NCBI GenBank assembly: GCA_017608295.1
Contig: JAFCGF010000004.1
Coordinates: 62,001-126,000, forward strand
DNA from: Candidatus Woesearchaeota archaeon
GTDB lineage: Archaea; Nanoarchaeota; Nanoarchaeia; Woesearchaeales; JAGVZT01
Direction: 5' to 3'
Length of the DNA: 64,000 bases
A program made the translations under genes and the position numbers. Position 1 is the first letter of the stretch; each line of letters begins with the position of its first letter. The notes under the pieces were generated by a model that worked only from the letters and a program-made list of their open reading frames with translations, did no database searches and had not been told where the DNA came from. This document shows positions 1 through 64,000 of the stretch, piece after piece.

Positions 1-279
1 AAAGGGTATGTTCACACTGTAGATATCAGTGACCATTGAATGGAAACTCTGGATGTCGCTGAAGAGCCAGAATCCAAACTCGGAGTCCAAGAGCCATCTG
101 TGTCTCATGCTATTAAAGAATCTGCGGTCCAGGTTCACTGCCCTGCCATGGAAAGTGCGGTTGCCCCTGATGACATATTCAAGCCGGGAATACTCTTCTC
201 TCTTCTCTTCGAACAGCTCAAGCTTCCTTGAATAGAACCTGTCGAGCTTATCGTATTCCTCTTCAGTCAGCTCAGCCAT
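1..279 (-). CDS. Partial gene, unknown product (N-terminal part)
   Basis: The window holds the first 93 codons; the gene runs off the left edge. The translation begins MAELTEEEYDKLDRFYSRKL and is rich in charged helix-forming residues followed by an aromatic stretch (FGFWLF). An alternative ATG three bases upstream, at 282, overlaps the TGA of the preceding gene as TGATGATG, so translation is probably coupled to it. It is the last visible gene of the minus-strand block that starts at 10608. I recognise no family. Confidence 0.75.
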   Translation of the reverse strand, partial: MAELTEEEYDKLDRFYSRKLELFEEKREEYSRLEYVIRGNRTFHGRAVNLDRRFFNSMRHRWLLDSEFGFWLFSDIQSFHSMVTDIYSVNIPF

Positions 280-281
280 CA

Positions 282-1595
282 TCAATCCTCAAGGAACTGT
301 GGCACCCATTCTGCCATGAGCCAAGAGAGGATGCTGTCATCGATAACTTCATCACTGGGGACGCTCACCGCAATCTTCGAGCGCTCGGACAGCCCAGAGT
401 AGAGACCTGCAAGCTCTTCCCTGTTCTTCATCTTCCCAGTTCTATGGCTCATATAAATGTCGCGCAAAATGAACCATTCATCAGGCAGATGCACCATGAC
501 ATCATCCCGCGCCAATTGGTGGAACAGCTTCACGATGTTCGTTCCGCAGTCCTTAATGAGTTCAGTGGGAAACGCAGCCTCTTCAAGGGTCTCCAATCCG
601 ACATCGAACAGGGCACAGTCAATCGTGTCGTAGTCAAGGTCAAGATAGCCTGCCTCAAAGAGGCAATCCATCAGCTGGCCTGTATCTGAGATACTGACAA
701 CAGGCCAGGGGCAGCCCTTGCCAAAGGGCAGTTCTCCGGATGCATGGATTATGAAGGCCTCGCGTGCTGGAATTATATCGAAGACAATATCATCCACGCT
801 CTCGCGGAATGCAGTATAGCGAAAGGGTTTTTTCAGGCGTGCATGTGCCTCGAACCTCGCCGAGGACATCCTGTATAGGTCATTCTTGTCATAGCGAAGG
901 CGTCCAAGTGATTGCAGGCCTACTGCGCAATTGTCAAGCTCCTCTCTCCGCTCACCAAACAGGTAATCATCGATGGTCTCCTCGCTCAATGCCAAGAGGC
1001 TTTTCTGGCATGCACGAGCATTCCACGCAGCCTTGCTCGGCGTCGATGCCCTCACATAAAGGTCATGCACGCACACACCCGCGCCGACAAGCTGATAGCG
1101 TGGCGCCTTCCCATTAGCAAGGTTATTCAGCACCTCGCCGAGGTGGTAGCTTCCTTTGTCCCCCACAAGGGCATAATGGCTTCGAAGGATAAGTGCCTCC
1201 TTCGGCAGGACACTCAGGATAAGTGCCCTGAAGGCAGTTCCTGCCGCATTCACTATGTCCACAAGGCCTGTGTTCTCTCTCGGTAGCGCATCAATTGTAG
1301 ACGAACCACTGCACTGCTCCTCGGACAGGATGATAATAGTTCCATTGAGATAATTACCGCCCAGCACTGACGCCACTTCAGGGGAATATCCTGTGCGGTC
1401 AATGTGTAATGCGCCTGGTACTGCCTCATCCACATAATCGCGAAGGGAAGAATAACCCTCTCTTGGAGTGCATCCAAGAGATTCAAGGGCAGTGAAGTAG
1501 CGGGATTCCAGTTCTGCACCTAGTTCTAAGAGACCCTCATGCATCCGTTCATTGGCCTCATTATCGATTCCCGCGTCATCGCCTGAAAGGTACAT
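282..1595 (-). CDS. Unknown protein, 437 aa
   Basis: This is a long soluble protein with an even charge distribution, no signal peptide and no obvious membrane segment. The ATG at 1595 follows GGTAAGGG, and it starts eight bases after the stop of the preceding gene. Its stop overlaps the start of the next gene. I see no catalytic motif and recognise no family. Its position downstream of the AAA+ ATPase and the 594-residue protein suggests it belongs to the same complex or pathway, but that is inferred from gene order only. Confidence 0.85.
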   Translation of the reverse strand: MYLSGDDAGIDNEANERMHEGLLELGAELESRYFTALESLGCTPREGYSSLRDYVDEAVPGALHIDRTGYSPEVASVLGGNYLNGTIIILSEEQCSGSSTIDALPRENTGLVDIVNAAGTAFRALILSVLPKEALILRSHYALVGDKGSYHLGEVLNNLANGKAPRYQLVGAGVCVHDLYVRASTPSKAAWNARACQKSLLALSEETIDDYLFGERREELDNCAVGLQSLGRLRYDKNDLYRMSSARFEAHARLKKPFRYTAFRESVDDIVFDIIPAREAFIIHASGELPFGKGCPWPVVSISDTGQLMDCLFEAGYLDLDYDTIDCALFDVGLETLEEAAFPTELIKDCGTNIVKLFHQLARDDVMVHLPDEWFILRDIYMSHRTGKMKNREELAGLYSGLSERSKIAVSVPSDEVIDDSILSWLMAEWVPQFLED

Positions 1596-1603
1596 CCCTT
1601 ACC

Positions 1604-3388
1604 TCATACTGAATCCAAACCCTTATCAATCACAAGGTCACGGTGGTTCTCGCTCAGCCACTCCTGGGCATCTGTCAGCTCAGGGTTAAGTTCCCTCAAT
1701 GAATAGAGGAACTCGACAGCGACCTGCTGCTCGGCATAATGCAGCCTATCAAAATTCCTCTCGAAGGTCTGCGGCTGCACGAACAGTGAGCCCACCCTCT
1801 GAAGCGTATCTCTCCCATAAGACAGGAGCTGAGGTATATTCTGCCTGGTGACATTGCTATTCACATAGCTGAGCACGTCAACAAAGGAGCACTGCCTACC
1901 CTCTGCCTGGAAAGAGGTGTAGTTATCCAACGTTGTGAGCAGCTCCTGGAGGCACTCCTTCTCCACCGCCATGGGCTGTCCCTTGAGCGTCATCTCGATT
2001 TCCACGCCGTCGTTGGTCTTTGCTGCGATGAACTCAAAATCGACCATTTCCTCGAGCAGGAGCAGCTCCTCATACAGGCGCAGCTTCTCCTCTGACTTCA
2101 CCCGTGCCTCAAGCTTCTTGATACTCCTCTCCTGAAGGTTAATGCCGTCAAGAAGTATCTCAACAGAACCAGAGATATAGTGCACTGCTGATTTCTTGGA
2201 CCCATACGATGCGTTGATGTGCCTCTTGCCGTGCGGCAGTGTCCCGAGCATGTCTATCGCGTTGTACGTGGACTGGACGAAATTGCCCACTTCCTGAAGG
2301 TCGAGGAGATACTCGTCAAGGTCCTCGAGGGGGATACCGCTAATCTCAATGTCTCCCCAAGCATCCAGCTCGATTGATATGCGGCTGTCACCATCATTAA
2401 AGACAAGGCATGTGCCTCCGGCAACCTTTTTGCTCAATGCGGATTCAGTAAGGACTGCTTCGCTTGCCTTTTCATTGAAAGCATAATCTGCCCCAAGCCT
2501 GCCCGCAAGCCCCAAGAAGAGCCCGTAGCGGTCAATACTCAGGGTAAAGCCAGACAATGCGAGCTTACGCTTACCCTGATCTGAGATAATCAAGTCTCCC
2601 ATCTTCGACTCCTCGTGAGCCTGCTGCTCGATATCGAGGTCAAGTTCAGTGAGCAACTCCAGCTCAGCCATCAGAAGCTTGACATCCTGCTTAGGCATTG
2701 AGGACATGAGGTCGCCCATCACAGGCACATAGCCGTCGTGCTCGCTCAGGCCAAAAGTACTCCTCACAATATCAACGAGAACAGAGGTTTTCCAGCCTGA
2801 CTGCACAAGAGAGGCCACAGCATTGGTGTAGCGCGGGATAGCCTCGGCATTCGAGAAGAACGCGTTGTACTTCGAGACCACAAGCTCAAGGTCTGGAAAA
2901 CTTTTTGTTGTGCGCAAAAGCTCCTCAAGCGAGGGGTAGAGCTCCTGCGTGTTGAGCCTCGTGTTCTTCGCGGTTACCTGCAATGTCTCGAAGACTTGCT
3001 TAAACCTCTTGGATTTCTTAGGTACAGAGGGTGTGTCCGCAATCGCCTCGAGAAGCGAGGGCGGGATAAAGAGCTTGTTGAGGAACTTCCACATCTTCCG
3101 CGCTGCGTTCTTGTACTGGGAGCGCCTCTTGATTATCTCCGGACTATTGCCGGTGAGTTCCTTGGAGTCCACTGGGAGCATCTTCTCTATTGAGGGGAAG
3201 TAATTAGCGATGCGGTTCTGCACCTTTCCCGCCATCTTAAGATTATATTTCTTCTCTTCCGTCTCTTCACCATAAAAGGGACTGTTTTGCCCCTGAGTTT
3301 TCCTATCCCACTCCCCAATCAGCTCAAGGGCAAGATCATCCAGTATCTTTCCCTTGCTCTTATCCTTTGACTCATAGTAAAATGCCAT
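1604..3388 (-). CDS. Unknown protein, 594 aa, with charged helical region
   Basis: The protein is soluble and mixed alpha/beta in appearance. A Glu/Lys-rich, probably helical stretch lies around residues 400-450 (LEARVKSEEKLRLYEELLLL). There is no signal peptide. The start ATG at 3388 follows a GGAAGGTGAAGG ribosome binding site. It lies 44 bases after the AAA+ gene, the usual spacing in this block. I recognise no family; it may be a partner or substrate adaptor of the upstream ATPase, which is an inference from neighbourhood. Confidence 0.85.
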   Translation of the reverse strand: MAFYYESKDKSKGKILDDLALELIGEWDRKTQGQNSPFYGEETEEKKYNLKMAGKVQNRIANYFPSIEKMLPVDSKELTGNSPEIIKRRSQYKNAARKMWKFLNKLFIPPSLLEAIADTPSVPKKSKRFKQVFETLQVTAKNTRLNTQELYPSLEELLRTTKSFPDLELVVSKYNAFFSNAEAIPRYTNAVASLVQSGWKTSVLVDIVRSTFGLSEHDGYVPVMGDLMSSMPKQDVKLLMAELELLTELDLDIEQQAHEESKMGDLIISDQGKRKLALSGFTLSIDRYGLFLGLAGRLGADYAFNEKASEAVLTESALSKKVAGGTCLVFNDGDSRISIELDAWGDIEISGIPLEDLDEYLLDLQEVGNFVQSTYNAIDMLGTLPHGKRHINASYGSKKSAVHYISGSVEILLDGINLQERSIKKLEARVKSEEKLRLYEELLLLEEMVDFEFIAAKTNDGVEIEMTLKGQPMAVEKECLQELLTTLDNYTSFQAEGRQCSFVDVLSYVNSNVTRQNIPQLLSYGRDTLQRVGSLFVQPQTFERNFDRLHYAEQQVAVEFLYSLRELNPELTDAQEWLSENHRDLVIDKGLDSV

Positions 3389-3432
3389 ATGCCTTCACCT
3401 TCCGTTTTTCTGCGAATATTCCCCCGTAAGTG

Positions 3433-5481
3433 TCACTTCTTCTTTTTCTTCTTTGGTTCCTCTGTATCAAGGGCAAGCACCTCTGCGAGCTGCTGCTCAA
3501 GTTCCTTCTTCTGCCTCGTCAGTTCAACCATCTCCCCTTCCATGCGCTGCATCTCATCTGTCTGCATGCGCCGGAGGAGCTTCTCTCCTTCAGGGCCGAG
3601 AGTTTCGAACTCGTCGTTTATGTCCTTAGCTTCTGCTTCCTGCATCTTCTTCATTGCCCTTGACTGTCCGAGGCCAGAAGTGTAATGGCGCTCTTCCCAG
3701 GACTTGACCTTCTCTTCCATATCATACTTGAGTTGCTGCTGGTCGTGCTCCGCAGCCTCCTTAACTGCACTGAGGAGGTCCTGCCCGGACACTTTGCGCT
3801 TGCGCATATTCTTGAGATACCATGCCTGTTGCTTTTCGGGACTTTCTTTATAGAGTGATTTATCAATCTCGAACAGCCCAACATCCGTAAGAAGCTGCAT
3901 TGCTGCGTTTCTTATCTGCCTGCCGTTGTACTGATTCTTCTTGGCGACTTCAGCAATCTGCTTCCACTCTGCATCACTCACATCAAGATACTTGTTCTCC
4001 ACTCCCTTACTGGAAAGATCCTGTGATAATTTCATGAGCTCATCAAGAGTGGTCGCGCCAGGGCAGTACACCTGAAACTGCGCAATCCTGTCCTTCAATG
4101 CCTTATCAATTCCATGGGCACGGTTAGAGGTAGCAAGCACTATCCAGTTACCGTAATACTTGGTTTTCAACCCCTCAAGGAGGTTAAGTAGCTCTTGCAG
4201 GGCGTTCTGCTCTGCCTGACTCGTGCCTGATTCGACCTGACTACGATTAGAGAACAGCGCATCAATATCCTCAACAGTGATGATGCCAATGCCATCAGGG
4301 CTCATACCCTCAGCAAGGATCCCCTTCAGCTTCTTCGCGGACTCGCCCACGTACTTATCCTTGAAGACCTGGCTTACTTCGACCACTTTGACCTTCTTAT
4401 CAGTCAGCTCGCCGAGTTCGTAAGCGTACTTGATGGCTGCCTTAAGAGTCATGGTTTTTCCAGTTCCTGGGCCTGCATAAAGGAGAACTGTCCGCGGAAT
4501 TTCTCCGATGTCCATGAAGGGGTTGTGCTGTTCATGAGGATCATACAGGAAGAGCTTCTCCAGCGAGTATTGGAGCAGCTCTTTGGGCTCGTCGTTGCCG
4601 ATGATATCCTTGAAATCCACATTGAGCTGGAATTCTGTCTCATCCAATGCATGGGAACTCACCCGATAGTCAAAGCCAGAGATAGTCGCCTCGTGAAGGC
4701 CAAGAGGGAAATCAAAAATGTCTCTCAGTGGAGCGTATTCCTTCTTCTCAGCCTCATCAATGAGGTGCTCAAGCAGGGAGTTCACGAAATTGAAGGTCAT
4801 GCCAGTGAGGTTGCCGTCTTTTGTGAGCTCACGAGGAGTTCCTCCCCGGGTAGAGTTCTTCTTGTAGATGAATCCTTCGCCGTTCTTGATTCCGAGGTTG
4901 ACCACGAGACCATGGGCATAGAGCTTTGTGTACTCATCGAGTATTGTCTCCCTGTCATCTGTAAGCTTGAATTTCTGCTGGGGCTTTCCCCACACCTTAG
5001 CCTTGTAAAGATCCTTGATTTTCTGGAACTCCTCGACATCCTCGAAATCCACGATGTCTTCGAGCTCAGTGAGGGTCTCGACGCAGCCGGCATAGAGTGA
5101 ATACATGGTGACAAAGCGCTCTTCATCCTCAGTGAGGTTGCGGCCTTGCTGGCCCATGAGGTGCGCCGTGAGGTCTTCCTGCAGTGCATAGAATACCGCA
5201 GTGCCATTGGTCAGTGCCTCTACAAGGCCCGCTTCCTTCTGCGTCATGCAGTATTTTCTCTCCAGCTTTGTCTCGAGCTTCTCGGTATAGGACATGTCCT
5301 CGCGTTTCTTTCCAGGATAATCTTGATGGAGGATATCATGGAGATGAACTGCGTTGAACTTGTCTGCCACATATTTGCAAGCATCCTTGAACTTTGTTTC
5401 ATCGAGTTTAAACCCTTCACCTGATTCTGACAAAAGTCTCACCCCCAGTACTATAAAGAAATAATGAATCTGATGTTGCAT
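3433..5481 (-). CDS. AAA+ ATPase, classic AAA type, with C-terminal coiled coil
   Basis: One AAA+ module sits at about residues 300-540 of 682. It has the family opening FKDIIGNDEPKELL, a Walker A GPGTGKT near residue 335, a pore-loop-like KYVGES near 375, a Walker B IITVEDID near 400 and a sensor-1 ATSN near 448. A helical C-terminal region follows, ending in a coiled coil (MEGEMVELTRQKKELEQQL) and a run of six lysines. The first 300 residues are unrecognised and may bind substrate. Such modules usually form hexamers that remodel or unfold proteins. The listed start overlaps the previous gene by 65 bases; a TTG at 5433 behind GGTGAG is a likelier start, giving 666 residues. It is the only clearly ATP-competent AAA+ protein in the block. 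Confidence 0.92.
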   Translation of the reverse strand: MQHQIHYFFIVLGVRLLSESGEGFKLDETKFKDACKYVADKFNAVHLHDILHQDYPGKKREDMSYTEKLETKLERKYCMTQKEAGLVEALTNGTAVFYALQEDLTAHLMGQQGRNLTEDEERFVTMYSLYAGCVETLTELEDIVDFEDVEEFQKIKDLYKAKVWGKPQQKFKLTDDRETILDEYTKLYAHGLVVNLGIKNGEGFIYKKNSTRGGTPRELTKDGNLTGMTFNFVNSLLEHLIDEAEKKEYAPLRDIFDFPLGLHEATISGFDYRVSSHALDETEFQLNVDFKDIIGNDEPKELLQYSLEKLFLYDPHEQHNPFMDIGEIPRTVLLYAGPGTGKTMTLKAAIKYAYELGELTDKKVKVVEVSQVFKDKYVGESAKKLKGILAEGMSPDGIGIITVEDIDALFSNRSQVESGTSQAEQNALQELLNLLEGLKTKYYGNWIVLATSNRAHGIDKALKDRIAQFQVYCPGATTLDELMKLSQDLSSKGVENKYLDVSDAEWKQIAEVAKKNQYNGRQIRNAAMQLLTDVGLFEIDKSLYKESPEKQQAWYLKNMRKRKVSGQDLLSAVKEAAEHDQQQLKYDMEEKVKSWEERHYTSGLGQSRAMKKMQEAEAKDINDEFETLGPEGEKLLRRMQTDEMQRMEGEMVELTRQKKELEQQLAEVLALDTEEPKKKKKK

Positions 5482-6742
5482 CTCCTATGCTTTCCAGAAG
5501 CTCGGTAAGAGGTCCCTCGACTCCTGTCGAAGGCACATAGTAAAATGACTTCTTTCCCGGCTTCCGGGCTGTGTACTCATCCAGCTGCACTTCCCCTCCG
5601 CTGAAGATAGGTTTCCTCTTGAAAATACTGGATATGTCCTTTCTTTCCCTCTCCACTACATTCTCGGAGCCCGCAAGCAGGTACTCCTCGGGATTCTCCT
5701 TGACAATCTCAAGGATGTCCTCGGGCAGCTTTCCCTCTGAATGGGCTGAGCTGCTGCTGTAGAAGGGCCCAATAGTATAAAGTGTAACTCCGGCGGGCTC
5801 AAGATTTTCCTCAGCGACAAGCGCGTCGTACACCAGTTCAGGAGGATAGCCTGCATAAAGATCCATGAGATTGGTGAATTTCCTTGTGAGCTCTTTTTTA
5901 CCGGTGGCGACATCGCCCTGCTTGCCCCTCTTAACGTAAAAATCGACAATATATTTGAGGAACAAGCCTGCGCCCTCTGCCCCGAATACCTCATCCTGCA
6001 CAATAGCATACGTCCCTACGTGCACTCTCCACTTCGTGAAGCGGCTGTTCCAGTCTCGCTTCTCGAGGCGTGCATCCATGAAGGTAAAGGCAGGAGGCAA
6101 TTGTCCCGGGCGTGCTGTCATCACATCTTTGACATCGGCGTCCACAAGATGGTCATCCTCAAAGAGCTTATGGTAGAAGAGGGCACGCGCCCTTTGTGTA
6201 GCTATCTCGTTAAGGGTGTCCACGGGTTCCACATCAGGATAGTCAAGCAGCTCCATCATCCCTCGCTGGGTGAGCTGCGTGACAAGCCCTGCGTTCCTAT
6301 CCATCTTCTTATATACTCTTTGCGAAAGGGAGCCGGAGTCATGCGGCGCCGGAGGCTCGTAGATCTGGCTTGACAAGTCGAGCTCAATCCTTGAGTTTAT
6401 CCTGTCAATCTTATCAAGCACATGGCGCTTCTGGCCGAGCAGCGTGAGGAGCTGCCAATGCGTGGGAAGTCCAGAGTCCTCCCGGTCAAAAGCGAGGCTC
6501 TCGAAGAGCGGGTCTGTGTTCTCTCCCAATGCGGTGAGAAGCGCCCTGATATCGGCAAGCTCCGCCTGGATAGGAAGATTCATCCTGCCGAGTGTCTTCA
6601 GGGCGGTGTCGATGTTCCTCAGATAGGTATCCTTCTCCTCGCCGGAGAGCTCAAACTCGCGGAGGTACTCCTCGGAAATCTTCTTCTCGCGAAGTGTTTT
6701 CTCTTCGCTTCTCTCCGAGTCCTCAAGCAAGTCCTGCTCCAT
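5417..6742 (-). CDS. Unknown protein, 441 aa, helical N-terminus
   Basis: The first 60 residues are highly charged (LREKKISEEYLREFELSGEE). The rest looks globular, with aromatic segments such as WNSRFTKWRVHVGTYAIV and a C-terminal YYVPSTG patch. No signal peptide or membrane segment is visible. The gene end overlaps the upstream part of the AAA+ reading frame, which implies coupled translation. The ATG at 6742 lies just after a hairpin (6751-6798) that contains candidate Shine-Dalgarno bases, so its translation could depend on that structure. No family recognised. Confidence 0.85.
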   Translation of the reverse strand: MEQDLLEDSERSEEKTLREKKISEEYLREFELSGEEKDTYLRNIDTALKTLGRMNLPIQAELADIRALLTALGENTDPLFESLAFDREDSGLPTHWQLLTLLGQKRHVLDKIDRINSRIELDLSSQIYEPPAPHDSGSLSQRVYKKMDRNAGLVTQLTQRGMMELLDYPDVEPVDTLNEIATQRARALFYHKLFEDDHLVDADVKDVMTARPGQLPPAFTFMDARLEKRDWNSRFTKWRVHVGTYAIVQDEVFGAEGAGLFLKYIVDFYVKRGKQGDVATGKKELTRKFTNLMDLYAGYPPELVYDALVAEENLEPAGVTLYTIGPFYSSSSAHSEGKLPEDILEIVKENPEEYLLAGSENVVERERKDISSIFKRKPIFSGGEVQLDEYTARKPGKKSFYYVPSTGVEGPLTELLESIGDATSDSLFLYSTGGETFVRIR

Positions 6743-6750
6743 ATCTTTTC

Positions 6751-6798
6751 CCCACTCACCCCTGGAGGGGGTATTACGGGCCCCTTCACGGTGAAGGG
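6751..6798 (-). other. Hairpin element C with GTAATACC bulge, before the 441-aa gene
   Basis: On the minus strand there is CCCTTCAC/GTGAAGGG (stem arms 82-89 and 91-98 of the 6700s), then CCC-GTAATA-CCCC-TCCA-GGGG-TGAGT-GGGG. The order of CCC, a GTAATA bulge, a stem-loop and GGG matches element A at 11053-11131. The GGGGTGAGTGGGG part also holds the only purine-rich ribosome binding sequence for the gene starting at 6742, so folding could hide it. It could be a small mobile hairpin or a cis-acting RNA structure. Confidence 0.5.
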
Positions 6799-6818
6799 AC
6801 CCTGTTGGCGTTGCAGAT

Positions 6819-8006
6819 TTACTCTTCAGCCGCAGGCTCGTCGTCCCCTAAGAATGGGTCGCCCAGGTCATAATCATCCGGGCCGGCTCCTCCAAGCTCG
6901 TCGATTTCCTTATCCAGCTGCTCGCTGTCGTACTTGATGCCCCGATCCTTAAGCTTTTGACGGGCATCCTGCAAATCCTGCATCACACCATAGTTCTGCA
7001 CCAGGCGTGCGCGGACATAACACTCCTCGAGGTGAGTCTGGACGCGTGCATCGATGAAATTACCATCCATGACCTTCCTTCGCACCTCGGGAATGACAGC
7101 GCTAATCTCACCAGTCTTGGCGAGCACCGGGTTGACTACTGCTTTGAGAATCTTGTACGAATCAAGCCCCTTTGTCAGTGCCTCAGCAATCTTCGCGCCG
7201 CTCACAATGGTCTTCATCAGCGGCTTAATAGTGTTTGTCGTGAGGTTAATGTCGTGCTGCAGGGCCTCTGCCTCCTCAATCAGGACGTCAAGGGTTCCCC
7301 TATACACACGGACGGTCTCCATCACGTTGTCCGAGAGGTTATAGAGGTAGGTAGATGCTCTGAGCTCCTTTCTCGCCTCGAGCCAGGAGTTGTGCAGGAG
7401 GTCTTTCTCCTCGTCCAGCGCATACTTCTCTGCCGGAGTGAGCTCAGCTTGTATCTTTTCCTCGAGCTGCTCCTGCAGCTTCTGGAGGTTGACCATCTGC
7501 GCCTCAGCTGACTCAAGCCTAGGGATAGATTGCTTCAGCTGTCCTCTGATTTTCGTCATGTGCTTGTCACAGTCCGACCTCTTCTTCGTGACGTCCTCGC
7601 GAATCTCCATGATGACTCCGATAAAGTCTTGGAAGTCTGCGAAGAGGTAGTTGAGCTGCTGCGATATTGGCATATTCTCATAACTCTCCCTCAAGCCGAG
7701 GATAGCCTTACCATAGCCCACCATTCTCTGCAGCTTGGTCTGGTTGTCCTCAAGGGCGTCTGCCTTTGCGAGGCGCTCCTTCCAAGTGAGGGTCGCGGTA
7801 AGATACTCTCCCGCCTTCAGCTTGATGCCCTGGAGCTCCTGGTTAATCTGCTCCAGCTCGCCAATCGCATCGTCAGATTCGATGCTGTCAAGGTACTGTT
7901 TCGTTGCCGCAGTATCCTCACTAGTCATGTCGAGCATCTGCTCGAAGGACTCTTCCATCTCTACATCCATCTCGTCAGTCAGTTCCAATTCGTCTGCCAT
8001 ATCCAT
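6819..8006 (-). CDS. Coiled-coil protein, 395 aa, unknown
   Basis: This is an almost entirely helical, acidic protein. Long heptad-like stretches lie around residues 45-70, 135-190 (ESAEAQMVNLQKLQEQLEEK) and 230-260. The last 25 residues are strongly acidic and include GDPFLGDD. The middle loosely recalls TelA-type helical proteins (residues 215-320), but I cannot support that assignment from motifs. The start at 8006 follows GGGGGTGG. It lies between the two small membrane proteins and the 441-residue protein, so a structural or scaffold role beside a membrane is plausible but inferred. Confidence 0.87.
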   Translation of the reverse strand: MDMADELELTDEMDVEMEESFEQMLDMTSEDTAATKQYLDSIESDDAIGELEQINQELQGIKLKAGEYLTATLTWKERLAKADALEDNQTKLQRMVGYGKAILGLRESYENMPISQQLNYLFADFQDFIGVIMEIREDVTKKRSDCDKHMTKIRGQLKQSIPRLESAEAQMVNLQKLQEQLEEKIQAELTPAEKYALDEEKDLLHNSWLEARKELRASTYLYNLSDNVMETVRVYRGTLDVLIEEAEALQHDINLTTNTIKPLMKTIVSGAKIAEALTKGLDSYKILKAVVNPVLAKTGEISAVIPEVRRKVMDGNFIDARVQTHLEECYVRARLVQNYGVMQDLQDARQKLKDRGIKYDSEQLDKEIDELGGAGPDDYDLGDPFLGDDEPAAEE

Positions 8007-8038
8007 ATTTTTCCACCCCCGATCTTAATATCAAAAAC

Positions 8039-8404
8039 CTAATCCTGGTCCTCGTATCTCTTCTGCTGTTCCTGGTCCTCCTTGCGCCGCTCGTAATAGG
8101 TGCGCACTCCATATATGACGCCAAGAGTGCCTCCGGCCGCTGCGCCGATGATATTACCGACAATCGGGACGACGCTTCCAATAGCGCCGCCAGCTGCAGC
8201 GGCAGGCACTCCTGCAGCAGCTGCGTGTGCGACCAAGCTCTTTACTCCGCCGCCTACAAGGTCATCCAGCGATGCTGATGCCTTTCTCATAGGGCTGTTC
8301 TTCTTCTTCTTGCGCTTCTCAGCCACGCGGTCCAGTGTCGTGTCCATGTCATCCATATATTCGTCAAAATTGAATTTTCCTTCAATGCCGTTGTCGTCAT
8401 ACAT
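8039..8404 (-). CDS. Small Gly/Ala-rich membrane protein, 121 aa
   Basis: The N-terminal third is polar and basic (RVAEKRKKKKNSPMRKAS). It is followed at about residues 55-100 by a hydrophobic Gly/Ala-rich stretch long enough for two short membrane helices in a hairpin (AAAGGAIGSVVPIVGNIIGA). The C-terminus is charged (YYERRKEDQEQQKRYEDQD), so both ends probably face the cytoplasm. The gene starts behind GGGAGGAG. Its layout resembles the next upstream gene (8488-8871), including a YGVRTYYERRK versus YGLRTWYANRK segment just after the membrane hairpin, so the two are probably diverged duplicates. Confidence 0.82.
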   Translation of the reverse strand: MYDDNGIEGKFNFDEYMDDMDTTLDRVAEKRKKKKNSPMRKASASLDDLVGGGVKSLVAHAAAAGVPAAAAGGAIGSVVPIVGNIIGAAAGGTLGVIYGVRTYYERRKEDQEQQKRYEDQD

Positions 8405-8487
8405 TTTTTGTCTCCTCCCTGTTCTGGTTATCCTCCGTTACATTCTCCTCTCTTTTTTCCCCATGCAGATTCTACATGAATATGATG

Positions 8488-8871
8488 TCAGATGCCCTCC
8501 TCGTCCCTGACCTCTTTTTCTATTTCCCGCTCAAGCTTCCTCTTCTTGCGGTTGGCGTACCAGGTCCTCAGGCCGTATGCCCCTCCTGCGATGGAGCAGA
8601 CCCACGGGGCCCTGCGGCCGATGATTGGAATCACGCGGAGGGGGAGGAGTTTCTCAAGGCCCCATCCCATCGCAGCACCAGTACCAACATACGCAACAGC
8701 AGAGCCAGTCTCACCTAATGTCTCGGTGAGCTCCTCGGTGAACTTCTCGATATTACTGGAGAATTTTCCCTTCTCCTCATCTTCCCGTATCCTGAGGCGC
8801 TCTTCCAGCTCGCTGTCTACTGAATCGTAAAATTCCTGTTTCCGTTCCCTGTAGTCTTCGTCTTCGAACAT
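8488..8871 (-). CDS. Small membrane-hairpin protein, 127 aa
   Basis: A charged N-terminal half (FEDEDYRERKQEFYDSVDSE) precedes two hydrophobic segments near residues 62-105 (AVAYVGTGAAMGWGL and VCSIAGGAYGLRTWY) and a basic/acidic tail. I chose the ATG at 8871 because GGGGGATAACA precedes it and it starts 12 bases after the upstream stop; a GTG at 8886 is possible. The YGLRTWYANRK segment matches YGVRTYYERRK in the neighbouring small membrane protein, which suggests a duplicated pair. Confidence 0.82.
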   Translation of the reverse strand: MFEDEDYRERKQEFYDSVDSELEERLRIREDEEKGKFSSNIEKFTEELTETLGETGSAVAYVGTGAAMGWGLEKLLPLRVIPIIGRRAPWVCSIAGGAYGLRTWYANRKKRKLEREIEKEVRDEEGI

Positions 8872-8882
8872 TGTTATCCCCC

Positions 8883-9626
8883 TCACTCCCCCTCTTTCTG
8901 ATTGTACATCTCAGCAACTTCGCGGAGTTGGTCTGCGTATTGTGTGAGCGCCGTAAACTCATTGCGGCGCAGTGTCGGATCCTCATCCTTGAAGACAACC
9001 TCATCTATGGATGTTGCCTTCTTGAGGATACTAAGCATGTAATCGACATCTGTTGTGGCGAAGCCCACAAAGTCTGTCACGAGTTCAGTGCGGACTTCCG
9101 GGTTGTCTTCTCCGTAGCCCAGATCCTGCGGCAGAACCTCAGCATCGTGCAGGACATGGTAGGCGAAGTTTCTCACCTGGTCCGCGTCTTCTCTCAGGAT
9201 GGGCCTGCTATCATTAAGGTATTCGCCGATAATGGCGTTGATACCTTCTACCTTGAGGTCTGCCGAGAGCGCGTATTTGCCGGCGACCATCCCTGTGAGC
9301 GAGTCCCTGAATCTGGCCTTTTGCTCCTTGTACCAGTCGCCGATGAGGCCGCCGATGCCCTTCTTCTTCATATAGGCGACTTCATCCTTGGTGTTCTCGA
9401 CGCTCTTCTTTCCCTCGTCCTTCAGGCGGTCTCCGAGAGCCTTGATCTCCGCCTTCGGGTCTTCCATAAGCTTATTCAGGTCCACTTGGTTCACCTGTGC
9501 CTTTATCTTATTCGTGACTTTCTTGATGGTCTTGCTTGTGACCGCACCGCTAAGAGTGGCGAGGATGAGCTTCACCAGGGGTGAATCCTTCCAATCGTCA
9601 TCGTCTGCGGGGTAAAGCTCACTCAT
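8883..9626 (-). CDS. Unknown protein, 247 aa, shares C-terminal domain with upstream gene
   Basis: The N-terminal half has a weakly hydrophobic stretch (VKLILATLSGAVTS, about residues 18-31) followed by amphipathic helix (KALGDRLKDEGKKSVENTKD). The last 85 residues align clearly with the end of the upstream protein (9619-10608): LPQDLGYG versus LPEDLGLG, FATTDVDYML versus YGTTDTDYLL, and DPTLRRNEF versus DPTLTKNEI. The gene overlaps the upstream stop by 8 bases, so the two are translationally coupled and probably act together. The domain is unknown to me. Confidence 0.87.
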   Translation of the reverse strand: MSELYPADDDDWKDSPLVKLILATLSGAVTSKTIKKVTNKIKAQVNQVDLNKLMEDPKAEIKALGDRLKDEGKKSVENTKDEVAYMKKKGIGGLIGDWYKEQKARFRDSLTGMVAGKYALSADLKVEGINAIIGEYLNDSRPILREDADQVRNFAYHVLHDAEVLPQDLGYGEDNPEVRTELVTDFVGFATTDVDYMLSILKKATSIDEVVFKDEDPTLRRNEFTALTQYADQLREVAEMYNQKEGE

Positions 9627-10608
9627 CTTCCTCCTCCGTCTTCATGTAGGTGGCGCGTGCCTCCTTGAGGGCATCCCCTATCTCGCCTTCGAGGATTGAT
9701 ATCTCGTTCTTGGTGAGTGTCGGGTCTGGGTCAGAGGAGAATTCTCCCCTTCTCAGTCTTAGATGCATGAGCAGATAGTCAGTATCAGTTGTGCCGTAGA
9801 GTATGAAATCCTCGAGGATTCCCTTCCGGGTCTTCTGATTCTTTGCCCCTAATCCCAGGTCCTCAGGAAGGACTGAATAATCATCCGCAAGGGCTGTGAC
9901 AAGTTCATATACGCTGAGGGCCTGCGTCTCATATATTGGCTCTCCCAATCGCTCGCCTATCTGTCCGGCGAAGCCGGGGATATAGAGCTGGCTCGGTGAG
10001 GCGAGCTTTGCCTCGACCACCCTGCTCACCTTGCTCTCGATTCCCTCACTGACTTTCTTCGTGGCGTCCATGGCCAATCCGCCCGGACCCTTCTCCTTGA
10101 TGGACTCTCCTGCTTCTTTGAAGCCGTCTCCGACCTTCTTTCCTGTGCCGACGATAGAGTCTCTTGTGTTCCCGACTGCCTTGGCCACGCCCTCGCCGAG
10201 GTTCTTGGCCTTCTGCTGAAGCCTTGCCCTGATTCCTTTGAGGCCTGTGTCGAACTGTTCCTGTTTCTTTTCAAAATAATAGTCTTTATCGAGCTTGTAG
10301 CCGCCGACTTCCCTGACCAATATGTCGCCCCCCTTGAGGACATCTTTTCCTAATTGGAGGACAATGTTCCTGTTGGCTTCCCACACTTCCTTTGTGGCTG
10401 CGTCCGCCGCATTGCCCAGGCCCCTGAAGAATTTCCTGACGAAGCCATCTTTCTTCGGGATTTCCCCGTCTTCAATTCCCTCAAACTCCTCATCGATTCC
10501 TTCCAACCCCTCTTCTAGTGATGGAACCTCCTCTTCCGGAAGCTCGTCTTGTGGAAGCTCATCGTCCCAGAACTCGTCATCAATATCGTAATCAGCGCCC
10601 TCAGCCAT
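9619..10608 (-). CDS. Unknown protein, 329 aa, acidic N-terminus and amphipathic repeats
   Basis: I start it at ATG 10608 because GAGGGGGGAAATACT precedes it; an upstream in-frame start at 10647 lacks such a site. Residues 1-60 are very acidic (DELPQDELPEEEVPSLEEG). Residues 60-200 contain degenerate 11-residue amphipathic units (GDGFKEAGESI and neighbours) like those in the degenerate AAA+ protein at 13266-14264. The C-terminal 90 residues are the domain shared with the downstream gene. It is the first gene of the minus-strand block, with a TATA-like box at 10734-10748. Membrane-surface binding through the repeats is inferred. Confidence 0.88.
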   Translation of the reverse strand: MAEGADYDIDDEFWDDELPQDELPEEEVPSLEEGLEGIDEEFEGIEDGEIPKKDGFVRKFFRGLGNAADAATKEVWEANRNIVLQLGKDVLKGGDILVREVGGYKLDKDYYFEKKQEQFDTGLKGIRARLQQKAKNLGEGVAKAVGNTRDSIVGTGKKVGDGFKEAGESIKEKGPGGLAMDATKKVSEGIESKVSRVVEAKLASPSQLYIPGFAGQIGERLGEPIYETQALSVYELVTALADDYSVLPEDLGLGAKNQKTRKGILEDFILYGTTDTDYLLMHLRLRRGEFSSDPDPTLTKNEISILEGEIGDALKEARATYMKTEEEDE

Positions 10609-10733
10609 AGTATTTCCCCCCTCGTACTTGATTGTTAACCAGGACATCTGCTCCCCCGGAAACAGTGTTTGGATAGCCGCTTCTGTTGGCTAAAATCCCG
10701 TGTCCCTACCCCCCTTTTTCTTTCGCTGTTTCC

Positions 10734-10748
10734 GTCTAATTTATAGAC
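10734..10748 (-). promoter_or_regulatory. TATA box inside an inverted repeat, promoter of the 10-gene block
   Basis: On the minus strand the sequence GTCTATAAATTAGAC contains a TATA-like core flanked by the inverted arms GTCTA and TAGAC. It lies about 125 bases before the ATG at 10608, giving a leader of roughly 100 bases. The arms around the TATA core would suit a repressor that blocks TBP binding, which is an inference. Confidence 0.5.
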
Positions 10749-11052
10749 GATTCAGCTAAACTGAGCGAACACTATACCTTTTTTAAAGGTTTTCGTTCGA
10801 AAGTGGAAAAAAACTTCAGAAGAGAACCCATGTTCCATATTGAAGTGGAATTGTTGCTCATTCTTTCCTCTTTCGGGTTTGATTTGGTGATATAATTCCT
10901 GCATATAATAATAGTATTATAATAGTCTTGCGATTTGGAAAGCCAAAGCCAATCCATTCAAACCAAGCCGATTCAAAGCAGCAAATCAAACCAAATCAAA
11001 AACAACTGGCCTGGGTGTAGCTCACGCTACATCAACACACTATCTGAGATAA

Positions 11053-11131
11053 CATCAACTCGCCGCTTGACCCTATCCACCGGCTAAAGCTGGTGGTATT
11101 ACGGGTCCCGCAATTTATAGGCGAGTTGATG
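11053..11131. repeat. Nested hairpin element A
   Basis: Three nested paired regions are visible: CATCAACTCGCC (11053-11064) with GGCGAGTTGATG (11120-11131), GACCC (11069-11073) with GGGTC (11103-11107), and CCACCGGC (11077-11084) with GCTGGTGG (11089-11096) around a TAAA loop. On the minus strand the inner part reads CCCGTAATACC-stem-TTTA-stem-GGGTCAA. The TTTA-capped stem followed by TCAA recalls the ends of IS200/IS605 elements, but no transposase is present. A structured RNA is the alternative. Confidence 0.6.
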
Positions 11132-11136
11132 GAATT

Positions 11137-11181
11137 GAAAACGTCGCGCTAAAGCGCGAGGTATTAAACCATGACGTTTTC
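11137..11181. repeat. Nested hairpin element B, just after the cold-shock gene
   Basis: Outer arms GAAAACGTC (11137-11145) and GACGTTTTC (11173-11181) enclose TCGCGC-TAAA-GCGCGA. On the minus strand, which is the transcript strand of the cold-shock gene, the 5' bulge carries TAATACC, as in elements A and C. It begins about ten bases after the cold-shock stop codon, so it may also act as a 3'-end structure for that mRNA. Confidence 0.55.
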
Positions 11182-11191
11182 AATAATCTGC

Positions 11192-11539
11192 TTACTCAGC
11201 CGGGGTCTCTTCTTCAGAAGCTTCCTCTTTAGCTAGAGCTTCCTCTTCAACAGGAGCCTCTTCAGCAGGAGCTTCTTCCTCTGCAGGAGCGTCTTCAGCT
11301 GGAGCTTCTTCCTCTACAGGAGCCTCTTCAGCAGGGGCTTCTTCGGAGCTTCCACGAGAGACATTGGAGGCCTTTGGGCCCCTGTCGCCTTCGACTACGT
11401 CAAAAGTCACTGCGTCGTTATCGTTGATGAATACGCCTTCATTCAGGTCTGTCTTATGGACAAAGTACTCTTTTCCGTCTTCGCCAGCGATGAAGCCAAA
11501 TCCCTTCATGTCATTGAAGAATTTCACTGTTCCGTTCAT
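11192..11539 (-). CDS. CspA-type cold-shock protein with acidic repeat tail
   Basis: Residues 1-64 form a cold-shock domain: MNGTVKFFNDMKGFGFI contains the RNP1 motif KGFGFI, and EYFVHKTDL holds an RNP2-type YFVH. Such domains bind single-stranded RNA or DNA and melt structure. Residues 68-115 are a low-complexity tail built from EEAPAEE and EEAPVEE units, absent from classical 65-70-residue CspA proteins. The start follows GAGGT seven bases upstream, and the leader is about 70 bases long from the TATA box at 11634-11644. Cold-shock proteins of this type are common in bacteria and scattered in archaea, so transfer is possible. Confidence 0.95.
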   Translation of the reverse strand: MNGTVKFFNDMKGFGFIAGEDGKEYFVHKTDLNEGVFINDNDAVTFDVVEGDRGPKASNVSRGSSEEAPAEEAPVEEEAPAEDAPAEEEAPAEEAPVEEEALAKEEASEEETPAE

Positions 11540-11633
11540 TTTTTTACCTCGTTACGTTGTTTTTATCAGAAAAAGACAATCATTGTTTTGGTGAAAGTTA
11601 TTTCCCAATATTAGGGAGGGAGAACACTCCTCA

Positions 11634-11644
11634 GTTATAAATAC
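11634..11644 (-). promoter_or_regulatory. TATA box of the cold-shock gene
   Basis: GTATTTATAAC on the minus strand lies about 100 bases before the ATG at 11539. The expected start site leaves a leader of about 70 bases. Confidence 0.5.
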
Positions 11645-11776
11645 ACCCTTTTCATGCAGTTTCCACAGTAAATAAACCCTCCCCTCGTGGTTGGAGTGCG
11701 CTCACGACTATTGCCAGCAATGCCTCGCTAATGGAGGTTAGGGTATGCAATTCCAACTAGGTTGCTCTTATACGTA

Positions 11777-11839
11777 ATATGCGCAATATGCGCAACATGC
11801 GCTAGAAAGGCAATTCGAAGGCACTTCAAAGGCACTCCG
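11777..11839. repeat. Short tandem repeats upstream of the 310-aa gene
   Basis: Three 9-bp units ATATGCGCA, ATATGCGCA and ACATGCGCT (11777-11803) are followed by three 11-bp units AAGGCAATTCG, AAGGCACTTCA and AAGGCACTCCG (11807-11839). TGCGCA is itself a palindrome. They lie 38-100 bases before the TATA box at 11877 and may be binding sites for a regulator. The rest of the 445-bp gap between 11539 and 11985 holds only promoters. Confidence 0.6.
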
Positions 11840-11876
11840 GCAAAAGTGGAATCAGCGTTTTGAAAAAAGGGCAGAA

Positions 11877-11890
11877 GGTTTAAAAAATTG
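11877..11890 (+). promoter_or_regulatory. TATA box for the 310-aa membrane protein gene
   Basis: GGTTTAAAAAATTG lies about 100 bases before the GTG start at 11985. The position fits a leader of about 70 bases. Confidence 0.45.
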
Positions 11891-11984
11891 CATCCATCCC
11901 ATAGGAGATTAACGGGGGACAGTATACTGGAGTGAAGTGGCGCATCATTAGTGCCAACAGACTGCCCCTTAGCGGGAGGATACG

Positions 11985-12917
11985 GTGTACTTCGATTCTG
12001 GGCAGGAAGGAACAGACACAACCCTAGAGGAAAAAGTAGACGAGGAAGAGCTGCACACACTTCTCGAGACTGAGACTCCCGTAATAATAGCAGAAGAAGT
12101 CGAAGAAGAGCGAGACCTCGACGAGCTTCTCAAGGACTACAAGCCAAGCTGGCTCATGAAAGGAATCGTTGACATCCTTAAGAAAACCCATCTTGGGGAA
12201 GTTGATTATTCCGAAATGGGTGTGTACGAGACGTTCGTAACGAAATACGTCAAAAGGCCGACCACATCTGTGCTAGGATTCTTAGCCAGGGCAGTGGCAG
12301 TGGGGGGTACATCAGGAGATATCATGAGGAACGCCTCGATGTATCTCGAAAAAGAACTCGGAATAAAAGAGACCCCGCTGGAATACACTCGGAACAGTCT
12401 CATTTTCTGCGGCACATATGGATTAACCATGACTGCCGCCCTCATGACAGGAGCGATAGTCATGCCAGCGCTTCCTTTTGTCCCAGCAGTAGTGGCAGGA
12501 TATTTCGCAGCAGTCAATCCCTTCATCTATGTGGGAGACCTATTCAGAAGGACCTACCTCTACAGCCAAGGCAAGCCTAGCGGACCAATCTATTTCGAGA
12601 TGGGATGGTGGGCGAAGAATCAAATCCAGGACCATATCATCAAGCCAACGAAAGAACTCTACCAGACGAAGATACAGCCCGCACTCTCAGAGTTCTACGA
12701 CAACAAGATTGCCCCTGCCTGGGACAAGGCCAGAGAATGGTACATTGACAATATCCAGCCGAAATTCGATAAAGTAAAGGGCTATTTCGACAGGGAGCCG
12801 CTTTCCGTTGAGGATGAGTATTCACCCGTACCGCTGGCAGTGCCATTCACAGAGGAGCCTCTTCTGGAAGAAGAACCCGAAGAGGAAACTCAGACAATAA
12901 CTATTCGGCTCGGATAG
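11985..12917 (+). CDS. Unknown membrane protein, 310 aa
   Basis: Translation starts at GTG behind GGGAGGATAC. An acidic N-terminus (residues 10-50) is followed by a hydrophobic core at about residues 140-190 that can form two membrane helices (YGLTMTAALMTGAIVMPALP and VPAVVAGYFAAVNPFIYVG). A helical stalk follows with three similar units around residues 220-270 (YQTKIQPAL, YDNKIAPAW, YIDNIQPKF), and the tail is acidic. The general plan of acidic N-terminus, membrane part and amphipathic helices resembles the proteins encoded on the opposite strand around it, so a shared assembly is possible. No family recognised. Confidence 0.85.
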   Translation: MYFDSGQEGTDTTLEEKVDEEELHTLLETETPVIIAEEVEEERDLDELLKDYKPSWLMKGIVDILKKTHLGEVDYSEMGVYETFVTKYVKRPTTSVLGFLARAVAVGGTSGDIMRNASMYLEKELGIKETPLEYTRNSLIFCGTYGLTMTAALMTGAIVMPALPFVPAVVAGYFAAVNPFIYVGDLFRRTYLYSQGKPSGPIYFEMGWWAKNQIQDHIIKPTKELYQTKIQPALSEFYDNKIAPAWDKAREWYIDNIQPKFDKVKGYFDREPLSVEDEYSPVPLAVPFTEEPLLEEEPEEETQTITIRLG

Positions 12918-12931
12918 AGTTCTCAGCTAAA

Positions 12932-13198
12932 CTAACGGTAACCGACTGCCTGACTAATCCTTATCAGAGATATAAACAGCATCCATACACCTATAATGAT
13001 AGCCAGAATGCTCCATCCTTTTCCGCCCAATGAAGAATCGCGGCCATAGGCCTTAATACCTCTGATGCCAAAGACAATCCCTGCCGCACTGGCAAAAAAA
13101 CTCACAAAGCCTGCTAAAGGGACTAACGAGGCAACGAGATTGATAATGAACGCAGCTACTACAGCATTAGTCGCATATTTCGCATCTTTGTTTCCCAT
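12932..13198 (-). CDS. Small membrane protein, DUF4190-like
   Basis: It has 88 residues with a short polar start (MGNKDAKYATN) and two long hydrophobic segments (about 12-45 and 62-80) separated by the charged loop GIRGIKAYGRDSSLGGKGW. This layout, with a GI-like turn and a conserved GxxxAxxG-type loop, resembles DUF4190 proteins of bacteria and archaea, whose function is unknown. An AT-rich TATA-like stretch at 13221-13234 would give an almost leaderless transcript. It converges with the 310-residue gene, with 14 bases between the stop codons. Confidence 0.8.
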   Translation of the reverse strand: MGNKDAKYATNAVVAAFIINLVASLVPLAGFVSFFASAAGIVFGIRGIKAYGRDSSLGGKGWSILAIIIGVWMLFISLIRISQAVGYR

Positions 13199-13265
13199 GG
13201 GTTAAGACTTCCAAGTTAGTATTAAAATATTTATCGGCAATAAAAAAACATTACCCAGACCCAAA

Positions 13266-14264
13266 TCAAACTTCTTTATGGACTAATTCCTCGAGCTTGC
13301 CTGGCAGATCCTTCTTTCTTGTGAGCGTACACACCACAAGCCAGTTGCCTTTGTAATTGTCCGTGCTGCTCTGCTGGAGAAGCTTGCCCTCAAGATAGAT
13401 GAGCCTAGAGCGGTTGTTGAAGTGCGGCCCGCCATATCGGTCAGTCTCCTTATACATCAGGTCGACATCCTCGACGCAGATCAAGCCCACACCGGAATCA
13501 TCCATGCCTCGGCCGAGCATCTTCTTCAGCCTGTCATTAGAGGCGAGAGGATTATTCTCGATGACATATTTGCTGTTCACCTGAACCGCGTTATAAGGCA
13601 CTCCTGCCTCTTCGGCCATGTCCTTGAACTGCCTGAACAGCGACTGCACAAGCTCTGCGTTGGCGTCGGAATCACCGCCTTCGAGCAGGATGATATACGG
13701 AGTGTCAGAGTCCATTGCAGGGTTGGAGTTCGTCTCGACATCGTATTGCAGGATAGTCTCCCAAAGCCCAGTAAGATAAGCAGTCTGCTTCTCGGGATTA
13801 GGAATCTTGAGTATCACATCCTCAGCCCCGTCCTTGAGCTTGCCGATACCGTCCTTGGTTCCCTTGGCGATATTGTCCCAACCTTCCTTAGTCTTCTCGC
13901 CAAGAGTCCCCATGCTTTCAGCGGTCTTCTCGCTGAAATCTTCCATGTTCTCCTTGGTCTTCTTGGAAAACTTGCCCAGATTCTCCTTGGTACGTTCGCT
14001 CGCGCGCTTCAGCCGCCCGGCGAAGACGCTGCCTGCCTCCTTAGCCTTCTCACCAAGCTTGGCGTCCTTGAGGTTCTGCGCAGTCCGTAAATAGGCATTC
14101 TTCAGGGCTTCGCTCGCGCCCTCAAGGCGCTCCAACGCGACCTCGCCGCCCTCCTTGAGCACTTCTTCAAGGGTCTGCTGCTCCTCCTCGGTCAGCACAT
14201 CCTCCTCGAAGAATTCGTCGTCGCTGGCAGTCTCGTACTCTTCCGGAACAGTATCGTCTTGCAT
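13266..14264 (-). CDS. Degenerate AAA+ protein with 11-residue amphipathic repeats
   Basis: I start it at ATG 14264, preceded by TAGGAGGGATTC, giving 332 residues; the longer frame to 14399 runs into the upstream gene. Residues 1-45 are acidic. Residues 87-152 are six consecutive 11-residue units (RASERTKENLG, KFSKKTKENME, DFSEKTAESMG, TLGEKTKEGWD, NIAKGTKDGIG, KLKDGAEDVIL), the periodicity of synuclein, apolipoprotein and LEA proteins that lie on membrane surfaces. The rest resembles an AAA+ core with a Walker-B-like LICVEDVDLM near 260 and a sensor-like WLVVCT near 305. At the expected Walker A site (near 190) it has LEGGDSDAN, with no GKT/S, so ATP hydrolysis is unlikely. It could be an inactive partner of the AAA+ ATPase at 3433-5481. 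Confidence 0.9.
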   Translation of the reverse strand: MQDDTVPEEYETASDDEFFEEDVLTEEEQQTLEEVLKEGGEVALERLEGASEALKNAYLRTAQNLKDAKLGEKAKEAGSVFAGRLKRASERTKENLGKFSKKTKENMEDFSEKTAESMGTLGEKTKEGWDNIAKGTKDGIGKLKDGAEDVILKIPNPEKQTAYLTGLWETILQYDVETNSNPAMDSDTPYIILLEGGDSDANAELVQSLFRQFKDMAEEAGVPYNAVQVNSKYVIENNPLASNDRLKKMLGRGMDDSGVGLICVEDVDLMYKETDRYGGPHFNNRSRLIYLEGKLLQQSSTDNYKGNWLVVCTLTRKKDLPGKLEELVHKEV

Positions 14265-14275
14265 ATGAATCCCTC

Positions 14276-15868
14276 CTATAGCACTTCCTCCTGCTTGAGC
14301 AGTTTGTAATAGTCTAGAGTGTAGCCTCCACGAGGGTCGCTGCCCAGGATTGACTGCACCTTCAGGATGCCCTTGAGCATCTTTTTGGGATAGGTCCATT
14401 TCCAGATGGCCCTCATGTCCTCGGCGGACAGGTCAAGGGCCTGAAGCTCGTTGTACACCAGGGTCTTGACAAGGTGCTGCCTCTGCCTCACGGTATAGCG
14501 ATCCTCGCCCTTATCAATCTCAGAGGAAAGCGCAGCGTTGGCCTCCTGCATCAGCTTAGCTGCGAACGAATGGCCGATTGCGGCGAAGCGCATCTCCTCG
14601 AGCATATAGTCATATCCGGCGTCCGGCTCATGCGCTGCCATGTCCTCGATGACGCGGTCAGCGCGGAAATTTACCTTGCCCTCATTCGATGTTCCGTCGA
14701 GGCGTATACACTCGTGCACATAAGCCCAGGTGAATCCTGGCTCTTCGCCGGGCAGCACGCTGGTGCTGAACTCGCAGGTGTCTGTGGTGAGGTCTGCCCG
14801 CGCAGCCGTGCCCATCACCTTGGCGAGTGAGTAATCGTATTCAATGTCAATGTCCCTCAGGGCAACCTTATCGAGGTAGTGCCTGAGGAAGCAGTTGGCA
14901 TCTCTCAATTTCTCCTCGATGTTGTCCTTTGTGATCTCCGGGAAATCCTGGCCGCGGTATTTTTCCCGTACAGTGTGGTATCTCTCTACCTGGTCCTTGA
15001 GGTCCTGCCTGATGACACCCAGCTCAGGTATCTCTGCTGTGACCTTGTCAGGGAACATCTTCAGCATGAGCAATCCCTGGTTTATGAAGTACGCAGTGGT
15101 GAGCGCCTTGTGAACGTATTTCGCGGCGGGGATATCCTCCCACGGGAACGGAAGCCCGGCAAGGACGCCGCCGATGCCTGCCAAAGTGTAGCGCGCGATT
15201 TTCACGGGCTTCTTTTTCGGCTTGCGCAGCTCCTTATACGCCTTATTAAGGAACTTCATCCCTGAAGGAGTATGTACTGAGGCATTGCCTATAGCCTTAG
15301 CATACTTGTTGCCAGTAAGCTGTGCGACGAGGTTTGCAGGTATTCCCAGGGCCTGGATAACGCTCGCCGCGTTATTCAATGCAGGCACGGTGATGACATT
15401 TGGGTCGTCGATATCACCCTTCTCAGGGTCGTAGAGAACAAGGTCATCAATGAGAACCCTGTCACCGCCGTCGTAGCGCTCGCGTATCCACTCAAGCTCC
15501 TGGAGGGATTCATCTCCTGCGTATGCCGCGATGGAGGCGTTGAATATCTCGTCGAGGTGAGGAATTATTGCCTGTTTTGTGGCGAGCCGTCCATCTGACT
15601 CAAGCGCCTTGGTGATGTGCTCAGAATGAAGCACTCCATCCTTGATGGTGAATCCGTTCTCGCGGACAGCGTCGACGAGTTCTGCAAGAGTGAGTACCGG
15701 CTTGGGCGCGGGGAGGAACAGCGTTGTCGGAAGCTCAAGGACGAAGCCGGGGTCTTCCGGCGGCTCTTCTTCAAGCTCCTCAATCGTGTCAAAGATCTCA
15801 TCTATACCTAAATCATCGAAGTCGTCAAAAATATTGTACTCGTCTCCTGGAGTCTCGTCGTCTGCCAT
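14276..15868 (-). CDS. Unknown protein, 530 aa, possible membrane association
   Basis: The N-terminus is highly acidic (DEYNIFDDFDDLGIDEIFD), a trait shared by the other large proteins of this region. Around residues 215-260 a basic patch (KELRKPKKKPVKIARY) runs into a hydrophobic stretch (TLAGIGGVLAGLPFPW) that may insert into or touch the membrane. The C-terminal half is globular and helical. The start follows AAGGGGGGATTCC. The stop overlaps the ribosome binding site of the degenerate AAA+ gene, so the two form one unit. I recognise no family. Confidence 0.87.
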   Translation of the reverse strand: MADDETPGDEYNIFDDFDDLGIDEIFDTIEELEEEPPEDPGFVLELPTTLFLPAPKPVLTLAELVDAVRENGFTIKDGVLHSEHITKALESDGRLATKQAIIPHLDEIFNASIAAYAGDESLQELEWIRERYDGGDRVLIDDLVLYDPEKGDIDDPNVITVPALNNAASVIQALGIPANLVAQLTGNKYAKAIGNASVHTPSGMKFLNKAYKELRKPKKKPVKIARYTLAGIGGVLAGLPFPWEDIPAAKYVHKALTTAYFINQGLLMLKMFPDKVTAEIPELGVIRQDLKDQVERYHTVREKYRGQDFPEITKDNIEEKLRDANCFLRHYLDKVALRDIDIEYDYSLAKVMGTAARADLTTDTCEFSTSVLPGEEPGFTWAYVHECIRLDGTSNEGKVNFRADRVIEDMAAHEPDAGYDYMLEEMRFAAIGHSFAAKLMQEANAALSSEIDKGEDRYTVRQRQHLVKTLVYNELQALDLSAEDMRAIWKWTYPKKMLKGILKVQSILGSDPRGGYTLDYYKLLKQEEVL

Positions 15869-15977
15869 GGAATCCCCCCTTGTGATGTAAGAAACGTGCG
15901 TCTGTGCCTAGGCGTCGTTCCCTCCCCGATAATGAACACAATAAATGATTTGTGCTACATCTCGGGGGCTTTCAGGA

Positions 15978-15988
15978 TTGTATATAAA
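15978..15988 (-). promoter_or_regulatory. TATA box of the two-gene AAA-like unit
   Basis: GATTTATATAC on the minus strand lies about 110 bases before the ATG at 15868. The expected leader is about 85 bases. The gap 15869-16027 holds nothing else that I can support. Confidence 0.5.
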
Positions 15989-16027
15989 TCTTTCTTGGAG
16001 AGGGTGAAATGGGTGTTCGGGAGATGG

Positions 16028-16879
16028 TCACTGAGATTCCGAGACCAATCCGCCCTGATTGACCCACGCAGTGGCATCCTCAGTCGCAAGCTCGCAAGAA
16101 TCTGTCAGGGATAACTCCTCAATCTGATAATGATAGAAGAAGGATGAAAGGAAAACATCCCCTGCGCCAGTTGTGTTTTTCACTTCATCATTGGTTTCCA
16201 CAGGGACTTCGAATGAATCATCTTGCGTGAACACAAGGTTCTTCTGCTTTCCAGTGACGACAATGACCTCCAGATTCTGATAGGAGAACAGGTCCTGCAG
16301 AGAGGACAAACCGAGGCTCTCGACGATGCTCTTCTGCTCAAAGGAGTTCAGCTGAAGGTAGTTGGCCCGCCCGATAATCTCGTCGAACAGAATCTCATCA
16401 GGAGACATGTAACCAAGATACTGGCCGGGAGTGTACAGCACATAACAGTCCTCAGGCAGGTCCTGAAGGATTTCCGTGGCAATCTCACTAGGCGCTGTTG
16501 GAATGAGAAGGTGTCTCAAATAATCAGTTCCTGAATCGTACGAGGGAAATGGCTCAGACACGTTCTCTTCCCAGGCAATCTCCTGTGTGGAGTCCGCATG
16601 GTTCTCAATCGTACAAATGGAAATCTCCCCGTCGACGACGTGTATCAAATCCTCATCAATGCCCTTCGAGGCAAGATGCGACAAATAGTCCTCGCTGAAT
16701 TTGTCTGTGCCCAGCACTGAGTGGACTTTAGCGACGTACCCATAGTTCTCTGCCAGGTAAAGGGAGATGATACCTGCCGGCCCGCCGTATGTCTCGACCC
16801 CGTCAATGACGTCCTTTGCGAGATGCCCGCATATGAGGGTGTTGTCTGTCTGCGGTCCACAAATGCTGTCCATATCCAT
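16028..16879 (-). CDS. PfkB-family carbohydrate/nucleoside kinase
   Basis: The 283-residue protein has the ribokinase fold signature. ICGHLAKDVIDG and the glycine pair YGGPAG near the N-terminus form the substrate site, and NTTGAGDVF at about residues 233-241 is the PfkB motif with the anion-hole glycines and the catalytic Asp. VIVVTGKQKN is the usual strand before it. The substrate cannot be told from the sequence. A TATA box at 16906-16915 puts the start site within a few bases of the ATG at 16879, suggesting a leaderless mRNA. It is slightly shorter than the typical 300-residue enzyme. Confidence 0.9.
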   Translation of the reverse strand: MDMDSICGPQTDNTLICGHLAKDVIDGVETYGGPAGIISLYLAENYGYVAKVHSVLGTDKFSEDYLSHLASKGIDEDLIHVVDGEISICTIENHADSTQEIAWEENVSEPFPSYDSGTDYLRHLLIPTAPSEIATEILQDLPEDCYVLYTPGQYLGYMSPDEILFDEIIGRANYLQLNSFEQKSIVESLGLSSLQDLFSYQNLEVIVVTGKQKNLVFTQDDSFEVPVETNDEVKNTTGAGDVFLSSFFYHYQIEELSLTDSCELATEDATAWVNQGGLVSESQ

Positions 16880-16905
16880 TGTATCACATCAGGGGTTGGA
16901 TTTCG

Positions 16906-16915
16906 CTATATAAAC
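16906..16915 (-). promoter_or_regulatory. TATA box of the PfkB gene
   Basis: GTTTATATAG on the minus strand is centred about 32 bases before the ATG at 16879, the position for a near-leaderless transcript. It lies directly after the BRE-like purines CGAAA. Confidence 0.6.
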
Positions 16916-16920
16916 TTTCG

Positions 16921-17400
16921 TCATTCGTTAGGCGTGACTTCAGGCATTCCCACAAGCATCGGGTCGCTGAGGAATCCCTCTCTCTTCAGCTCGTCGATGA
17001 TGTAAAATACCTTTTTTGACCGAATCTTGAACTGCTCTTCCATCTCCTCGATGAAATCCTCAAGTTCGCGTATCTGCTTGAAGATAACCTCAAAAAAGAA
17101 GTCGAAGTCGTTGTTGATTTTCATCAGGGTGTTAACGCAGGAGCTCTTGAGCAAAAAATCCCTGATAGCATCCCTCTGCTCGCGCGACACCTTGATGAGT
17201 ACAGTTGCCCGCGTGGCATAACCCAGCTTCGAGAAGTCAAGCAGCGAGGTGTGCCTCTTGATGAGACCCTCCTCATGGTACTTAAGCCGGTCATATATCG
17301 TGCTTATAGGAATCCTCGTCTTCCGGCTCATCCTTGTCAGTGTCTGTCTCGCGTTCTGTCTCAAGTTGCTCACAATCAGCAAATCTCTCTTCGGAATCAT
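16921..17400 (-). CDS. Lrp/AsnC-family transcription regulator
   Basis: Residues 1-50 form the helix-turn-helix of the family (LLIVSNLRQNARQTLTRMSR then IPISTIYDRLKYHEEGLIKR). Residues 58-140 look like the RAM/ligand-binding fold (LGYATRATVLIKV ... FDFFFEVIFK). These regulators usually bind as dimers or octamers and sense amino acids or other metabolites. The length of 159 is typical. The start follows GGTGGAGGTAAGGAAC. A TATA-like TTTTTTATTA lies at 17441-17450. It is divergent to the winged-helix gene and upstream of the PfkB gene, which it might control. Confidence 0.88.
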   Translation of the reverse strand: MIPKRDLLIVSNLRQNARQTLTRMSRKTRIPISTIYDRLKYHEEGLIKRHTSLLDFSKLGYATRATVLIKVSREQRDAIRDFLLKSSCVNTLMKINNDFDFFFEVIFKQIRELEDFIEEMEEQFKIRSKKVFYIIDELKREGFLSDPMLVGMPEVTPNE

Positions 17401-17440
17401 TGTTCCTTACCTCCACCTAAGTACGCTAGAAGAACCTGTG

Positions 17441-17450
17441 TAATAAAAAA
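17441..17450 (-). promoter_or_regulatory. TATA-like box of the Lrp-type gene
   Basis: TTTTTTATTA on the minus strand lies about 45 bases before the ATG at 17400, which would leave a leader of about 20 bases carrying the ribosome binding site. Confidence 0.4.
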
Positions 17451-17484
17451 CGATAGTTGAGCTGGACTAAACGTTTTGGCATAG

Positions 17485-17497
17485 TGGTTTTAAACCA
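17485..17497. promoter_or_regulatory. Palindrome between the two divergent regulator genes
   Basis: TGGTTTTAAACCA is a perfect 13-bp palindrome. It sits between the TATA boxes of the Lrp-type gene and the winged-helix gene, where either protein could bind to regulate both. Confidence 0.45.
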
Positions 17498-17515
17498 AAT
17501 GGTTGAAAAAACAAT

Positions 17516-17528
17516 AATTTTAAAAATT
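17516..17528 (+). promoter_or_regulatory. TATA box of the winged-helix gene
   Basis: AATTTTAAAAATT lies about 26 bases before the ATG at 17549, which fits a leaderless transcript. No ribosome binding site precedes the ATG. Confidence 0.55.
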
Positions 17529-17548
17529 GCTTTAGATTCCCTTCAGGC

Positions 17549-18394
17549 ATGTCAAAGGGCACAGTCCTCCTCACATTCGAGCCGAAGAACGTCAAGGAGA
17601 TGATTGTATTTATTCTTGCTCACGAGTTTCCGTTATCAACTAAAGAGTTGAAAAGCAGAATCAAGAAGTACTACAGCAGGAGTGTATCTTATCAGGCGGT
17701 CCACAAGGAAGCGATGAAACTAGGCAGGGAGGGCCTGCTCCTAAAACAGGACAAGAAGTTCCAGCTCAATGCGAGATGGGTGCAGAAATTCTACAAGTTC
17801 GCAGAGGCACTTCATATCAATTATTCAAAGGCCCGCAAGTATCCGCTTAACATCCTAAAACTCCGTGAGGACGGGGACATCATCACTCTGGACTTTGATT
17901 CCCTCAATGAAGCAGACGACTATTTCATAGACGTGATGGACTATTTCTACCAGACACTCAGCCCAGATGAGCCAATAATAATGCACTACAGGCACAACGC
18001 GTGGCCCATACTCCACGCAAAGAAACAGGAGGAGATTAGCACGGCAGGACCGAGGGAGCGGAGGACCTACTGCCTATGCGGATCTGACACTCCACTTGAC
18101 AGGTGGTGCACTGATTTCGAGAACAGCATAGGCATGAACGTGAAGATTGTACCAGGAGCGGCCAAGCAGTGGGGAACCCATGTATATGGCGACCTCATTC
18201 TACAGTTCCACAGGGAAGCCACTGTCAGCAGGAAGATGGATGAATTCTTCGAGAAGAGCACTTCGATTGACACTATAGATCCTAGCGAGCTACGCGAGCT
18301 GTTCGACCAAAAGGGCAACTTCAAGGTCATCGTGCACAAGAACAAGCTCATGGCTGATGAGATAAAGGCTGAGACAATGAAGCATTTCAAGTGA
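17549..18394 (+). CDS. Winged-helix domain protein, 281 aa
   Basis: The N-terminal 75 residues look like an archaeal winged helix: IVFILAHEFPLSTKELKSRI, then SYQAVHKEAMKLGREGLLLK and the wing QDKKFQLN. The remaining 200 residues look like a sensor or effector domain and contain CLCGSDTPLDRWC, which may bind a metal or be redox-active. This layout is known from archaeal regulator families of uncertain ligand. The last 8 bases overlap the converging HEPN gene. The leaderless promoter is described separately. Confidence 0.82.
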   Translation: MSKGTVLLTFEPKNVKEMIVFILAHEFPLSTKELKSRIKKYYSRSVSYQAVHKEAMKLGREGLLLKQDKKFQLNARWVQKFYKFAEALHINYSKARKYPLNILKLREDGDIITLDFDSLNEADDYFIDVMDYFYQTLSPDEPIIMHYRHNAWPILHAKKQEEISTAGPRERRTYCLCGSDTPLDRWCTDFENSIGMNVKIVPGAAKQWGTHVYGDLILQFHREATVSRKMDEFFEKSTSIDTIDPSELRELFDQKGNFKVIVHKNKLMADEIKAETMKHFK

Positions 18395-18899
18395 GGATAT
18401 CCCTGCACTTCTTGACAAACAAGCGCGTCTTTAGTATGATGTCGTTGACCTTCGCCTTGCTGAATTCCCTCTCCGATGAATACGATGCATTCTTCCGCTC
18501 CTGTTTGCTCTGCACATAGAATAATATGTCGTGGTCGTCGAGATAGAGCGAGTTCAACATGGCAAGCTCCTGTGCTGTCAGCTCTTTCCGATAATAGTAC
18601 TTGATAAGCGCGCAGAGCGTGGCGTCATGGTTCTCTGATTTCAGACCTTTCCGAAGAATAAGCGCCAATGCTATATGGTAGGCTGAGTAATAACATCCCA
18701 CAAGTGCCCAGTCAGTGTATCCCTGCTGGAGTGTATTCTCTGTGAACTTAAGATTATGGGCTGCCTTCTCAGTATGCCCTTGCACTTTTGTCTCATCTAC
18801 CTGCACGTTTTTGAGCGCATTGGTGTCTAAGTACTTGGCGAGCGTTTGATCGAGCAACTCATCCGAGCGTAAGAGCCCTCTGAGATGGCGCTCTTTCAC
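18387..18899 (-). CDS. HEPN-domain protein, likely partner of the MNT protein
   Basis: The 170-residue helical protein has the HEPN plan. LKFTENTLQQGYTDWALVGCYYSAYHIALALI gives the two-helix core, with the substrate-binding region YYSAYH, and KYYYRKELTAQE follows. HEPN partners of minimal nucleotidyltransferases act as RNases or as toxins controlled by nucleotidylation. The canonical RxxxxH RNase motif is not obvious here. The listed GTG overlaps the end of the nucleotidyltransferase gene by 41 bases; a TTG just after that gene's stop is an alternative. Pairing and order fit an MNT-HEPN toxin-antitoxin module. Confidence 0.82.
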   Translation of the reverse strand: MKERHLRGLLRSDELLDQTLAKYLDTNALKNVQVDETKVQGHTEKAAHNLKFTENTLQQGYTDWALVGCYYSAYHIALALILRKGLKSENHDATLCALIKYYYRKELTAQELAMLNSLYLDDHDILFYVQSKQERKNASYSSEREFSKAKVNDIILKTRLFVKKCRDILT

Positions 18900-19485
18900 C
18901 TATGAGCACCTCGTAGAAAAACTTCTGGTTGAATATAGGGAATCCTGTGGTAAGTGCTGAGAGCACAACCATATCTTTCCTTTCCTTGAGCTCTCTGTTG
19001 AACTCATGCTCTGTGAGTTGGAAGGAATGGATTCTTATGCCTGTCTGCGCCATCACGTATTTTTTTGCGGTCTTAGTATCTGTTCTTCCGGAGAAGACCT
19101 CAAGGAGATCTACATCAGAGTCCTGGTTGAAGCTTTTATCTGCAGTGGAACCGAAGACTACCACAAGCAGCGGTTTCTTATTGAGGCTACTGAGGTAATC
19201 TATAATGGCATGTCTTCTGAGGCGCGGCAAAGCATTGAGCTTCTCGTCGTCGAATAGGGGGAAGAGTCTAGGGATATATTGTGCTCTCACTGCAAATTTC
19301 TTGAGGTTCGCTTCCTTCTCAGTCCAAAGAATACCTGCCTTCACTAGGGTGTTGAGATGCCTAAATGCGCTGCTCTCGTTGAGCTTCGTCTTCCGCGCGA
19401 TTCTTCTGAGGTGCAGAGGTACGTTTCTGTTGTCGTAAAACAGCTTCAGGATTCTCCACACAGCAGGCTTCATAAGTGTTTTCAT
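18859..19485 (-). CDS. MNT-type nucleotidyltransferase with N-terminal winged helix
   Basis: Residues 1-75 form a winged helix (VWRILKLFYDNRNVPLHLRR, KLNESSAFRHLNTLVKAGIL). Residues 100-160 form a minimal nucleotidyltransferase: VVVFGSTADKSFNQDSDVDLL has the GS motif and the D-x-D metal ligands. In MNT-HEPN systems such enzymes add nucleotides to the HEPN partner to silence it. The fused DNA-binding domain and the overlapping palindromes directly upstream (19490-19515) suggest self-repression. The start ATG at 19485 has no clear ribosome binding site, so the message may be leaderless. Confidence 0.88.
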   Translation of the reverse strand: MKTLMKPAVWRILKLFYDNRNVPLHLRRIARKTKLNESSAFRHLNTLVKAGILWTEKEANLKKFAVRAQYIPRLFPLFDDEKLNALPRLRRHAIIDYLSSLNKKPLLVVVFGSTADKSFNQDSDVDLLEVFSGRTDTKTAKKYVMAQTGIRIHSFQLTEHEFNRELKERKDMVVLSALTTGFPIFNQKFFYEVLIGERAPSQRALTLG

Positions 19486-19489
19486 TTTA

Positions 19490-19515
19490 CAAACAATTGT
19501 TTGAATTATTCAAAC
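19490..19515. promoter_or_regulatory. Two overlapping palindromes, operator of the MNT-HEPN pair
   Basis: CAAACAATTGTTTG (19490-19503) and GTTTGAATTATTCAAAC (19499-19515) are both perfect and share a GTTTG half site. They begin five bases before the ATG at 19485 on its coding strand. A winged-helix dimer binding here would block the promoter. Confidence 0.65.
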
Positions 19516-19646
19516 ATTTATTAATTTTTACTTTCTGCCAAGACCGAAGAATCTCCGGGAACCACCCAATCTTCCGAAAGATTTCCGGACACATAGGAAG
19601 ACCTCCGTTCTCGTCGTGGATTCTCCGCTTTTGCTGGGAAAATCCA

Positions 19647-19655
19647 GTTTAAAAC
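19647..19655 (+). promoter_or_regulatory. TATA box for the 76-aa gene and followers
   Basis: GTTTAAAAC lies about 60 bases before the ATG at 19710, so the transcript would carry a leader of about 35 bases containing the hairpin at 19676-19695. Confidence 0.5.
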
Positions 19656-19675
19656 TCGTTCTGTTCCCGTATTCA

Positions 19676-19695
19676 CGCGGTAAGCGTTAACCGCG
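19676..19695 (+). promoter_or_regulatory. Leader hairpin next to the ribosome binding site
   Basis: CGCGGT-aagcgtta-ACCGCG forms a perfect six-pair stem ending one base before the GGAGGG ribosome binding site of the gene at 19710. It might influence translation. Confidence 0.45.
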
Positions 19696-19709
19696 CGGAG
19701 GGTGCAAAG

Positions 19710-19940
19710 ATGGAAAGTGGGATTGTGCGCATCGTTTCAGATGCAGAGTATACCGTGCGTGGGGAACTGGATTGGATTCCCCACTCAGTGCCGCAGATTG
19801 AGATTATCGGCCTGCCAGGACAGTACATATTTCCTGGGCCTGAGTGGCCGGGTGAGCCGTACAGGCCAGAGCTGCCGACGCCACAGTGGCCAAATGAGCC
19901 GAGAATCCGGCTGCCCGGAGCAGAGATCTATCTAAGGTAA
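19710..19940 (+). CDS. Small Pro/Glu-rich protein, 76 aa
   Basis: The C-terminal half is unusually rich in Pro with Trp, Glu and Arg (FPGPEWPGEPYRPELPTPQW), and is probably extended rather than folded. The N-terminal 30 residues could form a small beta unit (GIVRIVSDAEYTVRGELDW). The start follows GGAGGGTGCAAAG. It opens a run of four small genes in the same direction (19710-20905). No family recognised. Confidence 0.72.
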   Translation: MESGIVRIVSDAEYTVRGELDWIPHSVPQIEIIGLPGQYIFPGPEWPGEPYRPELPTPQWPNEPRIRLPGAEIYLR

Positions 19941-19945
19941 GGATA

Positions 19946-20254
19946 ATGGAACTTGAGCAGATTGCGCTTGAGAACTGCATTCCTGCCACTCAGATTTGGG
20001 AGGTGCTTTCACCAGATGACGATCTCTCGGTGAGAATCTATCTGGGGCAGGTGCCAGAGGGCGAGAAGCAGGAAGAGGAAGCAATGGTAACACTTCTCCC
20101 CGACGAGCTGGTCGAGGAGGACTACGAAAGCGAGGAACAAATCAATACACTGCCTGAGGACGAAGACACATCCTTCTACAGGAGTGAGGACGAGACACAG
20201 GAATACAACAGGAGATATGAGACGGAGGGACAAGAATGGAACCAAGAGATTTGA
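19946..20254 (+). CDS. Small acidic protein, 102 aa
   Basis: It starts five bases after the preceding stop, with GGTAAGGATA as the ribosome binding site. The first 45 residues look structured (LENCIPATQIWEVLSPDDDL). The rest is a highly acidic, probably disordered tail (DELVEEDYESEEQINTLPED). Its end overlaps the start of the 55-codon gene at 20236, so translation is probably coupled. Function unknown. Confidence 0.72.
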   Translation: MELEQIALENCIPATQIWEVLSPDDDLSVRIYLGQVPEGEKQEEEAMVTLLPDELVEEDYESEEQINTLPEDEDTSFYRSEDETQEYNRRYETEGQEWNQEI

Positions 20255-20403
20255 CAGACAAATGCTACATTGCACCGCCACACATGGGCAATGGCTTTGA
20301 TTGGCCATCCACACCATTCCCAAAATGCTGCCCTACCTGCGGACAGCCATGGTCAAGCGGATATGGTGGCGGATTTGGCACGTATGACAAAGACAGATTC
20401 TAG
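20236..20403 (+). CDS. 55-aa protein with CC/CxxC cysteine cluster
   Basis: This short frame starts at ATG 20236 inside the end of the previous gene, behind GGAGGGACAAGA, and ends at TAG 20401. The protein has a polar start (MEPRDLTDKCYIAPPHMGNG), a PKCCPTCGQPW cluster able to bind a metal, and a Gly/Tyr-rich end (SSGYGGGFGTYDKDRF). Codon use reads as coding, and the 19-base overlap suggests coupling. No family recognised. Confidence 0.6.
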   Translation: MEPRDLTDKCYIAPPHMGNGFDWPSTPFPKCCPTCGQPWSSGYGGGFGTYDKDRF

Positions 20404-20443
20404 GGTTAAAAAAGAAGTGAACAAACAACGGAGGTAAACAACA

Positions 20444-20905
20444 ATGGCAACAGCACTTGAGCAGATGGTCGACTGCTATTCGACCGCAACAATAGGGACA
20501 ACGTACCAGACTCTGGACAGCTATGCAATGGGTCCGGTGTGCTCCATACCCGGCCCGCACCAGAGCGGCATGCTGGATTTCAACGGCATGTTGAAGCCCG
20601 GAGTCTATGAAACGATGCATAGTGCATTCAACAACGACGACTTCCTCGGCGGCTGCAGGAATACGTGGTACCAAGAACCAAGCTACAACCCTATTGGAAG
20701 CCAAGATAGTGGATTTCAGGTCGGCTCCCGAGGCAATATCATGCACGGAGTGGAGATTGGCATACAGGAACGCTACGATTTCAGCGGCCACAATAATAAT
20801 CCCGCGCACATTAACTATGACTTAATTGGTGCAGATGGTGCTTTCGGCCAGAAGGCTCTTGGAGATTCTCATTCGATGGACCTTCCTGGCTTTCAGGTGT
20901 GGTAA
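20444..20905 (+). CDS. Unknown protein, 153 aa, Gly/Asn/His-rich
   Basis: The start follows ACGGAGGTAAACAACA. The protein is short of Lys and Leu and rich in Gly, Asn, Ser and aromatic residues (PGPHQSGMLDFNGMLKPG, YDFSGHNNNPAHINYDLIG). It has no signal peptide. Its composition differs from the surrounding enzymes and recalls structural or self-assembling proteins. It may function with the three small proteins upstream. No family recognised. Confidence 0.75.
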   Translation: MATALEQMVDCYSTATIGTTYQTLDSYAMGPVCSIPGPHQSGMLDFNGMLKPGVYETMHSAFNNDDFLGGCRNTWYQEPSYNPIGSQDSGFQVGSRGNIMHGVEIGIQERYDFSGHNNNPAHINYDLIGADGAFGQKALGDSHSMDLPGFQVW

Positions 20906-20965
20906 AGATAGATAAGAGAAATGTTTTTTATTTTAGGTTAATTTATTCGAAAGGAGGGATTAAAA

Positions 20966-21280
20966 ATGCAGAAGCAAATCATAACAGCAATAAGCAACAG
21001 AGACAAAGCCATTTGCTATACAATAGAGAAGAATGAATCATACTTCAGGTTCCTGTTTCTTCTCCTGAAGGATTTCAATCTGAAGATTCCTGATATCTAT
21101 GATGGCTCTGGAAACCTGCCTGATATTAACCAAAATGACACGTACACGTTCTACGGGAACAAAGACATAGATATTGTAGAAGTGTTTGGAAAGGACAGAA
21201 TATTCCTCATCATCGAAACAGATCTCCGTGACAGGCTCACCAAGTTCATGGAGACTAACTGCGAATTCCAGAAGAAGTAA
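20966..21280 (+). CDS. Unknown protein, 104 aa
   Basis: The gene has a perfect AAAGGAGGGAT ribosome binding site eight bases before ATG 20966. The translation, with YFRFLFLLLKDFNLKIPDIY in the first half and DIDIVEVFGKDRIFLIIETD in the second, looks like a small alpha/beta domain. It has no signal peptide and no recognisable motif. It ends 33 bases before the SurE gene. Confidence 0.75.
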   Translation: MQKQIITAISNRDKAICYTIEKNESYFRFLFLLLKDFNLKIPDIYDGSGNLPDINQNDTYTFYGNKDIDIVEVFGKDRIFLIIETDLRDRLTKFMETNCEFQKK

Positions 21281-21284
21281 TCTT

Positions 21285-21292
21285 CTTAAATT
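21285..21292 (+). promoter_or_regulatory. Possible TATA box of the SurE gene
   Basis: CTTAAATT lies about 25 bases before ATG 21314, which fits a leaderless start. It falls right after the stop codon of the preceding gene. Confidence 0.35.
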
Positions 21293-21313
21293 GGAGATGA
21301 ACCCCTCTCTACA

Positions 21314-22735
21314 ATGGGAGATGAGAACGGGCTTACGGTCCTGCTGGTGAACGACGACGGATACACCGCCGAAGGCATCAATACTCTCGCAGATTATCTC
21401 GAGGAGATTGCTGACGTTCGAATAGTCGCTCCGAGGGTGAACCACAGCGGTGTCGGTGAAAGGACTAGTGAGCATGTGTCTGCCGAGCGGATGGAGCATA
21501 ATGGCCGCGACATCTACGTGGTCGACGGCACTCCTGTTGATTGTGTGAATTACGCTCTGACCGAACTCTACCCCGGAGAGATTGATATCGTTGTCTCAGG
21601 GATTAACCACGGCTATAATCTTGGTCCTGATGTATATATCTCAGGCACGATGGCTGCTGCCAGAGTCGCATCAAGGGACTATGATGTTGTTGGAGTGGCA
21701 GTGTCAGCAGACACAATAGAATTTAGTAGCGAAGACTTTGAAGAAGCATGCCTCTCAGATAATTTAGAAGATTTCATTTTCAAGTGTAATTTTAACCTTG
21801 CTGCTGAGTTCACTTTGGAATTCCTAAAGTGGTTAGATAACGAACTCATAATGGGTACGCAAAGCAGCCTGTTCAAAGAATGGTATTACAACATTAATAT
21901 TCCTGCCATCAAGAAGTATCAGGAGCCACAGGGTTTGGCCTTGACCACCTTAGGGTCAGATTACACTACAGACGATTATACTTGGGTCAATATAGATGAA
22001 AAGTGGAGATTAGTGAACCTCTGGACGAAACGAAAACTCCAAGGTAAACCCGGCTCAGACCAATGGGCAATTACCCGTGATTACCTATCTCTTAGCATAT
22101 TAAGTTCAGCATTACAAATAAAATCGATTAATGAAATGAGAAGAGAAATTGGTTTGCCTGAAGACATTGTCACTGAAATCAATTTCAACACTGAAGATTA
22201 TACAACTGAGAAGTCAAACATAATTCAAAGGTTACAGAGCAGTTTTTCATACCTAGTCCCCACACACATTGAAATGCAGTGGGTTAAAAATCCAATAGAC
22301 GAACTTCCAAAAATAGTAAATAGAGATTTATTCTGGGACGCAAGTGTAGATGAATGGGAGGCCACACTCAATGGGCCTCACGGAAATCCCTATGCCCACA
22401 GAGATGATTTAGTTCTCAATGGCATGTTCTATAACCGATGGGAAGGTACTGAAGCAGGAAAAGCGTTACTTGAAGAGCAAGATAGATTTAACAAATCACG
22501 TCTGAAAGATATTGACAAATGGGCCATCAGAAATGGACTACTTAAGATTTCAGAAAGGACATACTTATCACGAGGAATGTACAATGCTGAAGTGATAGAA
22601 TGGACTTTAGATTGGGATAAAGGTTTAGATATAACACTAAATGACTTACTGGCTCCCACCTCAGACGAGGAGGCAGAACAGCCTAAAGGTACAGACATTC
22701 AAATAAGTGATGAAAAGGTTGATAAATCAGCCTAA
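21314..22735 (+). CDS. surE: SurE-type 5'/3'-nucleotidase with long C-terminal extension
   Basis: Residues 1-150 carry the SurE signatures: LVNDDGY with the metal-binding Asp pair at 14-15, NHSG at 43-46, VDGTPVDCV at 70-78, SGINHG at 95-100 and ISGTMAAA at 109-116. SurE enzymes are metal-dependent phosphatases that act on nucleoside monophosphates. Family members are about 250 residues long. Here roughly 225 residues follow the catalytic region, including WDASVDEWEATLNGPHGNPY. I recognise nothing in that extension. The DNA turns clearly more AT-rich from about 21720, so the end may have been added from another source. Confidence 0.88.
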   Translation: MGDENGLTVLLVNDDGYTAEGINTLADYLEEIADVRIVAPRVNHSGVGERTSEHVSAERMEHNGRDIYVVDGTPVDCVNYALTELYPGEIDIVVSGINHGYNLGPDVYISGTMAAARVASRDYDVVGVAVSADTIEFSSEDFEEACLSDNLEDFIFKCNFNLAAEFTLEFLKWLDNELIMGTQSSLFKEWYYNINIPAIKKYQEPQGLALTTLGSDYTTDDYTWVNIDEKWRLVNLWTKRKLQGKPGSDQWAITRDYLSLSILSSALQIKSINEMRREIGLPEDIVTEINFNTEDYTTEKSNIIQRLQSSFSYLVPTHIEMQWVKNPIDELPKIVNRDLFWDASVDEWEATLNGPHGNPYAHRDDLVLNGMFYNRWEGTEAGKALLEEQDRFNKSRLKDIDKWAIRNGLLKISERTYLSRGMYNAEVIEWTLDWDKGLDITLNDLLAPTSDEEAEQPKGTDIQISDEKVDKSA

Positions 22736-22805
22736 AAGCAAGAATTCTCAGATTATTTTGACCAACACAGGATGGTGGCACAAACCGGGGACTTTAGGGG
22801 GGAAA

Positions 22806-22816
22806 CATTTATAAAT
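22806..22816 (+). promoter_or_regulatory. TATA box of the SecA-like gene
   Basis: CATTTATAAAT lies about 53 bases before ATG 22864, leaving a leader of about 25-30 bases. A second AT stretch (TTTAAAT near 22848) is too close to the ATG to serve. Confidence 0.55.
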
Positions 22817-22863
22817 CAGGGAAAGAATTTACTATTCAATAGTAGTTTAAATGTGGTTAGAAG

Positions 22864-25800
22864 ATGAGTGAGCAAAATCAGAGGCGTCTACGAAAAGAAA
22901 TGCTTGACGAGATAGATGATTCTCTCCCGCAGCTTGAAGAAGTGAACAAGCTCGAAAGGAAAGTCAAGAGAAAGAGAAAACTCAGCAAAATCACAGATGA
23001 CCTTCTTCAGAAAGTACAAGACAGCCAAGACCCCATAGAAACAATCAAAGGTGACTCTAAGCTCAGAGCTCTCGCTGCAGCCGCAGCAAGAGAAGCAGCA
23101 AAACGAACAGTTGGTATGCGCCCTTACGATGTCCAAGTTGTTGGTGGGCTTGAGCTTGCTGGAAACGCAAAGGCTTCAAATGTTCTCGGGCTCAAGAAGG
23201 ACATGAAAGGCAATATCGTCGAGATGCGCACTGGCGAAGGAAAGACACTCACAGCAACAATTCCCCTCTATATCGGCTCTCTCCTTGACAAAGGAGCCTG
23301 GCTCATCACTGTCAACGATTACCTCTCACGGCGTGACGCCGAGTGGATGGGTCCTGTGTATGCGGAGCTCGACAGGACTGTTGGTGTTCTCGCACCGAGA
23401 AACAAAGAGAAGCTCCATCCCAGTTATGTATACGAAGCAGACGAAAGTTACATAGATTTAGTTCAACAAATTCGAGATACACTAAGTAATCATGACAATG
23501 ATTCTTCTGAAGAACCACTATGGATATCCAAAGAAGATGATCCTCTAAAGAGAGGATTCTTTTCAGACAAAGGTCTTGAAAAGCTAGTTGAAGAAGAGAT
23601 AGTGACAAATGAAGCAATCATCGCACTCAGATATATTTCTAATGCAGAGGATGTCCTCACAAAGATGGAATTTGAAGCTCCAACAATTACGGAAGTTACA
23701 TCAGCTGGGAGCAAAAGAGTCGTCAACCTTACTAGAGAAAAGTTTAAGGAGAAAATCTTGGAGGAGAATCCTTTACTAAAAGGATTGGTTGAAGGTCAAC
23801 ATTATATTACAGATTCAAAATTACGAAGAACCACCTTCACATCTGAAGGCATTGATTTGCTAGATGAGAATGGACTTATTACATCTCCAAAAGACAAAAA
23901 CCTCACTCCATTCTGGTCTCAGGCACATAATATCGCTTGGGCCATTGAACACGATTTGCTTTACGAAGACATGCCGCATCTTCGGCTTGCTACTCGTAAA
24001 GAAGCATACGATGCTGACATCACATACAGCCCGAGCCACGAAGTGGTTTTCGACTGGATGCGGGACAATCTCGCGAAGAGAAAGGAAGACCAGGTTCAGC
24101 GAGACGAACTGCCTGGCCTCATCCTACTCGACGAGGTCGACTACATCCTGATTGACGACGCCAGAACTCCACATATCATCACAGGACAAATCAAAAGCCC
24201 ATATCAGTTCTATGAAAGATTCTTTTATGTGGAAGATAGAGAACTCAGAAGCCATCTTGATGACTTTGAGAAATACGAGATGAAGCTGTCTGACCTTAGA
24301 GAAGATATTGAAAAATCCCAAGCTGTACGTGATTGGCTCATTAAAGAATTACTTCCTTTGAGAGATATTGTTGAAGGAAAAACAAAAGCAAGTGAATCAA
24401 AACGAAAGAAAACAGCACAAAAACTAGAGGACAGCTTAACAAATCTGGGAGATGGCCACCCATTCATTGAATTCTTCAACAAGTTTGAAGAGGGAGTGCA
24501 CTACAACAGATTGACAGAGCGCACTGACCTCAAGCACTCTTACTCACTCAGCGACGAGGGCTACCAATTCCTGTTTGAGCATGAGGTCATCAAGCACCCG
24601 TTCAACGTCGACGGGATGGACGAGACCAAAGATGCCATGGGGCTGGGCAAAGTGTACCACTTCTTCAACCCAACGGAAGTGCCCATGTCCTATATTGATA
24701 AGACGCATCATTTCGTGTTCAATCCTGCTGACAAACAGCTATGGCTCACAGAGCTCGGCGAAGAGACACTGAAACAGAAGGGCATCCTTCCCCCTGACGA
24801 CATTGTGTTCAAGTGCGGAGAGGTGAGCACTCTCATCGCAGAAGAGCTCCTTCCGCTCAAGCATTCTGAGAAAAAGAAGGCTGGGAAAAGGCTTGAATCC
24901 ATCTTAGGCGATACAGATCCTCAGCTGAAGGACGCGTTCAGCCAGCTCCTCGAGGGACTGCACTACCACAAGAAGCCCAGCGCTGACGGCAGGGAAGACT
25001 ACTTCGAACTCACTGAAACAGGTTATATGCACCTCTTCAGCCACGGCGCAATCCCTCACCCAAGCGGAGATGCAGACAGTGTCAGTATCAAGAGGGGCGC
25101 AGTCAACCTCCTGAGGGCGATGCACGTGCTCAAGGAGTACGAGGATTACACTCTTATTCCAGACGAAGAAGGCAAGCCAAAGGTCATTCTCGTCGATAAG
25201 CATTCAGGACGATATATGCACGGCCGCAGATTATCAGACGGCCTTCACGAAGCAATAGAGGCTATCCATGGCATCCCCATCGAAAAGGGGGGTGCAGAGA
25301 CTCAGAAGATCAGCCAGCAGATGTTCTATGAGCTGTTCCCCTGGGTGGCTGGCATGAGCGGCACGGCAGTGTCCTCATGGAAGGAATTCGAGGATGTGTA
25401 CAAGCTCGTCGCAAAGTCATTGCCGACAAACATACAATGGAGATGGCTCATGGGCGAGCTCGAGAGGACAGAAAAACCTCACAGTATTCTCGACGATAAT
25501 GGAGAAGAGAATTTCACAATCGATGAAGTCATCTATACAGACTCTGAGACAGGAGAACAGTTCTTCGAGAGACTTGACCTGCCGCACGTGCTCATCGGCG
25601 CGCTGAAGCAGGAAGAGGTCATGAAGGACCAAGAGCTAAAGAACGCTCTGCTCATGTACAACACCGCCCTCGGAAGAAATAAGGACAACTTGCTTTCCAG
25701 AGCCAAGTTCACCCACTATGTCGGTCTCGTCGACGAGACGCTTGACAGGATCCAGAAAGGACAGCCCATCCTGCTCCACACCGTCGACCCCAATGTGTCT

Positions 25801-27336
25801 ATGGACCTTGGCAAAATCCTCGAATACGAGGCAAGCCAGAGAGGCATTGAATTGGACGTGAATGTCCTCTATCACGGAAACCACGACAATGAAGCGAAGA
25901 TTATCGCTGAAGCTGGAAAGCCCAACACCATCACCATCGCGACCAATATGGCTGGTAGAGGAGTGGACATCAAACTCACCGACGAATCAAGGGAAGCTGG
26001 AGGGCTTCACATCATAGAAGCCCAGTCCCAGACATCAGCGAGGAACTCGGACCAGGTCAAGGGCAGGGCAGCCCGCCAGGGCGACCCAGGAAGCTCGATA
26101 CCAATCCTCTCGACTGAGGACCCTTACATGGGCGTATACGCTGACAGGGTACTCACAGTCATGCAAAAACTAGGATACGACAGCCACATCCTCTCAGAAC
26201 CGAAGATATCCAAGGCACTGGACGATGTGCAGCAGCAAATTGAGGAAAGAGACGCGGAATACCGCGAGAACACTCTTGATTATGACAAAGTGCTCGATGT
26301 CCAGAGGACCAATTTCCTCGATAAGAGGCAGGAAATCCTCGATATCAGCCCGGATGAGATGAAAGAAAAAGTGCTGGAACTCTATAGCAGCTTTATCAGC
26401 GACACCATCAATAAGGCGATGAAAGGCGACAAGATTGATTATCATATCGTGGCGCAGCACTTCTCCCTGGCGCACAGCCCGTTCGAGGCAAAGGGCATCG
26501 CGGATGTCCTGCAGGACAAGACGAAGAGAGAGCGCCTCAAGAAGATGTACAAACAGCAGCTCGATGACATGGTCTCCATTGGCTTCATGGACCGCCACGG
26601 AGTAAGGCAGCACCTTAATGAAGAGGAGAAGGACATTCTTCTGGAAAAAGTTGAGGAAACATTGGACAATGGCAGGCTGCCTGGAAGGCACGCTGTCCCG
26701 AGAGAGTACCGAACAGACATGCCGATTCCGCTGGACGGGCAGTTGCTTGGACAGGCGCGCGCCAGAATGGACACCGATCAGTTCATCTCGTTCATGAAGA
26801 AGATGTACTCAGCTAGCATCAACTCGCTTGTGGAACAGCAGGCCATCCCCTCAGAGATTGGGCTGCAGGCCTACAAGGACATCCTGCAGAAGCTCGAGTC
26901 CCAGAGGGAGGTCATCGAGAAGAAGGAGCCGCTCCACATCCCCACTGCGATTCCACTCACCACCCGAGAAAAGGTACCAGTCCCATATCAATACGACTGC
27001 ACTTTCGAGCTCCAGATAGAGGGGCTTGATGAGGAGAAACTCTACGACACCCTGGTTGACCACATCCAGGATGCTTACGCATCAAGAGGCACTCCAGAGG
27101 AGCAGCTTGACTCGAGCAGGCAGGGCATCCTCAAAGTCATGGACACGCACTGGAGAGACCACCTGCTTGATTTGGAATCCCTGAAGACTCAGATGAGGCA
27201 TCCCAGGATGGATCCCAAGCAGCAGTACGCCCTTGACGGTGGAAACCTCTACAACTGGATGCAGGACAGCATAGAGCGCACGTTCGCAATCAATTATTTC
27301 CGCAATGTCGCCCCAGAGCAGGATAAAGAAGAGTGA
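22864..27336 (+). CDS. secA: Giant SecA-like ATPase with repeated PPXD-type modules
   Basis: The motifs of SecA occur in order: MRPYDVQVVGG near residue 85, Walker A MRTGEGKT near 121, VNDYLSRRDAEWMG near 150, ADITYSPSHEVVFDWMRDN near 384, Walker B LLDEVDYILIDDARTP near 421, VDKHSGRYMHGRRLSDGL near 778, AGMSGTA near 829, TIATNMAGRGVDIKL near 1023, GRAARQGDPGSS near 1067, and HWRDHLLDLESLK near 1415. SecA drives post-translational secretion through SecYEG. Typical SecA has 800-950 residues; this one has 1490. The excess lies at about 190-375 and 445-745, where a short module repeats about five times. No C-terminal zinc finger is present. The start has only a weak ribosome binding site. Confidence 0.93.
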   Translation: MSEQNQRRLRKEMLDEIDDSLPQLEEVNKLERKVKRKRKLSKITDDLLQKVQDSQDPIETIKGDSKLRALAAAAAREAAKRTVGMRPYDVQVVGGLELAGNAKASNVLGLKKDMKGNIVEMRTGEGKTLTATIPLYIGSLLDKGAWLITVNDYLSRRDAEWMGPVYAELDRTVGVLAPRNKEKLHPSYVYEADESYIDLVQQIRDTLSNHDNDSSEEPLWISKEDDPLKRGFFSDKGLEKLVEEEIVTNEAIIALRYISNAEDVLTKMEFEAPTITEVTSAGSKRVVNLTREKFKEKILEENPLLKGLVEGQHYITDSKLRRTTFTSEGIDLLDENGLITSPKDKNLTPFWSQAHNIAWAIEHDLLYEDMPHLRLATRKEAYDADITYSPSHEVVFDWMRDNLAKRKEDQVQRDELPGLILLDEVDYILIDDARTPHIITGQIKSPYQFYERFFYVEDRELRSHLDDFEKYEMKLSDLREDIEKSQAVRDWLIKELLPLRDIVEGKTKASESKRKKTAQKLEDSLTNLGDGHPFIEFFNKFEEGVHYNRLTERTDLKHSYSLSDEGYQFLFEHEVIKHPFNVDGMDETKDAMGLGKVYHFFNPTEVPMSYIDKTHHFVFNPADKQLWLTELGEETLKQKGILPPDDIVFKCGEVSTLIAEELLPLKHSEKKKAGKRLESILGDTDPQLKDAFSQLLEGLHYHKKPSADGREDYFELTETGYMHLFSHGAIPHPSGDADSVSIKRGAVNLLRAMHVLKEYEDYTLIPDEEGKPKVILVDKHSGRYMHGRRLSDGLHEAIEAIHGIPIEKGGAETQKISQQMFYELFPWVAGMSGTAVSSWKEFEDVYKLVAKSLPTNIQWRWLMGELERTEKPHSILDDNGEENFTIDEVIYTDSETGEQFFERLDLPHVLIGALKQEEVMKDQELKNALLMYNTALGRNKDNLLSRAKFTHYVGLVDETLDRIQKGQPILLHTVDPNVSMDLGKILEYEASQRGIELDVNVLYHGNHDNEAKIIAEAGKPNTITIATNMAGRGVDIKLTDESREAGGLHIIEAQSQTSARNSDQVKGRAARQGDPGSSIPILSTEDPYMGVYADRVLTVMQKLGYDSHILSEPKISKALDDVQQQIEERDAEYRENTLDYDKVLDVQRTNFLDKRQEILDISPDEMKEKVLELYSSFISDTINKAMKGDKIDYHIVAQHFSLAHSPFEAKGIADVLQDKTKRERLKKMYKQQLDDMVSIGFMDRHGVRQHLNEEEKDILLEKVEETLDNGRLPGRHAVPREYRTDMPIPLDGQLLGQARARMDTDQFISFMKKMYSASINSLVEQQAIPSEIGLQAYKDILQKLESQREVIEKKEPLHIPTAIPLTTREKVPVPYQYDCTFELQIEGLDEEKLYDTLVDHIQDAYASRGTPEEQLDSSRQGILKVMDTHWRDHLLDLESLKTQMRHPRMDPKQQYALDGGNLYNWMQDSIERTFAINYFRNVAPEQDKEE

Positions 27337-27341
27337 ATACA

Positions 27342-27758
27342 ATGGATGAATTGAAGATTGGAGTTGTAGGTTATTCAGCCCAGAAGTTTGACGAATCTGA
27401 AGCAGAAATCATGATACAGGATGCCTTTGACGTGCTTCAAGGATTATACGGCTCGAAATCCTTCGCTGTTGTCTCCGGACTGACAGACCTGGGCATTCCT
27501 GCAACTGCGTATAAGGAAGCGTCTGAAAGAGGATGGAGAACTGTCGGGATTGCGTGCTCAAAGGCAGCTGAATACGACTGTTTTCCTGTTGACGAAGAGA
27601 TTCTTGTAGGGGATGAATGGGGAGATGAGAGCCCCACATTTCTTGATTCCATTGATGTTCTCGTGAGGGTTGGCGGTGGAAATCAGTCCATGCGAGAGAC
27701 TGCAGAGATGAAATCCCGCGGCAAGCATGTCATCGAGTACGAGCTTGCAGCTGAGTAA
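27342..27758 (+). CDS. SLOG/LOG-superfamily Rossmann protein, 138 aa
   Basis: KIGVVGYSAQ at the start, VVSGLTDLGIPATAYKEASE in the middle and VLVRVGGGNQSMRETAEM near the end are the nucleotide-binding strands and glycine loops of the SLOG fold, related to lysine decarboxylase-like LOG and DprA proteins. Such domains bind nucleotides or their derivatives. The catalytic PGGxGTxxE motif of LOG phosphoribohydrolases is altered, so a binding role is as likely as catalysis. I prefer ATG 27342; a GTG at 27333 overlaps the SecA-like stop as GTGA. Coupling to the SecA-like gene is likely. Confidence 0.8.
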   Translation: MDELKIGVVGYSAQKFDESEAEIMIQDAFDVLQGLYGSKSFAVVSGLTDLGIPATAYKEASERGWRTVGIACSKAAEYDCFPVDEEILVGDEWGDESPTFLDSIDVLVRVGGGNQSMRETAEMKSRGKHVIEYELAAE

Positions 27759-27769
27759 GAGGTTACACC

Positions 27770-28225
27770 ATGCCTGACATCGACAAGGTTGTCGACGGAC
27801 TGGGAAAGCATATTGACGAGCTAATCAAGCCGCTAGTGCAGGCACTGTGGGATATCAGCTATGACACAGACATGTCCTGCGAGGGCCACATAGACTGGGG
27901 CAGAGGATATCCCTGCGTAGATGTTGTGGAGAACAAGGACATGATGCCCCTCATTGAAGCCCTGGATGCATACAACAGCCAGAATCCTGAGGTCCATTGG
28001 GAACTCCAATGCTATGACATGTATTATAAGACTGAGATATTACCCCGATTCAAAGAGAAGCCAGAGCCACACATTTTCTCTGCAGAGCTCAAGCCCGAGA
28101 CGTCAAATGGCTTCAGAGCTCAGATGAGCAGGATGGAATCAATACCTATGCATGAGGAGGAAATGCAGAAGGCGAAGGAAAGCATCCCTCTCCTTGCTGA
28201 ATTCCTCAGAGACTACTTCTCCTAA
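27770..28225 (+). CDS. Unknown protein, 151 aa, SCEGH motif
   Basis: The start follows GTAAGAGGTTACACC, eleven bases after the SLOG gene stop. A conserved-looking core reads LIKPLVQALWDI and then MSCEGHIDWGRGYPCVDVV, where Cys and His could bind a metal. The PLVQALW part resembles PLVQALY in the large paralog array on the other strand, but the following residues differ. Small proteins with an SCEGH-YPxVD core exist in bacteria and phages without a known function, as I recall. Confidence 0.75.
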   Translation: MPDIDKVVDGLGKHIDELIKPLVQALWDISYDTDMSCEGHIDWGRGYPCVDVVENKDMMPLIEALDAYNSQNPEVHWELQCYDMYYKTEILPRFKEKPEPHIFSAELKPETSNGFRAQMSRMESIPMHEEEMQKAKESIPLLAEFLRDYFS

Positions 28226-28231
28226 AGAGGA

Positions 28232-28594
28232 TCAGTCTGCGCGCTCGATATCCACGATATTCTCATACATGGAAAACAGCCTGACTCTCCAGCCGTATTT
28301 GCTTATTGTGACTGTAGTGCCGGTATCTTCTAATCCTTCAAGTTCAGCCTGGAAATCAGATGAATCGAATTTCAGCCGATACCAGGCGTCCTCGTTCCTG
28401 AATACATGCGGCTCTCCTTCGCCATCAAGAGTGAAGGCAAGGTACATGTCATTATGGTCTTCTGCGCCGGTGACGACCACATCTATAGTATCAGTTTTGA
28501 AATAACTGTAACCTGCGTAGCCGCATCCGCCAAGAATGGCTATGCCGCCAATACTCAATGCTGCAACAGTTGCTATTTTTCCAATATCTCCCAT
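28232..28594 (-). CDS. Membrane-anchored DUF1523-like protein
   Basis: I start it at ATG 28594, giving 120 residues. One hydrophobic segment at residues 6-30 (IATVAALSIGGIAILGGCGY) anchors an extracytoplasmic domain; the ILGGC could be a lipobox. The domain holds VVVTGAEDH, VFRNEDAWYRLKFDSSDFQA and ISKYGWRVRLFSMYENIVDI. These match the DUF1523 pattern of a fronted FENEDS/KFDSxD block and YGWRxxxxSMxPN, known mainly from bacteria. It converges with the 151-residue gene. Confidence 0.78.
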   Translation of the reverse strand: MGDIGKIATVAALSIGGIAILGGCGYAGYSYFKTDTIDVVVTGAEDHNDMYLAFTLDGEGEPHVFRNEDAWYRLKFDSSDFQAELEGLEDTGTTVTISKYGWRVRLFSMYENIVDIERAD

Positions 28595-28720
28595 AACTAA
28601 ATTCACCAACGTATAATGCGATGCAGGCATTCTTAAAGGTTTTGCAAAAGAAAAGAGGACTTTTTCCAGCCAAAGATTCAGCTTCTGCCGGAAATGCGCT
28701 CAGTACAGTGCTCAACCGAT

Positions 28721-28730
28721 AGGTTTTTAT
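28721..28730 (+). promoter_or_regulatory. TATA-like box of the signal peptidase gene
   Basis: AGGTTTTTAT lies about 30 bases before ATG 28756, which fits a leaderless transcript of the three-gene unit. Confidence 0.45.
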
Positions 28731-28755
28731 GTGCTTCTGGGCTCGCTAGTATCAA

Positions 28756-29424
28756 ATGCGTAGGAGAGGTTCGTGGCGAAAAGAGAAGCCCTGGCATGTG
28801 CGAGCGTGGGCAGGCTTCAGGAAATTCTGGAAGGATTTCTGGAGAATAGTCTGGGAAGAGGATTCGCTGCTAAGCTGGACACTCAACATACTGCTCGCAT
28901 TCGTCCTGATGAAATTCATCATCTATCCCGGGCTTGGCTTTGTGCTTGACACCTCACACCCTGTTGTCGCCGTAGTCTCAGGGAGCATGGAGCACCAGGA
29001 CATGGTGTTCGAGCAGTGGTACAGCTCCCAGAGGGACTTCTACATGAACTATGCCATAGGCAAGAACGGATTTGAAGAGTTCAAGTTCAGCGACGGGATA
29101 GACACGGGAGATATCATCATCCTCACAGGGATTCCGCCAGAAGACATAAAAATAGGGGATGTCATTGTGTTCAATAAAGGCGGGCCAGAACCCATAATCC
29201 ACCGGGTGGTGAGGAAGTGGATTCATGAAGATGAATATTACTTCGAGACCAAAGGGGACGCCAACAGCGGCGTCAACGAGCTCGACAAGAACATCCACGA
29301 GGACAACGTGCTCGGAAGGGCAGCTGTGCGCATTCCCTACCTGGGTTATGTAAAAATCTGGTTCACCAACCTGATAGTATGCAAAATCAATGAAAACGCG
29401 GCCATCTGCGCCGCCCACGGATGA
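28756..29424 (+). CDS. Signal peptidase I, archaeal/ER type
   Basis: This enzyme removes signal peptides from exported proteins at the outer face of the membrane. A membrane helix spans about residues 38-62 (LLSWTLNILLAFVLMKFIIY). The nucleophile is Ser77 in VVSGSM. His149 in PIIHRVV replaces the lysine of bacterial enzymes, as in archaeal and ER peptidases, and TKGDANSG near 165 supplies the acidic residue. An insert of about 35 residues (WYSSQRDFYMNYAIGKNGFE) separates SGSM from DTGDIIIL. I know this insert from DPANN-type peptidases. It is the first of three co-directional genes. Confidence 0.92.
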   Translation: MRRRGSWRKEKPWHVRAWAGFRKFWKDFWRIVWEEDSLLSWTLNILLAFVLMKFIIYPGLGFVLDTSHPVVAVVSGSMEHQDMVFEQWYSSQRDFYMNYAIGKNGFEEFKFSDGIDTGDIIILTGIPPEDIKIGDVIVFNKGGPEPIIHRVVRKWIHEDEYYFETKGDANSGVNELDKNIHEDNVLGRAAVRIPYLGYVKIWFTNLIVCKINENAAICAAHG

Positions 29425-29433
29425 GGTGCTGAT

Positions 29434-29751
29434 ATGTTTTGCCAGAAATGCGGTTCGATACTGCTCGTGAAGGAGATCAACAAGAAAAGAGTGCTGGTGT
29501 GTAGCGGATGCGGCGCCAAGAGCGCGGAAGCTGATTTCGTGCTCTCTGAAGAGGTGAAGAAGCCCGAGACCAAACTTGAGGTGATTGAGTCCGAACCCGA
29601 AGACACGTTGCCGCTGACTGAAGTAGAATGCCCAAAGTGCGGTCACCTGAAGGCCCACTGGTGGATGCTCCAGACTCGAGCCTCAGATGAGGCTGAAACG
29701 AGGTTCTTCCGCTGCCAGAAGTGCAAGCATACCTGGCGCGAATATCAGTGA
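29434..29751 (+). CDS. tfs: Transcription factor S (RPB9/TFIIS-like)
   Basis: Two zinc ribbons mark the family. The N-terminal one has CQKCG and CSGCG (residues 3-7 and 22-26). The C-terminal one has CPKCGH near 66 and CQKCKHTW near 93, with TRASDEAETRFF before it, the acidic DE tip that enters the polymerase channel. TFS stimulates RNA cleavage by arrested archaeal RNA polymerase. The length of 105 is typical. It follows the signal peptidase gene by nine bases. Confidence 0.93.
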   Translation: MFCQKCGSILLVKEINKKRVLVCSGCGAKSAEADFVLSEEVKKPETKLEVIESEPEDTLPLTEVECPKCGHLKAHWWMLQTRASDEAETRFFRCQKCKHTWREYQ

Positions 29752-29752
29752 A

Positions 29753-30391
29753 ATGAGATTCGAAGAGATAGACCAGACAATCGGGAGTCTATTTGGGATA
29801 TCTCAGGACAGAGCAAGAATTCTTTATGAGTGGATTATAGAGCACAACATCCAAAACATCCTTGAATTGGGATTCGCACACGGGAAATCTAGCCTTTATA
29901 TGGCTGCTGCTTTGGACGAGATTGGTTCTGGATCGATAACGACAATTGATTTCCAAGACGCCAGGAAACGCAAACCGAATATTAGCACATTAATGACACA
30001 GGCTGGATTAGACAGATACATCAAACCAGTCTATGCTGAGAGATCTTACACCTGGGAACTGATGAAGCTCATTGAAAGCAATACCTACAGGAATAGTTGC
30101 AACCCCATATTTGATTTTTGTTTCATCGATGGAGGACACACCTGGTATCCCACAGGTTACGCGTTCTTCCTGGTTGAGAAACTTATCAAGCCAAAGGGAT
30201 GGGTACTGTTTGACGACCTGAGCTGGACAATCGAGGAAGGCATGCCCGAGGAGTTCAAGAGGAACATCCCTGAGGAAGAGAGAAAAACCGCTCAAGTGGA
30301 AAAGGTCTTCTCATTGCTGGTCAGACAGCACCCAAATTTCAAGAACATCAAAGACGATGGGAAATGGGGCTGGGCTCAGAAAAAGGATTAA
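29753..30391 (+). CDS. Class I SAM-dependent methyltransferase
   Basis: I start it at ATG 29753, one base after the TFS stop; the longer in-frame extension overlaps TFS and looks non-native. ILELGFAHGKSSLYMAAALD is the SAM-binding motif I, TTIDF is motif II with its acidic residue, and FDFCFIDGGHTWYPTGYAF is the motif with the GGH typical of Methyltransf_24-like enzymes. The substrate is not evident. It is 212 residues long and converges with the last gene of the big minus-strand operon, 25 bases away. Confidence 0.88.
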   Translation: MRFEEIDQTIGSLFGISQDRARILYEWIIEHNIQNILELGFAHGKSSLYMAAALDEIGSGSITTIDFQDARKRKPNISTLMTQAGLDRYIKPVYAERSYTWELMKLIESNTYRNSCNPIFDFCFIDGGHTWYPTGYAFFLVEKLIKPKGWVLFDDLSWTIEEGMPEEFKRNIPEEERKTAQVEKVFSLLVRQHPNFKNIKDDGKWGWAQKKD

Positions 30392-30416
30392 CTGAGCCAG
30401 CGCTTAAGATACGGGC

Positions 30417-30719
30417 CTATCTCCCTGACAGCTCCTCAAGCACGTCTTCGAGGATGTCTTTATGCCTTTGAGGAACGCCCATGATACTATTTTCAGCGTA
30501 ATCGACAAGGGACGTTACCCCTCCAGGGTTGATAGCATACAGGCGGGTATCTAACCGGGGCTGTTTGCTGAAGCAGTCTGTGACTGTAGTGCGCCACTGG
30601 GGCAACCCATCTAACGTGATGACGTACCAGCTGTTAATAGTTATCAGCCCGTTGCCTTCCCCTAGGCTCGTTGTAATACTTCCTGCGGAATAGTTTCCTT
30701 CATGCTGTATTTCCGTCAT
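30417..30719 (-). CDS. Unknown protein, 100 aa, last gene of the array operon
   Basis: The start lies two bases after the hydrolase stop and uses GATGAGGTAAAA as its ribosome binding site. The protein has a beta-like first half (EGNYSAGSITTSLGEGNGLI) and a short helical end (RHKDILEDVLEELSGR). I see no relation to the paralog family upstream. No clear poly-T terminator separates it from the converging methyltransferase gene. Confidence 0.78.
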   Translation of the reverse strand: MTEIQHEGNYSAGSITTSLGEGNGLITINSWYVITLDGLPQWRTTVTDCFSKQPRLDTRLYAINPGGVTSLVDYAENSIMGVPQRHKDILEDVLEELSGR

Positions 30720-30721
30720 TT

Positions 30722-31705
30722 TTACCTCATCCTTGGTAACCTATTTTTTGCTATGATAATCAGTTGTTCATCTGGTACGTCTCCGTGTTGTTCCAGTGCC
30801 TTCAGCTGCCCTGACAGTTTTGCTTTTATCCCCAAGGGATAATCTGTACCTAGCACTATCGAATGTGCTAAATCCGAGTGTTCCTTCAGTGCGCTTCCTA
30901 TGATACCTGCTTTGATTCTGTTGTTGGACAGGCTTGTCTCGAAATAGGCGTTGTCGTACTTGTGTGCGATCTCCAATGCGCGCTGGATACCGTATGCAAT
31001 GGGGAATGGTTTTCTGTCTTCAGACCAGTATTTCTTTGCCACAGGATTATTATCGCCTACTTTCCTTGGGTGTGCGAAGGCTCCGCCGTGGCCGATGACG
31101 AACACGTTCTTGGGATTGTTTCTGATGACTTCCTCGTAGAGGTCAGGATGTGTCAGGTGCGCTGTCTCTGGCCTGTCGTCAGTGTGGAACAGTATTGGTA
31201 AATGGTTCATTTTCGCAGTCCAGAGGACATCTTCCAGATTTTCATCAGTGAACTCGAAGAAGTCCTGCACTGGATGAATCTTGATGCCGTATACGCGACC
31301 ATTCATAGTCATATTAGTGAGGGTATCTTTCCCCTTCCAGAGAAGGCCTGTCTTTGGCCTGACTATACCGCGCTGCTCATACTCCTCGAATATGTGTTTC
31401 CACTCTGGGAACTCTGCCTTGACTTCATCGGGGAGCGCAGTGGGCATCCTAACCCAGTACCAGCCACGGATTTTTGTGTCCGGAACATGCTCCTGAACAA
31501 CATTCAGGCGGTTCAGGTCTGAGAAGATGCAGTACGCTTCCTCGACATTATCTCGTGTAAGGTGGTGTACTAAACCGTCGAGATTCCAGGGGTGGCCAGA
31601 GTCTCCGTAGGTCTTTCCCCGTTGTTTGCACACATAGGGATTGTACATCTCGTAGCTGTCAATGTGTATGTGCGCGTCTGCTAATGGTATGTCGTCGTAT
31701 TTCAT
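30722..31705 (-). CDS. Metal-dependent amidohydrolase (Amidohydro_2-like)
   Basis: The TIM-barrel metal-site motifs appear in order: DAHIHID (10-16), YGIKIHP (near 145), ILFHTDD (near 177), VIGHGGA (near 208) and VLGTDYPLG (near 286). They match the amidohydrolase-2 family, whose members are hydrolases or decarboxylases. The substrate is unknown. The ATG overlaps the stop of array gene A34 as ATGA and is read from the GAGAGAGG within that gene's WREV codons. It is therefore in the same translational chain as the 34 paralogs, which argues for a linked function. Confidence 0.88.
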   Translation of the reverse strand: MKYDDIPLADAHIHIDSYEMYNPYVCKQRGKTYGDSGHPWNLDGLVHHLTRDNVEEAYCIFSDLNRLNVVQEHVPDTKIRGWYWVRMPTALPDEVKAEFPEWKHIFEEYEQRGIVRPKTGLLWKGKDTLTNMTMNGRVYGIKIHPVQDFFEFTDENLEDVLWTAKMNHLPILFHTDDRPETAHLTHPDLYEEVIRNNPKNVFVIGHGGAFAHPRKVGDNNPVAKKYWSEDRKPFPIAYGIQRALEIAHKYDNAYFETSLSNNRIKAGIIGSALKEHSDLAHSIVLGTDYPLGIKAKLSGQLKALEQHGDVPDEQLIIIAKNRLPRMR

Positions 31706-32544
31706 GGTAATACCTCTCTCCAGCCTTCTTCATCGTCAGGGAAGTAAAGGTGGTTGTTGGTCTTCTCCATCTTCACTTTGCTTCCAGGTTTTTTTCTCCT
31801 CCAGAATTCATGTTCTTTCTTGAGATAATCGAGTATGAAGTATTCTCTCCCAGAAGGGCTAAGGTTTTCATCCTCCCCATGCCAGTAGATATTGTCTGGA
31901 TTCACGTAGAACTCACTCTCAGAGGCACCAAAGCCGATATACCTCAGCTCCACCTTTCCAATTACGTGGTATGTTGAATGATAGCCATCATGCCCGATGC
32001 TTGTGGTATCCCCATGATGAGTGATCTCAGTCCACACTGAGCTGGTGCCCAACTCACATAAGTATGCTCCGTTCGTCGACAACTGAAGACGTTTGTCCTC
32101 CTTGCCATCCAAACCGAATCCAACACAGAAGATATTATCTGTTATCATTGCTATGCTCATATCCATCTTGAAATCGTTGTAGCCCAGGTTAAACAGGGCC
32201 TGGACAAGAGGGTCCAAGAGATACGTGTTGAGGTACTCTCCCAGATATCCGTCAGCAAAGAGGCCAGTCTCAGCAGCATATGAGATGAGATTATCCAGGA
32301 ACTCATTATGGTCGAACTCTTCGTCAATGCGGGATTCTATGAATTCCTGCATCCGTCCCCCAATGCATTCACAGGTGAGGCTTCCAGGGTAATTCTCTAC
32401 CCTGTCAATCGAATCGTCAGAGGTGAATTCCTGGACAAGATTGACAATGAGTTGCAGGTTCGGAACCGGTCCGCCCGGGATGTAGGGCTCACTGTCGCTC
32501 TTCTCGGTTTCAGGAAGGTCATCAAAGCCGAGGTCTCTGCTCAT
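31702..32544 (-). CDS. Array paralog A34
   Basis: The last copy has 280 residues. The core is PLVQALFNLGYNDFKMDMS, close to consensus. The coil region is weaker than in most copies: it has no HC pair and reads LCELGTSSVWTEITHHGDTT. It ends NHLYFPDDEEGWREVLP, and the WREV codons give the ribosome binding site of the amidohydrolase. Confidence 0.9.
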   Translation of the reverse strand: MSRDLGFDDLPETEKSDSEPYIPGGPVPNLQLIVNLVQEFTSDDSIDRVENYPGSLTCECIGGRMQEFIESRIDEEFDHNEFLDNLISYAAETGLFADGYLGEYLNTYLLDPLVQALFNLGYNDFKMDMSIAMITDNIFCVGFGLDGKEDKRLQLSTNGAYLCELGTSSVWTEITHHGDTTSIGHDGYHSTYHVIGKVELRYIGFGASESEFYVNPDNIYWHGEDENLSPSGREYFILDYLKKEHEFWRRKKPGSKVKMEKTNNHLYFPDDEEGWREVLP

Positions 32545-33347
32545 TTAGGCTTCACCTCCTTCCAATCGCCGTTGCCGTCAGGGAAGTAAAGGCTGTTGCC
32601 ATTGGCGAAGAACGCCCGCTTCTTCTTGAGGAACTTGACAATCTCCTTTTCTGACTTCCCATAGTCTCTGTAGCTCTCACTCCCACTATCTAAGTAGACT
32701 CGGTCGTAGATTCCCTTCGGGTCGAGATAGAACTGGCAGTTCTTGGCTAGCTGGCCTATATACTCAACATCCACTTCTCCAATCACAATGAATGTGGAGT
32801 TCTCTGCAAGAGGACCCACTGACTCGGCGTCTCCGAGGTGGATGATTCGCGCGTATTCAGCTAGGTTGCCAAGCTCGTGAGCATTGAGATTCTTGAAGGT
32901 GACCATAGCAGGGCAGTGCTCCTCACCCTCCAGATCATAACCGAGACCGAGCACATCATCGTCAGTGTTCCAGCTCTTGAAGTCGAGCACAAGGTCATTG
33001 TAGCTGAGAGTGTAGAGCGCGGAGATAAGAGGCCCAAGGACAAGCCCGGTGTCTTTTCTTGGTCCCACTCGCGCGCCTGCTGTGATGATGAAATCCTCGA
33101 GGAACTCGTTCGCGTCGAAGTCCTCATCCCTATACCCTCTGATGAGGTGCTTGAGGCAATCCTCATCACCCATCCATTTCAGCTCAGGAGTCAGTGTAGG
33201 GAACTTGTCAGGTGTACGGGGAGTATAATAATGCTCAACAATAAGGTCAATGAGCTCGAAGTATTTGCTCTCAGTGCCCGGCTCATAGTGCTCACTGCCT
33301 GAGCGCTCACCCAGGATTAGGTCATCTAATGACAGGTCGCGGCTCAT
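32541..33347 (-). CDS. Array paralog A33
   Basis: It has 268 residues and opens MSRDLSLDDL, as A32 does. The core reads PLISALYTLSYNDLVLDFKS. The coils have lost the first Cys (NLNAHELGNLAEYARIIHLG) but keep NCQFYLDPKG. The end NSLYFPDGNGDWKEVKPK is canonical, with AAGGAGGTGAAG serving A34. Confidence 0.9.
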   Translation of the reverse strand: MSRDLSLDDLILGERSGSEHYEPGTESKYFELIDLIVEHYYTPRTPDKFPTLTPELKWMGDEDCLKHLIRGYRDEDFDANEFLEDFIITAGARVGPRKDTGLVLGPLISALYTLSYNDLVLDFKSWNTDDDVLGLGYDLEGEEHCPAMVTFKNLNAHELGNLAEYARIIHLGDAESVGPLAENSTFIVIGEVDVEYIGQLAKNCQFYLDPKGIYDRVYLDSGSESYRDYGKSEKEIVKFLKKKRAFFANGNSLYFPDGNGDWKEVKPK

Positions 33348-34177
33348 GGGGGCACCACATCCAGCTTTGGCTCAAAAAGCTCTGTCCAATCATCACCGTC
33401 TTTTGAGATAAAAAGCCTGTTTCCCCTCCTGAAAAAATTCCCGTCTAGCTTGCTCAGGCGGGATGTGCCTGGAGGGTTCCTGTGGAAAGCGAGTATTTTC
33501 CCCAGGGGACTCTCTCCAAGGCACTCAACATCCGAATTAAGAGCATATTTACGGACATTCCTAAGATAAAATTCGCAGTTGATAGCATCCTCACCAATCT
33601 TTCCAACATGGTCATCAAAGTAGAATGTTGAGTTCTCACACTTCCCACCGGCATACCTTGAGACCCCATCAAATTCCACAATGCAGTGCTTGAGTCCCTC
33701 ACCAAGCCACAAACAATCATATACGTTTGACGCCTTTCCTTTCTTAATGGTGAATGACAGGGGATTGGATTCAGTTGCCCTCACACCATCAAGGATAGAG
33801 CTCGGTGTCACAGGGAGCTGAGATAAATCAAGAGTGAGAGATGAATTTCCCTTAAGATATAGGAGCGGTATGACGTATTCGAAGATTATTCCTGAATTCA
33901 CAATCTGGTTATCACGGGCATCAGCCTGCAATCGGGAAACCAGGCCATCCAGGAACATCTGGCCATCGAGATTTTCCAGAGTCCTCAACTTAATATCAAA
34001 GTGCTTATCATATTGCTCTTTCCAATCAGCACTCGCCCAGTGTTTTTTGCTGAGGTAACTATACACCATGTCCCTAACTAATTCCTGCTGCGGCTCATAG
34101 TTCATACCAGGCTCATAGGGCTCGTCCTGCCTTTTCTCTCCTCCAGGGAGTTCATCCAGTGAGAGGTCGCGGCTCAT
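33344..34177 (-). CDS. Array paralog A32
   Basis: I start it at ATG 34177 (MSRDLSLDEL), giving 277 residues; an upstream in-frame ATG at 34216 lies inside A31. The core is divergent: YVIPLLYLKGNSSLTLDLS. It keeps HCIVEFDGVSRYAGGKCENS and NCEFYLRN. The end is DDWTELFEPKLDVVPP, extended past the usual stop, so the ribosome binding site for A33 (GATGTGGTG) is weaker than elsewhere. Confidence 0.88.
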   Translation of the reverse strand: MSRDLSLDELPGGEKRQDEPYEPGMNYEPQQELVRDMVYSYLSKKHWASADWKEQYDKHFDIKLRTLENLDGQMFLDGLVSRLQADARDNQIVNSGIIFEYVIPLLYLKGNSSLTLDLSQLPVTPSSILDGVRATESNPLSFTIKKGKASNVYDCLWLGEGLKHCIVEFDGVSRYAGGKCENSTFYFDDHVGKIGEDAINCEFYLRNVRKYALNSDVECLGESPLGKILAFHRNPPGTSRLSKLDGNFFRRGNRLFISKDGDDWTELFEPKLDVVPP

Positions 34178-35031
34178 TCTTCCCTTGTCACCTCCTTCCA
34201 GCGTGTCTGGGTCCATGTTTTCCAGAGGAACCGCTTCTCTTCCTCACCATCATATACATAGAGCGTATTCTTCCAGGGTGACCTTGAGTAGAACCAGAAA
34301 TCCTGCCTCATAAGCGACCAGGTGCTCTCAGGCTCCTCATCCATATACACGACGCAGGATTGGGGAGGGAAGCCCGTAGGGAGGCTCCCGTAATTTGATA
34401 CCAGCTCATCCAGGTAGATTGTGCATGACTCCGCCTCAAATCCTATATATTCTGCTGAGCCTTTGATAATGAATTCTGTGTGGTATGCCTTTGGCCCGAC
34501 GTACTCAGTATTCCCTATCAGCTTGAGCTTGCAGTGACGCGCACGGTATCCAAACCACGCCTTCCCGGGTCTTGCCAGCGTCGCTCTCAGGGGATTCTCT
34601 GGTGTGCCTTCAAGATGGGATGTGGGGTCGAACTCCACCTCTGGCTTCTCGAGGAGATTATAATCCACAAAGAAGTCATTGTGGCCCCGATTGTAGAGTA
34701 CCTGCATGAGTGGGATAAGGATGTTGTTCATCCGTCCGCAGGGCATATCTTCAAGATATCTCCTGGTGCCGAGCAACACTCCCTCGACAAGAGCGGCCCC
34801 GTTTTCTATTTCATAGGGTTCCAGGAGAGTGGTCATGCGCTCCACCCGCTCCTCATGCACCGGTTTAGAGTCGCGCATTTCCGCTATGGACTTCACCAGG
34901 GGTTTTTCAAAGAGCAGCTCGAGGATTGTCCGGACAAGCCCCTCGTCCACATTGGCTCCTGCCACGTAGGCTTCCCGCTCCTCAGGCTCAAGCACATCCT
35001 CAAGTCCAGAGAAAACGTCCTCGCGGCTCAT
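34174..35031 (-). CDS. Array paralog A31
   Basis: I start it at ATG 35031 (MSREDVFSGL), giving 285 residues. The core PLMQVLYNRGHNDFFVDYN is well kept, followed by HCKLKLIGNTEYVGPKAYHT, a clear coil. An insert WKTWTQT precedes the terminal RWKEVTREE. YVAG replaces YEPG near the N-terminus. Confidence 0.9.
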   Translation of the reverse strand: MSREDVFSGLEDVLEPEEREAYVAGANVDEGLVRTILELLFEKPLVKSIAEMRDSKPVHEERVERMTTLLEPYEIENGAALVEGVLLGTRRYLEDMPCGRMNNILIPLMQVLYNRGHNDFFVDYNLLEKPEVEFDPTSHLEGTPENPLRATLARPGKAWFGYRARHCKLKLIGNTEYVGPKAYHTEFIIKGSAEYIGFEAESCTIYLDELVSNYGSLPTGFPPQSCVVYMDEEPESTWSLMRQDFWFYSRSPWKNTLYVYDGEEEKRFLWKTWTQTRWKEVTREE

Positions 35032-35867
35032 CCGAGCACCTCCCAGTCGCCGTCTTTTAGCACAAGCTGGTCCCATCCATCCTTGCCGTCCGGGATAAAA
35101 AGTTCATTCCCCTTATGGAAGAATGTCCTCCACGAAAGCCCACTAATGGGCTCATACAGGCTGTCCGGCTCTGGAACTGATTGAAGGCTCACTATTGAAT
35201 TCCTCAGGTGAAGTCCCAATCCATAGCGCTCTGAATGGATCTCAAACTCACAGCTCGAAGCATCCGAGCCATAATCCAGACTTTCAAACGTAGGGACTGC
35301 ATAAGAGACAAATGTGCAATCCGTGCTATCCCTTCCAACCTGGGTCGCACTCCCCCGCAATGTAAGCTCACAATTTTTACAACGGTATCCAAATTTCTGA
35401 CCCACTCTTCCCGAATAGACTACTGTAAGGGGGCGGTCTCGCGAACCCTCAAGGTACATTGCCATATCCAAGGTATCACATTCCGGAGAAGGCATTTGCA
35501 TCAGGAAATCATTGTACCCAAAATCATAGAGTGCCTGTAGTAACGGTGAACAAAATGGATTAAGGGACTGGAAATGCACACTTGGATCAACAACCGGACG
35601 CAGTGTCAAGGCAGTTATCACCTCGTCCAAGAAGCGGTTAGCGTCAAAATCCGGAGTGATCTCCGGCTCAATTAGCTCAATGAACCTATCTGAACACATG
35701 CGATGCCCTTTTGTTGCCCCCTGCCAGTACAGAGAGGATATAGTCCCGTCCTCATGCTGCCGCACTATACGGTCAACAAGGTTTTTATGAAAACCCGTGG
35801 TGCCCGGGACATAGGGCTCTCTCTGGGCAAGCTTCTCCAGTTCCTCAAAGCCCTCCAGGCGGCTCAC
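35028..35867 (-). CDS. Array paralog A30
   Basis: It probably starts at GTG 35867 (279 residues), overlapping the A29 stop as GTGA. The core PLLQALYDFGYNDFLMQMPS loses the final DL. The coils NCELTLRGSATQVGRDSTDC are among the clearest. After NELFIPDGKDGWDQL it continues with VLKDGDWEVLG, a second C-terminal W-E-V that provides GGGAGGTG for A31. Confidence 0.88.
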   Translation of the reverse strand: MSRLEGFEELEKLAQREPYVPGTTGFHKNLVDRIVRQHEDGTISSLYWQGATKGHRMCSDRFIELIEPEITPDFDANRFLDEVITALTLRPVVDPSVHFQSLNPFCSPLLQALYDFGYNDFLMQMPSPECDTLDMAMYLEGSRDRPLTVVYSGRVGQKFGYRCKNCELTLRGSATQVGRDSTDCTFVSYAVPTFESLDYGSDASSCEFEIHSERYGLGLHLRNSIVSLQSVPEPDSLYEPISGLSWRTFFHKGNELFIPDGKDGWDQLVLKDGDWEVLG

Positions 35868-36598
35868 AGGGTCACCTCTTTCCATTCGCCGTTCTCGTCC
35901 GGCTCGTAGAAGGTGTTTCCTCGCTCGAGAAGCTTCTTGAAATACGCCTTGGGAAAAGGAACATCAAGGTTCTTCACTCCCTCGCTGAGGAAGAACCTGC
36001 AATCCACTGGACCGTTGTCAATATCAAGGTTGTCATAGTAGGTCGCGACCATAAGCCCTGGATTCAGCGTATCGAGATAAAAATCAGAAGATTCTGCCCT
36101 CCATGCTGGGTGAGGGGAGTGCCCATTCAATCTCAGTATGCAGTGCTTTGCCTTTTGACCAAACTGATAGATATTACCTATATATGAGCATTCAAGTGGC
36201 CGCTCAGGAGTGCCCTCCAGCACATATCCTACTAAGGACAGGTGCTGACGATTAGAGGACCTGACCTGCAAGGGAGACAGGTCTATGAGGAAACCATTAT
36301 CTCCTCGGCTATAGAGGTGCTGGACCACGCTGTCAAGGACATAGCCCTTGGGACCAATATTCTTCCGGTCAATCTCGTCAGCCAGCCTCATCACAAGGGC
36401 GTCGAGCAGGGTGCCTGCCTCAAGGCCTAGCGGGATGATATCCTTAAGCAGCTCCTCCATGCTCTCATGCTCGTCGGTTGGGTGTGTGTGCGAGATAATC
36501 TGCTCTATGAGGGCAGGGTCTACTTCAGCGCCCGGCTCATAGGGCTCCTGGTCAGAGGGCTTGTCAATGGGAAGGTCATCGAGAGAGGTTCTGCTCAT
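35864..36598 (-). CDS. Array paralog A29, among the shortest copies
   Basis: It has 244 residues. The core SVVQHLYSRGDNGFLIDLS departs from NDF. The coils read HCILRLNGHSPHPAWRAESS and DFYLDT. The region before the C-terminus is shortened, and the end is NTFYEPDENGEWKEVTL. Confidence 0.9.
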   Translation of the reverse strand: MSRTSLDDLPIDKPSDQEPYEPGAEVDPALIEQIISHTHPTDEHESMEELLKDIIPLGLEAGTLLDALVMRLADEIDRKNIGPKGYVLDSVVQHLYSRGDNGFLIDLSPLQVRSSNRQHLSLVGYVLEGTPERPLECSYIGNIYQFGQKAKHCILRLNGHSPHPAWRAESSDFYLDTLNPGLMVATYYDNLDIDNGPVDCRFFLSEGVKNLDVPFPKAYFKKLLERGNTFYEPDENGEWKEVTL

Positions 36599-37377
36599 AC
36601 TGCTTTCACCTCCTTCCAGTTTCCTGCCTTGGTCTTCTTGTACAGCTTATTGTTATCTTCAAAGAAACGCTCGAACATGAGCTCCTCAACATGCTCTTTC
36701 TTCACTGCGTCTGTAATCTTGAAGTTGCACTTAAAGCACGGGCTCGGCGTATCCAGCGCATAGATGAGCTCCGCCTCCATGATAAAGTCGGTGGTGCTGG
36801 CGAATCCCGCGATGTTCTTCGCGTCACCGCTGAAAGTGATAGACGACCTGTTGGCCTGCGTACCCCCGTAGTGGCAGTCTCCGACTATCTCCATCTCACA
36901 GTACTTGACATTGATACCAAACTCAGTTGCATTTCCCTTGTAAAGCAATTTCAGGGGCTTACCAGGCTGGCCAATGAGGTCATTCGCCATGTATTTTGGT
37001 GTAATCGGGACTCGTGAGAGGTCGATGATGAATTCATTATAGCCCAGGTCATAGAGCGCCTGGACTGCGGGGTCGAGGAGGCAGCTTGAGAATGTGATGT
37101 GCTCGAGTGTAGTCTTTTTCAGGATTCCTTCAACAAGGGCGTCAAGGAATGCCTGGGCGTCGAAGTCTTCTTCAGGGAATCCGTTCACAACATCAGTGAA
37201 GCGCTCCACCCAGATGTTACCAAAACTATATTCATTAATAATGTCCATATCTGAGAGGCGGCTAAACTTATTCACAAGATTATCCAGAGCTTCGGAATCA
37301 TAAGGGAGCTTTCCAGGCTCGTAGTGCTCACGCTCTTCAGGAGTGATGAAATCCTCAAGCCCATCGAACTTACCCAC
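36595..37377 (-). CDS. Array paralog A28
   Basis: It has 260 residues and starts at GTG 37377, overlapping the A27 stop by 8 bases (GTGGGTAA). The N-terminus MGKFDGLEDFITPEEREHYE lacks the SRD start. The core PAVQALYDLGYNEFIIDLS is close to consensus. YCEMEIVGDCHYGGTQANRS is the first coil. The end is NKLYKKTKAGNWKEVKAV. Confidence 0.88.
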   Translation of the reverse strand: MGKFDGLEDFITPEEREHYEPGKLPYDSEALDNLVNKFSRLSDMDIINEYSFGNIWVERFTDVVNGFPEEDFDAQAFLDALVEGILKKTTLEHITFSSCLLDPAVQALYDLGYNEFIIDLSRVPITPKYMANDLIGQPGKPLKLLYKGNATEFGINVKYCEMEIVGDCHYGGTQANRSSITFSGDAKNIAGFASTTDFIMEAELIYALDTPSPCFKCNFKITDAVKKEHVEELMFERFFEDNNKLYKKTKAGNWKEVKAV

Positions 37378-38191
37378 GAAGGCACACCCCCTCCCAGCTG
37401 CCGTCTTCCTTCAGGAAGCACACCTTATTGCCCTCGCCGTACCAGGTCTTGGCCCTGAGGCGGTTGCGCTGCATCTCATCTGGATAATGATGGATATAGA
37501 ACGTGTTGTGCTCTCCTGGATAATTGAACTGGCTGAATAAGTGGAGCTTGTTAAGCTCCTTGAAATAAAGGTGATAGGTGCACTGCTTACTACTCACTGC
37601 CAGGGTATTCACAGGGCTATATAGGTGGAACTCGCTGGCATACGCGTTTGATGCAGCCCAGTCAGAGGTACCGTAGAGTTCCAGCCTACAATGCCTCGCC
37701 TGCGTACCAAAGTCCCCGAAGTCACCGCGGTACGCTGCATTGAGGAGCTTCTGAGGGCTGCCGCGGAGGTTGAGCGCAGGAGTGAGGTATTCTATCCCTG
37801 AGAAGCACGAATAATCCTGCGTAAAGTCGTTGTGGCCGAACCTGTGCAGGGCTTGCATGAGAGGAGTAAGGAGAACATTCACTGCAAGGTCCTGCATCCC
37901 CAGCTCAACCCTGCTATGCACGTGCCACGCGACATCGTTGAGAAAAGTGTTGGCATCAGAATCAAATCTGCCTGAAAGGAGTTCCTCAATATGGTCTGCA
38001 CAGCGCTCGCCGTTGTAGCCCATGCCTTTTCCTGCATCATACGCAGGATACAGCTCCTTAAGTGTGCCGTCAAGGTAGAGTGAGAGCAGCTCATCTATCA
38101 GGAGGTTCTCGCAGAGAGAGCTCGGCTGGTAATGCTCGCGCTCTCCACAGAACGGTCCGTCAGGGAAATCATCGAAGATGTCCCTATTCAC
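37370..38191 (-). CDS. Array paralog A27, close relative of A26
   Basis: It starts at GTG 38191 (273 residues), sharing GTGAATAG with the A26 stop. The core PLMQALHRFGHNDFTQDYSC, the coil ARHCRLELYGTSDWAASNAY and the tail HYPDEMQRNRLRAKTWYGEG are nearly those of A26, so the two are a recent duplication or exchange sequence. The end WEGVCLRG replaces WKEV, with GGGAGGGGGTG as the ribosome binding site. Confidence 0.9.
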   Translation of the reverse strand: MNRDIFDDFPDGPFCGEREHYQPSSLCENLLIDELLSLYLDGTLKELYPAYDAGKGMGYNGERCADHIEELLSGRFDSDANTFLNDVAWHVHSRVELGMQDLAVNVLLTPLMQALHRFGHNDFTQDYSCFSGIEYLTPALNLRGSPQKLLNAAYRGDFGDFGTQARHCRLELYGTSDWAASNAYASEFHLYSPVNTLAVSSKQCTYHLYFKELNKLHLFSQFNYPGEHNTFYIHHYPDEMQRNRLRAKTWYGEGNKVCFLKEDGSWEGVCLRG

Positions 38192-38996
38192 TGAGGCACA
38201 CCCCCTCCCAGTTCCCATCGTCCTTCAGGAAGCACACCCTGTTGCCCTCGCCGTACCAGGTCCTGGCCCGCAGGCGGTTTCGCTGCTTCTCATCAGGATA
38301 GTGATGGATGTAGAATGTGTTGTGGTTGCCAGCATTGTTGAAGTGGCCGAAGACGTGCAGATTTTCGAGCTCGGTAAAATGGATATGGTATGTACAGTAG
38401 GCGCTGTTCAGTGCCAGATTCTGAACAGGACCATATAAGTGAAATTCGCTAGCAAAAGCTTGTGAAGCCGCCCACTTAGAGCTTCCGTGCAGTTCAAGAG
38501 TGCAGTACCACGCTCCCGTCGCGAATGTGGAGAAATCACCCCGATACGCGACATTAAGCTGGCTCTCGTGAGTGCCCCGGAGATGGAACGCAGGACTAAT
38601 GTGACCTATGCGGGAAAAGCAAGTATAATCCTGGGTGAAGTCATTATGGCCAAGCCTGTGGAGTGCCCCCAGGAGCGGAGTGAGGAGGCGTTCCGCTGCA
38701 CTGGCTTGCTTCTTAGGTTCCAATATAGTTAACACCTGCAAGGTGACATCGTTGAGGAAGGCATCAGCCCCACCATTCAGCCCCTCTGAGAGGCGCTCTT
38801 CGAGAAGCTCTGCGCAGCGCTTGCCGTTGTAACTGTCTTCAGCGAATTCAGAAAAATATAATTTCTGGAGCGTGCCATCGAAATACAGGGAAAGGACTTC
38901 CTTGACAAGGGCATTATCATTAGGCTGGCCAGGCTCATAGTGCTCGCGCTCTTCTCGCTCTCCTGTAAGCTCCTCGCCGAGGGAGTCGCGGCTCAC
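38184..38996 (-). CDS. Array paralog A26, close relative of A27
   Basis: It starts at GTG 38996, giving 270 residues. The core PLLGALHRLGHNDFTQDYTC and the tail HYPDEKQRNRLRARTWYGEG match A27. A coil reads WYCTLELHGSSKWAASQAFA. The N-terminal third (SLGEELTGEREEREHYEPG) differs from A27 and instead resembles A22 and A18, suggesting mosaic origin. Confidence 0.9.
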   Translation of the reverse strand: MSRDSLGEELTGEREEREHYEPGQPNDNALVKEVLSLYFDGTLQKLYFSEFAEDSYNGKRCAELLEERLSEGLNGGADAFLNDVTLQVLTILEPKKQASAAERLLTPLLGALHRLGHNDFTQDYTCFSRIGHISPAFHLRGTHESQLNVAYRGDFSTFATGAWYCTLELHGSSKWAASQAFASEFHLYGPVQNLALNSAYCTYHIHFTELENLHVFGHFNNAGNHNTFYIHHYPDEKQRNRLRARTWYGEGNRVCFLKDDGNWEGVCLSE

Positions 38997-39820
38997 GGCT
39001 CCACCTCCTTCCATTCGCCTTTGTCATCCAATTGATAGAGCGTATTGTTATGCCCCCAAAAGTTCTTCTTGAGTATAATATCAACGGGTTTTTTCAGGCG
39101 CATAACAGTCTGCTCTTCCACAGGCTCAATGACATGATAGCTGTTGTTGGCGCCTGTGCGCTGGACACATCCGGCGTGCTCAACATAAAAGTCGCAGTCA
39201 ACAGCATATCCCCCAACGAAGCCATGCTTACCCTTTAACGTGAATTCAGAATATTCTGCTTCCTCTGCCGCCTCAATGACGCTGCCCACCATATTGACCT
39301 TAACATGCTTCGATCTCCCAAAGAGTTGGGAGAAGCTTCCCTTGAGTGTTAGGTGGAGCGGGTCGTCTTCTGTGCCGTGCATCTTCACCCCAAATTGAAA
39401 CCCGAGCCGGTAGTCTACAGCCTTCAGTGCAATGAGCGGCGAGAGGTCAAGGACAAAGTAGTTGTGGCCCAGACCATACAAAGTCTGGACCAATCCTGTG
39501 AAGAGGTTTCCTGCCCGCTGGAGGTGCGATGGAATTGCATCTTCATAGATAAGCATCACTACTTGGTCGAGCAGGATATTTGGCTCAGGAATCTCGCCAT
39601 CATAGGTCTCGATAAGAGAGCTCAGGCACTTCACTGTAGCGAAAAGGTATGTTTCTCCGTGATGGGTGAAATCATACGGGAAGCCATTGTCTTCGTGCCG
39701 GTAATGCTCCAGGATGAGTTCAGCAAGGCCGGTGTCTGCGAACTCCCTGCCGGATTCATAGGGCTCTCCCTGCTCTCTCCCCTCCCTCTCAGGAAAGTCC
39801 TCGAAGATGTCGCGCTTCAT
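38993..39820 (-). CDS. Array paralog A25
   Basis: It has 275 residues and starts MKRDIFEDFPERE. The core GLVQTLYGLGHNYFVLDLS changes NDF to NYF. The coils lack the first Cys (SKHVKVNMVGSVIEAAEEAE) but keep DCDFYVEHAG. The end NTLYQLDDKGEWKEVEP is canonical. Confidence 0.9.
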   Translation of the reverse strand: MKRDIFEDFPEREGREQGEPYESGREFADTGLAELILEHYRHEDNGFPYDFTHHGETYLFATVKCLSSLIETYDGEIPEPNILLDQVVMLIYEDAIPSHLQRAGNLFTGLVQTLYGLGHNYFVLDLSPLIALKAVDYRLGFQFGVKMHGTEDDPLHLTLKGSFSQLFGRSKHVKVNMVGSVIEAAEEAEYSEFTLKGKHGFVGGYAVDCDFYVEHAGCVQRTGANNSYHVIEPVEEQTVMRLKKPVDIILKKNFWGHNNTLYQLDDKGEWKEVEP

Positions 39821-40641
39821 TCAGGCAGCACCTCCTCGAAGTCGTCCACGCCGTGCACGAGAATCTCCTTCCACTCTCCTTCTCCATATGGCACGAACAG
39901 CCGGTTCCCCCGCTTGAAGAATGCCCACCTATGCAGGTAATTGATGGTCTCGGCATCCATCTCTTGGCTGGTGCGAAAGACGCAGTTCCTATTTCCGAAA
40001 TGATTCAAGTGTGATCTTGAGTCCAAGAGCGTGTACTCACAGTTTTGTGAGGTCCAGCCCACAGTTTGGGACCAGCCTTCATGTGTGATGATGGAATCGT
40101 ATGATTTGTGGCTGAGTGTGCGCGAATCTCCCTCTACAGTCAGGGTGACTAGGGAGGTAGCGTAGGCATACATGTCGCAATCTCCCCTATAGTGTGCGAT
40201 GAGCTGCTCGTCCATGTTGCCTTTAAGATATGAGGCAGCAAATTCCTGCTTTCCTGGAAGAATGGAGAAATCGACGACGAAATCGTTGTGTCCCTGATTA
40301 TAGAATGCCTGCACAAGGGGGTCGACGAGACGCAGGCAAACAAATTTAGCTCCCTGAAGTTCATAATTCATTGAGGCCTGCCAAATAATCTCATTAAGGA
40401 ACAGATTCGGATTCGCTATAACTGCCCCCTCAAGCGCTGAGCTCAGCTCATTAAAGAATTCAGTGAAGTGAATCCTGCTCCAGTCCTGGCAGCTAGTATT
40501 AATGTGATTCTGGCGGAGGGTATCATACATATCCATAATCTTGGAGACGAGCTCTGACTCGTAGCCTTCGCCTCCTGGAGCATAGGTCTCGCGCTCCTTC
40601 CGCCCCTCTCTCAGCTTCTCATCGAGGATATCGCGGCTCAT
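39817..40641 (-). CDS. Array paralog A24
   Basis: It has 274 residues with the canonical start MSRDILDEKLREGRKERETY and core PLVQAFYNQGHNDFVVDFS. The coil region is atypical (YAYATSLVTLTVEGDSRTLS). After NRLFVPYGEGEWKEI it runs on with LVHGVDDFEEVLPE, where EEV supplies GAGGAGGTG for A25. Confidence 0.9.
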   Translation of the reverse strand: MSRDILDEKLREGRKERETYAPGGEGYESELVSKIMDMYDTLRQNHINTSCQDWSRIHFTEFFNELSSALEGAVIANPNLFLNEIIWQASMNYELQGAKFVCLRLVDPLVQAFYNQGHNDFVVDFSILPGKQEFAASYLKGNMDEQLIAHYRGDCDMYAYATSLVTLTVEGDSRTLSHKSYDSIITHEGWSQTVGWTSQNCEYTLLDSRSHLNHFGNRNCVFRTSQEMDAETINYLHRWAFFKRGNRLFVPYGEGEWKEILVHGVDDFEEVLPE

Positions 40642-41414
40642 CGCGGCAGCACCTCACTCCATTCTTCTGAATCATCCGGCACATACAGGGTATTGTTCCG
40701 CTTCCAGAAACCATGATTCTCAAGGAACTTGAGTGCTGGCTCTTCAGGTTGCAGCTCTCCTAGAATATATTCAGAGAGCATACTCTCACAATAATCCGGT
40801 TGATACAACCTGAACTCACAACCACTCGCCCACTGGCCCAGAGGTACGAGATGAACCTGTTTCGTTACTGTGAACTTTGAGTCAGTCGAGTCGTTTCCCA
40901 AATGGTACACTTCGCCATCCAGCACAAGGTCGCAGTTTTCCACATACTGGGCAAACATCGTGACATCTATACCAAGGAACATGGCCTTCAGTCTTCTGTC
41001 AGGCTCTGCCTTGAGGTCATGGGCAAGAGTAGTTGCCAGAACAGGCCTGTCAAGGCTGTACAGTGCAAAATCTATCACAAAGTCGTTATGTCCTCGGTTA
41101 TAGAGTGCCTGAAGCATTGGTGACATCAGTTCAGTGAGCATAAAGGAGGACGCCCCCTTTGCACTGGCTTCCAATACCACTGCATCCAGAAACTGGCGGG
41201 GGTCTATGTCCTCCTGAACGTAATTTGTGATTATGCAATCTAAGTCTTCCACTTTTTCTCCATAGCTGAGGAAGACATTCTTCATGTACGTGTTCTCCCA
41301 GTATAGCTTGATTTCATCGAACAGCTCAGAGTAAGCGTTCAACTCAGCAGGAGTATAGGTTTCTCTCTTCTTGGAAGAGAGTTCAGGGAAGTCATCAAAG
41401 AGCGAGCGGCTCAT
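40638..41414 (-). CDS. Array paralog A23
   Basis: It has 258 residues. YTPAEL replaces YEPG. The core PMLQALYNRGHNDFVIDFA is well kept. The coils NCDLVLDGEVYHLGNDSTDS and GCEFRLYQ are clear. It ends NTLYVPDDSEEWSEVLPR, with GTGAGGTG serving A24. Confidence 0.9.
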   Translation of the reverse strand: MSRSLFDDFPELSSKKRETYTPAELNAYSELFDEIKLYWENTYMKNVFLSYGEKVEDLDCIITNYVQEDIDPRQFLDAVVLEASAKGASSFMLTELMSPMLQALYNRGHNDFVIDFALYSLDRPVLATTLAHDLKAEPDRRLKAMFLGIDVTMFAQYVENCDLVLDGEVYHLGNDSTDSKFTVTKQVHLVPLGQWASGCEFRLYQPDYCESMLSEYILGELQPEEPALKFLENHGFWKRNNTLYVPDDSEEWSEVLPR

Positions 41415-42196
41415 CTCTCCCTCACCTCGAACAGGTCAGGCTGAGTGTCTGGATGGATTTCCTCAATACCATCATCAGTTACCTCATAAAGATGATTATC
41501 GCGATGGAAAAAGCCGCTCTTCAACAGCCGTTTCAGCTTGAAAGATGACCTGGCATGCTGGACGTAAAAGTCTGTGTTGGTGGGAAGTGCATGGCACTTG
41601 ATGTACCCTGGCGATTCAATGTGGAAAACGCAGAAGTCTGCATGGTCCGCGACTGACCAGGATGAGTGGCCAGACAGAAAGAATTCCGAATGCTTTGCGC
41701 GTTCCCCAATAGAAGAACATTCCCCGGAGTATTCAATAGAACAGTAGTGAGATTTATCTCCCACATCATAGGCTTTCCCTGCGTACTTCACGGTGAGAAT
41801 CTGGTCTGGCTTACCTCTCAGGCCACCAAGTACGCTCCAGGGCCTGCAGTGCACATTGGTAAGGTCAAGGAAAAAGCAGTTGTGTCCCTGATTATAGAAT
41901 GCCTGGATAAGTGGGTCAATCAACCAGCCAAGATTCATTATTTCTTCCTGATTGAATCCTGAACAGCGTGCAACAATCGCATCAAGGAAGGCATCAGGAT
42001 TTGGAATTTCTTCGTCTCCAAGCTGTTCTTCAATGAGCTCCACTGAGCGGCCCCTGAACCGCTTTGAAACATCTCCAGTATAGAAGGAGACAATTCTATC
42101 AATCGTGTCCGGATTGTAGGGCTCGGAGCCAGGCTCATAGTGCTCTCGCTCTTTGATTTCCCCTTTCAGCTCCTCGCCGAGTGAATCCCGCTTCAC
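41411..42196 (-). CDS. Array paralog A22
   Basis: It starts at GTG 42196 (261 residues). The core PLIQAFYNQGHNCFFLDLT has Cys in place of Asp in NDF. Three coils are easy to see: YCSIEYSGECSSIGERAKHS, EFFLSGHSSWSVADHADFC and VFHIE. The C-terminus departs from the family: NHLYEVTDDGIEEIHP followed by DTQPDLFEVRER. Confidence 0.9.
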   Translation of the reverse strand: MKRDSLGEELKGEIKEREHYEPGSEPYNPDTIDRIVSFYTGDVSKRFRGRSVELIEEQLGDEEIPNPDAFLDAIVARCSGFNQEEIMNLGWLIDPLIQAFYNQGHNCFFLDLTNVHCRPWSVLGGLRGKPDQILTVKYAGKAYDVGDKSHYCSIEYSGECSSIGERAKHSEFFLSGHSSWSVADHADFCVFHIESPGYIKCHALPTNTDFYVQHARSSFKLKRLLKSGFFHRDNHLYEVTDDGIEEIHPDTQPDLFEVRER

Positions 42197-42963
42197 GGCC
42201 TCACCTCCTTCCACTCGCCGGGGTTGTCCTCGTCAGGCACAAGGAGCTTATTGCCTTTCTCATAGAACATTTTCCGCTTCCTGATGTAGCTCAAGTGGCC
42301 TTTCGTCGGATTCTCAACATAATAACTGCAGTCGGAATTACGGCCTGATGTCGAGACCCCCTGCACTGACTGGAGCTCGAAGGTGCAGTTGCTGGCCCTG
42401 TCTCCTGCCCTACTGCTGACCTCGCCATGAATAATCACATCTGAATAATGGCTGGAATTGGCAACACTGTACGCATTGCCGAAGAGTTCGAGATGGCAAT
42501 AGCCCATACTCGAGCCGAAAAAAAACACATCTCCAACACAGACAAGCTCGAGCGGCCTCTCCTCATTACCCCATAAGGCGGAGACAATCCGCATGGGTTG
42601 CCTCTCCAGGCCTGATATGTCCAGGTGGAAACCATTGTAATCATGCTCATAGAGCGCCCTGAGTACTGGCGTGAACAACGCGTCCAAAGACCATTCATCA
42701 TTCTTTCTCGCTCTCCAGCTGTACTCATCGACAATCTCAGTAAGAAGAGCGTTGGGGTCCACCTGTTCAGTCTCCTCTAAATAGGTAGTGGCAAGCCCGT
42801 GTACCCTCTGGGAGATAGTACTTGTGTTGCCTCCCTCTTGGAATGAACTCACCAGAGTATGGACTATAGTCGCATACGAAGAGGATGAGCCTTCTGTATA
42901 TGAAGGATTCCCGTCCCTGCTGCCGACGCCCTCCAGTTCTTCTGTGAGCATATTACGGCTCAT
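42193..42963 (-). CDS. Array paralog A21
   Basis: I start it at ATG 42963 (256 residues). The YEPG block is YTEG. The core PVLRALYEHDYNGFHLDIS loses NDF. The coils YCHLELFGNAYSVANSSHYS and NCTFELQ are clear. The end NKLLVPDEDNPGEWKEVRP carries the longer PDEDNPGEW form also seen in A2, A10 and A18. Confidence 0.9.
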   Translation of the reverse strand: MSRNMLTEELEGVGSRDGNPSYTEGSSSSYATIVHTLVSSFQEGGNTSTISQRVHGLATTYLEETEQVDPNALLTEIVDEYSWRARKNDEWSLDALFTPVLRALYEHDYNGFHLDISGLERQPMRIVSALWGNEERPLELVCVGDVFFFGSSMGYCHLELFGNAYSVANSSHYSDVIIHGEVSSRAGDRASNCTFELQSVQGVSTSGRNSDCSYYVENPTKGHLSYIRKRKMFYEKGNKLLVPDEDNPGEWKEVRP

Positions 42964-43775
42964 GGAGTCACCTCCTTCCATTCGCCGTCTTCGTCAGGAA
43001 CATAAAGGGAGTTCTTCCAGCCATCTAAGAACTCAGTACATCTGAGGTTATCTAGCCATTCCTGCTCACTTTCTCCGAGAGGCTTTGCCAGGTAGTAGTC
43101 GCACTCTGCTGAAAGTGGTGTCCTGTAAGGGACATTCTTCTGTGATGGGACATAGAAGCGGCACGAGTTCGCGAATTCGCCCACAACGCCATCCATCTCC
43201 TGCAGCCTAAACACACTGTGCTTTGCCCGGGTTGCAGCATGCGACTCCACCTTACCAAAGATAATGAACCGGCAGTGCTTGGTGTAGTCTCCGAAGCAGT
43301 GCGTGTCACCCTTGTACGTGAGGCTCAGGGGCTCGTCATCCTTGCCTTTGATGTAGCACATCATCGTATAGGGCATCTTTCCAATAGGGGAGGTGTCGAG
43401 GAAGAAGTTGTTGCCTCCAAGGTTATAGAGTGTCTGGATAAGCGGCGAGAAGAGCGTGCTCATCTTTGCGAGCTGGGCGCTGGATGCTTTCTGGCTCAAC
43501 TCTGACACGACATGGTCAAGGAACAGGTTATGGTGGAACTCGGTAGTGACCACCGGCTCAAGAATGCTTGTGCATTTATCCACAAGCCTGTCAAAGAGGT
43601 CAATCATGTTGTGATACACAGATGCCGACAGATACGTGTCCTTCACCTCATCGAACAATACGGTCTGGATAATCTCCTCGACAAGCCCACAGTCATGCTC
43701 GGGGCAGCCGGGCTCATAATGCTCGCGCTGCTCCGGCGCCTCTCCCAGCATCTCATCGAGGATGTCCCTACTCAC
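42960..43775 (-). CDS. Array paralog A20
   Basis: It starts at GTG 43775 (271 residues) with SRDILDEMLGEAPEQREHYE. The core PLIQTLYNLGGNNFFLDTS varies NDF to NNF. The coils HCRFIIFGKVESHAATRAKH and SCRFYVPS are clear. The end NSLYVPDEDGEWKEVTP is canonical. Confidence 0.9.
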   Translation of the reverse strand: MSRDILDEMLGEAPEQREHYEPGCPEHDCGLVEEIIQTVLFDEVKDTYLSASVYHNMIDLFDRLVDKCTSILEPVVTTEFHHNLFLDHVVSELSQKASSAQLAKMSTLFSPLIQTLYNLGGNNFFLDTSPIGKMPYTMMCYIKGKDDEPLSLTYKGDTHCFGDYTKHCRFIIFGKVESHAATRAKHSVFRLQEMDGVVGEFANSCRFYVPSQKNVPYRTPLSAECDYYLAKPLGESEQEWLDNLRCTEFLDGWKNSLYVPDEDGEWKEVTP

Positions 43776-44548
43776 AGTTCCACCTCCATCCATTCGCCTG
43801 GATTATCGGGGTCAGGCTCAAAGAGCTTGTTGCCGTTCTTACAGAATAGCGCAGGTATCTTCGCATTGAGATTACCAGTACCGTATACGTTGCAATTGTA
43901 GGCGTTTCCGCACACGCTCACTCCAGCAAGTGAATCTATGTAGAAATCGCACTCCTGCGCTCCCATCCCCAGATAAAGTGTCCTGCCTAGCTCATTGTGT
44001 ATGTGGAAGGTGCTGTTCTCTGCGTTGCAGGCGATGTCTAAGCAATCGCCGGACAGGGTGAGTTCACAGTGCTTCACCAGCCAGCCGAAATAGTTGAAGC
44101 CAGAGGCGTTGAGGGTCAGCTTCAGGGGCCTGTCTTCCTCCCCATGAAGAGCGCTGATGAGGTCCTGCTTGCCAAGTGAGTAATAAGAGAGGTCAACAGT
44201 AAAATCATTGTGGCCCTGGTTATAGAGAGCCTGCACGACAGGGCAGAAGAGATATTCCAGGTTATGCTTTGCATCGGCTGCCCTGAAGAGCAGCGTGTCA
44301 AGAAAGCTATTTACCTCATCAGGCCTCTCTTTCAAGGGCTCGAGCATCGGGGAGATGTGCTTCACCACGTCCTCAAAGCCCACTGTCCAACCAACGTCAT
44401 CGCTGTGCACTTGTTTAAGGGTGCCGTCCATGTGCTCCCTCACAAGAGAGTCGATGATGTGCTGCAACTCGTAGAGCTGGGCAGGCTCGTAGTGCTCTCT
44501 CTTTTCAGGTGTCTTCCCTAGCTTCTCATCAAAGATGTCCCGGTTCAT
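43772..44548 (-). CDS. Array paralog A19
   Basis: I start it at ATG 44548 (258 residues, MNRDIFDEKLGKTPEKREHY). The core PVVQALYNQGHNDFTVDLS is close to consensus. It has three Cys-marked coils: HCELTLSGDCLDIACNAENS, ECDFYIDS and NCNVYG. The end NKLFEPDPDNPGEWMEVEL gives a weaker W-M-E-V ending. Confidence 0.9.
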   Translation of the reverse strand: MNRDIFDEKLGKTPEKREHYEPAQLYELQHIIDSLVREHMDGTLKQVHSDDVGWTVGFEDVVKHISPMLEPLKERPDEVNSFLDTLLFRAADAKHNLEYLFCPVVQALYNQGHNDFTVDLSYYSLGKQDLISALHGEEDRPLKLTLNASGFNYFGWLVKHCELTLSGDCLDIACNAENSTFHIHNELGRTLYLGMGAQECDFYIDSLAGVSVCGNAYNCNVYGTGNLNAKIPALFCKNGNKLFEPDPDNPGEWMEVEL

Positions 44549-45348
44549 GGAGTCACCTCCTTCCATTCACCGGGATTGTTCTCATCCGGCACAAAAAGGG
44601 TGTTTCCCTTCTCGGCGAATTCAGTCTTCTTCAGGACGCTGAGATAATTTTTGCTGACTCCCTTCTCGACATAGTAGCGAGAATCCGTGCTGGTGAAATG
44701 CGTCGTGGTGTGCACTGGAATAGGATGCGTGCTCTGGATGTGGAATTCGCAGTCCTCTGAAGCGCCGCCGACTGACCACACCTCATCATGGCACACAAAC
44801 ACCGATGACTTGGAACGCCAGCCTACATGGCCTGCCCTGCCAAAGAGCTCTATCTTACAGTTCTCAAGGTCAGCTGCAACGGACTCCTGATGAAAATCCT
44901 CAAGATGGAGCGTCGCTTCGAGGGGAGCATCTGTGCCATGGAGGTAGCAGAGAAGATTATCCGGAGAGCCGATAAAGGGATTGATATCCATATCGAAGCT
45001 GTTGTAGTCCATCATGTACAGCGCCTGGACAAGGGAGTTGAGCAGGACATGCAGCTTAGGCTGCCACTCCTTAGTATCCCGGGTATAGGTGAGCACATCC
45101 TCGATGAAGCGGTTATGGTCAAATCCCTCAAGCCGGGCGTAGTCTATCACATCATAAAGGACACAGGCGCGGTTGAGGTGAGTATCTGGGTCGTTGAAAC
45201 TGTACCTGATTGCATCTAGCTCTCCAGATAGATAAAGGTCTGCGACATCCTTCACGAGCGAGGGCTTGTAGTGGAGGATTCCCGGCTCATAGGAATCTCT
45301 CGCTTCCTGCTCGCTCTTCAGTTCCTCCCCTAAAATATCGCGGCTCAT
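44545..45348 (-). CDS. Array paralog A18
   Basis: It has 267 residues and starts MSRDILGEELKSEQEARDSY. The core SLVQALYMMDYNSFDMDIN changes NDF to NSF. The coils NCKIELFGRAGHVGWRSKSS and DCEFHIQS are clear. It ends NTLFVPDENNPGEWKEVTP, with AAGGAGGTGACTCC directly before the A19 start. Confidence 0.9.
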   Translation of the reverse strand: MSRDILGEELKSEQEARDSYEPGILHYKPSLVKDVADLYLSGELDAIRYSFNDPDTHLNRACVLYDVIDYARLEGFDHNRFIEDVLTYTRDTKEWQPKLHVLLNSLVQALYMMDYNSFDMDINPFIGSPDNLLCYLHGTDAPLEATLHLEDFHQESVAADLENCKIELFGRAGHVGWRSKSSVFVCHDEVWSVGGASEDCEFHIQSTHPIPVHTTTHFTSTDSRYYVEKGVSKNYLSVLKKTEFAEKGNTLFVPDENNPGEWKEVTP

Positions 45349-46199
45349 GGAGTCACCTCCTTCCAGCCGCCTTTATTGTCAGGGATGAGCAGGCGGTTGC
45401 CGTTGTCGTAGAACTCCTTGTCAAGGTATGAGAGGAATGTGTCATCTCCATGCTTCAGGGTCAGCCTGTAGCAGTCGCTGAATTGATAGATAGACAGGCC
45501 TGAGAACGAGCCCAGCATTTCGATATACCTCACAGGCTCATAATCAACAAATTGGTTCTCCTCTGCCCTGTCCATTTCATAGGAATCTATTCCCTGCAGA
45601 CGGAAGACGCTGTTATGGGCCTTGAAGCCTATCTGCCGCACTTCCGAGCCGATGGTGAAATCGCTGTTCTTGCTCCAGCAGCCCACGTTCAGCAGACCGC
45701 CCGTGATCTTCATGTTGAGATAGTGGGAGAACTTCCCTACCTCACAACCCTTCTGCCAGGTCTTCTGGGGGATAATACAGGTCAGGTCCATGAGTTCATC
45801 TTCTGAGCCCTTCACATGCCTGAGCATATATTCTGGGAAATCTCTCAACAGGGCGAAATCAAGAGTGAAATCGTTGTGCCCCCTCTCATACAGCTCATTG
45901 AGCAATGGAGCCATGAGATAAGAGATGTTCTGCACATGGACGCCGGTCGCCTCTGCCTCAAGCCTCTGGCAGAGTGTGTTGAGCACAGCAGAGCCTTCTC
46001 CTTCAGCGAGCTCGCCAAGCTCAGGCAGGAAATAGTCTGTGATGAGCTTCAATGCCCTCTCATTGTAGGTCTCCTTGCAGTTGAGGTACATCTGCGCTAT
46101 GTGGTGGCCGAGCTGGTGCGTCGGGTGCTCTTTGCCCGGCTCATAGTGCTCGCGCTCCTTACCAGGCTCGATATCAGGAGGTAGGCGGTCAATACTCAT
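45345..46199 (-). CDS. Array paralog A17
   Basis: It has 284 residues. The start MSIDRLPPDIEPGKEREHYE differs from SRD. The core PLLNELYERGHNDFTLDFA is kept. The coil region is longer and less regular, without Cys in the first coil (YLNMKITGGLLNVGCWSKNS). The end NRLLIPDNKGGWKEVTP is canonical. Confidence 0.9.
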   Translation of the reverse strand: MSIDRLPPDIEPGKEREHYEPGKEHPTHQLGHHIAQMYLNCKETYNERALKLITDYFLPELGELAEGEGSAVLNTLCQRLEAEATGVHVQNISYLMAPLLNELYERGHNDFTLDFALLRDFPEYMLRHVKGSEDELMDLTCIIPQKTWQKGCEVGKFSHYLNMKITGGLLNVGCWSKNSDFTIGSEVRQIGFKAHNSVFRLQGIDSYEMDRAEENQFVDYEPVRYIEMLGSFSGLSIYQFSDCYRLTLKHGDDTFLSYLDKEFYDNGNRLLIPDNKGGWKEVTP

Positions 46200-47059
46200 A
46201 TCTCGCGCACCTCCTTCCAGCCGCCGTTTCCGTCAGGGACAAGAAGCTGGTTCTTGTCATCGAAAAAGTCACTCTTCACCCTGCACGTGTCTCCGGTGCC
46301 GTCGCTCTTCGAGAGACTGATTCTCATCTCAGTATCCTCCCATAAGCCGCCGATGTAATGGGCATCAATATAGTCAGGTAGCTTGAAGACGCAATGCTCA
46401 GCGCCGTTTCCAATGAGGAGCGAGTCTGTCGTCTCGTAGCTGCTTCCGTGATGCTCATGTGTCTGCCCGTGTACCCTGACCAACTCCCTTTTCCCAGTGT
46501 AGATGAACTCTGAGTGCGAGGCGGAACAGCCAAGGACATACACATCGCCAGAGATTGTCAGCCTACAGTGGGAGACATTTGCGCCGCAGTGATATATCTC
46601 TGGCCCATTGAATGCGAGCTCTAGTGGCTCCTCCTCTGTACCATGCAGCTCCCTTACCACAGTCCAATAATAATCCCGCTCAAGGTGCGATAGGTCAAGG
46701 GAAAAGCCATTGTGGCCTTGTGAGTAGAAGTGCTGCATCAACGGAGAGAAGAGATAATTGGCAAAGAACGTGTCCTCGCCTGAGATTTCCATGCGGGAGA
46801 TAAGCGTATCGAGGAATGCCTGACTGTTAAACTGCTCTGGAATCGCAGTCCCCACTATTGCTGCAATCTCATCCACGCAGTCGTCGAAGTAATCCAGGCC
46901 TTGGTACAGCACACCATTGCCCTCATAATCTTGGTTGAGGTGCCATCGCAGCACCTCTCCCACGAGCGTCTCATCGAAGCCGAGGTCAGCAGCGTCGTAG
47001 TGCTCTCTCTCTGACATGCCTTCCTGGCGCAGCTTATCATCAAGGATATCGCGGCTCAT
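46196..47059 (-). CDS. Array paralog A16, with His-rich insert
   Basis: It has 287 residues. The core PLMQHFYSQGHNGFSLDLS varies NDF. The coils HCRLTISGDVYVLGCSASHS and HCVFKLPD flank an insert VRVHGQTHEHHGSS that is rich in His and could bind a metal. The end NQLLVPDGNGGWKEVREI is canonical. Confidence 0.9.
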   Translation of the reverse strand: MSRDILDDKLRQEGMSEREHYDAADLGFDETLVGEVLRWHLNQDYEGNGVLYQGLDYFDDCVDEIAAIVGTAIPEQFNSQAFLDTLISRMEISGEDTFFANYLFSPLMQHFYSQGHNGFSLDLSHLERDYYWTVVRELHGTEEEPLELAFNGPEIYHCGANVSHCRLTISGDVYVLGCSASHSEFIYTGKRELVRVHGQTHEHHGSSYETTDSLLIGNGAEHCVFKLPDYIDAHYIGGLWEDTEMRISLSKSDGTGDTCRVKSDFFDDKNQLLVPDGNGGWKEVREI

Positions 47060-47907
47060 TCCCGCATCACCTCAGGCAAGCTCTTATGCGTTGTGAGGTT
47101 ATTTGTCTTCTTGAAGAAGCCCTTCGCCCGGCCAAGGGTGTGGACCTTCAACAGGCTGAGATGCCACTGTGCCAGGTCCTTGAGGGACATGTCTTCTTTC
47201 TTGTAAATATCATAGGAACAATCGTTGCTCATCCGTATGTCAGGACCTATGAAGATTGGGCTGGCACTGGGCAGGAAGAACGTGCAACAACTCGCATCAA
47301 TCCCTGCATATTGCGGCGACACATGATGCAGGAATTCAGAATAATCAGCATCGTGCCCGGAGATCCCAACATAGCCGTAATGAGTGAACCTGCAATGCCT
47401 CGCCCTACTTCCTGCATTGTACAAGTGCGAGAGCCCAATGATTGAGAGCGGCCTCTCCTCAGTTCCCCTGAGCTGATAGCCCAGGACACGCTGCTCCCAT
47501 TCGATGGGAGTGAGGTCGACAGTGAAATCGTTGAAGCCGAGGGTGTAGAGCGCCTGCAGGAGTGGGTCGAAGAGGTAATTGAAATGCGGGAGCTGCCGTG
47601 CATCTGTATATTCTGCCACAGTCTCCACAACTGCCCTGAGGAGGGAGTCAGCATCGAAGTCCTCATGTTTCACTATCTTTTCGAGAAGCGAGGCCATCTC
47701 CCCAGAGCGCTCATTGAAGCCTTCAAGAGGTGATGGCCCTATCCACGGCATGATTGATACTCTTACCTCAGAGAGGGCGCCAGCCTCATGCCTGGTAAGC
47801 AGTTCCTCTGCGAATTTCTTAAGGAAAGGCAGCTCTTGAGGCGCCTCATAGCTCTCTGAGGGTATGATATCGCCCAGCATCTCGCTCGTTGGCAGTCTGC
47901 TGCTCAT
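47056..47907 (-). CDS. Array paralog A15, without the C-terminal block
   Basis: It has 283 residues. The N-terminus MSSRLPTSEMLGD and YEAP are unusual, but the core PLLQALYTLGFNDFTVDLT is canonical. The coils HCRFTHYGYVGISGHDADYS and CCTFFLPS are clear. The family C-terminus is lost: it ends NNLTTHKSLPEVMRE, yet the PEV codons still give TGAGGTG for A16. Confidence 0.88.
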   Translation of the reverse strand: MSSRLPTSEMLGDIIPSESYEAPQELPFLKKFAEELLTRHEAGALSEVRVSIMPWIGPSPLEGFNERSGEMASLLEKIVKHEDFDADSLLRAVVETVAEYTDARQLPHFNYLFDPLLQALYTLGFNDFTVDLTPIEWEQRVLGYQLRGTEERPLSIIGLSHLYNAGSRARHCRFTHYGYVGISGHDADYSEFLHHVSPQYAGIDASCCTFFLPSASPIFIGPDIRMSNDCSYDIYKKEDMSLKDLAQWHLSLLKVHTLGRAKGFFKKTNNLTTHKSLPEVMRE

Positions 47908-48746
47908 TCTGGGGGGAACACCTCCTTCCAGTTGTCCTTGCCGTCTGAGATATTGAGTGAGTTGTTATTCTTCCAGAAGCTATATGGAATTGTTGCTTTG
48001 AAAGAGCGGTTCTGCCTCTTCAAGGTCAATTCTCCTATGCCCGGTTTATCATCCAGGATTTCACCAGCCTTGAAACTCTCGGTATCAAACTCTATCTTAT
48101 CAATTATAGGCAGGTAGAAAGAGCAATTGGTGCAGTCAAGCCCAATAAGGTCAAAGGCACCCTCCAGTTTGAATTCACAGTCAGAACTCTCCCATCCCAG
48201 GATACTCACGTTACCTGTTACATAGAACCTACAGTACTCTGCAGATCTACCTATATTACTGTGACGGTACCTAGATGGATCAATAGGAAGGTGGCAGATA
48301 AGACTAAACCGATTAGCCTGTGAAGCTTCAATATTCAGGCCAATATGGTCCGGTTGGTGTGTCTGATGACGCAAGTCAAGAGTGAGATTGTTGTAGCCAA
48401 GATCATAGAGTGTCTGTACCGCCGAGATGAAGAGATAAGCGGATTCCATAGATTCAACTTCAGATGCCGTTTCCGCAAATGCTTGCACCAGTGAGTCCAG
48501 GAATACCTGAGCATCAAAACCCTTGTCATCCAGTATATCTGTAAGACGTGAATAAAAGTCATCGCGGAATCGCCTGTCAAACACATGGGGAGGGGTATGT
48601 ACAGACCAGTATTCCTCGCTCTCAAGGAAGGTTGAGACCATCTCCTCCACCAAAGCGTAGTCAGGGGCTTCTGCAGCCTCGTATACCTCCTTCTCCATCG
48701 ACTTCTTCTCGTCGCGCAGCTCCTCACCAAGGACATCGCGCCTCAT
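47904..48746 (-). CDS. Array paralog A14
   Basis: I start it at ATG 48746 (280 residues, MRRDVLGEELRDEKKSMEKE). The core SAVQTLYDLGYNNLTLDLR changes NDF to NNL. Three full coils follow: YCRFYVTGNVSILGWESSDC, EFKLEGAFDLIGLDCTNC and SFYLP. The gene is more AT-rich than its neighbours. It ends NSLNISDGKDNWKEVFPPE. Confidence 0.9.
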   Translation of the reverse strand: MRRDVLGEELRDEKKSMEKEVYEAAEAPDYALVEEMVSTFLESEEYWSVHTPPHVFDRRFRDDFYSRLTDILDDKGFDAQVFLDSLVQAFAETASEVESMESAYLFISAVQTLYDLGYNNLTLDLRHQTHQPDHIGLNIEASQANRFSLICHLPIDPSRYRHSNIGRSAEYCRFYVTGNVSILGWESSDCEFKLEGAFDLIGLDCTNCSFYLPIIDKIEFDTESFKAGEILDDKPGIGELTLKRQNRSFKATIPYSFWKNNNSLNISDGKDNWKEVFPPE

Positions 48747-49573
48747 GGGAACCTCCACTCTTTCCACGAGCTGTCTTTCATCTTCACATGCAGCCTGTTC
48801 CTGTGCCTGTAGAAGTCATTCCTGTAGAGCGTCAGTGGTGCAGCGTGGTCAAAGAGCGTAGGCGGTGAGTGCACATGCACTGAGCAATCCCAGGGGAGGC
48901 TAGACTTCTTGCATCCGCGGAGCAGGCTGTCAAAGTCCGGCACATGGAACTCGCAATCGCTCGAGCCCCCGCCGAAGTATTTCACCCAGCCAGCATAGCG
49001 GTAGGTGCAGTGCTCAGATTCCCTTGCAGTATAGTCTGCTCCCCCTATGAGAGTCAGGTCACAATGCTTGTTGTTCACACCGAAGAACTCCCCTACATCA
49101 CCAACGTACGTCGCTGTGAGCGGATTGTCCTCAGTGCCCTCAAGGTGAAATGCTGTGTTCGACAACGGCGTTGCAAGAGAGTTGAGATTAATCTGGAAAT
49201 CATTGAAGCCCTGGTTGTACAGGGCCTGGAGCAATCGGTCAAGATACTGGAGCTGGGGCCAGTTAAAATGGGGATTCATGTCCCCCTTGGTCATGATGAC
49301 ACTGTTCAGAAAGATGTTGACGTCGAGAATCTGGTCATGGTAACGGGCTATCCTCTGCTCAAGGTTCTCGATATGGTGGGGGACGAGCCTACCCATTGCC
49401 TCCAGATAGGGCACATCATTGTCTTCAGGGCGGCGGAGACCCCACCTACCATTGTCGAAATAGCCCATCACATCCTCCAGCAGCTCCTTGGGGAAAGCAG
49501 GAATACCGGGCTCATAATCAGGAATATCTGAGCGCTCGCCAGCCAGGCTCTTGTCAAGCATATCGCGGCTCAT
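48743..49573 (-). CDS. Array paralog A13, close relative of A12
   Basis: I start it at ATG 49573 (276 residues). The core RLLQALYNQGFNDFQINLNS, the coil KHCDLTLIGGADYTARESEH and the end YRHRNRLHVKMKDSSWKEW match A12, the last 22 residues exactly. The C-terminal W-K-E-W-R-F-P still encodes GGAGGTT-type bases for A14. Confidence 0.9.
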   Translation of the reverse strand: MSRDMLDKSLAGERSDIPDYEPGIPAFPKELLEDVMGYFDNGRWGLRRPEDNDVPYLEAMGRLVPHHIENLEQRIARYHDQILDVNIFLNSVIMTKGDMNPHFNWPQLQYLDRLLQALYNQGFNDFQINLNSLATPLSNTAFHLEGTEDNPLTATYVGDVGEFFGVNNKHCDLTLIGGADYTARESEHCTYRYAGWVKYFGGGSSDCEFHVPDFDSLLRGCKKSSLPWDCSVHVHSPPTLFDHAAPLTLYRNDFYRHRNRLHVKMKDSSWKEWRFP

Positions 49574-50403
49574 GGGAACCTCCATTCTTTCCATGAGCTG
49601 TCTTTCATCTTCACGTGGAGCCTGTTCCTGTGCCTGTAGAAATCCTCGCGATAGAGCACTAAGGGTGCTGCACGGTCGAAGAGGTCAGGAGGTGAGTGCA
49701 CGTGCACTGAGCAATCCGTGGGGAAGTAGGACTTATTTACGCCGCTCAAGCCTGTGAGGCAGCTCTTCATATCAGGAAGATGGAACTCGCAATAGCTTGA
49801 GCCACCACCAAAGGAGTTCGTCGCACCTTCCAGCGTATACATGCAGTTTTGTGATTCACTCGCAAAACCTAGTGCCTTGCCGAGGAGCGTGAGATTGCAG
49901 TGCTTATTCGTATTACCAAAATAGTTGCTCACATCACCAACGTATGTCGCTTTCAGCGGATTCTCCTCTGTGCCCTCCAGCCTATAGGCAGCGTGAGTCA
50001 AGGGAGTAGCAAGGGAGTTGAGTGTGATGTGGAAGTCGTTGAATCCCACATTATACAATGCCTGGAGGAGCCTGTCGAGATACATGAGCTCAGGCATTCC
50101 GAGCTTAGGATTCATATCGCCGGTCTCCTTCAGGACGCTGTCTATGAAGATGTTTGCGTCGTGGACTCCATCCACATGTGGAGATATCATCTTCTCCAGG
50201 TTGCTGATATGCATGGCCTGAATCGCCCCCATCTCCTTGAAGAGCAGGGCTCTCCCCCGGGGATGCAGTTCCATATCCTTCTGGAAGTACCCAACGATGG
50301 ATTTCACAAGCTCAGGAGGACAGGCAGGAGTGCCTGGCTCGTAGTACTCATCCCTATCTGAGCGCTCCCCCGCGAGGGTCCTGTCAAGCATGTCGCGGCT
50401 CAT
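49570..50403 (-). CDS. Array paralog A12, close relative of A13
   Basis: It has 277 residues. The start MSRDMLDRTLAGERSDRDEY, the core RLLQALYNVGFNDFHITLNS and the ending are those of A13, with most differences in the coils (HCNLTLLGKALGFASESQNC then MYTLEGATNSFGGGSSYC). HVHSPPDLFDRAAPL is shared with A13. The pair is the clearest recent duplication. Confidence 0.9.
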   Translation of the reverse strand: MSRDMLDRTLAGERSDRDEYYEPGTPACPPELVKSIVGYFQKDMELHPRGRALLFKEMGAIQAMHISNLEKMISPHVDGVHDANIFIDSVLKETGDMNPKLGMPELMYLDRLLQALYNVGFNDFHITLNSLATPLTHAAYRLEGTEENPLKATYVGDVSNYFGNTNKHCNLTLLGKALGFASESQNCMYTLEGATNSFGGGSSYCEFHLPDMKSCLTGLSGVNKSYFPTDCSVHVHSPPDLFDRAAPLVLYREDFYRHRNRLHVKMKDSSWKEWRFP

Positions 50404-51245
50404 GGGTACCTCTTCTCATTCCAGGTGCCGTCCTGTTTCATTGCGTATAGTCTGTTCTTTGCCTTGTAGAAACCCTTATCGTAAAGCTGGGAAGCAGCAG
50501 AGAGGTCAAAGATTGATGGTGATTCTTTCTGGATGCTGTGCACAAACACTCTGCTTTTTTGTGGCATATCATCATCCCCGTAAGTCATACAGAAACAGCT
50601 CTCCATGTCCTGAACATGAAGATCGCAATTGCTCGAGTCACTGCCAAAGTATCCAACCCCACCTTCAAAGCGGTAGGTACAGTGTTCCGAATCATTTGCT
50701 GAATCTCCAGCATTACCCATAATAGTAATGTCGCAATGTTGGTTATATCTTCCAAATACTCCTTCCACATCCCCAACATAAGTTACGGTCAAAGGGTTGT
50801 TTTCAGTGCCTTCGAGATTATGCGCTGCACTCCACAGGACTGTCGGCAGGACGTTGAGATCGATGTGGAAGTCATTGTAGCCCACATTGTACAGCGCCTG
50901 CACCAGCCTGTCGAGAGAAAAGAGCTGGCTCCATAACTCGCCGTATTGATCATAGGGATTCATGTCACCTGAGTTCCTCATCACGTTGTCGATGAATATG
51001 TCCGCATCAAAGGAGCCATATTTTGAGAACATTTCCTCAAGGTCCTCGACATGCATCTTGACGACCTTGAGCACTTCCTCTTCATCATCTATATCCAATC
51101 CTTCTGGCAGTTCTCCCAGGAGATTCTCAAAATACTCCAAGACATCCTCACGCAGCTCAGGAGCGAAAGTAGGATTGCCTGGCTCATAATCAGGAATATC
51201 TGAGTGCTCCCCTGCGAGCTCCTCAGACAGTATGTCGCGGCTCAT
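50400..51245 (-). CDS. Array paralog A11
   Basis: I start it at ATG 51245 (281 residues). It belongs with A12 and A13 (AGEHSDIPDYEPGNP, RLVQALYNVGYNDFHIDLN). The coils HCDITIMGNAGDSANDSEHC and NCDLHVQD are clear. It has an extra acidic stretch EGLDIDDEEEV near residue 50. The end NRLYAMKQDGTWNEKRYP lacks WKEV but still encodes AGAGGTA. Confidence 0.9.
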   Translation of the reverse strand: MSRDILSEELAGEHSDIPDYEPGNPTFAPELREDVLEYFENLLGELPEGLDIDDEEEVLKVVKMHVEDLEEMFSKYGSFDADIFIDNVMRNSGDMNPYDQYGELWSQLFSLDRLVQALYNVGYNDFHIDLNVLPTVLWSAAHNLEGTENNPLTVTYVGDVEGVFGRYNQHCDITIMGNAGDSANDSEHCTYRFEGGVGYFGSDSSNCDLHVQDMESCFCMTYGDDDMPQKSRVFVHSIQKESPSIFDLSAASQLYDKGFYKAKNRLYAMKQDGTWNEKRYP

Positions 51246-52138
51246 GGAGTCACCTCCTTCCATTCGCCGGGATTGTCCTGGTCTGCGATGAATATCCTGT
51301 TGCCTCGCTCAAAGAAGTCAGGGCTGATATCACCCTTGGGCTCTGTGCGCTTCCTCCGCTCAAGCTCAGCAGTGAAAGAGAAGCTGTAGTCCTTAAGAGA
51401 GTAAATGTCGAGCTCGTAGATGCCACGGCTCGGCTTCTTGCCCTTTAGCTCTTTGTACACATCTCCATGCTCTGCTTTGGGAAAATAGAAATCGCAGTCC
51501 GCAGCCCCCCTGCCTATGTGGGCTGACTTGCCGTTGATAATGAATCTGGAATCCGTCGCCACGCAACCCACATCGTACACGCCCCCCGACACTGTCAGCT
51601 GCGCATGCTGGGCGCCCAGTCCACCTGAGAATAGCTCACACTCTCCTAAGGCGATTGATGCCCTGCTAAGGATAATGTTTAGGAGGAGAGGGTCCTCCTC
51701 ATTTCCGACCATGGAATGCATCACATACCTCGGGTTCTGCGGCCATGGCCTGAAATCAAGCACCAGCTCGTTCTTGCCGTACCAGTAGAGGTGCTTAACC
51801 ACAGGTGAGAGGAGGAAGTAGGCATGCTCAAAGACCTCCCAATCCTCATGCACAGTCCATTCCTCAGCTACATTCAGCGTCCAGATGACATCATCCAGAA
51901 AGCCCTGGGCTTCCTCTGGCTCCATCACTCTCAATTCTTCTGCATGCTCGTGCACTGTCGAGGACATCATCTGAATATCTGAATTCCGTATCCTCCTAGG
52001 GCTCCCGATATAAGTCAAGTACTCTGTCACAAGCTCCTCGACGAGTTCATGATTGTGGATAGAAAGGATTCCAGGCTCGTATTCCTCTTCAGACCTCTTC
52101 TCGAGGTCAGGCATCCCGTCAAGCATATCACGGCTCAT
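51242..52138 (-). CDS. Array paralog A10
   Basis: It has 298 residues, one of the longest. The core PVVKHLYWYGKNELVLDFRP replaces NDF with NEL. The coils HAQLTVSGGVYDVGCVATDS and DCDFYFPK are clear, with a charged insert SFTAELERRKRTEPKGD before the end NRIFIADQDNPGEWKEVTP. Confidence 0.9.
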   Translation of the reverse strand: MSRDMLDGMPDLEKRSEEEYEPGILSIHNHELVEELVTEYLTYIGSPRRIRNSDIQMMSSTVHEHAEELRVMEPEEAQGFLDDVIWTLNVAEEWTVHEDWEVFEHAYFLLSPVVKHLYWYGKNELVLDFRPWPQNPRYVMHSMVGNEEDPLLLNIILSRASIALGECELFSGGLGAQHAQLTVSGGVYDVGCVATDSRFIINGKSAHIGRGAADCDFYFPKAEHGDVYKELKGKKPSRGIYELDIYSLKDYSFSFTAELERRKRTEPKGDISPDFFERGNRIFIADQDNPGEWKEVTP

Positions 52139-52929
52139 AAGGGCACCACATCCTTTCGTTCAGTTATCTGCTTCCATCCGTCTTTATCGTCAGGGTAATA
52201 GAGCTTGTTGTTCTCGTCCCAGAAGGGCCAGTCAACGACCGAGCCGAGACCCTTCTTCGCGTAGAAGGTGCAGCCCACAGTGCCTGCACACACATGGCCT
52301 GATTGCTCAAGCTCATACGTGCAGAACCTGCTGGTAAAAGCGAGATTTCCTGCTTTCCCGTGCAGGAGATAATGGGAGTTCTCACTGCCCCCGCCTGCTG
52401 AATGTGCATCCCCATACAGCTCCAGGACACAGTGCTCGTTGCCGTGGCCAAAATTCCACGCATCCCCCACGAGCTTCAGCACAAGGGGGTCTTCCTCAAT
52501 CCCGAGGAGGTCACAGGCAAGGTCATCGACTTCAGAATGCTCATATCTTGAAAAAGGAGTTATATCCAGCTGGAAGTTGTTGTAGTTCAAGTTGTACAAG
52601 CCCTGTACGACCACATTCAGGAAAACATCGAGGTCGTTAATCATTACATTATCAGTCCAATTGGTGGAGAGGCGGATGACAAGCCAGTCGAGGAACGCAT
52701 TATGGCTAAAATCATCATCAATCCCTCTTGAGAGTATCTGAGTGGTCTCGATAACCGATTTCTGGAACGTGGACTGCTCGAAATACTCACATCCCTTTGA
52801 CTTTTCATCATAATACTCAATCATCCTGTCCACAAGTGCGAGGTTACCGTCCCCGTCCCCTGAAGTGTAGGAGATGTCAAGAGTATCCTTGGGAGAGTGC
52901 TCATACCCATCGAACATGCTCCTGCTCAC
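52135..52929 (-). CDS. Array paralog A9, clearest coil pattern
   Basis: It starts at GTG 52929 (264 residues). The core VVVQGLYNLNYNNFQLDITP varies NDF to NNF. Four coils can be read in a row: HCVLELYGDAHSAGGGSENS, HYLLHGKAGNLAFTSRFC, TYELEQSGHVCAGTVGC and TFYAKKG. The end NKLYYPDDKDGWKQI continues with TERKDVVPL. Confidence 0.9.
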   Translation of the reverse strand: MSRSMFDGYEHSPKDTLDISYTSGDGDGNLALVDRMIEYYDEKSKGCEYFEQSTFQKSVIETTQILSRGIDDDFSHNAFLDWLVIRLSTNWTDNVMINDLDVFLNVVVQGLYNLNYNNFQLDITPFSRYEHSEVDDLACDLLGIEEDPLVLKLVGDAWNFGHGNEHCVLELYGDAHSAGGGSENSHYLLHGKAGNLAFTSRFCTYELEQSGHVCAGTVGCTFYAKKGLGSVVDWPFWDENNKLYYPDDKDGWKQITERKDVVPL

Positions 52930-53714
52930 AGTTTCACCTCTGTCCATTCACCGTCGTCATCCGGGACATAGATTTTGTTGCAGTCCATCGTGAAAGTCTG
53001 CCACAGGTTCATGACATCAGGATTCTTCCTTAATTCCTCAACATCAATTCCCTCCTTCACATAATAGGTGCATCTCTGCGGCACAGGACATACTGCGGCG
53101 TGGCCGTCAGCGTATTGCTGGCTGTAGTACTCAACTGAATCAATGTAGTCCAGCAGGATTTCAACATTCATTGAAGGAAGATAGAATTCACATTCAGTGG
53201 CTCCAAGGCCTGCATATTTCAACTCTCCATCAAGAGTGAAACTACAGAATGAAGCGCCAGTTCCGAGTTCCCATGGTTTGCCTCTGTAATGGACAGTGAG
53301 GGGTTCCTCTTTAGTTCCCTTTAGATCTTGTCCCACTTGGCCGACGTTAATCCAACAGCTTAAGTCAAGAGTGGGATTGTTCAACCCGTCATCATAGAAG
53401 CACTGAACAAGATAATCTGAGACTCTCAGGCTAAGCTCGGTGCCAAAAGGTGTCCCATAGTGCTTAAAACAGAGGAAGTATTGGTCAAAGAATTCTTCTG
53501 TATCGATACTGCTCAAATCTTCAGGTAATGTTTTGTACACTGCTCGGATTATCAGCTTCCTAACAGTCACTGGTGCACTGGCAACACCTTCAACTAAGTG
53601 GTGAATCAACTCTTGTGCAAGTCTTGATTCAATACTCTCTTTACCTTCTAGGTACACTTCCCTGCCTGGCTGAGGCTCCACATCAAGCCCGTCGAACATG
53701 TCGTCGCGGCTCAT
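52926..53714 (-). CDS. Array paralog A8
   Basis: I start it at ATG 53714 (262 residues, MSRDDMFDGLDVEPQPGREV). YLEG replaces YEPG. The core YLVQCFYDDGLNNPTLDLSC is divergent. The coils FCSFTLDGELKYAGLGATEC and EFYLPS are short and clean. The end NKIYVPDDDGEWTEVKL is near canonical. The gene is relatively AT-rich. Confidence 0.9.
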   Translation of the reverse strand: MSRDDMFDGLDVEPQPGREVYLEGKESIESRLAQELIHHLVEGVASAPVTVRKLIIRAVYKTLPEDLSSIDTEEFFDQYFLCFKHYGTPFGTELSLRVSDYLVQCFYDDGLNNPTLDLSCWINVGQVGQDLKGTKEEPLTVHYRGKPWELGTGASFCSFTLDGELKYAGLGATECEFYLPSMNVEILLDYIDSVEYYSQQYADGHAAVCPVPQRCTYYVKEGIDVEELRKNPDVMNLWQTFTMDCNKIYVPDDDGEWTEVKL

Positions 53715-54607
53715 TCTGGCAGCACCTCCTCCCATTGTCCTGCTTCGTCGGGCACATACAAATAGCATCTCTCATCTCTCCAGTGCGGTGAGAAGAAGTG
53801 ACTATCTTCCAGCCAGGCTTTTTCCAAAGCGCTGACTTCTGACGAAATAAAGTAATTGCACCCATCTGCATATTTTGGAGGTCCTCCATGATGGCCGCGC
53901 TCTTCCCTCACATCTATTGAGAGGGCGCTATTCAAGTAGAAGTCACTGTTCTTGGCAAGCCTTCCAGAGTATATCACCTCATGAGTTGAGCGGAATACTG
54001 ATTCCTCTGCCTTGAATCCCAATTTTTGCACATCACCAACTACAGTGATATCACAATTTTTGACATAGGCCCCTACATTAGCTGCATAATCAGTACTGAC
54101 AGTCAGTCTCAATGGCCCCAGTGATTCGTCTGCCTTCCCGCTCAGATAGCTCGCCACTTCCCCGGTTTTCAGCGGAAGACACGTAAGGTCCAACGTCAGG
54201 TCATTGTATCCACTGCGGTACAAGGCCTGAATAAGGGGATTGCCAAGCGTGGTGAGACGCGAAAAATCTATCTGCTCATCCTCTATGTCCTGCCTGGGGT
54301 GGAGGCTGTGAAAAAGGATTGTGTCCAAGAAGAGCTGAGCCTGAAAATCCCGAGGCAAGTACTCCTGGAGCAATTCTTCGAGATACTCGCACCTATGGCG
54401 ATGTTGCTGGTACATGAAGCCTCCAAAGGAAGAGTGGAGCCTGGCTCTGTCCAAAGCCTCATATAATGTGGCCCCGACAGCTGAATCCGCAATCATTCTC
54501 CTGAGGATAGTGTCTGCCAATTTGACATATGTACTATCTCCCGGTTCATAGTGCTCCATCTCAGACTTTTCGATGGGGAGTTCGTCGAGAATGCTGTCGC
54601 GGCTCAT
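53711..54607 (-). CDS. Array paralog A7
   Basis: I start it at ATG 54607 (298 residues). The N-terminal linker is long and basic (YEALDRARLHSSFGGFMYQQ). The core PLIQALYRSGYNDLTLDLTC is kept. The coils NCDITVVGDVQKLGFKAEES and NSDFYLNS are present. It has HHGGPPKYADGC near residue 240. The end CYLYVPDEAGQWEEVLPE gives GGAGGTG for A8. Confidence 0.9.
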   Translation of the reverse strand: MSRDSILDELPIEKSEMEHYEPGDSTYVKLADTILRRMIADSAVGATLYEALDRARLHSSFGGFMYQQHRHRCEYLEELLQEYLPRDFQAQLFLDTILFHSLHPRQDIEDEQIDFSRLTTLGNPLIQALYRSGYNDLTLDLTCLPLKTGEVASYLSGKADESLGPLRLTVSTDYAANVGAYVKNCDITVVGDVQKLGFKAEESVFRSTHEVIYSGRLAKNSDFYLNSALSIDVREERGHHGGPPKYADGCNYFISSEVSALEKAWLEDSHFFSPHWRDERCYLYVPDEAGQWEEVLPE

Positions 54608-55488
54608 GGAATCACCTCTTTCCACTTGCCTTCGCTATCCAGTCGATAGAGTGTGTTCCCGAAGGTGATGTTGATACCAGGCACTCTCGCAAGGAGGGCC
54701 TTCAATTGTCCCCTCGTTCGCTCATATCTGGAGTACCAGAAGGGTTTCTCCCTGAGCACAGCCATCGCATCGTCTCCGATATCCTCTGTACGGATGAAGT
54801 AGGTGTTGTTCCCCCGTGTGATGAAGGGACTCGCGTAGAGGAGTGGCTCGACTGAGTCCAGAGTGAAGGTGCTGTCCCTGGAAAAGCTTCCTGCGCCTTT
54901 GAGGGGACCGTACATGTTTATCGTGGATTTCCTCGCGCCGACTCCCATTGAGGAGGCAGTGCCCTCATAGTCCAGCTCCACATGGCGCAGTCTCCAGCCA
55001 ACGCATGCGGCATCTCCCTTGCAAGAGATAACAAGAGGATTCTCTTCGTTCCCATACACCATGTCAAGGAAAGAGAAGGGGGTGAAATCCAACTCAGTGA
55101 GGTCAATGTGGAAATCGTTGTAGCTCTGCCTGTATAACGCCTGCACTAGGGGTGCGAAGACAAGGTCAGTGTGCTTTGCCTGTTTTTCTGTGATGAGCCT
55201 CTCTTCGATGCTTGGAATCATAGGCGCGCAAGCAGCTATGAGCGCGCTGGGGTCGAAACGCTCACGGGTGTAGGACTCTAACACCTCATCGAGTACATAG
55301 ACGGACTTATGGAAACGGGCCTTATGGTCCCGAACACTGAAGTACGCATCGAATATCTTGCCCTCTTCATAGGTCTCCAGGATGCTCTCGAGCAGCTGTC
55401 CGGGATAGTCCAGCTTGCCCGACACATACGCCTCGCTTCGCTTCTCGAACTCGAGACCTTCCAATCCGTCAAGCAGCTTGCGGCTCAT
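54604..55488 (-). CDS. Array paralog A6, Cys-less coils
   Basis: I start it at ATG 55488 (294 residues, MSRKLLDGLEGLEFEKRSEA). The core PLVQALYRQSYNDFHIDLTE is canonical. The coils keep the glycine spacing without Cys (HVELDYEGTASSMGVGARKS, then STFTLDS), so Cys is not essential to the fold. A 30-residue basic linker precedes the end NTLYRLDSEGKWKEVIP. Confidence 0.9.
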   Translation of the reverse strand: MSRKLLDGLEGLEFEKRSEAYVSGKLDYPGQLLESILETYEEGKIFDAYFSVRDHKARFHKSVYVLDEVLESYTRERFDPSALIAACAPMIPSIEERLITEKQAKHTDLVFAPLVQALYRQSYNDFHIDLTELDFTPFSFLDMVYGNEENPLVISCKGDAACVGWRLRHVELDYEGTASSMGVGARKSTINMYGPLKGAGSFSRDSTFTLDSVEPLLYASPFITRGNNTYFIRTEDIGDDAMAVLREKPFWYSRYERTRGQLKALLARVPGINITFGNTLYRLDSEGKWKEVIP

Positions 55489-56312
55489 TCTGGCAACACC
55501 TCCTCCCATCCGCTCTTACCATCAGGGACATAGAGCTTATTCTCATGGTCCCAGAAGCAGTTCATCTCAATCTGCCTGAGGAGGTAATCATCTGTCTCAT
55601 CCACATAGAAACTGCATGAGCCGCAAATCTTGTATCCAGATAATGAATCGGATCCCTCATCAAAACAATAGGCGCTTCGGTCCACAAAGGGCATTGAGGT
55701 CATATCAGGAATGTAGAATTCTGAATGTGTAGCCCCAGAAGCGACTGCATTAATTTCCTCTCGCGGATTGTTGATGCGGATGACAGAGTGCTCCGCGTAT
55801 TCTCCCACAACTTGCGTAGTGCCACTGAAACCAATATAGGCATAGGCTATGCGCCATCCCAGCTGTGCACAGCTTCCCCCAATGCATGTGACTTTCAAAA
55901 CATTATCCTCTTCTCCCTTCAGCACAGTGAAGAGTGAAGAGTAGTTTCCTGAGGGGGGCACACAGGTAAGGTCCAGCGTGAAATCGTTCAGCCCTGCGCT
56001 GTGCAGCGCCATCATCGACTCTGTGAGCAGGTGGTCAAGGTGAATGAATCGTGACGGGGCGAGAGACCAGCCAAGGGTAATCGCGTCAAGGAACATATTG
56101 TAGTCAAAGTCAGGAATGTAATCCAGCTGTTTAGGGACGTTCTCCCGGATAAACTCAGTTGTTTCCTTGTGGGTGCCGAGCTTCAGGCCTTGCGCATTCC
56201 CCAGGAGCTTCTGGACAAGGACTGAATCGTAAGGAAGCGGGCCGCCTGACTCGTAAGACTCGGTGAGTTTCTCCTGGCCTTCAAGCGCATCCCTCAGGTC
56301 ATCGAGAGTCAT
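55485..56312 (-). CDS. Array paralog A5
   Basis: It has 275 residues and starts MTLDDLRDALEGQEKLTESY, without SRD. The core SMMALHSAGLNDFTLDLTCV keeps NDFTLDL. The coils lack the first Cys (YAYIGFSGTTQVVGEYAEHS), but SCSFYVDETD is present. The end NKLYVPDGKSGWEEVLPE is near canonical. Confidence 0.9.
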   Translation of the reverse strand: MTLDDLRDALEGQEKLTESYESGGPLPYDSVLVQKLLGNAQGLKLGTHKETTEFIRENVPKQLDYIPDFDYNMFLDAITLGWSLAPSRFIHLDHLLTESMMALHSAGLNDFTLDLTCVPPSGNYSSLFTVLKGEEDNVLKVTCIGGSCAQLGWRIAYAYIGFSGTTQVVGEYAEHSVIRINNPREEINAVASGATHSEFYIPDMTSMPFVDRSAYCFDEGSDSLSGYKICGSCSFYVDETDDYLLRQIEMNCFWDHENKLYVPDGKSGWEEVLPE

Positions 56313-57100
56313 TCTAGGGGAATCACCTCTTTCCAGCCGCCTGCTCCGTCAGGAACCCGGAGCGTGTTCTCTTTCAGGAAGAACTTCTCCGGCAACGTCT
56401 CAAGGTCAATGTCATCTGAATCAGCGTAGACAGTGCAGCGCTTCATGAGAGTACTTAGCTTAGGAGTATAGTGGGCAGGCACATGAAACTCGCTGTCCTC
56501 TGACACCATCCCGAAATATTTGAAGCTGCCCTGCAATGTAAGGATTGAATGCTTTGCGCCGCAGGCCACGTTCACTACAGTGCCCTTGTACGATAGGTCG
56601 CAGTAGTCCAGCCCTATCCCTACCTCTTTGATGTCGCCGATGCACGTGACCTTCATGTACCTGTCCGGCTCTCCTCTTAGATCACAAGCAATAGAGTTGA
56701 GCCCATTGGGATAGGTAGTAGGATACGGGCTGACATCAAGCAGGAAATCGTTGTACTGGAGGTTGAAGAGTATATGCATCACAGCAGAGACGAGGTGTCC
56801 GCCGCTTGTGAGATAGGAATCTGTCGCTTTTGCGTAGAGCTTGTGGAGCAGCCCGTCGAGAAGTGCATTAGGGTTGAACTCATCTCTGGGATAGAGGCAG
56901 AGCTTATAGGCAGCACGGCCGATGACAGGCTCGAGATTATCCCGTGTCTCGCTGAAATCCTCTTCAGGGATGTCAAGGTAGAGCTCGAGAATCTCATCCA
57001 GGATTCCCTCGGGATAGCCGAGCTTTCCAGGCTCGTAGGGCTCACGCTTCCCAGTAAGTGAGTCGTCTTTCAGCTCCTCACCGAGGATGTCGCGGCTCAC
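56309..57100 (-). CDS. Array paralog A4
   Basis: It has 263 residues and the full start MSRDILGEELKDDSLTGKRE. The core AVMHILFNLQYNDFLLDVSP is partly changed. The coils YCDLSYKGTVVNVACGAKHS and ILTLQGSFKYFGMVSEDS are clear. The end NTLRVPDGAGGWKEVIPLE is canonical, with AAAGAGGTG serving A5. Confidence 0.9.
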   Translation of the reverse strand: MSRDILGEELKDDSLTGKREPYEPGKLGYPEGILDEILELYLDIPEEDFSETRDNLEPVIGRAAYKLCLYPRDEFNPNALLDGLLHKLYAKATDSYLTSGGHLVSAVMHILFNLQYNDFLLDVSPYPTTYPNGLNSIACDLRGEPDRYMKVTCIGDIKEVGIGLDYCDLSYKGTVVNVACGAKHSILTLQGSFKYFGMVSEDSEFHVPAHYTPKLSTLMKRCTVYADSDDIDLETLPEKFFLKENTLRVPDGAGGWKEVIPLE

Positions 57101-57888
57101 TCAGGTTTCACCTCGTACCACTCCTCGTTCTCGTCCATGAGATAGAGCGTGTTGCCTCTCATCCAGAATGCAGCCTCCTTGAACCAGTCTCTCAGGAGGT
57201 CAACGACACTTTTCTCGGAGAACGTGCGCATCGTGAAGGTTGGGGCAAACTTGGAGAGGTCAAAATCCTTGATGCGGAAGCTCGAGTCGGTTGCTCCCTG
57301 CGCAAGGGCTATGAAGCTGCACGTGCCGTAGAGTGTGAGGTCAGAATCGCGCATAGCGAAGCCCACTACGCTTGAGTTTCCATGGAAGCTTATCTCCGCG
57401 AACTTGGTGAGTGTAGCGAGATTATTGGCAGTGTGCACGCGATAGCGCACCTTGAGGGGGTTTTCAACTGTACCGCGCACATACGGGCCAACGGCATCTA
57501 TCTCAGCGCCAAGGCGCCTCAGGTCCAGCTCAAGGTCATTATATCCCAATGTATGGAGCGCGTTGACCAAAGGGTCGAAGAAAAGGTGTGAATACTCAAC
57601 ATTGGAGGAAGTTCTGCCCACCTCACCTATGAGCTCGTCGAGAAAGGGCTGGGCCTCGAAATCCTCAGTGATGATCTCTGAGAGCTTTGATTCCATCTCC
57701 TCTTCTCTCATGCGAACCTGAGCGACAAACTCCTTGGTATTGGCCACCTTAAAGCTCTCATTCATATAGAACTCGCTCACGAACTCCTTCATCGCCTTGG
57801 TGTCGTAGCCAAGGTCAGCTTCCTCGTACACTGTGCGGTCAGGGTCATTATCTAAGTGCAGTCCGTCAAACACGTCTTCTCTCGGCAT
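57097..57888 (-). CDS. Array paralog A3
   Basis: I start it at ATG 57888 (263 residues, MPREDVFDGLHLDNDPDRTV); it shares one base with the A2 stop (TAATG), the only such junction. The core PLVNALHTLGYNDLELDLRR is kept. The coils are without Cys (FAEISFHGNSSVVGFAMRDS). The end is NTLYLMDENEEWYEVKPE. Confidence 0.9.
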   Translation of the reverse strand: MPREDVFDGLHLDNDPDRTVYEEADLGYDTKAMKEFVSEFYMNESFKVANTKEFVAQVRMREEEMESKLSEIITEDFEAQPFLDELIGEVGRTSSNVEYSHLFFDPLVNALHTLGYNDLELDLRRLGAEIDAVGPYVRGTVENPLKVRYRVHTANNLATLTKFAEISFHGNSSVVGFAMRDSDLTLYGTCSFIALAQGATDSSFRIKDFDLSKFAPTFTMRTFSEKSVVDLLRDWFKEAAFWMRGNTLYLMDENEEWYEVKPE

Positions 57889-58793
57889 TATGGCTTCACC
57901 TCTTTCCACTCACCAGGATTGTCCTCATCGGGGATGAAGAGCTGGTTTCCCCTGTCGAAGAAGAGCTTGTCGAGAAGAGTCTCCTTACACTCATCCCCAC
58001 ACTTGAACGTGACAGAATAGAACTCCTGCTCTGGCATGTCTTCAAGGTATCCGTACCCTGTTATAGTAACCGCAATCGGGTCAACCAACAGTATCTCCTT
58101 AATCTCCGCGTCCTCCACTCCATACATGTAGAATTCGCTCACAAAGGTGCTCTGTCCTATCTGGTGCACCCTGCCCTCTATGTGGTATTCGGAGAGACTG
58201 CTGTCCACCCCTACTTCCTTGGCATCACCTACTAGTCGGATAATGGCACAATCGTTATTAGTACCCACTGTCACGCTTGGCTCCTCATTTTCCCCAGTGA
58301 AGACCACAATGGAGAGGGGGTTATCCTCATCGCCTTTCAGCTTCTGGCAAAGAGGGTTTGGCTGGCAAGGGAGGTATCTCGCGTTGTAGACGAGGTCATT
58401 GTAGCCTGCGCCATGAAGTGTCTTGAAGACAGGCGCGAAAAGATTCTCGTCAGCCCAGTGGATGACCTTATCATCACTCTCCCTGGCGAGTCCTGCAAGG
58501 ACATCATCTATGAAAGCCTGGGCATCGTAGCCCCCTGCGGGATTGATGAGTACAAGCAGGTTATTGTCTATGTAATCACCAAGTTGTACCATACTGTCGA
58601 ACCAGTCCCACGCCCATGCGTCCAGACTTGCGCTCGAAGTATGGTGTTGAGGGATTACCTTTCTCAGATAGTCAAGGAGGCATTCTACCAGTGCCGGGTC
58701 GGTGACTGCCTCGCCGGGCTCGTATCTCTCTCTCTTCCCTTCTTTCCTTTCCTTGAGGATATTGTCAAGCCCTTCGAACATGTCGCGGCTCAT
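57888..58793 (-). CDS. Array paralog A2
   Basis: I start it at ATG 58793, which gives 301 residues, the longest member. The core PVFKTLHGAGYNDLVYNARY is one of the most divergent. DCAIIRLVGDAKEVGVDSSL is the first coil, with SEFYMYGVED later. A long segment including EFYSVTFKCGDECKETLLDK precedes the end NQLFIPDEDNPGEWKEVKP. Confidence 0.9.
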   Translation of the reverse strand: MSRDMFEGLDNILKERKEGKRERYEPGEAVTDPALVECLLDYLRKVIPQHHTSSASLDAWAWDWFDSMVQLGDYIDNNLLVLINPAGGYDAQAFIDDVLAGLARESDDKVIHWADENLFAPVFKTLHGAGYNDLVYNARYLPCQPNPLCQKLKGDEDNPLSIVVFTGENEEPSVTVGTNNDCAIIRLVGDAKEVGVDSSLSEYHIEGRVHQIGQSTFVSEFYMYGVEDAEIKEILLVDPIAVTITGYGYLEDMPEQEFYSVTFKCGDECKETLLDKLFFDRGNQLFIPDEDNPGEWKEVKP

Positions 58794-59590
58794 TCTGGAG
58801 TCACCTCCTGCCACTCATCGTCCTCTCCCTTGTGGAAAAGCTTGTTCTTCCGCTCGAAGAAGCCCTCGTCCTTGAGGGTCTCGGAGATGGTCTTCTGCCC
58901 CCCGAGTATCGCGTCATAGAGCTCGTTCTTCAGCTCATCTTCACTGAAATCATCCTCGCCCGGATGGAGCATGTAGGACTCCTCATCGATGTACACGTCA
59001 CAGTCCTCTGCGCCGTATGCTATCATGAGATACTGGCTGTTCTTGGAAAGCATGATAGTCGAGTTCTTCGCGCCCTGGCCAGCAACCATCACGTAGCCGC
59101 CGAGGGCTAATGTCACATTCTCGATATTCTCTGCTACACGGTGGCTGTATCCGTTCCTCACCATCAGAATGAGGGGGTCGTCTTCCTTGCCCTTGAGGTC
59201 GCAGCCGATGCCGCTCACGGTCTTGCTTCCCTCCAGCGCTATGAAATCGAGAAAGAGCTTCTTGTGCCCATTATTGTAGAGCGCCTGGATCAGCGGAGAG
59301 AAGAACTCGTCGAAATTCTGTGAAAATCTAATGGTCTCGGACTCCTCTGCTTCCCTCAGCATATGCTCAAGGAACTGGTTTGTCTCAAAATTAGCTTCTG
59401 TATTGGCTTCCAGCAGCGTAGAGAACTCTTTTACCAGCTGTTTCCTCTTTTCGGAAGGTTTTTCCACTGCTTTGTATGCGTCAAGAAGGAGTTGTGGAAG
59501 AGATTCGTCGTACGCAGCGATGCCTGGCTCATAGACGTGACGCTCAGTTTTTTCGAGGAGAAGCTCCTCTGTGAACAGGTCTCGCGGCAT
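58790..59590 (-). CDS. Array paralog A1, first gene of the operon
   Basis: It has 266 residues and starts MPRDLFTEELLLEKTERHVY at the first ATG after the promoter. The core PLIQALYNNGHKKLFLDFIA has KKL in place of NDF. The coils are Cys-poor (NVTLALGGYVMVAGQGAKNS, EDCDVYIDEE). The end NKLFHKGEDDEWQEVTPE has W-Q-E-V, which gives CAGGAGGTG for A2. Confidence 0.9.
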   Translation of the reverse strand: MPRDLFTEELLLEKTERHVYEPGIAAYDESLPQLLLDAYKAVEKPSEKRKQLVKEFSTLLEANTEANFETNQFLEHMLREAEESETIRFSQNFDEFFSPLIQALYNNGHKKLFLDFIALEGSKTVSGIGCDLKGKEDDPLILMVRNGYSHRVAENIENVTLALGGYVMVAGQGAKNSTIMLSKNSQYLMIAYGAEDCDVYIDEESYMLHPGEDDFSEDELKNELYDAILGGQKTISETLKDEGFFERKNKLFHKGEDDEWQEVTPE

Positions 59591-59642
59591 AGTGGTATCT
59601 CTATCTCAAAACGGTTGTTTTGTGTGCAGTGGAAGCCAGTGT

Positions 59643-59659
59643 GTAGACAATGCGTCTAC
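59643..59659. promoter_or_regulatory. Inverted repeat at the array start site
   Basis: GTAGAC-aatgc-GTCTAC is a perfect inverted repeat about 25 bases downstream of the TATA box, at the expected transcription start. It may be an operator or form a hairpin at the 5' end of the 29-kb message. Confidence 0.55.
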
Positions 59660-59680
59660 GACGGTAGAGGAGTGCTCTAG

Positions 59681-59692
59681 CCTTTATAAAAG
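59681..59692 (-). promoter_or_regulatory. TATA box of the array operon
   Basis: CTTTTATAAAGG on the minus strand is a strong archaeal TATA box about 95 bases before the A1 start. The leader would be about 65 bases. No other good promoter is visible inside the array because the genes leave no gaps. Confidence 0.65.
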
Positions 59693-59959
59693 TTACCCAT
59701 AGTTGTAACTCTAAAGTTGTCAATTTATTCCATAAGTGCACTGTAGTGATTGAAGCCGATGCCCCAGTATGGAAATGCGTGCGCCTTATACACAAAAATG
59801 CTCAGAATACTTAAATATCTTAAAAGCAACTTGAAAAAAAGGTCATTCCGCGATTCAGAAGGAAGTGATGGCCAAGCAGGCGGGGGAGTTCTTTAGCATT
59901 TAGGATGACTAGCAGAAGCTAGAATGGGAACACAGCTTAGAACAAAGGGGTGATTCGAG

Positions 59960-61009
59960 ATGAGAAACATAGCAACAAGTAAAGCAGCAAAAACACTATT
60001 CGTGATTGCACTGATGATAGTCGCTACCCTGGCAGTCTCTGGACAGTTGACAACGCCCTCGCGCATCATCTTCGGCGATGATGAAGGCGAATACCAATTC
60101 AATCCCAGTGACCCTTCTGCCGAGGAACTACCGACGCATGAGTTCTATGCCGGCGGTAACAACATATTATCTGTGTCTGATGGACTACTCGACATGAGTG
60201 GGATGACAGAAAACCCACAGATTGTCATGAAAAATAATCCTGATGAAGGTCGTGGTTCGTTCAGTTTCGCAAACTGGTGGGATGGTGAAGGGAAATTCGG
60301 CTACCACATGACTATTCCTGACGGTGAGGGAGAAGAACGCAATCTCTACACTTTCTGGTACAACAAAGAAGAAACTGGCCCGCAAAGGCGGATGGATATC
60401 AATCTCGACAGCAGCAAGAATGAGAAATTCTCATTGAATGTCGATGACGCAGGGGCACAGATTACATATGGTTCATCAATACCTGAATGGATGACAAGGC
60501 TCCCAGACATTACACCAGGGAAACAGCCCAAATTCCGAATGAGAACTGACAGTATTTCTTATGACGGCTTTGCTGGTCAAGGCACTAACCTCGATGAGGG
60601 TACACCCTTCCACTTCGTCGTTGAGCCAGAAGGTATGCACTATAGTGTCGAGGAAATGAGTATTTTCGGCATAGACAGTGGTGGCGCACTAAATTTGAGA
60701 GATTCCTCAGGCAACATGCTCTTCTGGGTTCTAGAAGATCCAGATGGTGCACTCCAGATTCAGTCGGAAACCAATGGTTTAAGTCTTCAGCTTGAAGATA
60801 TAGACTTTGGCTTCTCAGATGGTCTCCTCGACCTATCAAAGATGAACGAACCGACTGAAGTAAGGCTCAAAAGGTTCGAGAGCATGCCCACGTCTGGAGA
60901 GTTATTCCATGATGGAATAGCCCTAGTTAAACACGAGGGGAAACCTTACCTTGTGTGGAATTTCGAAGGGACGCTGCTTGAAGTGGAGTTCACTAATCTA
61001 GTCCCTTAG
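59960..61009 (+). CDS. Secreted beta-rich protein, 349 aa
   Basis: A signal peptide spans about residues 1-29 (AAKTLFVIALMIVATLAVSG). The rest is Gly/Asp/Ser-rich and likely beta-structured. A short motif repeats about 200 residues apart: SVSDGLLDMSGMTENPQIVM near residue 72 and GFSDGLLDLSKMNEPTEVRL near 281. It might delimit two similar halves. The start follows AAAGGGGTGATTCGAG. No family recognised. The gene is eleven bases before the next secreted protein, and the pair is divergent from the array. Confidence 0.83.
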   Translation: MRNIATSKAAKTLFVIALMIVATLAVSGQLTTPSRIIFGDDEGEYQFNPSDPSAEELPTHEFYAGGNNILSVSDGLLDMSGMTENPQIVMKNNPDEGRGSFSFANWWDGEGKFGYHMTIPDGEGEERNLYTFWYNKEETGPQRRMDINLDSSKNEKFSLNVDDAGAQITYGSSIPEWMTRLPDITPGKQPKFRMRTDSISYDGFAGQGTNLDEGTPFHFVVEPEGMHYSVEEMSIFGIDSGGALNLRDSSGNMLFWVLEDPDGALQIQSETNGLSLQLEDIDFGFSDGLLDLSKMNEPTEVRLKRFESMPTSGELFHDGIALVKHEGKPYLVWNFEGTLLEVEFTNLVP

Positions 61010-61020
61010 GAGGATTTGCC

Positions 61021-61875
61021 ATGAAACCTCCCAGAACAATAGGCTTGCTGGCGGCGCTCCTGCTGATGGCGCTGCCTGCCCAGGCCCTCACGACCATCAC
61101 TGCCGATGACACCAGGTACGAGAGCTTGACCTTCACTGATGACATCCTCATCAGGGACTCCTCGGGGCTGTGGTTCGAGGACGTGACCTTTCTAGGTAGC
61201 GTGACCATTGAGTCCACGACAGGAAGCACTATACATAACTCGCGATTCCTTGGCTCGGCGTATGAGGTGAGGAGCACTGCCCGCGACAACTTTTGTTATG
61301 GGAATGAATTCCTCACAACCCAGGTCACTGAAGCGTACGACACCTTCAACACCTGGTGCGTCGACGGCATCGGCAACGACTATCTCAATGGCGCGACCTA
61401 CGCCGGGCCAGACCCGGGGCAAGGGACCTGTCCGCAGGACGAGGACGGAGACGGCGTGCTGGACGAGGACGACATCTGCCCTAGAACAATCCTATACGAG
61501 GGTGTGCCGACCGAGAAGCTGAACCCGAATCACTATGCTGACATCGACGGCGACACCATCTTCGAAGTGACTGTGCCCAAAGGTAGGAGGAAAGTGATTG
61601 TCGACTCCGACTATACGCTAGCGGACACCTATGGCTGCTCATGCGAGCAGATTCTCGCCATCAAGCCGGGCAAGGACAGCGGCGAACTCAAGTACGGCTG
61701 CACTCTCGGCACGATGGAGACATTCGTCGCAGGAGATGGCTGGGCAAAGAAGGCCTCGATGGGCGCAGTGACGTCATCCGCCACTGCAGTGGCTGCCACA
61801 GGTGTAGGGGCTCTCGCCATCGCTCTCGCGGCAGTGCCGGGAATAGCGCTATACAGGAAAAGAAAGCTCAAGTAG
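61021..61875 (+). CDS. Anchored surface protein with calcium-binding-type repeat
   Basis: An N-terminal signal peptide (GLLAALLLMALPAQA) is followed by a segment that reads like a short beta-helix (FEDVTFLGSVTIESTTGSTI, HNSRFLGSAYEV). A DEDGDGVLDEDDICP stretch near residue 140 is the thrombospondin type-3 calcium-binding pattern. A C-terminal hydrophobic helix (TGVGALAIALAAVPGIAL) ends in YRKRKLK, a typical stop-transfer anchor, so the protein faces outward. The start follows TTAGGAGGATTTGCC. It pairs with the secreted protein upstream. Confidence 0.87.
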   Translation: MKPPRTIGLLAALLLMALPAQALTTITADDTRYESLTFTDDILIRDSSGLWFEDVTFLGSVTIESTTGSTIHNSRFLGSAYEVRSTARDNFCYGNEFLTTQVTEAYDTFNTWCVDGIGNDYLNGATYAGPDPGQGTCPQDEDGDGVLDEDDICPRTILYEGVPTEKLNPNHYADIDGDTIFEVTVPKGRRKVIVDSDYTLADTYGCSCEQILAIKPGKDSGELKYGCTLGTMETFVAGDGWAKKASMGAVTSSATAVAATGVGALAIALAAVPGIALYRKRKLK

Positions 61876-61954
61876 GAAGAAGATTACATGCGGGAAAAAA
61901 GCCAAAACAAAGAGGTGAGTACTAAAGCAGGTAAACAGCGATAAAGGACCATGT

Positions 61955-61987
61955 AAGGGGGTTCTCTGGAGCCCCCCTTTTTCTTTT
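61955..61987 (+). terminator. Strong hairpin and T-tract after the surface protein gene
   Basis: AAGGGGGTTC and GGAGCCCCCCTT form a long stem with one wobble pair around a short loop, followed by TTTTTCTTTT. Hairpin plus T-run terminators are mainly bacterial in style, but the T-run alone would terminate archaeal polymerase. Confidence 0.65.
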
Positions 61988-62008
61988 CCTTGAATTGCAG
62001 GGAAACGC

Positions 62009-62016
62009 ATTTAAAG
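62009..62016 (+). promoter_or_regulatory. TATA box of proS
   Basis: ATTTAAAG lies about 26 bases before ATG 62039, so the proS message is probably leaderless. No ribosome binding site precedes the ATG. Confidence 0.55.
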
Positions 62017-62038
62017 TTCAGGTACTCCCACAGCCACT

Positions 62039-63490
62039 ATGAAAGCAGAAGAGAAGGTCGATGAGAAGGGCATCACTGTCAAGAAGGCAGAAGACATGCC
62101 CGAATGGTACAGCCAGGTTGTATTGAAGTCAGAGCTAGCGGACTATTCCCCGGTGCGGGGATGCCTTGTCATCCGGCCATACGGCTACAGGATATGGGAG
62201 CTTATCCAGAAGGAGTTTAACCACAGGCTCAGGCTCCACGGCGTCAAGAACGCCTACTTTCCCTTATTTATCCCGGAATCGTTCTTCAAGAGGGAGGCAG
62301 AGCACGCAGAGGGCTTTGCCCCTGAGGTGGCGTGGGTCGCCACCAAGGAAGGCGAGGAGGGCGAGCGTTTGGCTATAAGGCCGACTTCAGAGACGATCAT
62401 GTACGATTCCTATTCAAGGTGGATCAGGTCATGGCGGGACCTTCCGTTATTGATAAACCAGTGGTGCAACATCGTCCGCTGGGAAGTGAAGGATGTGAAG
62501 CCTTTCCTGCGCTCTCGTGAGTTCCTGTGGCAGGAGGGCCACTGCGTGTACGAGACTGAGAGAGAGCGGGATGAAGCGACTCTGCTTTATCTCGAGGAGT
62601 ACCGCAGGCTCATAGAGGGCCAGCTCGCCGTGCCTATCATGAAAGGAGAGAAGACAGAAGCCGAGAAGTTCGCAGGCGCTGACAGGACCTATTCAGTCGA
62701 GGCCTTCATGCCCGACGGAAAGGCACTGCAGTGCGGCACTTCCCATGACTTGTCGCAGGGCTTTGCCACTGCGTTTGAGATCAGCTTTCTGGGCCGGGAC
62801 GAGAAGAAGCACATCCCGTGGCAGAACTCCTGGGGCATCTCGACAAGGCTTATTGGCGCTCTTGTGATGCAGCACGGGGATGACAAGGGGCTTATCTTAC
62901 CTCCTAATGTCGCTCCTATCCAGGTCGTGATTGTTCCTATCATGTTCTCTGACTCCAAGGCAGAGGTGCTGAAGAAGGCCCAGGAATTGAAGGAATCACT
63001 CAGCGGGCTCCGCGTGCATCTTGACGAGCGGGACGAGTATTCTCCTGGCTGGAAATTCAATGAGTGGGAGATGCGGGGCGTTCCGTTGCGGATTGAGATC
63101 GGCCCGAAAGACATCGAGAAGAAGACTGTCGTGATGGTCCGCCGTGACACGAGAGAGAAGGCGTTTGTCCCGATGAAAGAGGTTGTGGAGGGCGCCACTG
63201 AGTTATTGTCCACTATCCAGAGCGCGATGTTCGAGAAGGCGAAGGCGGCTGTCAAGGATTCCACCACCAAAGCAAAGGGATGGAGGGATTTCGCCAAGTG
63301 CATCGAGGAGAGGAAATTGGTTCTTGCTCCCTTCTGCTGCAAGCCCTCCTGTGAGGAGGACATCAAAGAGAAGCTGCCTGGCTGCACCACGAGAAACATC
63401 CCGCTCGGTCCCAAAAGGGGCAACGAGCAGAAGTGCGTGAACTGCGGAAAGGAGACCCTGATAGACGTGTACTTCTCCAAGGCCTACTGA
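62039..63490 (+). CDS. proS: Prolyl-tRNA synthetase, archaeal/eukaryotic type
   Basis: It charges tRNA-Pro with proline. The 483 residues match the short archaeal form without the bacterial editing insert. Class II motifs are visible: the RPTSETIMYDSYSRWIRSWR segment near 115, CNIVRWEVKDVKPFLRSREF of motif 2 near 142 and the GALVMQHGDDKGLILPP motif 3 region near 275. The anticodon domain follows. The C-terminal zinc-binding part has FCCKPSCEED and QKCVNCGKETLID and ends in YFSKAY, with the terminal Tyr typical of this type. Confidence 0.97.
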   Translation: MKAEEKVDEKGITVKKAEDMPEWYSQVVLKSELADYSPVRGCLVIRPYGYRIWELIQKEFNHRLRLHGVKNAYFPLFIPESFFKREAEHAEGFAPEVAWVATKEGEEGERLAIRPTSETIMYDSYSRWIRSWRDLPLLINQWCNIVRWEVKDVKPFLRSREFLWQEGHCVYETERERDEATLLYLEEYRRLIEGQLAVPIMKGEKTEAEKFAGADRTYSVEAFMPDGKALQCGTSHDLSQGFATAFEISFLGRDEKKHIPWQNSWGISTRLIGALVMQHGDDKGLILPPNVAPIQVVIVPIMFSDSKAEVLKKAQELKESLSGLRVHLDERDEYSPGWKFNEWEMRGVPLRIEIGPKDIEKKTVVMVRRDTREKAFVPMKEVVEGATELLSTIQSAMFEKAKAAVKDSTTKAKGWRDFAKCIEERKLVLAPFCCKPSCEEDIKEKLPGCTTRNIPLGPKRGNEQKCVNCGKETLIDVYFSKAY

Positions 63491-63494
63491 GGTC

Positions 63495-63797
63495 TTACCC
63501 TGCAGTCCCCTTAAAATAATACGCCAGGAGAATCAGCAAGAAAACGATGAATAGCACAATATACTGAATGACCTGTCCCTTTTTCCCCTTTGGCACCATT
63601 GTATGCTCCAAATGATTCCTTATTTTTAAAATCTTCTTTATTTGGAAAACCTCGTTCGTCAGATAGGCGACATAGACGACAATCAGAATAAACGCATTCG
63701 CGAACATGAAATCCCATCTCTGGACATTATCCACGCTCATGAGGACTCCATTGAGGGCACAGAATGCCACTATCGCACCGAATATCGCGCTCAGCAC
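63495..63797 (-). CDS. Small membrane protein, 100 aa
   Basis: There are three hydrophobic segments (about residues 3-20, 31-47 and 76-95, the last QYIVLFIVFLLILLAYYF) and a basic loop (HTMVPKGKKGQ) between the second and third. It starts at GTG 63797; the upstream frame is closed by a stop. It converges with proS, four bases apart. No family recognised. Confidence 0.78.
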   Translation of the reverse strand: MLSAIFGAIVAFCALNGVLMSVDNVQRWDFMFANAFILIVVYVAYLTNEVFQIKKILKIRNHLEHTMVPKGKKGQVIQYIVLFIVFLLILLAYYFKGTAG

Positions 63798-63881
63798 ACT
63801 TCCAAAGCCGTCCTTCAGGACATCTTAAGCAGAACACGTATTCATTAAGGTTATCTGAGATTTTCCGAAGGGTTTCCGGGC

Positions 63882-64000
63882 TCAGATGCTGGCCATGCAT
63901 TTCAGCTTGGGATAGAGCTGTTCAAGAAAGATGAGGACCCTATGCGCATAAGCCATATCGAACCTCTTACCGTAGTACTTGATGCCGTTCCGATGGAAGC
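63882..64000 (-). CDS. Partial gene, C-terminal 38 residues, unknown
   Basis: The reading frame enters from the right edge and ends at TGA 63884-63882. The visible end reads FHRNGIKYYGKRFDMAYAHR followed by a helix VLIFLEQLYPKLKCMASI. It reads as coding, but no family can be assigned from this much. Confidence 0.6.
   Translation of the reverse strand, partial: FHRNGIKYYGKRFDMAYAHRVLIFLEQLYPKLKCMASI

Follow-up and report, generated by a model that had tools for sequence, protein, structure and literature searches.

A tandem array of 34 diverged paralogs with a predicted GXGXG-like beta-helix in a Woesearchaeota-type archaeon, and its possible relation to MoxR-VWA systems

The nearest described kin of the system considered here appear to be the MoxR-vWA ternary conflict systems of the VMAP, iSTAND, FtsH and beta-propeller types (Kaur et al. 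2020, PMC7159879), in which a MoxR AAA+ ATPase and a VWA protein with a MIDAS motif are accompanied by variable linked proteins, effectors share small lineage-specific adaptor domains (EADs), and a metallopeptidase is occasionally, and rarely, found among the effector domains. In a second set of systems, NorQ-NorD, RavA-ViaA and CbbQ-CbbO (PMC9976466), an AAA_5/AAA_lid_2 ATPase and a DxSxS protein are likewise encoded side by side; these pairs serve particular enzyme complexes, NorQ-NorD acting as a maturation chaperone. For other MoxR-VWA proteins, the two sources (PMC7159879, PMC9976466) describe a MIDAS that engages a peptide in extended or unstructured form, or else an acidic residue on its target.

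The loci reported below share with both sets the paired ATPase and VWA protein, and differ from them in several respects. They belong to DPANN archaea (PMC7159879 nowhere uses the term ‘Woesearchaeota’ in its main text); the VWA partner carries an HExxH motif in 21 of 21 cases, unlike either set as described in those sources; and the third component consists of tandem GXGXG-like paralogs with a short leader, one pair standing beside many paralogs. The 34 paralogs of the array have no Pfam family in common. Among the matches listed in a search of the open-access literature (titles and abstract openings), no such system was described.

The array itself lies in a stretch of 64,000 nucleotides from a Woesearchaeota-type archaeon (DPANN), analysed as a whole and termed ‘the window’, which belongs to a contig of 218,496 bp. 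An earlier note, made from the letters alone, had described 34 co-directional, intact genes of one family covering about 44% of this window, and that description stands: all 34 reading frames are open, co-directional and homologous, they occupy 27,889 of the 64,000 bases (43.6%), and a profile refined by iteration picks up all 34 but none of the other window ORFs considered (non-overlapping, at least 90 aa). The features are as follows.

31702..59590, minus strand, whole array: 34 tandem paralogs, overlapping genes
58790..59590, minus strand, paralog 1, first; AlphaFold model 1
57888..58793, minus strand, paralog 2
57097..57888, minus strand, paralog 3, TAATG junction; one codon longer in alignment
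56309..57100, minus strand, paralog 4
55485..56312, minus strand, paralog 5
54604..55488, minus strand, paralog 6
53711..54607, minus strand, paralog 7
52926..53714, minus strand, paralog 8
52135..52929, minus strand, paralog 9
51242..52138, minus strand, paralog 10
50400..51245, minus strand, paralog 11, subgroup 11-13
49570..50403, minus strand, paralog 12, 61% identity with paralog 13
48743..49573, minus strand, paralog 13
47904..48746, minus strand, paralog 14
47056..47907, minus strand, paralog 15
46196..47059, minus strand, paralog 16
45345..46199, minus strand, paralog 17
44545..45348, minus strand, paralog 18
43772..44548, minus strand, paralog 19
42960..43775, minus strand, paralog 20, most typical; AlphaFold model 2, pLDDT 88.6
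42193..42963, minus strand, paralog 21
41411..42196, minus strand, paralog 22
40638..41414, minus strand, paralog 23
39817..40641, minus strand, paralog 24
38993..39820, minus strand, paralog 25
38184..38996, minus strand, paralog 26, 57% identity with paralog 27
37370..38191, minus strand, paralog 27, 8-nt overlap
36595..37377, minus strand, paralog 28, 8-nt overlap
35864..36598, minus strand, paralog 29
35028..35867, minus strand, paralog 30
34174..35031, minus strand, paralog 31
33344..34177, minus strand, paralog 32
32541..33347, minus strand, paralog 33
31702..32544, minus strand, paralog 34, last
30722..31705, minus strand, Amidohydro_2 gene, not a paralog; 4-nt overlap with array end

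Of the 34 junctions (33 between paralogs and one between a paralog and the amidohydrolase gene), 31 are 4-nt (A/G)TGA overlaps, two are 8-nt overlaps and one is TAATG. A Shine-Dalgarno match of at least 5 nt lies ahead of 31 of the 34 starts, as against 9.1% of random internal positions, and a match of at least 6 nt ahead of 27 of 34, as against 1.7% (the TAATG junction was left unscored and is entered as a miss). Together, the overlaps and the placement of these matches indicate that several ORFs begin downstream of their first listed start codon. The array is flanked by proS and the Amidohydro_2 gene; in the genome of the nearest relative (G001) these two neighbours are separated by about 60 bp with no array between them. 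Since they adjoin in only 1 of 80 ProRS loci, insertion at this site cannot be polarised against loss.

Pairwise identity among the 34 paralogs ranges from 15 to 61%, with a mean of 24%, and the five closest pairs display dS values of 1.3–1.9 with dN/dS of 0.20–0.39 (calculated with approximate region limits). These figures rule out both an artefact of repeat assembly and a recent amplification. They also give substance to the suggestion that many diverged versions are maintained under selection, and define its form: the closest pairs are under purifying, not positive, selection, which was counted against reading the paralogs as recognition modules.

The paralogs open with an acidic N-terminal leader that is conserved; variable helices follow, then a predicted GXGXG-like beta-helix, and the C-terminus is again conserved. 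AlphaFold models of two members (pLDDT 85 and 89) predict a helical bundle followed by the beta-helix. Conservation is concentrated at the ends: mean column identity is 0.53 at leader positions 1–7 (about 0.45 without the start methionine), 0.56 at positions 18–23 and 0.36 in the C-terminal hairpin, as compared with 0.21 in the middle of the leader; the first helices (0.14) and the linker (0.12) score lower still. Tyr20 of the leader is invariant (34/34), and each leader in the window contains 4 to 8 acidic residues. As had been surmised, there is no signal peptide; none of the 34 proteins contains a hydrophobic signal or membrane segment (maximum 19-residue hydropathy 1.42, and 0.98 near the N-terminus), which rules out secretion by that route.

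The family also proved as unrecognised as first thought. No Pfam family matches more than one of the 34 proteins, the lowest E value being 0.019; NCBIfam returned no match for the one window member searched, and PADLOC, which models known anti-phage systems, returned no family for paralog 20 of the window, one paralog from locus L133, one MoxR protein and two VWA proteins. The GXGXG family (PF01493) comprises the C-terminal domain of glutamate synthase and FwdC; none of the 34 window members matches it at E 1, and three homologues in locus L096 reach its gathering cut-off. Relative to that family the paralogs add the helical bundle, the leader and the C-terminal hairpin, and a role as an FwdC or glutamate-synthase enzyme subunit is weakened (profile match E 0.026; no enzyme context seen). 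Neither model matched a PDB entry in Foldseek at E 0.001; the CARP domain of cyclase-associated protein reached E 0.26 at best, with no sequence match and no actin context, and the resemblance may reflect no more than a common beta-helix arrangement.

Homologous arrays of variable copy number in related genomes had been proposed as a sign of a repertoire, and such relatives were found: profile matches occur in 27 other genomes of the phylum, at 1 to 13 copies each, these being lower bounds from fragmented genomes, with some of the 27 matching over the beta-helix only, the loci of G282 and G386 not included, and ORFs taken as longest-ORF calls with uncurated starts. In G427 the family genes are mostly scattered. 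Two solitary genes of G001 group with the 34 of the window (SH-aLRT 100) in a tree limited to members with E below 1e-20 (91 rows; 53 of 88 inner branches unsupported). Profile–profile comparison (hhalign) links the window family with four arrays (G211, G238, G369 and G374), and gives low probability for L170, L176, L096 and L173–L175. Protein-database searches matched three proteins, all from the window's own contig, with the 34-row alignment, and only the query itself with a single member; the former recovered just 3 of the 34 own members, so that its lack of outside matches means little. Two scans of viral contigs for a viral origin found no relative.

The leader is clearly better conserved than the body in six of nine arrays measured in other genomes; the contrast is absent in G211 (0.76 versus 0.70), small in G427 (0.38 versus 0.26) and unmeasurable in G101 (register off), and the comparison, made with pattern-anchored leaders and with four anchor-missing proteins dropped, is biased toward the leader figure. 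In L096, L097 and L147 a single leader is borne by unrelated bodies, for example TPR.

It is the gene context of these relatives that brings the MoxR-VWA systems into view. A MoxR AAA+ gene and family members are present at 12 of the 21 VWA loci examined (in L171 and L176 by weak matches). All 21 VWA proteins carry both HExxH and DxSxS and 16 carry the TDG or SDG of the MIDAS motif, while Pfam VWA_2 gave one weak match among five scanned. In bacteria, DUF2201-type proteins combine a VWA domain with a putative metallopeptidase; the same five VWA proteins gave no Pfam match of that type. A helix-2 insert is the defining trait of the MoxR clade; the MoxR assignment made here relies on Pfam AAA_5 and AAA_lid_2 in five proteins plus profile matches; a strict Walker A pattern is present in 14 of 21, and GEPGFAKT replaces it in some others, by alignment. 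Any VWA match is found in only 9 of 20 genomes with family matches, and of the 27 genomes with VWA matches the loci of 17 were inspected, the 10 with weaker matches being left out. Fisher tests (9/20 versus 18/351 and 7/20 versus 4/351) are partly circular, because the VWA alignment was built from loci of family matches, and weight is placed instead on six genomes found later with the window profile: three (G448, G482 and G441) have a MoxR-VWA pair in or beside the array, and the short contigs of the remaining three show none.

In nine of the 21 VWA loci the profile search detected no family member. Five of these (L173–L175, L177 and L181) contain other tandem leader-sharing genes, as judged by eye, and none were seen at L178, L179, L180 and L182; the machine is thus not tied to the GXGXG-like fold. 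In G001, which also has the two solitary genes that group with the window's 34, a MoxR-VWA pair lies beside leader-sharing tandem genes, and this counts in favour of the link. A profile search of the 64-kb window found no MoxR or VWA gene, a VWA-family protein search (insensitive, with 7,999 candidates scored) returned 12 proteins, none on the window's contig, and no member of the window-type clade (the 34 plus two in G001) was seen beside a MoxR-VWA pair.

The earlier note had left the role among recognition or immunity proteins, subunits of a mixed assembly and diversified binders. Its account of family, intactness and divergence is retained, and its interpretation is modified by the GXGXG-like beta-helix of the two models and by the relatives' MoxR-VWA context. 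The reading preferred here, at a probability of roughly 0.4, is that the array supplies interchangeable recognition modules (predicted helical bundle plus beta-helix), whose leaders would dock them onto a predicted MoxR AAA+/VWA-peptidase machine of the kind encoded beside family members in some related DPANN genomes. The leader, acidic and predicted to be disordered, would act as the docking peptide and might be recognised either by the MIDAS of the VWA protein or by the AAA pore; the variable bodies would bind different targets; and the motor might unfold, or the peptidase cut, the delivered protein, with a conflict or quality-control response as the possible outcome. By analogy, this logic reads as close to that of the bacterial MoxR-vWA conflict systems.

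The same conserved ends and purifying selection would also fit fixed interfaces, and the way the genes overlap, each ribosome-binding site being embedded, suggests that the proteins are made together. It is conceivable, if on the unlikely side, that the paralogs are instead clients that a MoxR-VWA chaperone folds or assembles into a mixed structure (a heteropolymer or shell), each version in its own place, on the model of NorQ-NorD or RavA-ViaA assisting other complexes; the chaperone role of NorQ-NorD in maturation (PMC9976466) lends this some plausibility. However, the copies found number from 1 to 34 and in G427 the genes are mostly scattered, both of which are hard to square with a fixed assembly, and one leader on unrelated bodies points to a tag.

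The resemblance of a leader plus variable body to precursor families, taken with the HExxH present in all 21 VWA partners, raises the improbable alternative of a maturation or export signal, clipped by the HExxH domain so that the bodies exit the cell, perhaps toward a host. A homologue of SecA, a protein seldom met in these archaea, is encoded 4.4 kb away from the array; but SecA was found in just 4 of 145 relatives and on a separate contig in G001, and the 34 paralogs have no hydrophobic segment. It is similarly improbable that the window array functions independently of MoxR-VWA, one candidate partner being the AAA operon at 282-15868. The window does lack the pair and does contain an AAA ATPase (3433-5481) in a neighbourhood whose order is conserved in G001, and in G090 and G173 family members adjoin genes that by eye resemble kinase or PP2C genes; against this, no family member was found in the G001 stretch with the operon, and the sole operon gene used as a query (1604-3388) turned up in 1 of 23 genomes.

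If the leader-docked recognition modules are real, the MoxR-VWA kind would be extended by an HExxH-bearing VWA protein and a new, tagged third component, and binding of the leader by the VWA protein offers a simple, testable rule. DPANN archaea, known for their small genomes, would possess a dedicated repertoire, with 28 kb spent on one family. A stronger version, doubtful as it stands, is that up to 34 leader-tagged beta-helix adaptors choose what one MoxR-VWA zinc peptidase destroys, forming a genome-encoded archaeal immune or self/non-self repertoire.

The array consists of 34 mutually alignable open reading frames of 244-301 amino acids (starts corrected), all intact, which occupy 59590 to 31702 on the minus strand. 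They meet at 34 junctions, including one to the next same-strand gene (an amidohydrolase), by a 4-nt overlap in 31 cases, an 8-nt overlap in two and TAATG in one. Shine-Dalgarno matches 5 nt or longer lie upstream of 31 of the 34 starts (versus 9.1% at random internal positions), with their letters supplied by the upstream gene's last codons, chiefly those of the motif W-K-E-V. We infer that the run is a single transcript. Pairwise identity averages 24% (range 15-61%) and is only slightly higher between neighbours (27%) than between members 20 places apart (23%); the five closest pairs (11/12, 11/13, 12/13, 26/27 and 33/34) have dS of 1.3-1.9 and dN/dS of 0.20-0.39; the copies are old and are maintained by purifying selection.

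Along the paralogs, column identity in the acidic N-terminal segment (the 'leader') is 0.53 at positions 1-7 (about 0.45 with the start Met excluded), 0.21 at 8-17 and 0.56 at 18-23; in the remainder (the 'body') it is lowest in the linker (0.12) and first helices (0.14), intermediate in the predicted beta-helix (0.22) and later helices (0.27), and highest in the C-terminal hairpin (0.36). Tyr20 is invariant (34/34), and each window leader carries 4-8 acidic residues. Leaders vary from genome to genome. Within individual genomes of relatives (G numbers), leader and body identities are 0.65/0.32 (G238), 0.80/0.33 (G369), 0.59/0.25 (G374), 0.77/0.21 (G092), 0.50/0.27 (G068) and 0.48/0.22 (G001, the nearest relative); G427 shows little contrast (0.38/0.26) and G211 none (0.76/0.70), and no usable figure was obtained for G101.

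At one locus (L096), a single leader is common to ten consecutive genes, of which eight were scanned, giving a TPR match in three and a GXGXG match in three; loci L097 and L147 display similar sharing. Three further loci (L173, 4288-17577; L174, 7155-14089; L175, 7634-13248) combine a MoxR-type AAA+ gene and a VWA-protein gene (a 'MoxR-VWA pair') with tandem paralogs of other bodies, unmatched by the family profile, that bear common leaders of their own, such as GIEKREKKE. These patterns single out the leader as the segment most likely to be read by a shared partner. Elsewhere, a VWA/HExxH gene lies amid tandem proteins of nearly identical N-terminus (MKSKQDYL...; L181, 726-5067), and at L097 (8875-11607) a family member has one long leader in common with a NosD-type protein, and the adjacent genes resemble, by eye, those for protein kinases and PP2C phosphatases.

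Family profiles matched 7 of 193 relatives, 20 of 371 genomes sampled across the phylum and 17 of 352 from the order, three overlapping sets that yield 27 distinct matching genomes. The stretches fetched hold 13 copies each for G374 and G482, 11 for G448, nine for G427, seven for G238 and so on down to one, and no array found in the matching genomes is as large as the window's 34. The surroundings of the array are as follows.

282-15868, minus: a 682-aa AAA ATPase gene (3433-5481) within a run of genes that are mostly uncharacterised; one gene of the run (1604-3388) was matched in 1 of 23 genomes checked
18387-19485, minus: HEPN gene adjoining a winged-helix nucleotidyltransferase gene, which we take to be the layout of a toxin-antitoxin pair
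22864-27336, plus: SecA homologue of 1490 aa, here in archaeal DNA, with four Pfam domains of SecA; a search for SecA_DEAD found it in 4 of 145 relatives, including G001
28756-29424: signal-peptidase-like gene (named by eye)
29434-29751: TFIIS-like gene
30722-31705, minus: amidohydrolase gene
59960-61875, plus: two genes whose products have hydrophobic stretches near the N-terminus (by eye); the second weakly matches thrombospondin type 3 repeats, below cut-off
62039-63490: proS

The window ProRS is 66% identical to that of Candidatus Woesearchaeota RIFCSPHIGHO2_02_FULL_62_20 (G001, locus L001), where proS adjoins the amidohydrolase gene with 63 bp separating the aligned parts; in the window, the array and the two plus-strand genes lie between them. 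The G001 stretch continues with homologues of the TFIIS-like and signal-peptidase-like genes and of 11 genes of 282-15868, in conserved order (contig C70). Away from this site, G001 has two solitary family genes (L092 and L093), which cluster with the window's 34 (SH-aLRT 100).

In five genomes (G211, G238, G369, G374 and G233), a MoxR-type AAA gene lies among or beside family members (the four that were scanned match Pfam AAA_5 and AAA_lid_2; G233 is assigned by profile), together with a gene for a protein of 612-713 aa that carries HExxH and VWA MIDAS motifs; Pfam detects VWA_2 in one of five of these proteins, weakly. A profile of the VWA protein matched 27 of 371 genomes, and loci were inspected for 17 of these. 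In total, 21 VWA loci were examined: family members accompany MoxR at 12 of them (the matches at L171 and L176 being weak), nine have no family member by profile, and all 21 VWA proteins contain HExxH and DxSxS. In a later check of six genomes first matched by the window profile in the order-level search, MoxR and VWA genes were found inside or beside the array in G448, G441 and G482 (in the last, a single strand carries 13 members, then the VWA gene, then the MoxR gene), and no pair was found on the 6.4-11.4-kb contigs available for G449, G488 and G520. Neither partner gene is within the 64-kb window, one insensitive search found none on its 218-kb contig, and no member of the clade formed by the window's 34 and the two G001 genes was observed beside a pair.

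The nearest described kind are the MoxR-vWA ternary conflict systems, from which the present loci are set apart by a VWA protein that regularly has HExxH, by a different third component and by a different host. No description of a system of leader-tagged paralogs with MoxR-VWA was found among the open-access papers searched, PMC7159879, PMC9976466 and PMC10907252 included. For other MoxR-VWA proteins, PMC7159879 and PMC9976466 state that a MIDAS binds either a peptide in extended form or an acidic target residue. Our main reading, to which we assign a probability of about 0.42, is that the paralogs may be recognition modules that carry the leader as a tag and work for a MoxR-VWA-peptidase machine. 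The leader tag would be read by a common partner, linking the paralogs to that machine, and, by a step from tag to recognition that we infer, the tagged modules would recognise foreign or damaged targets.
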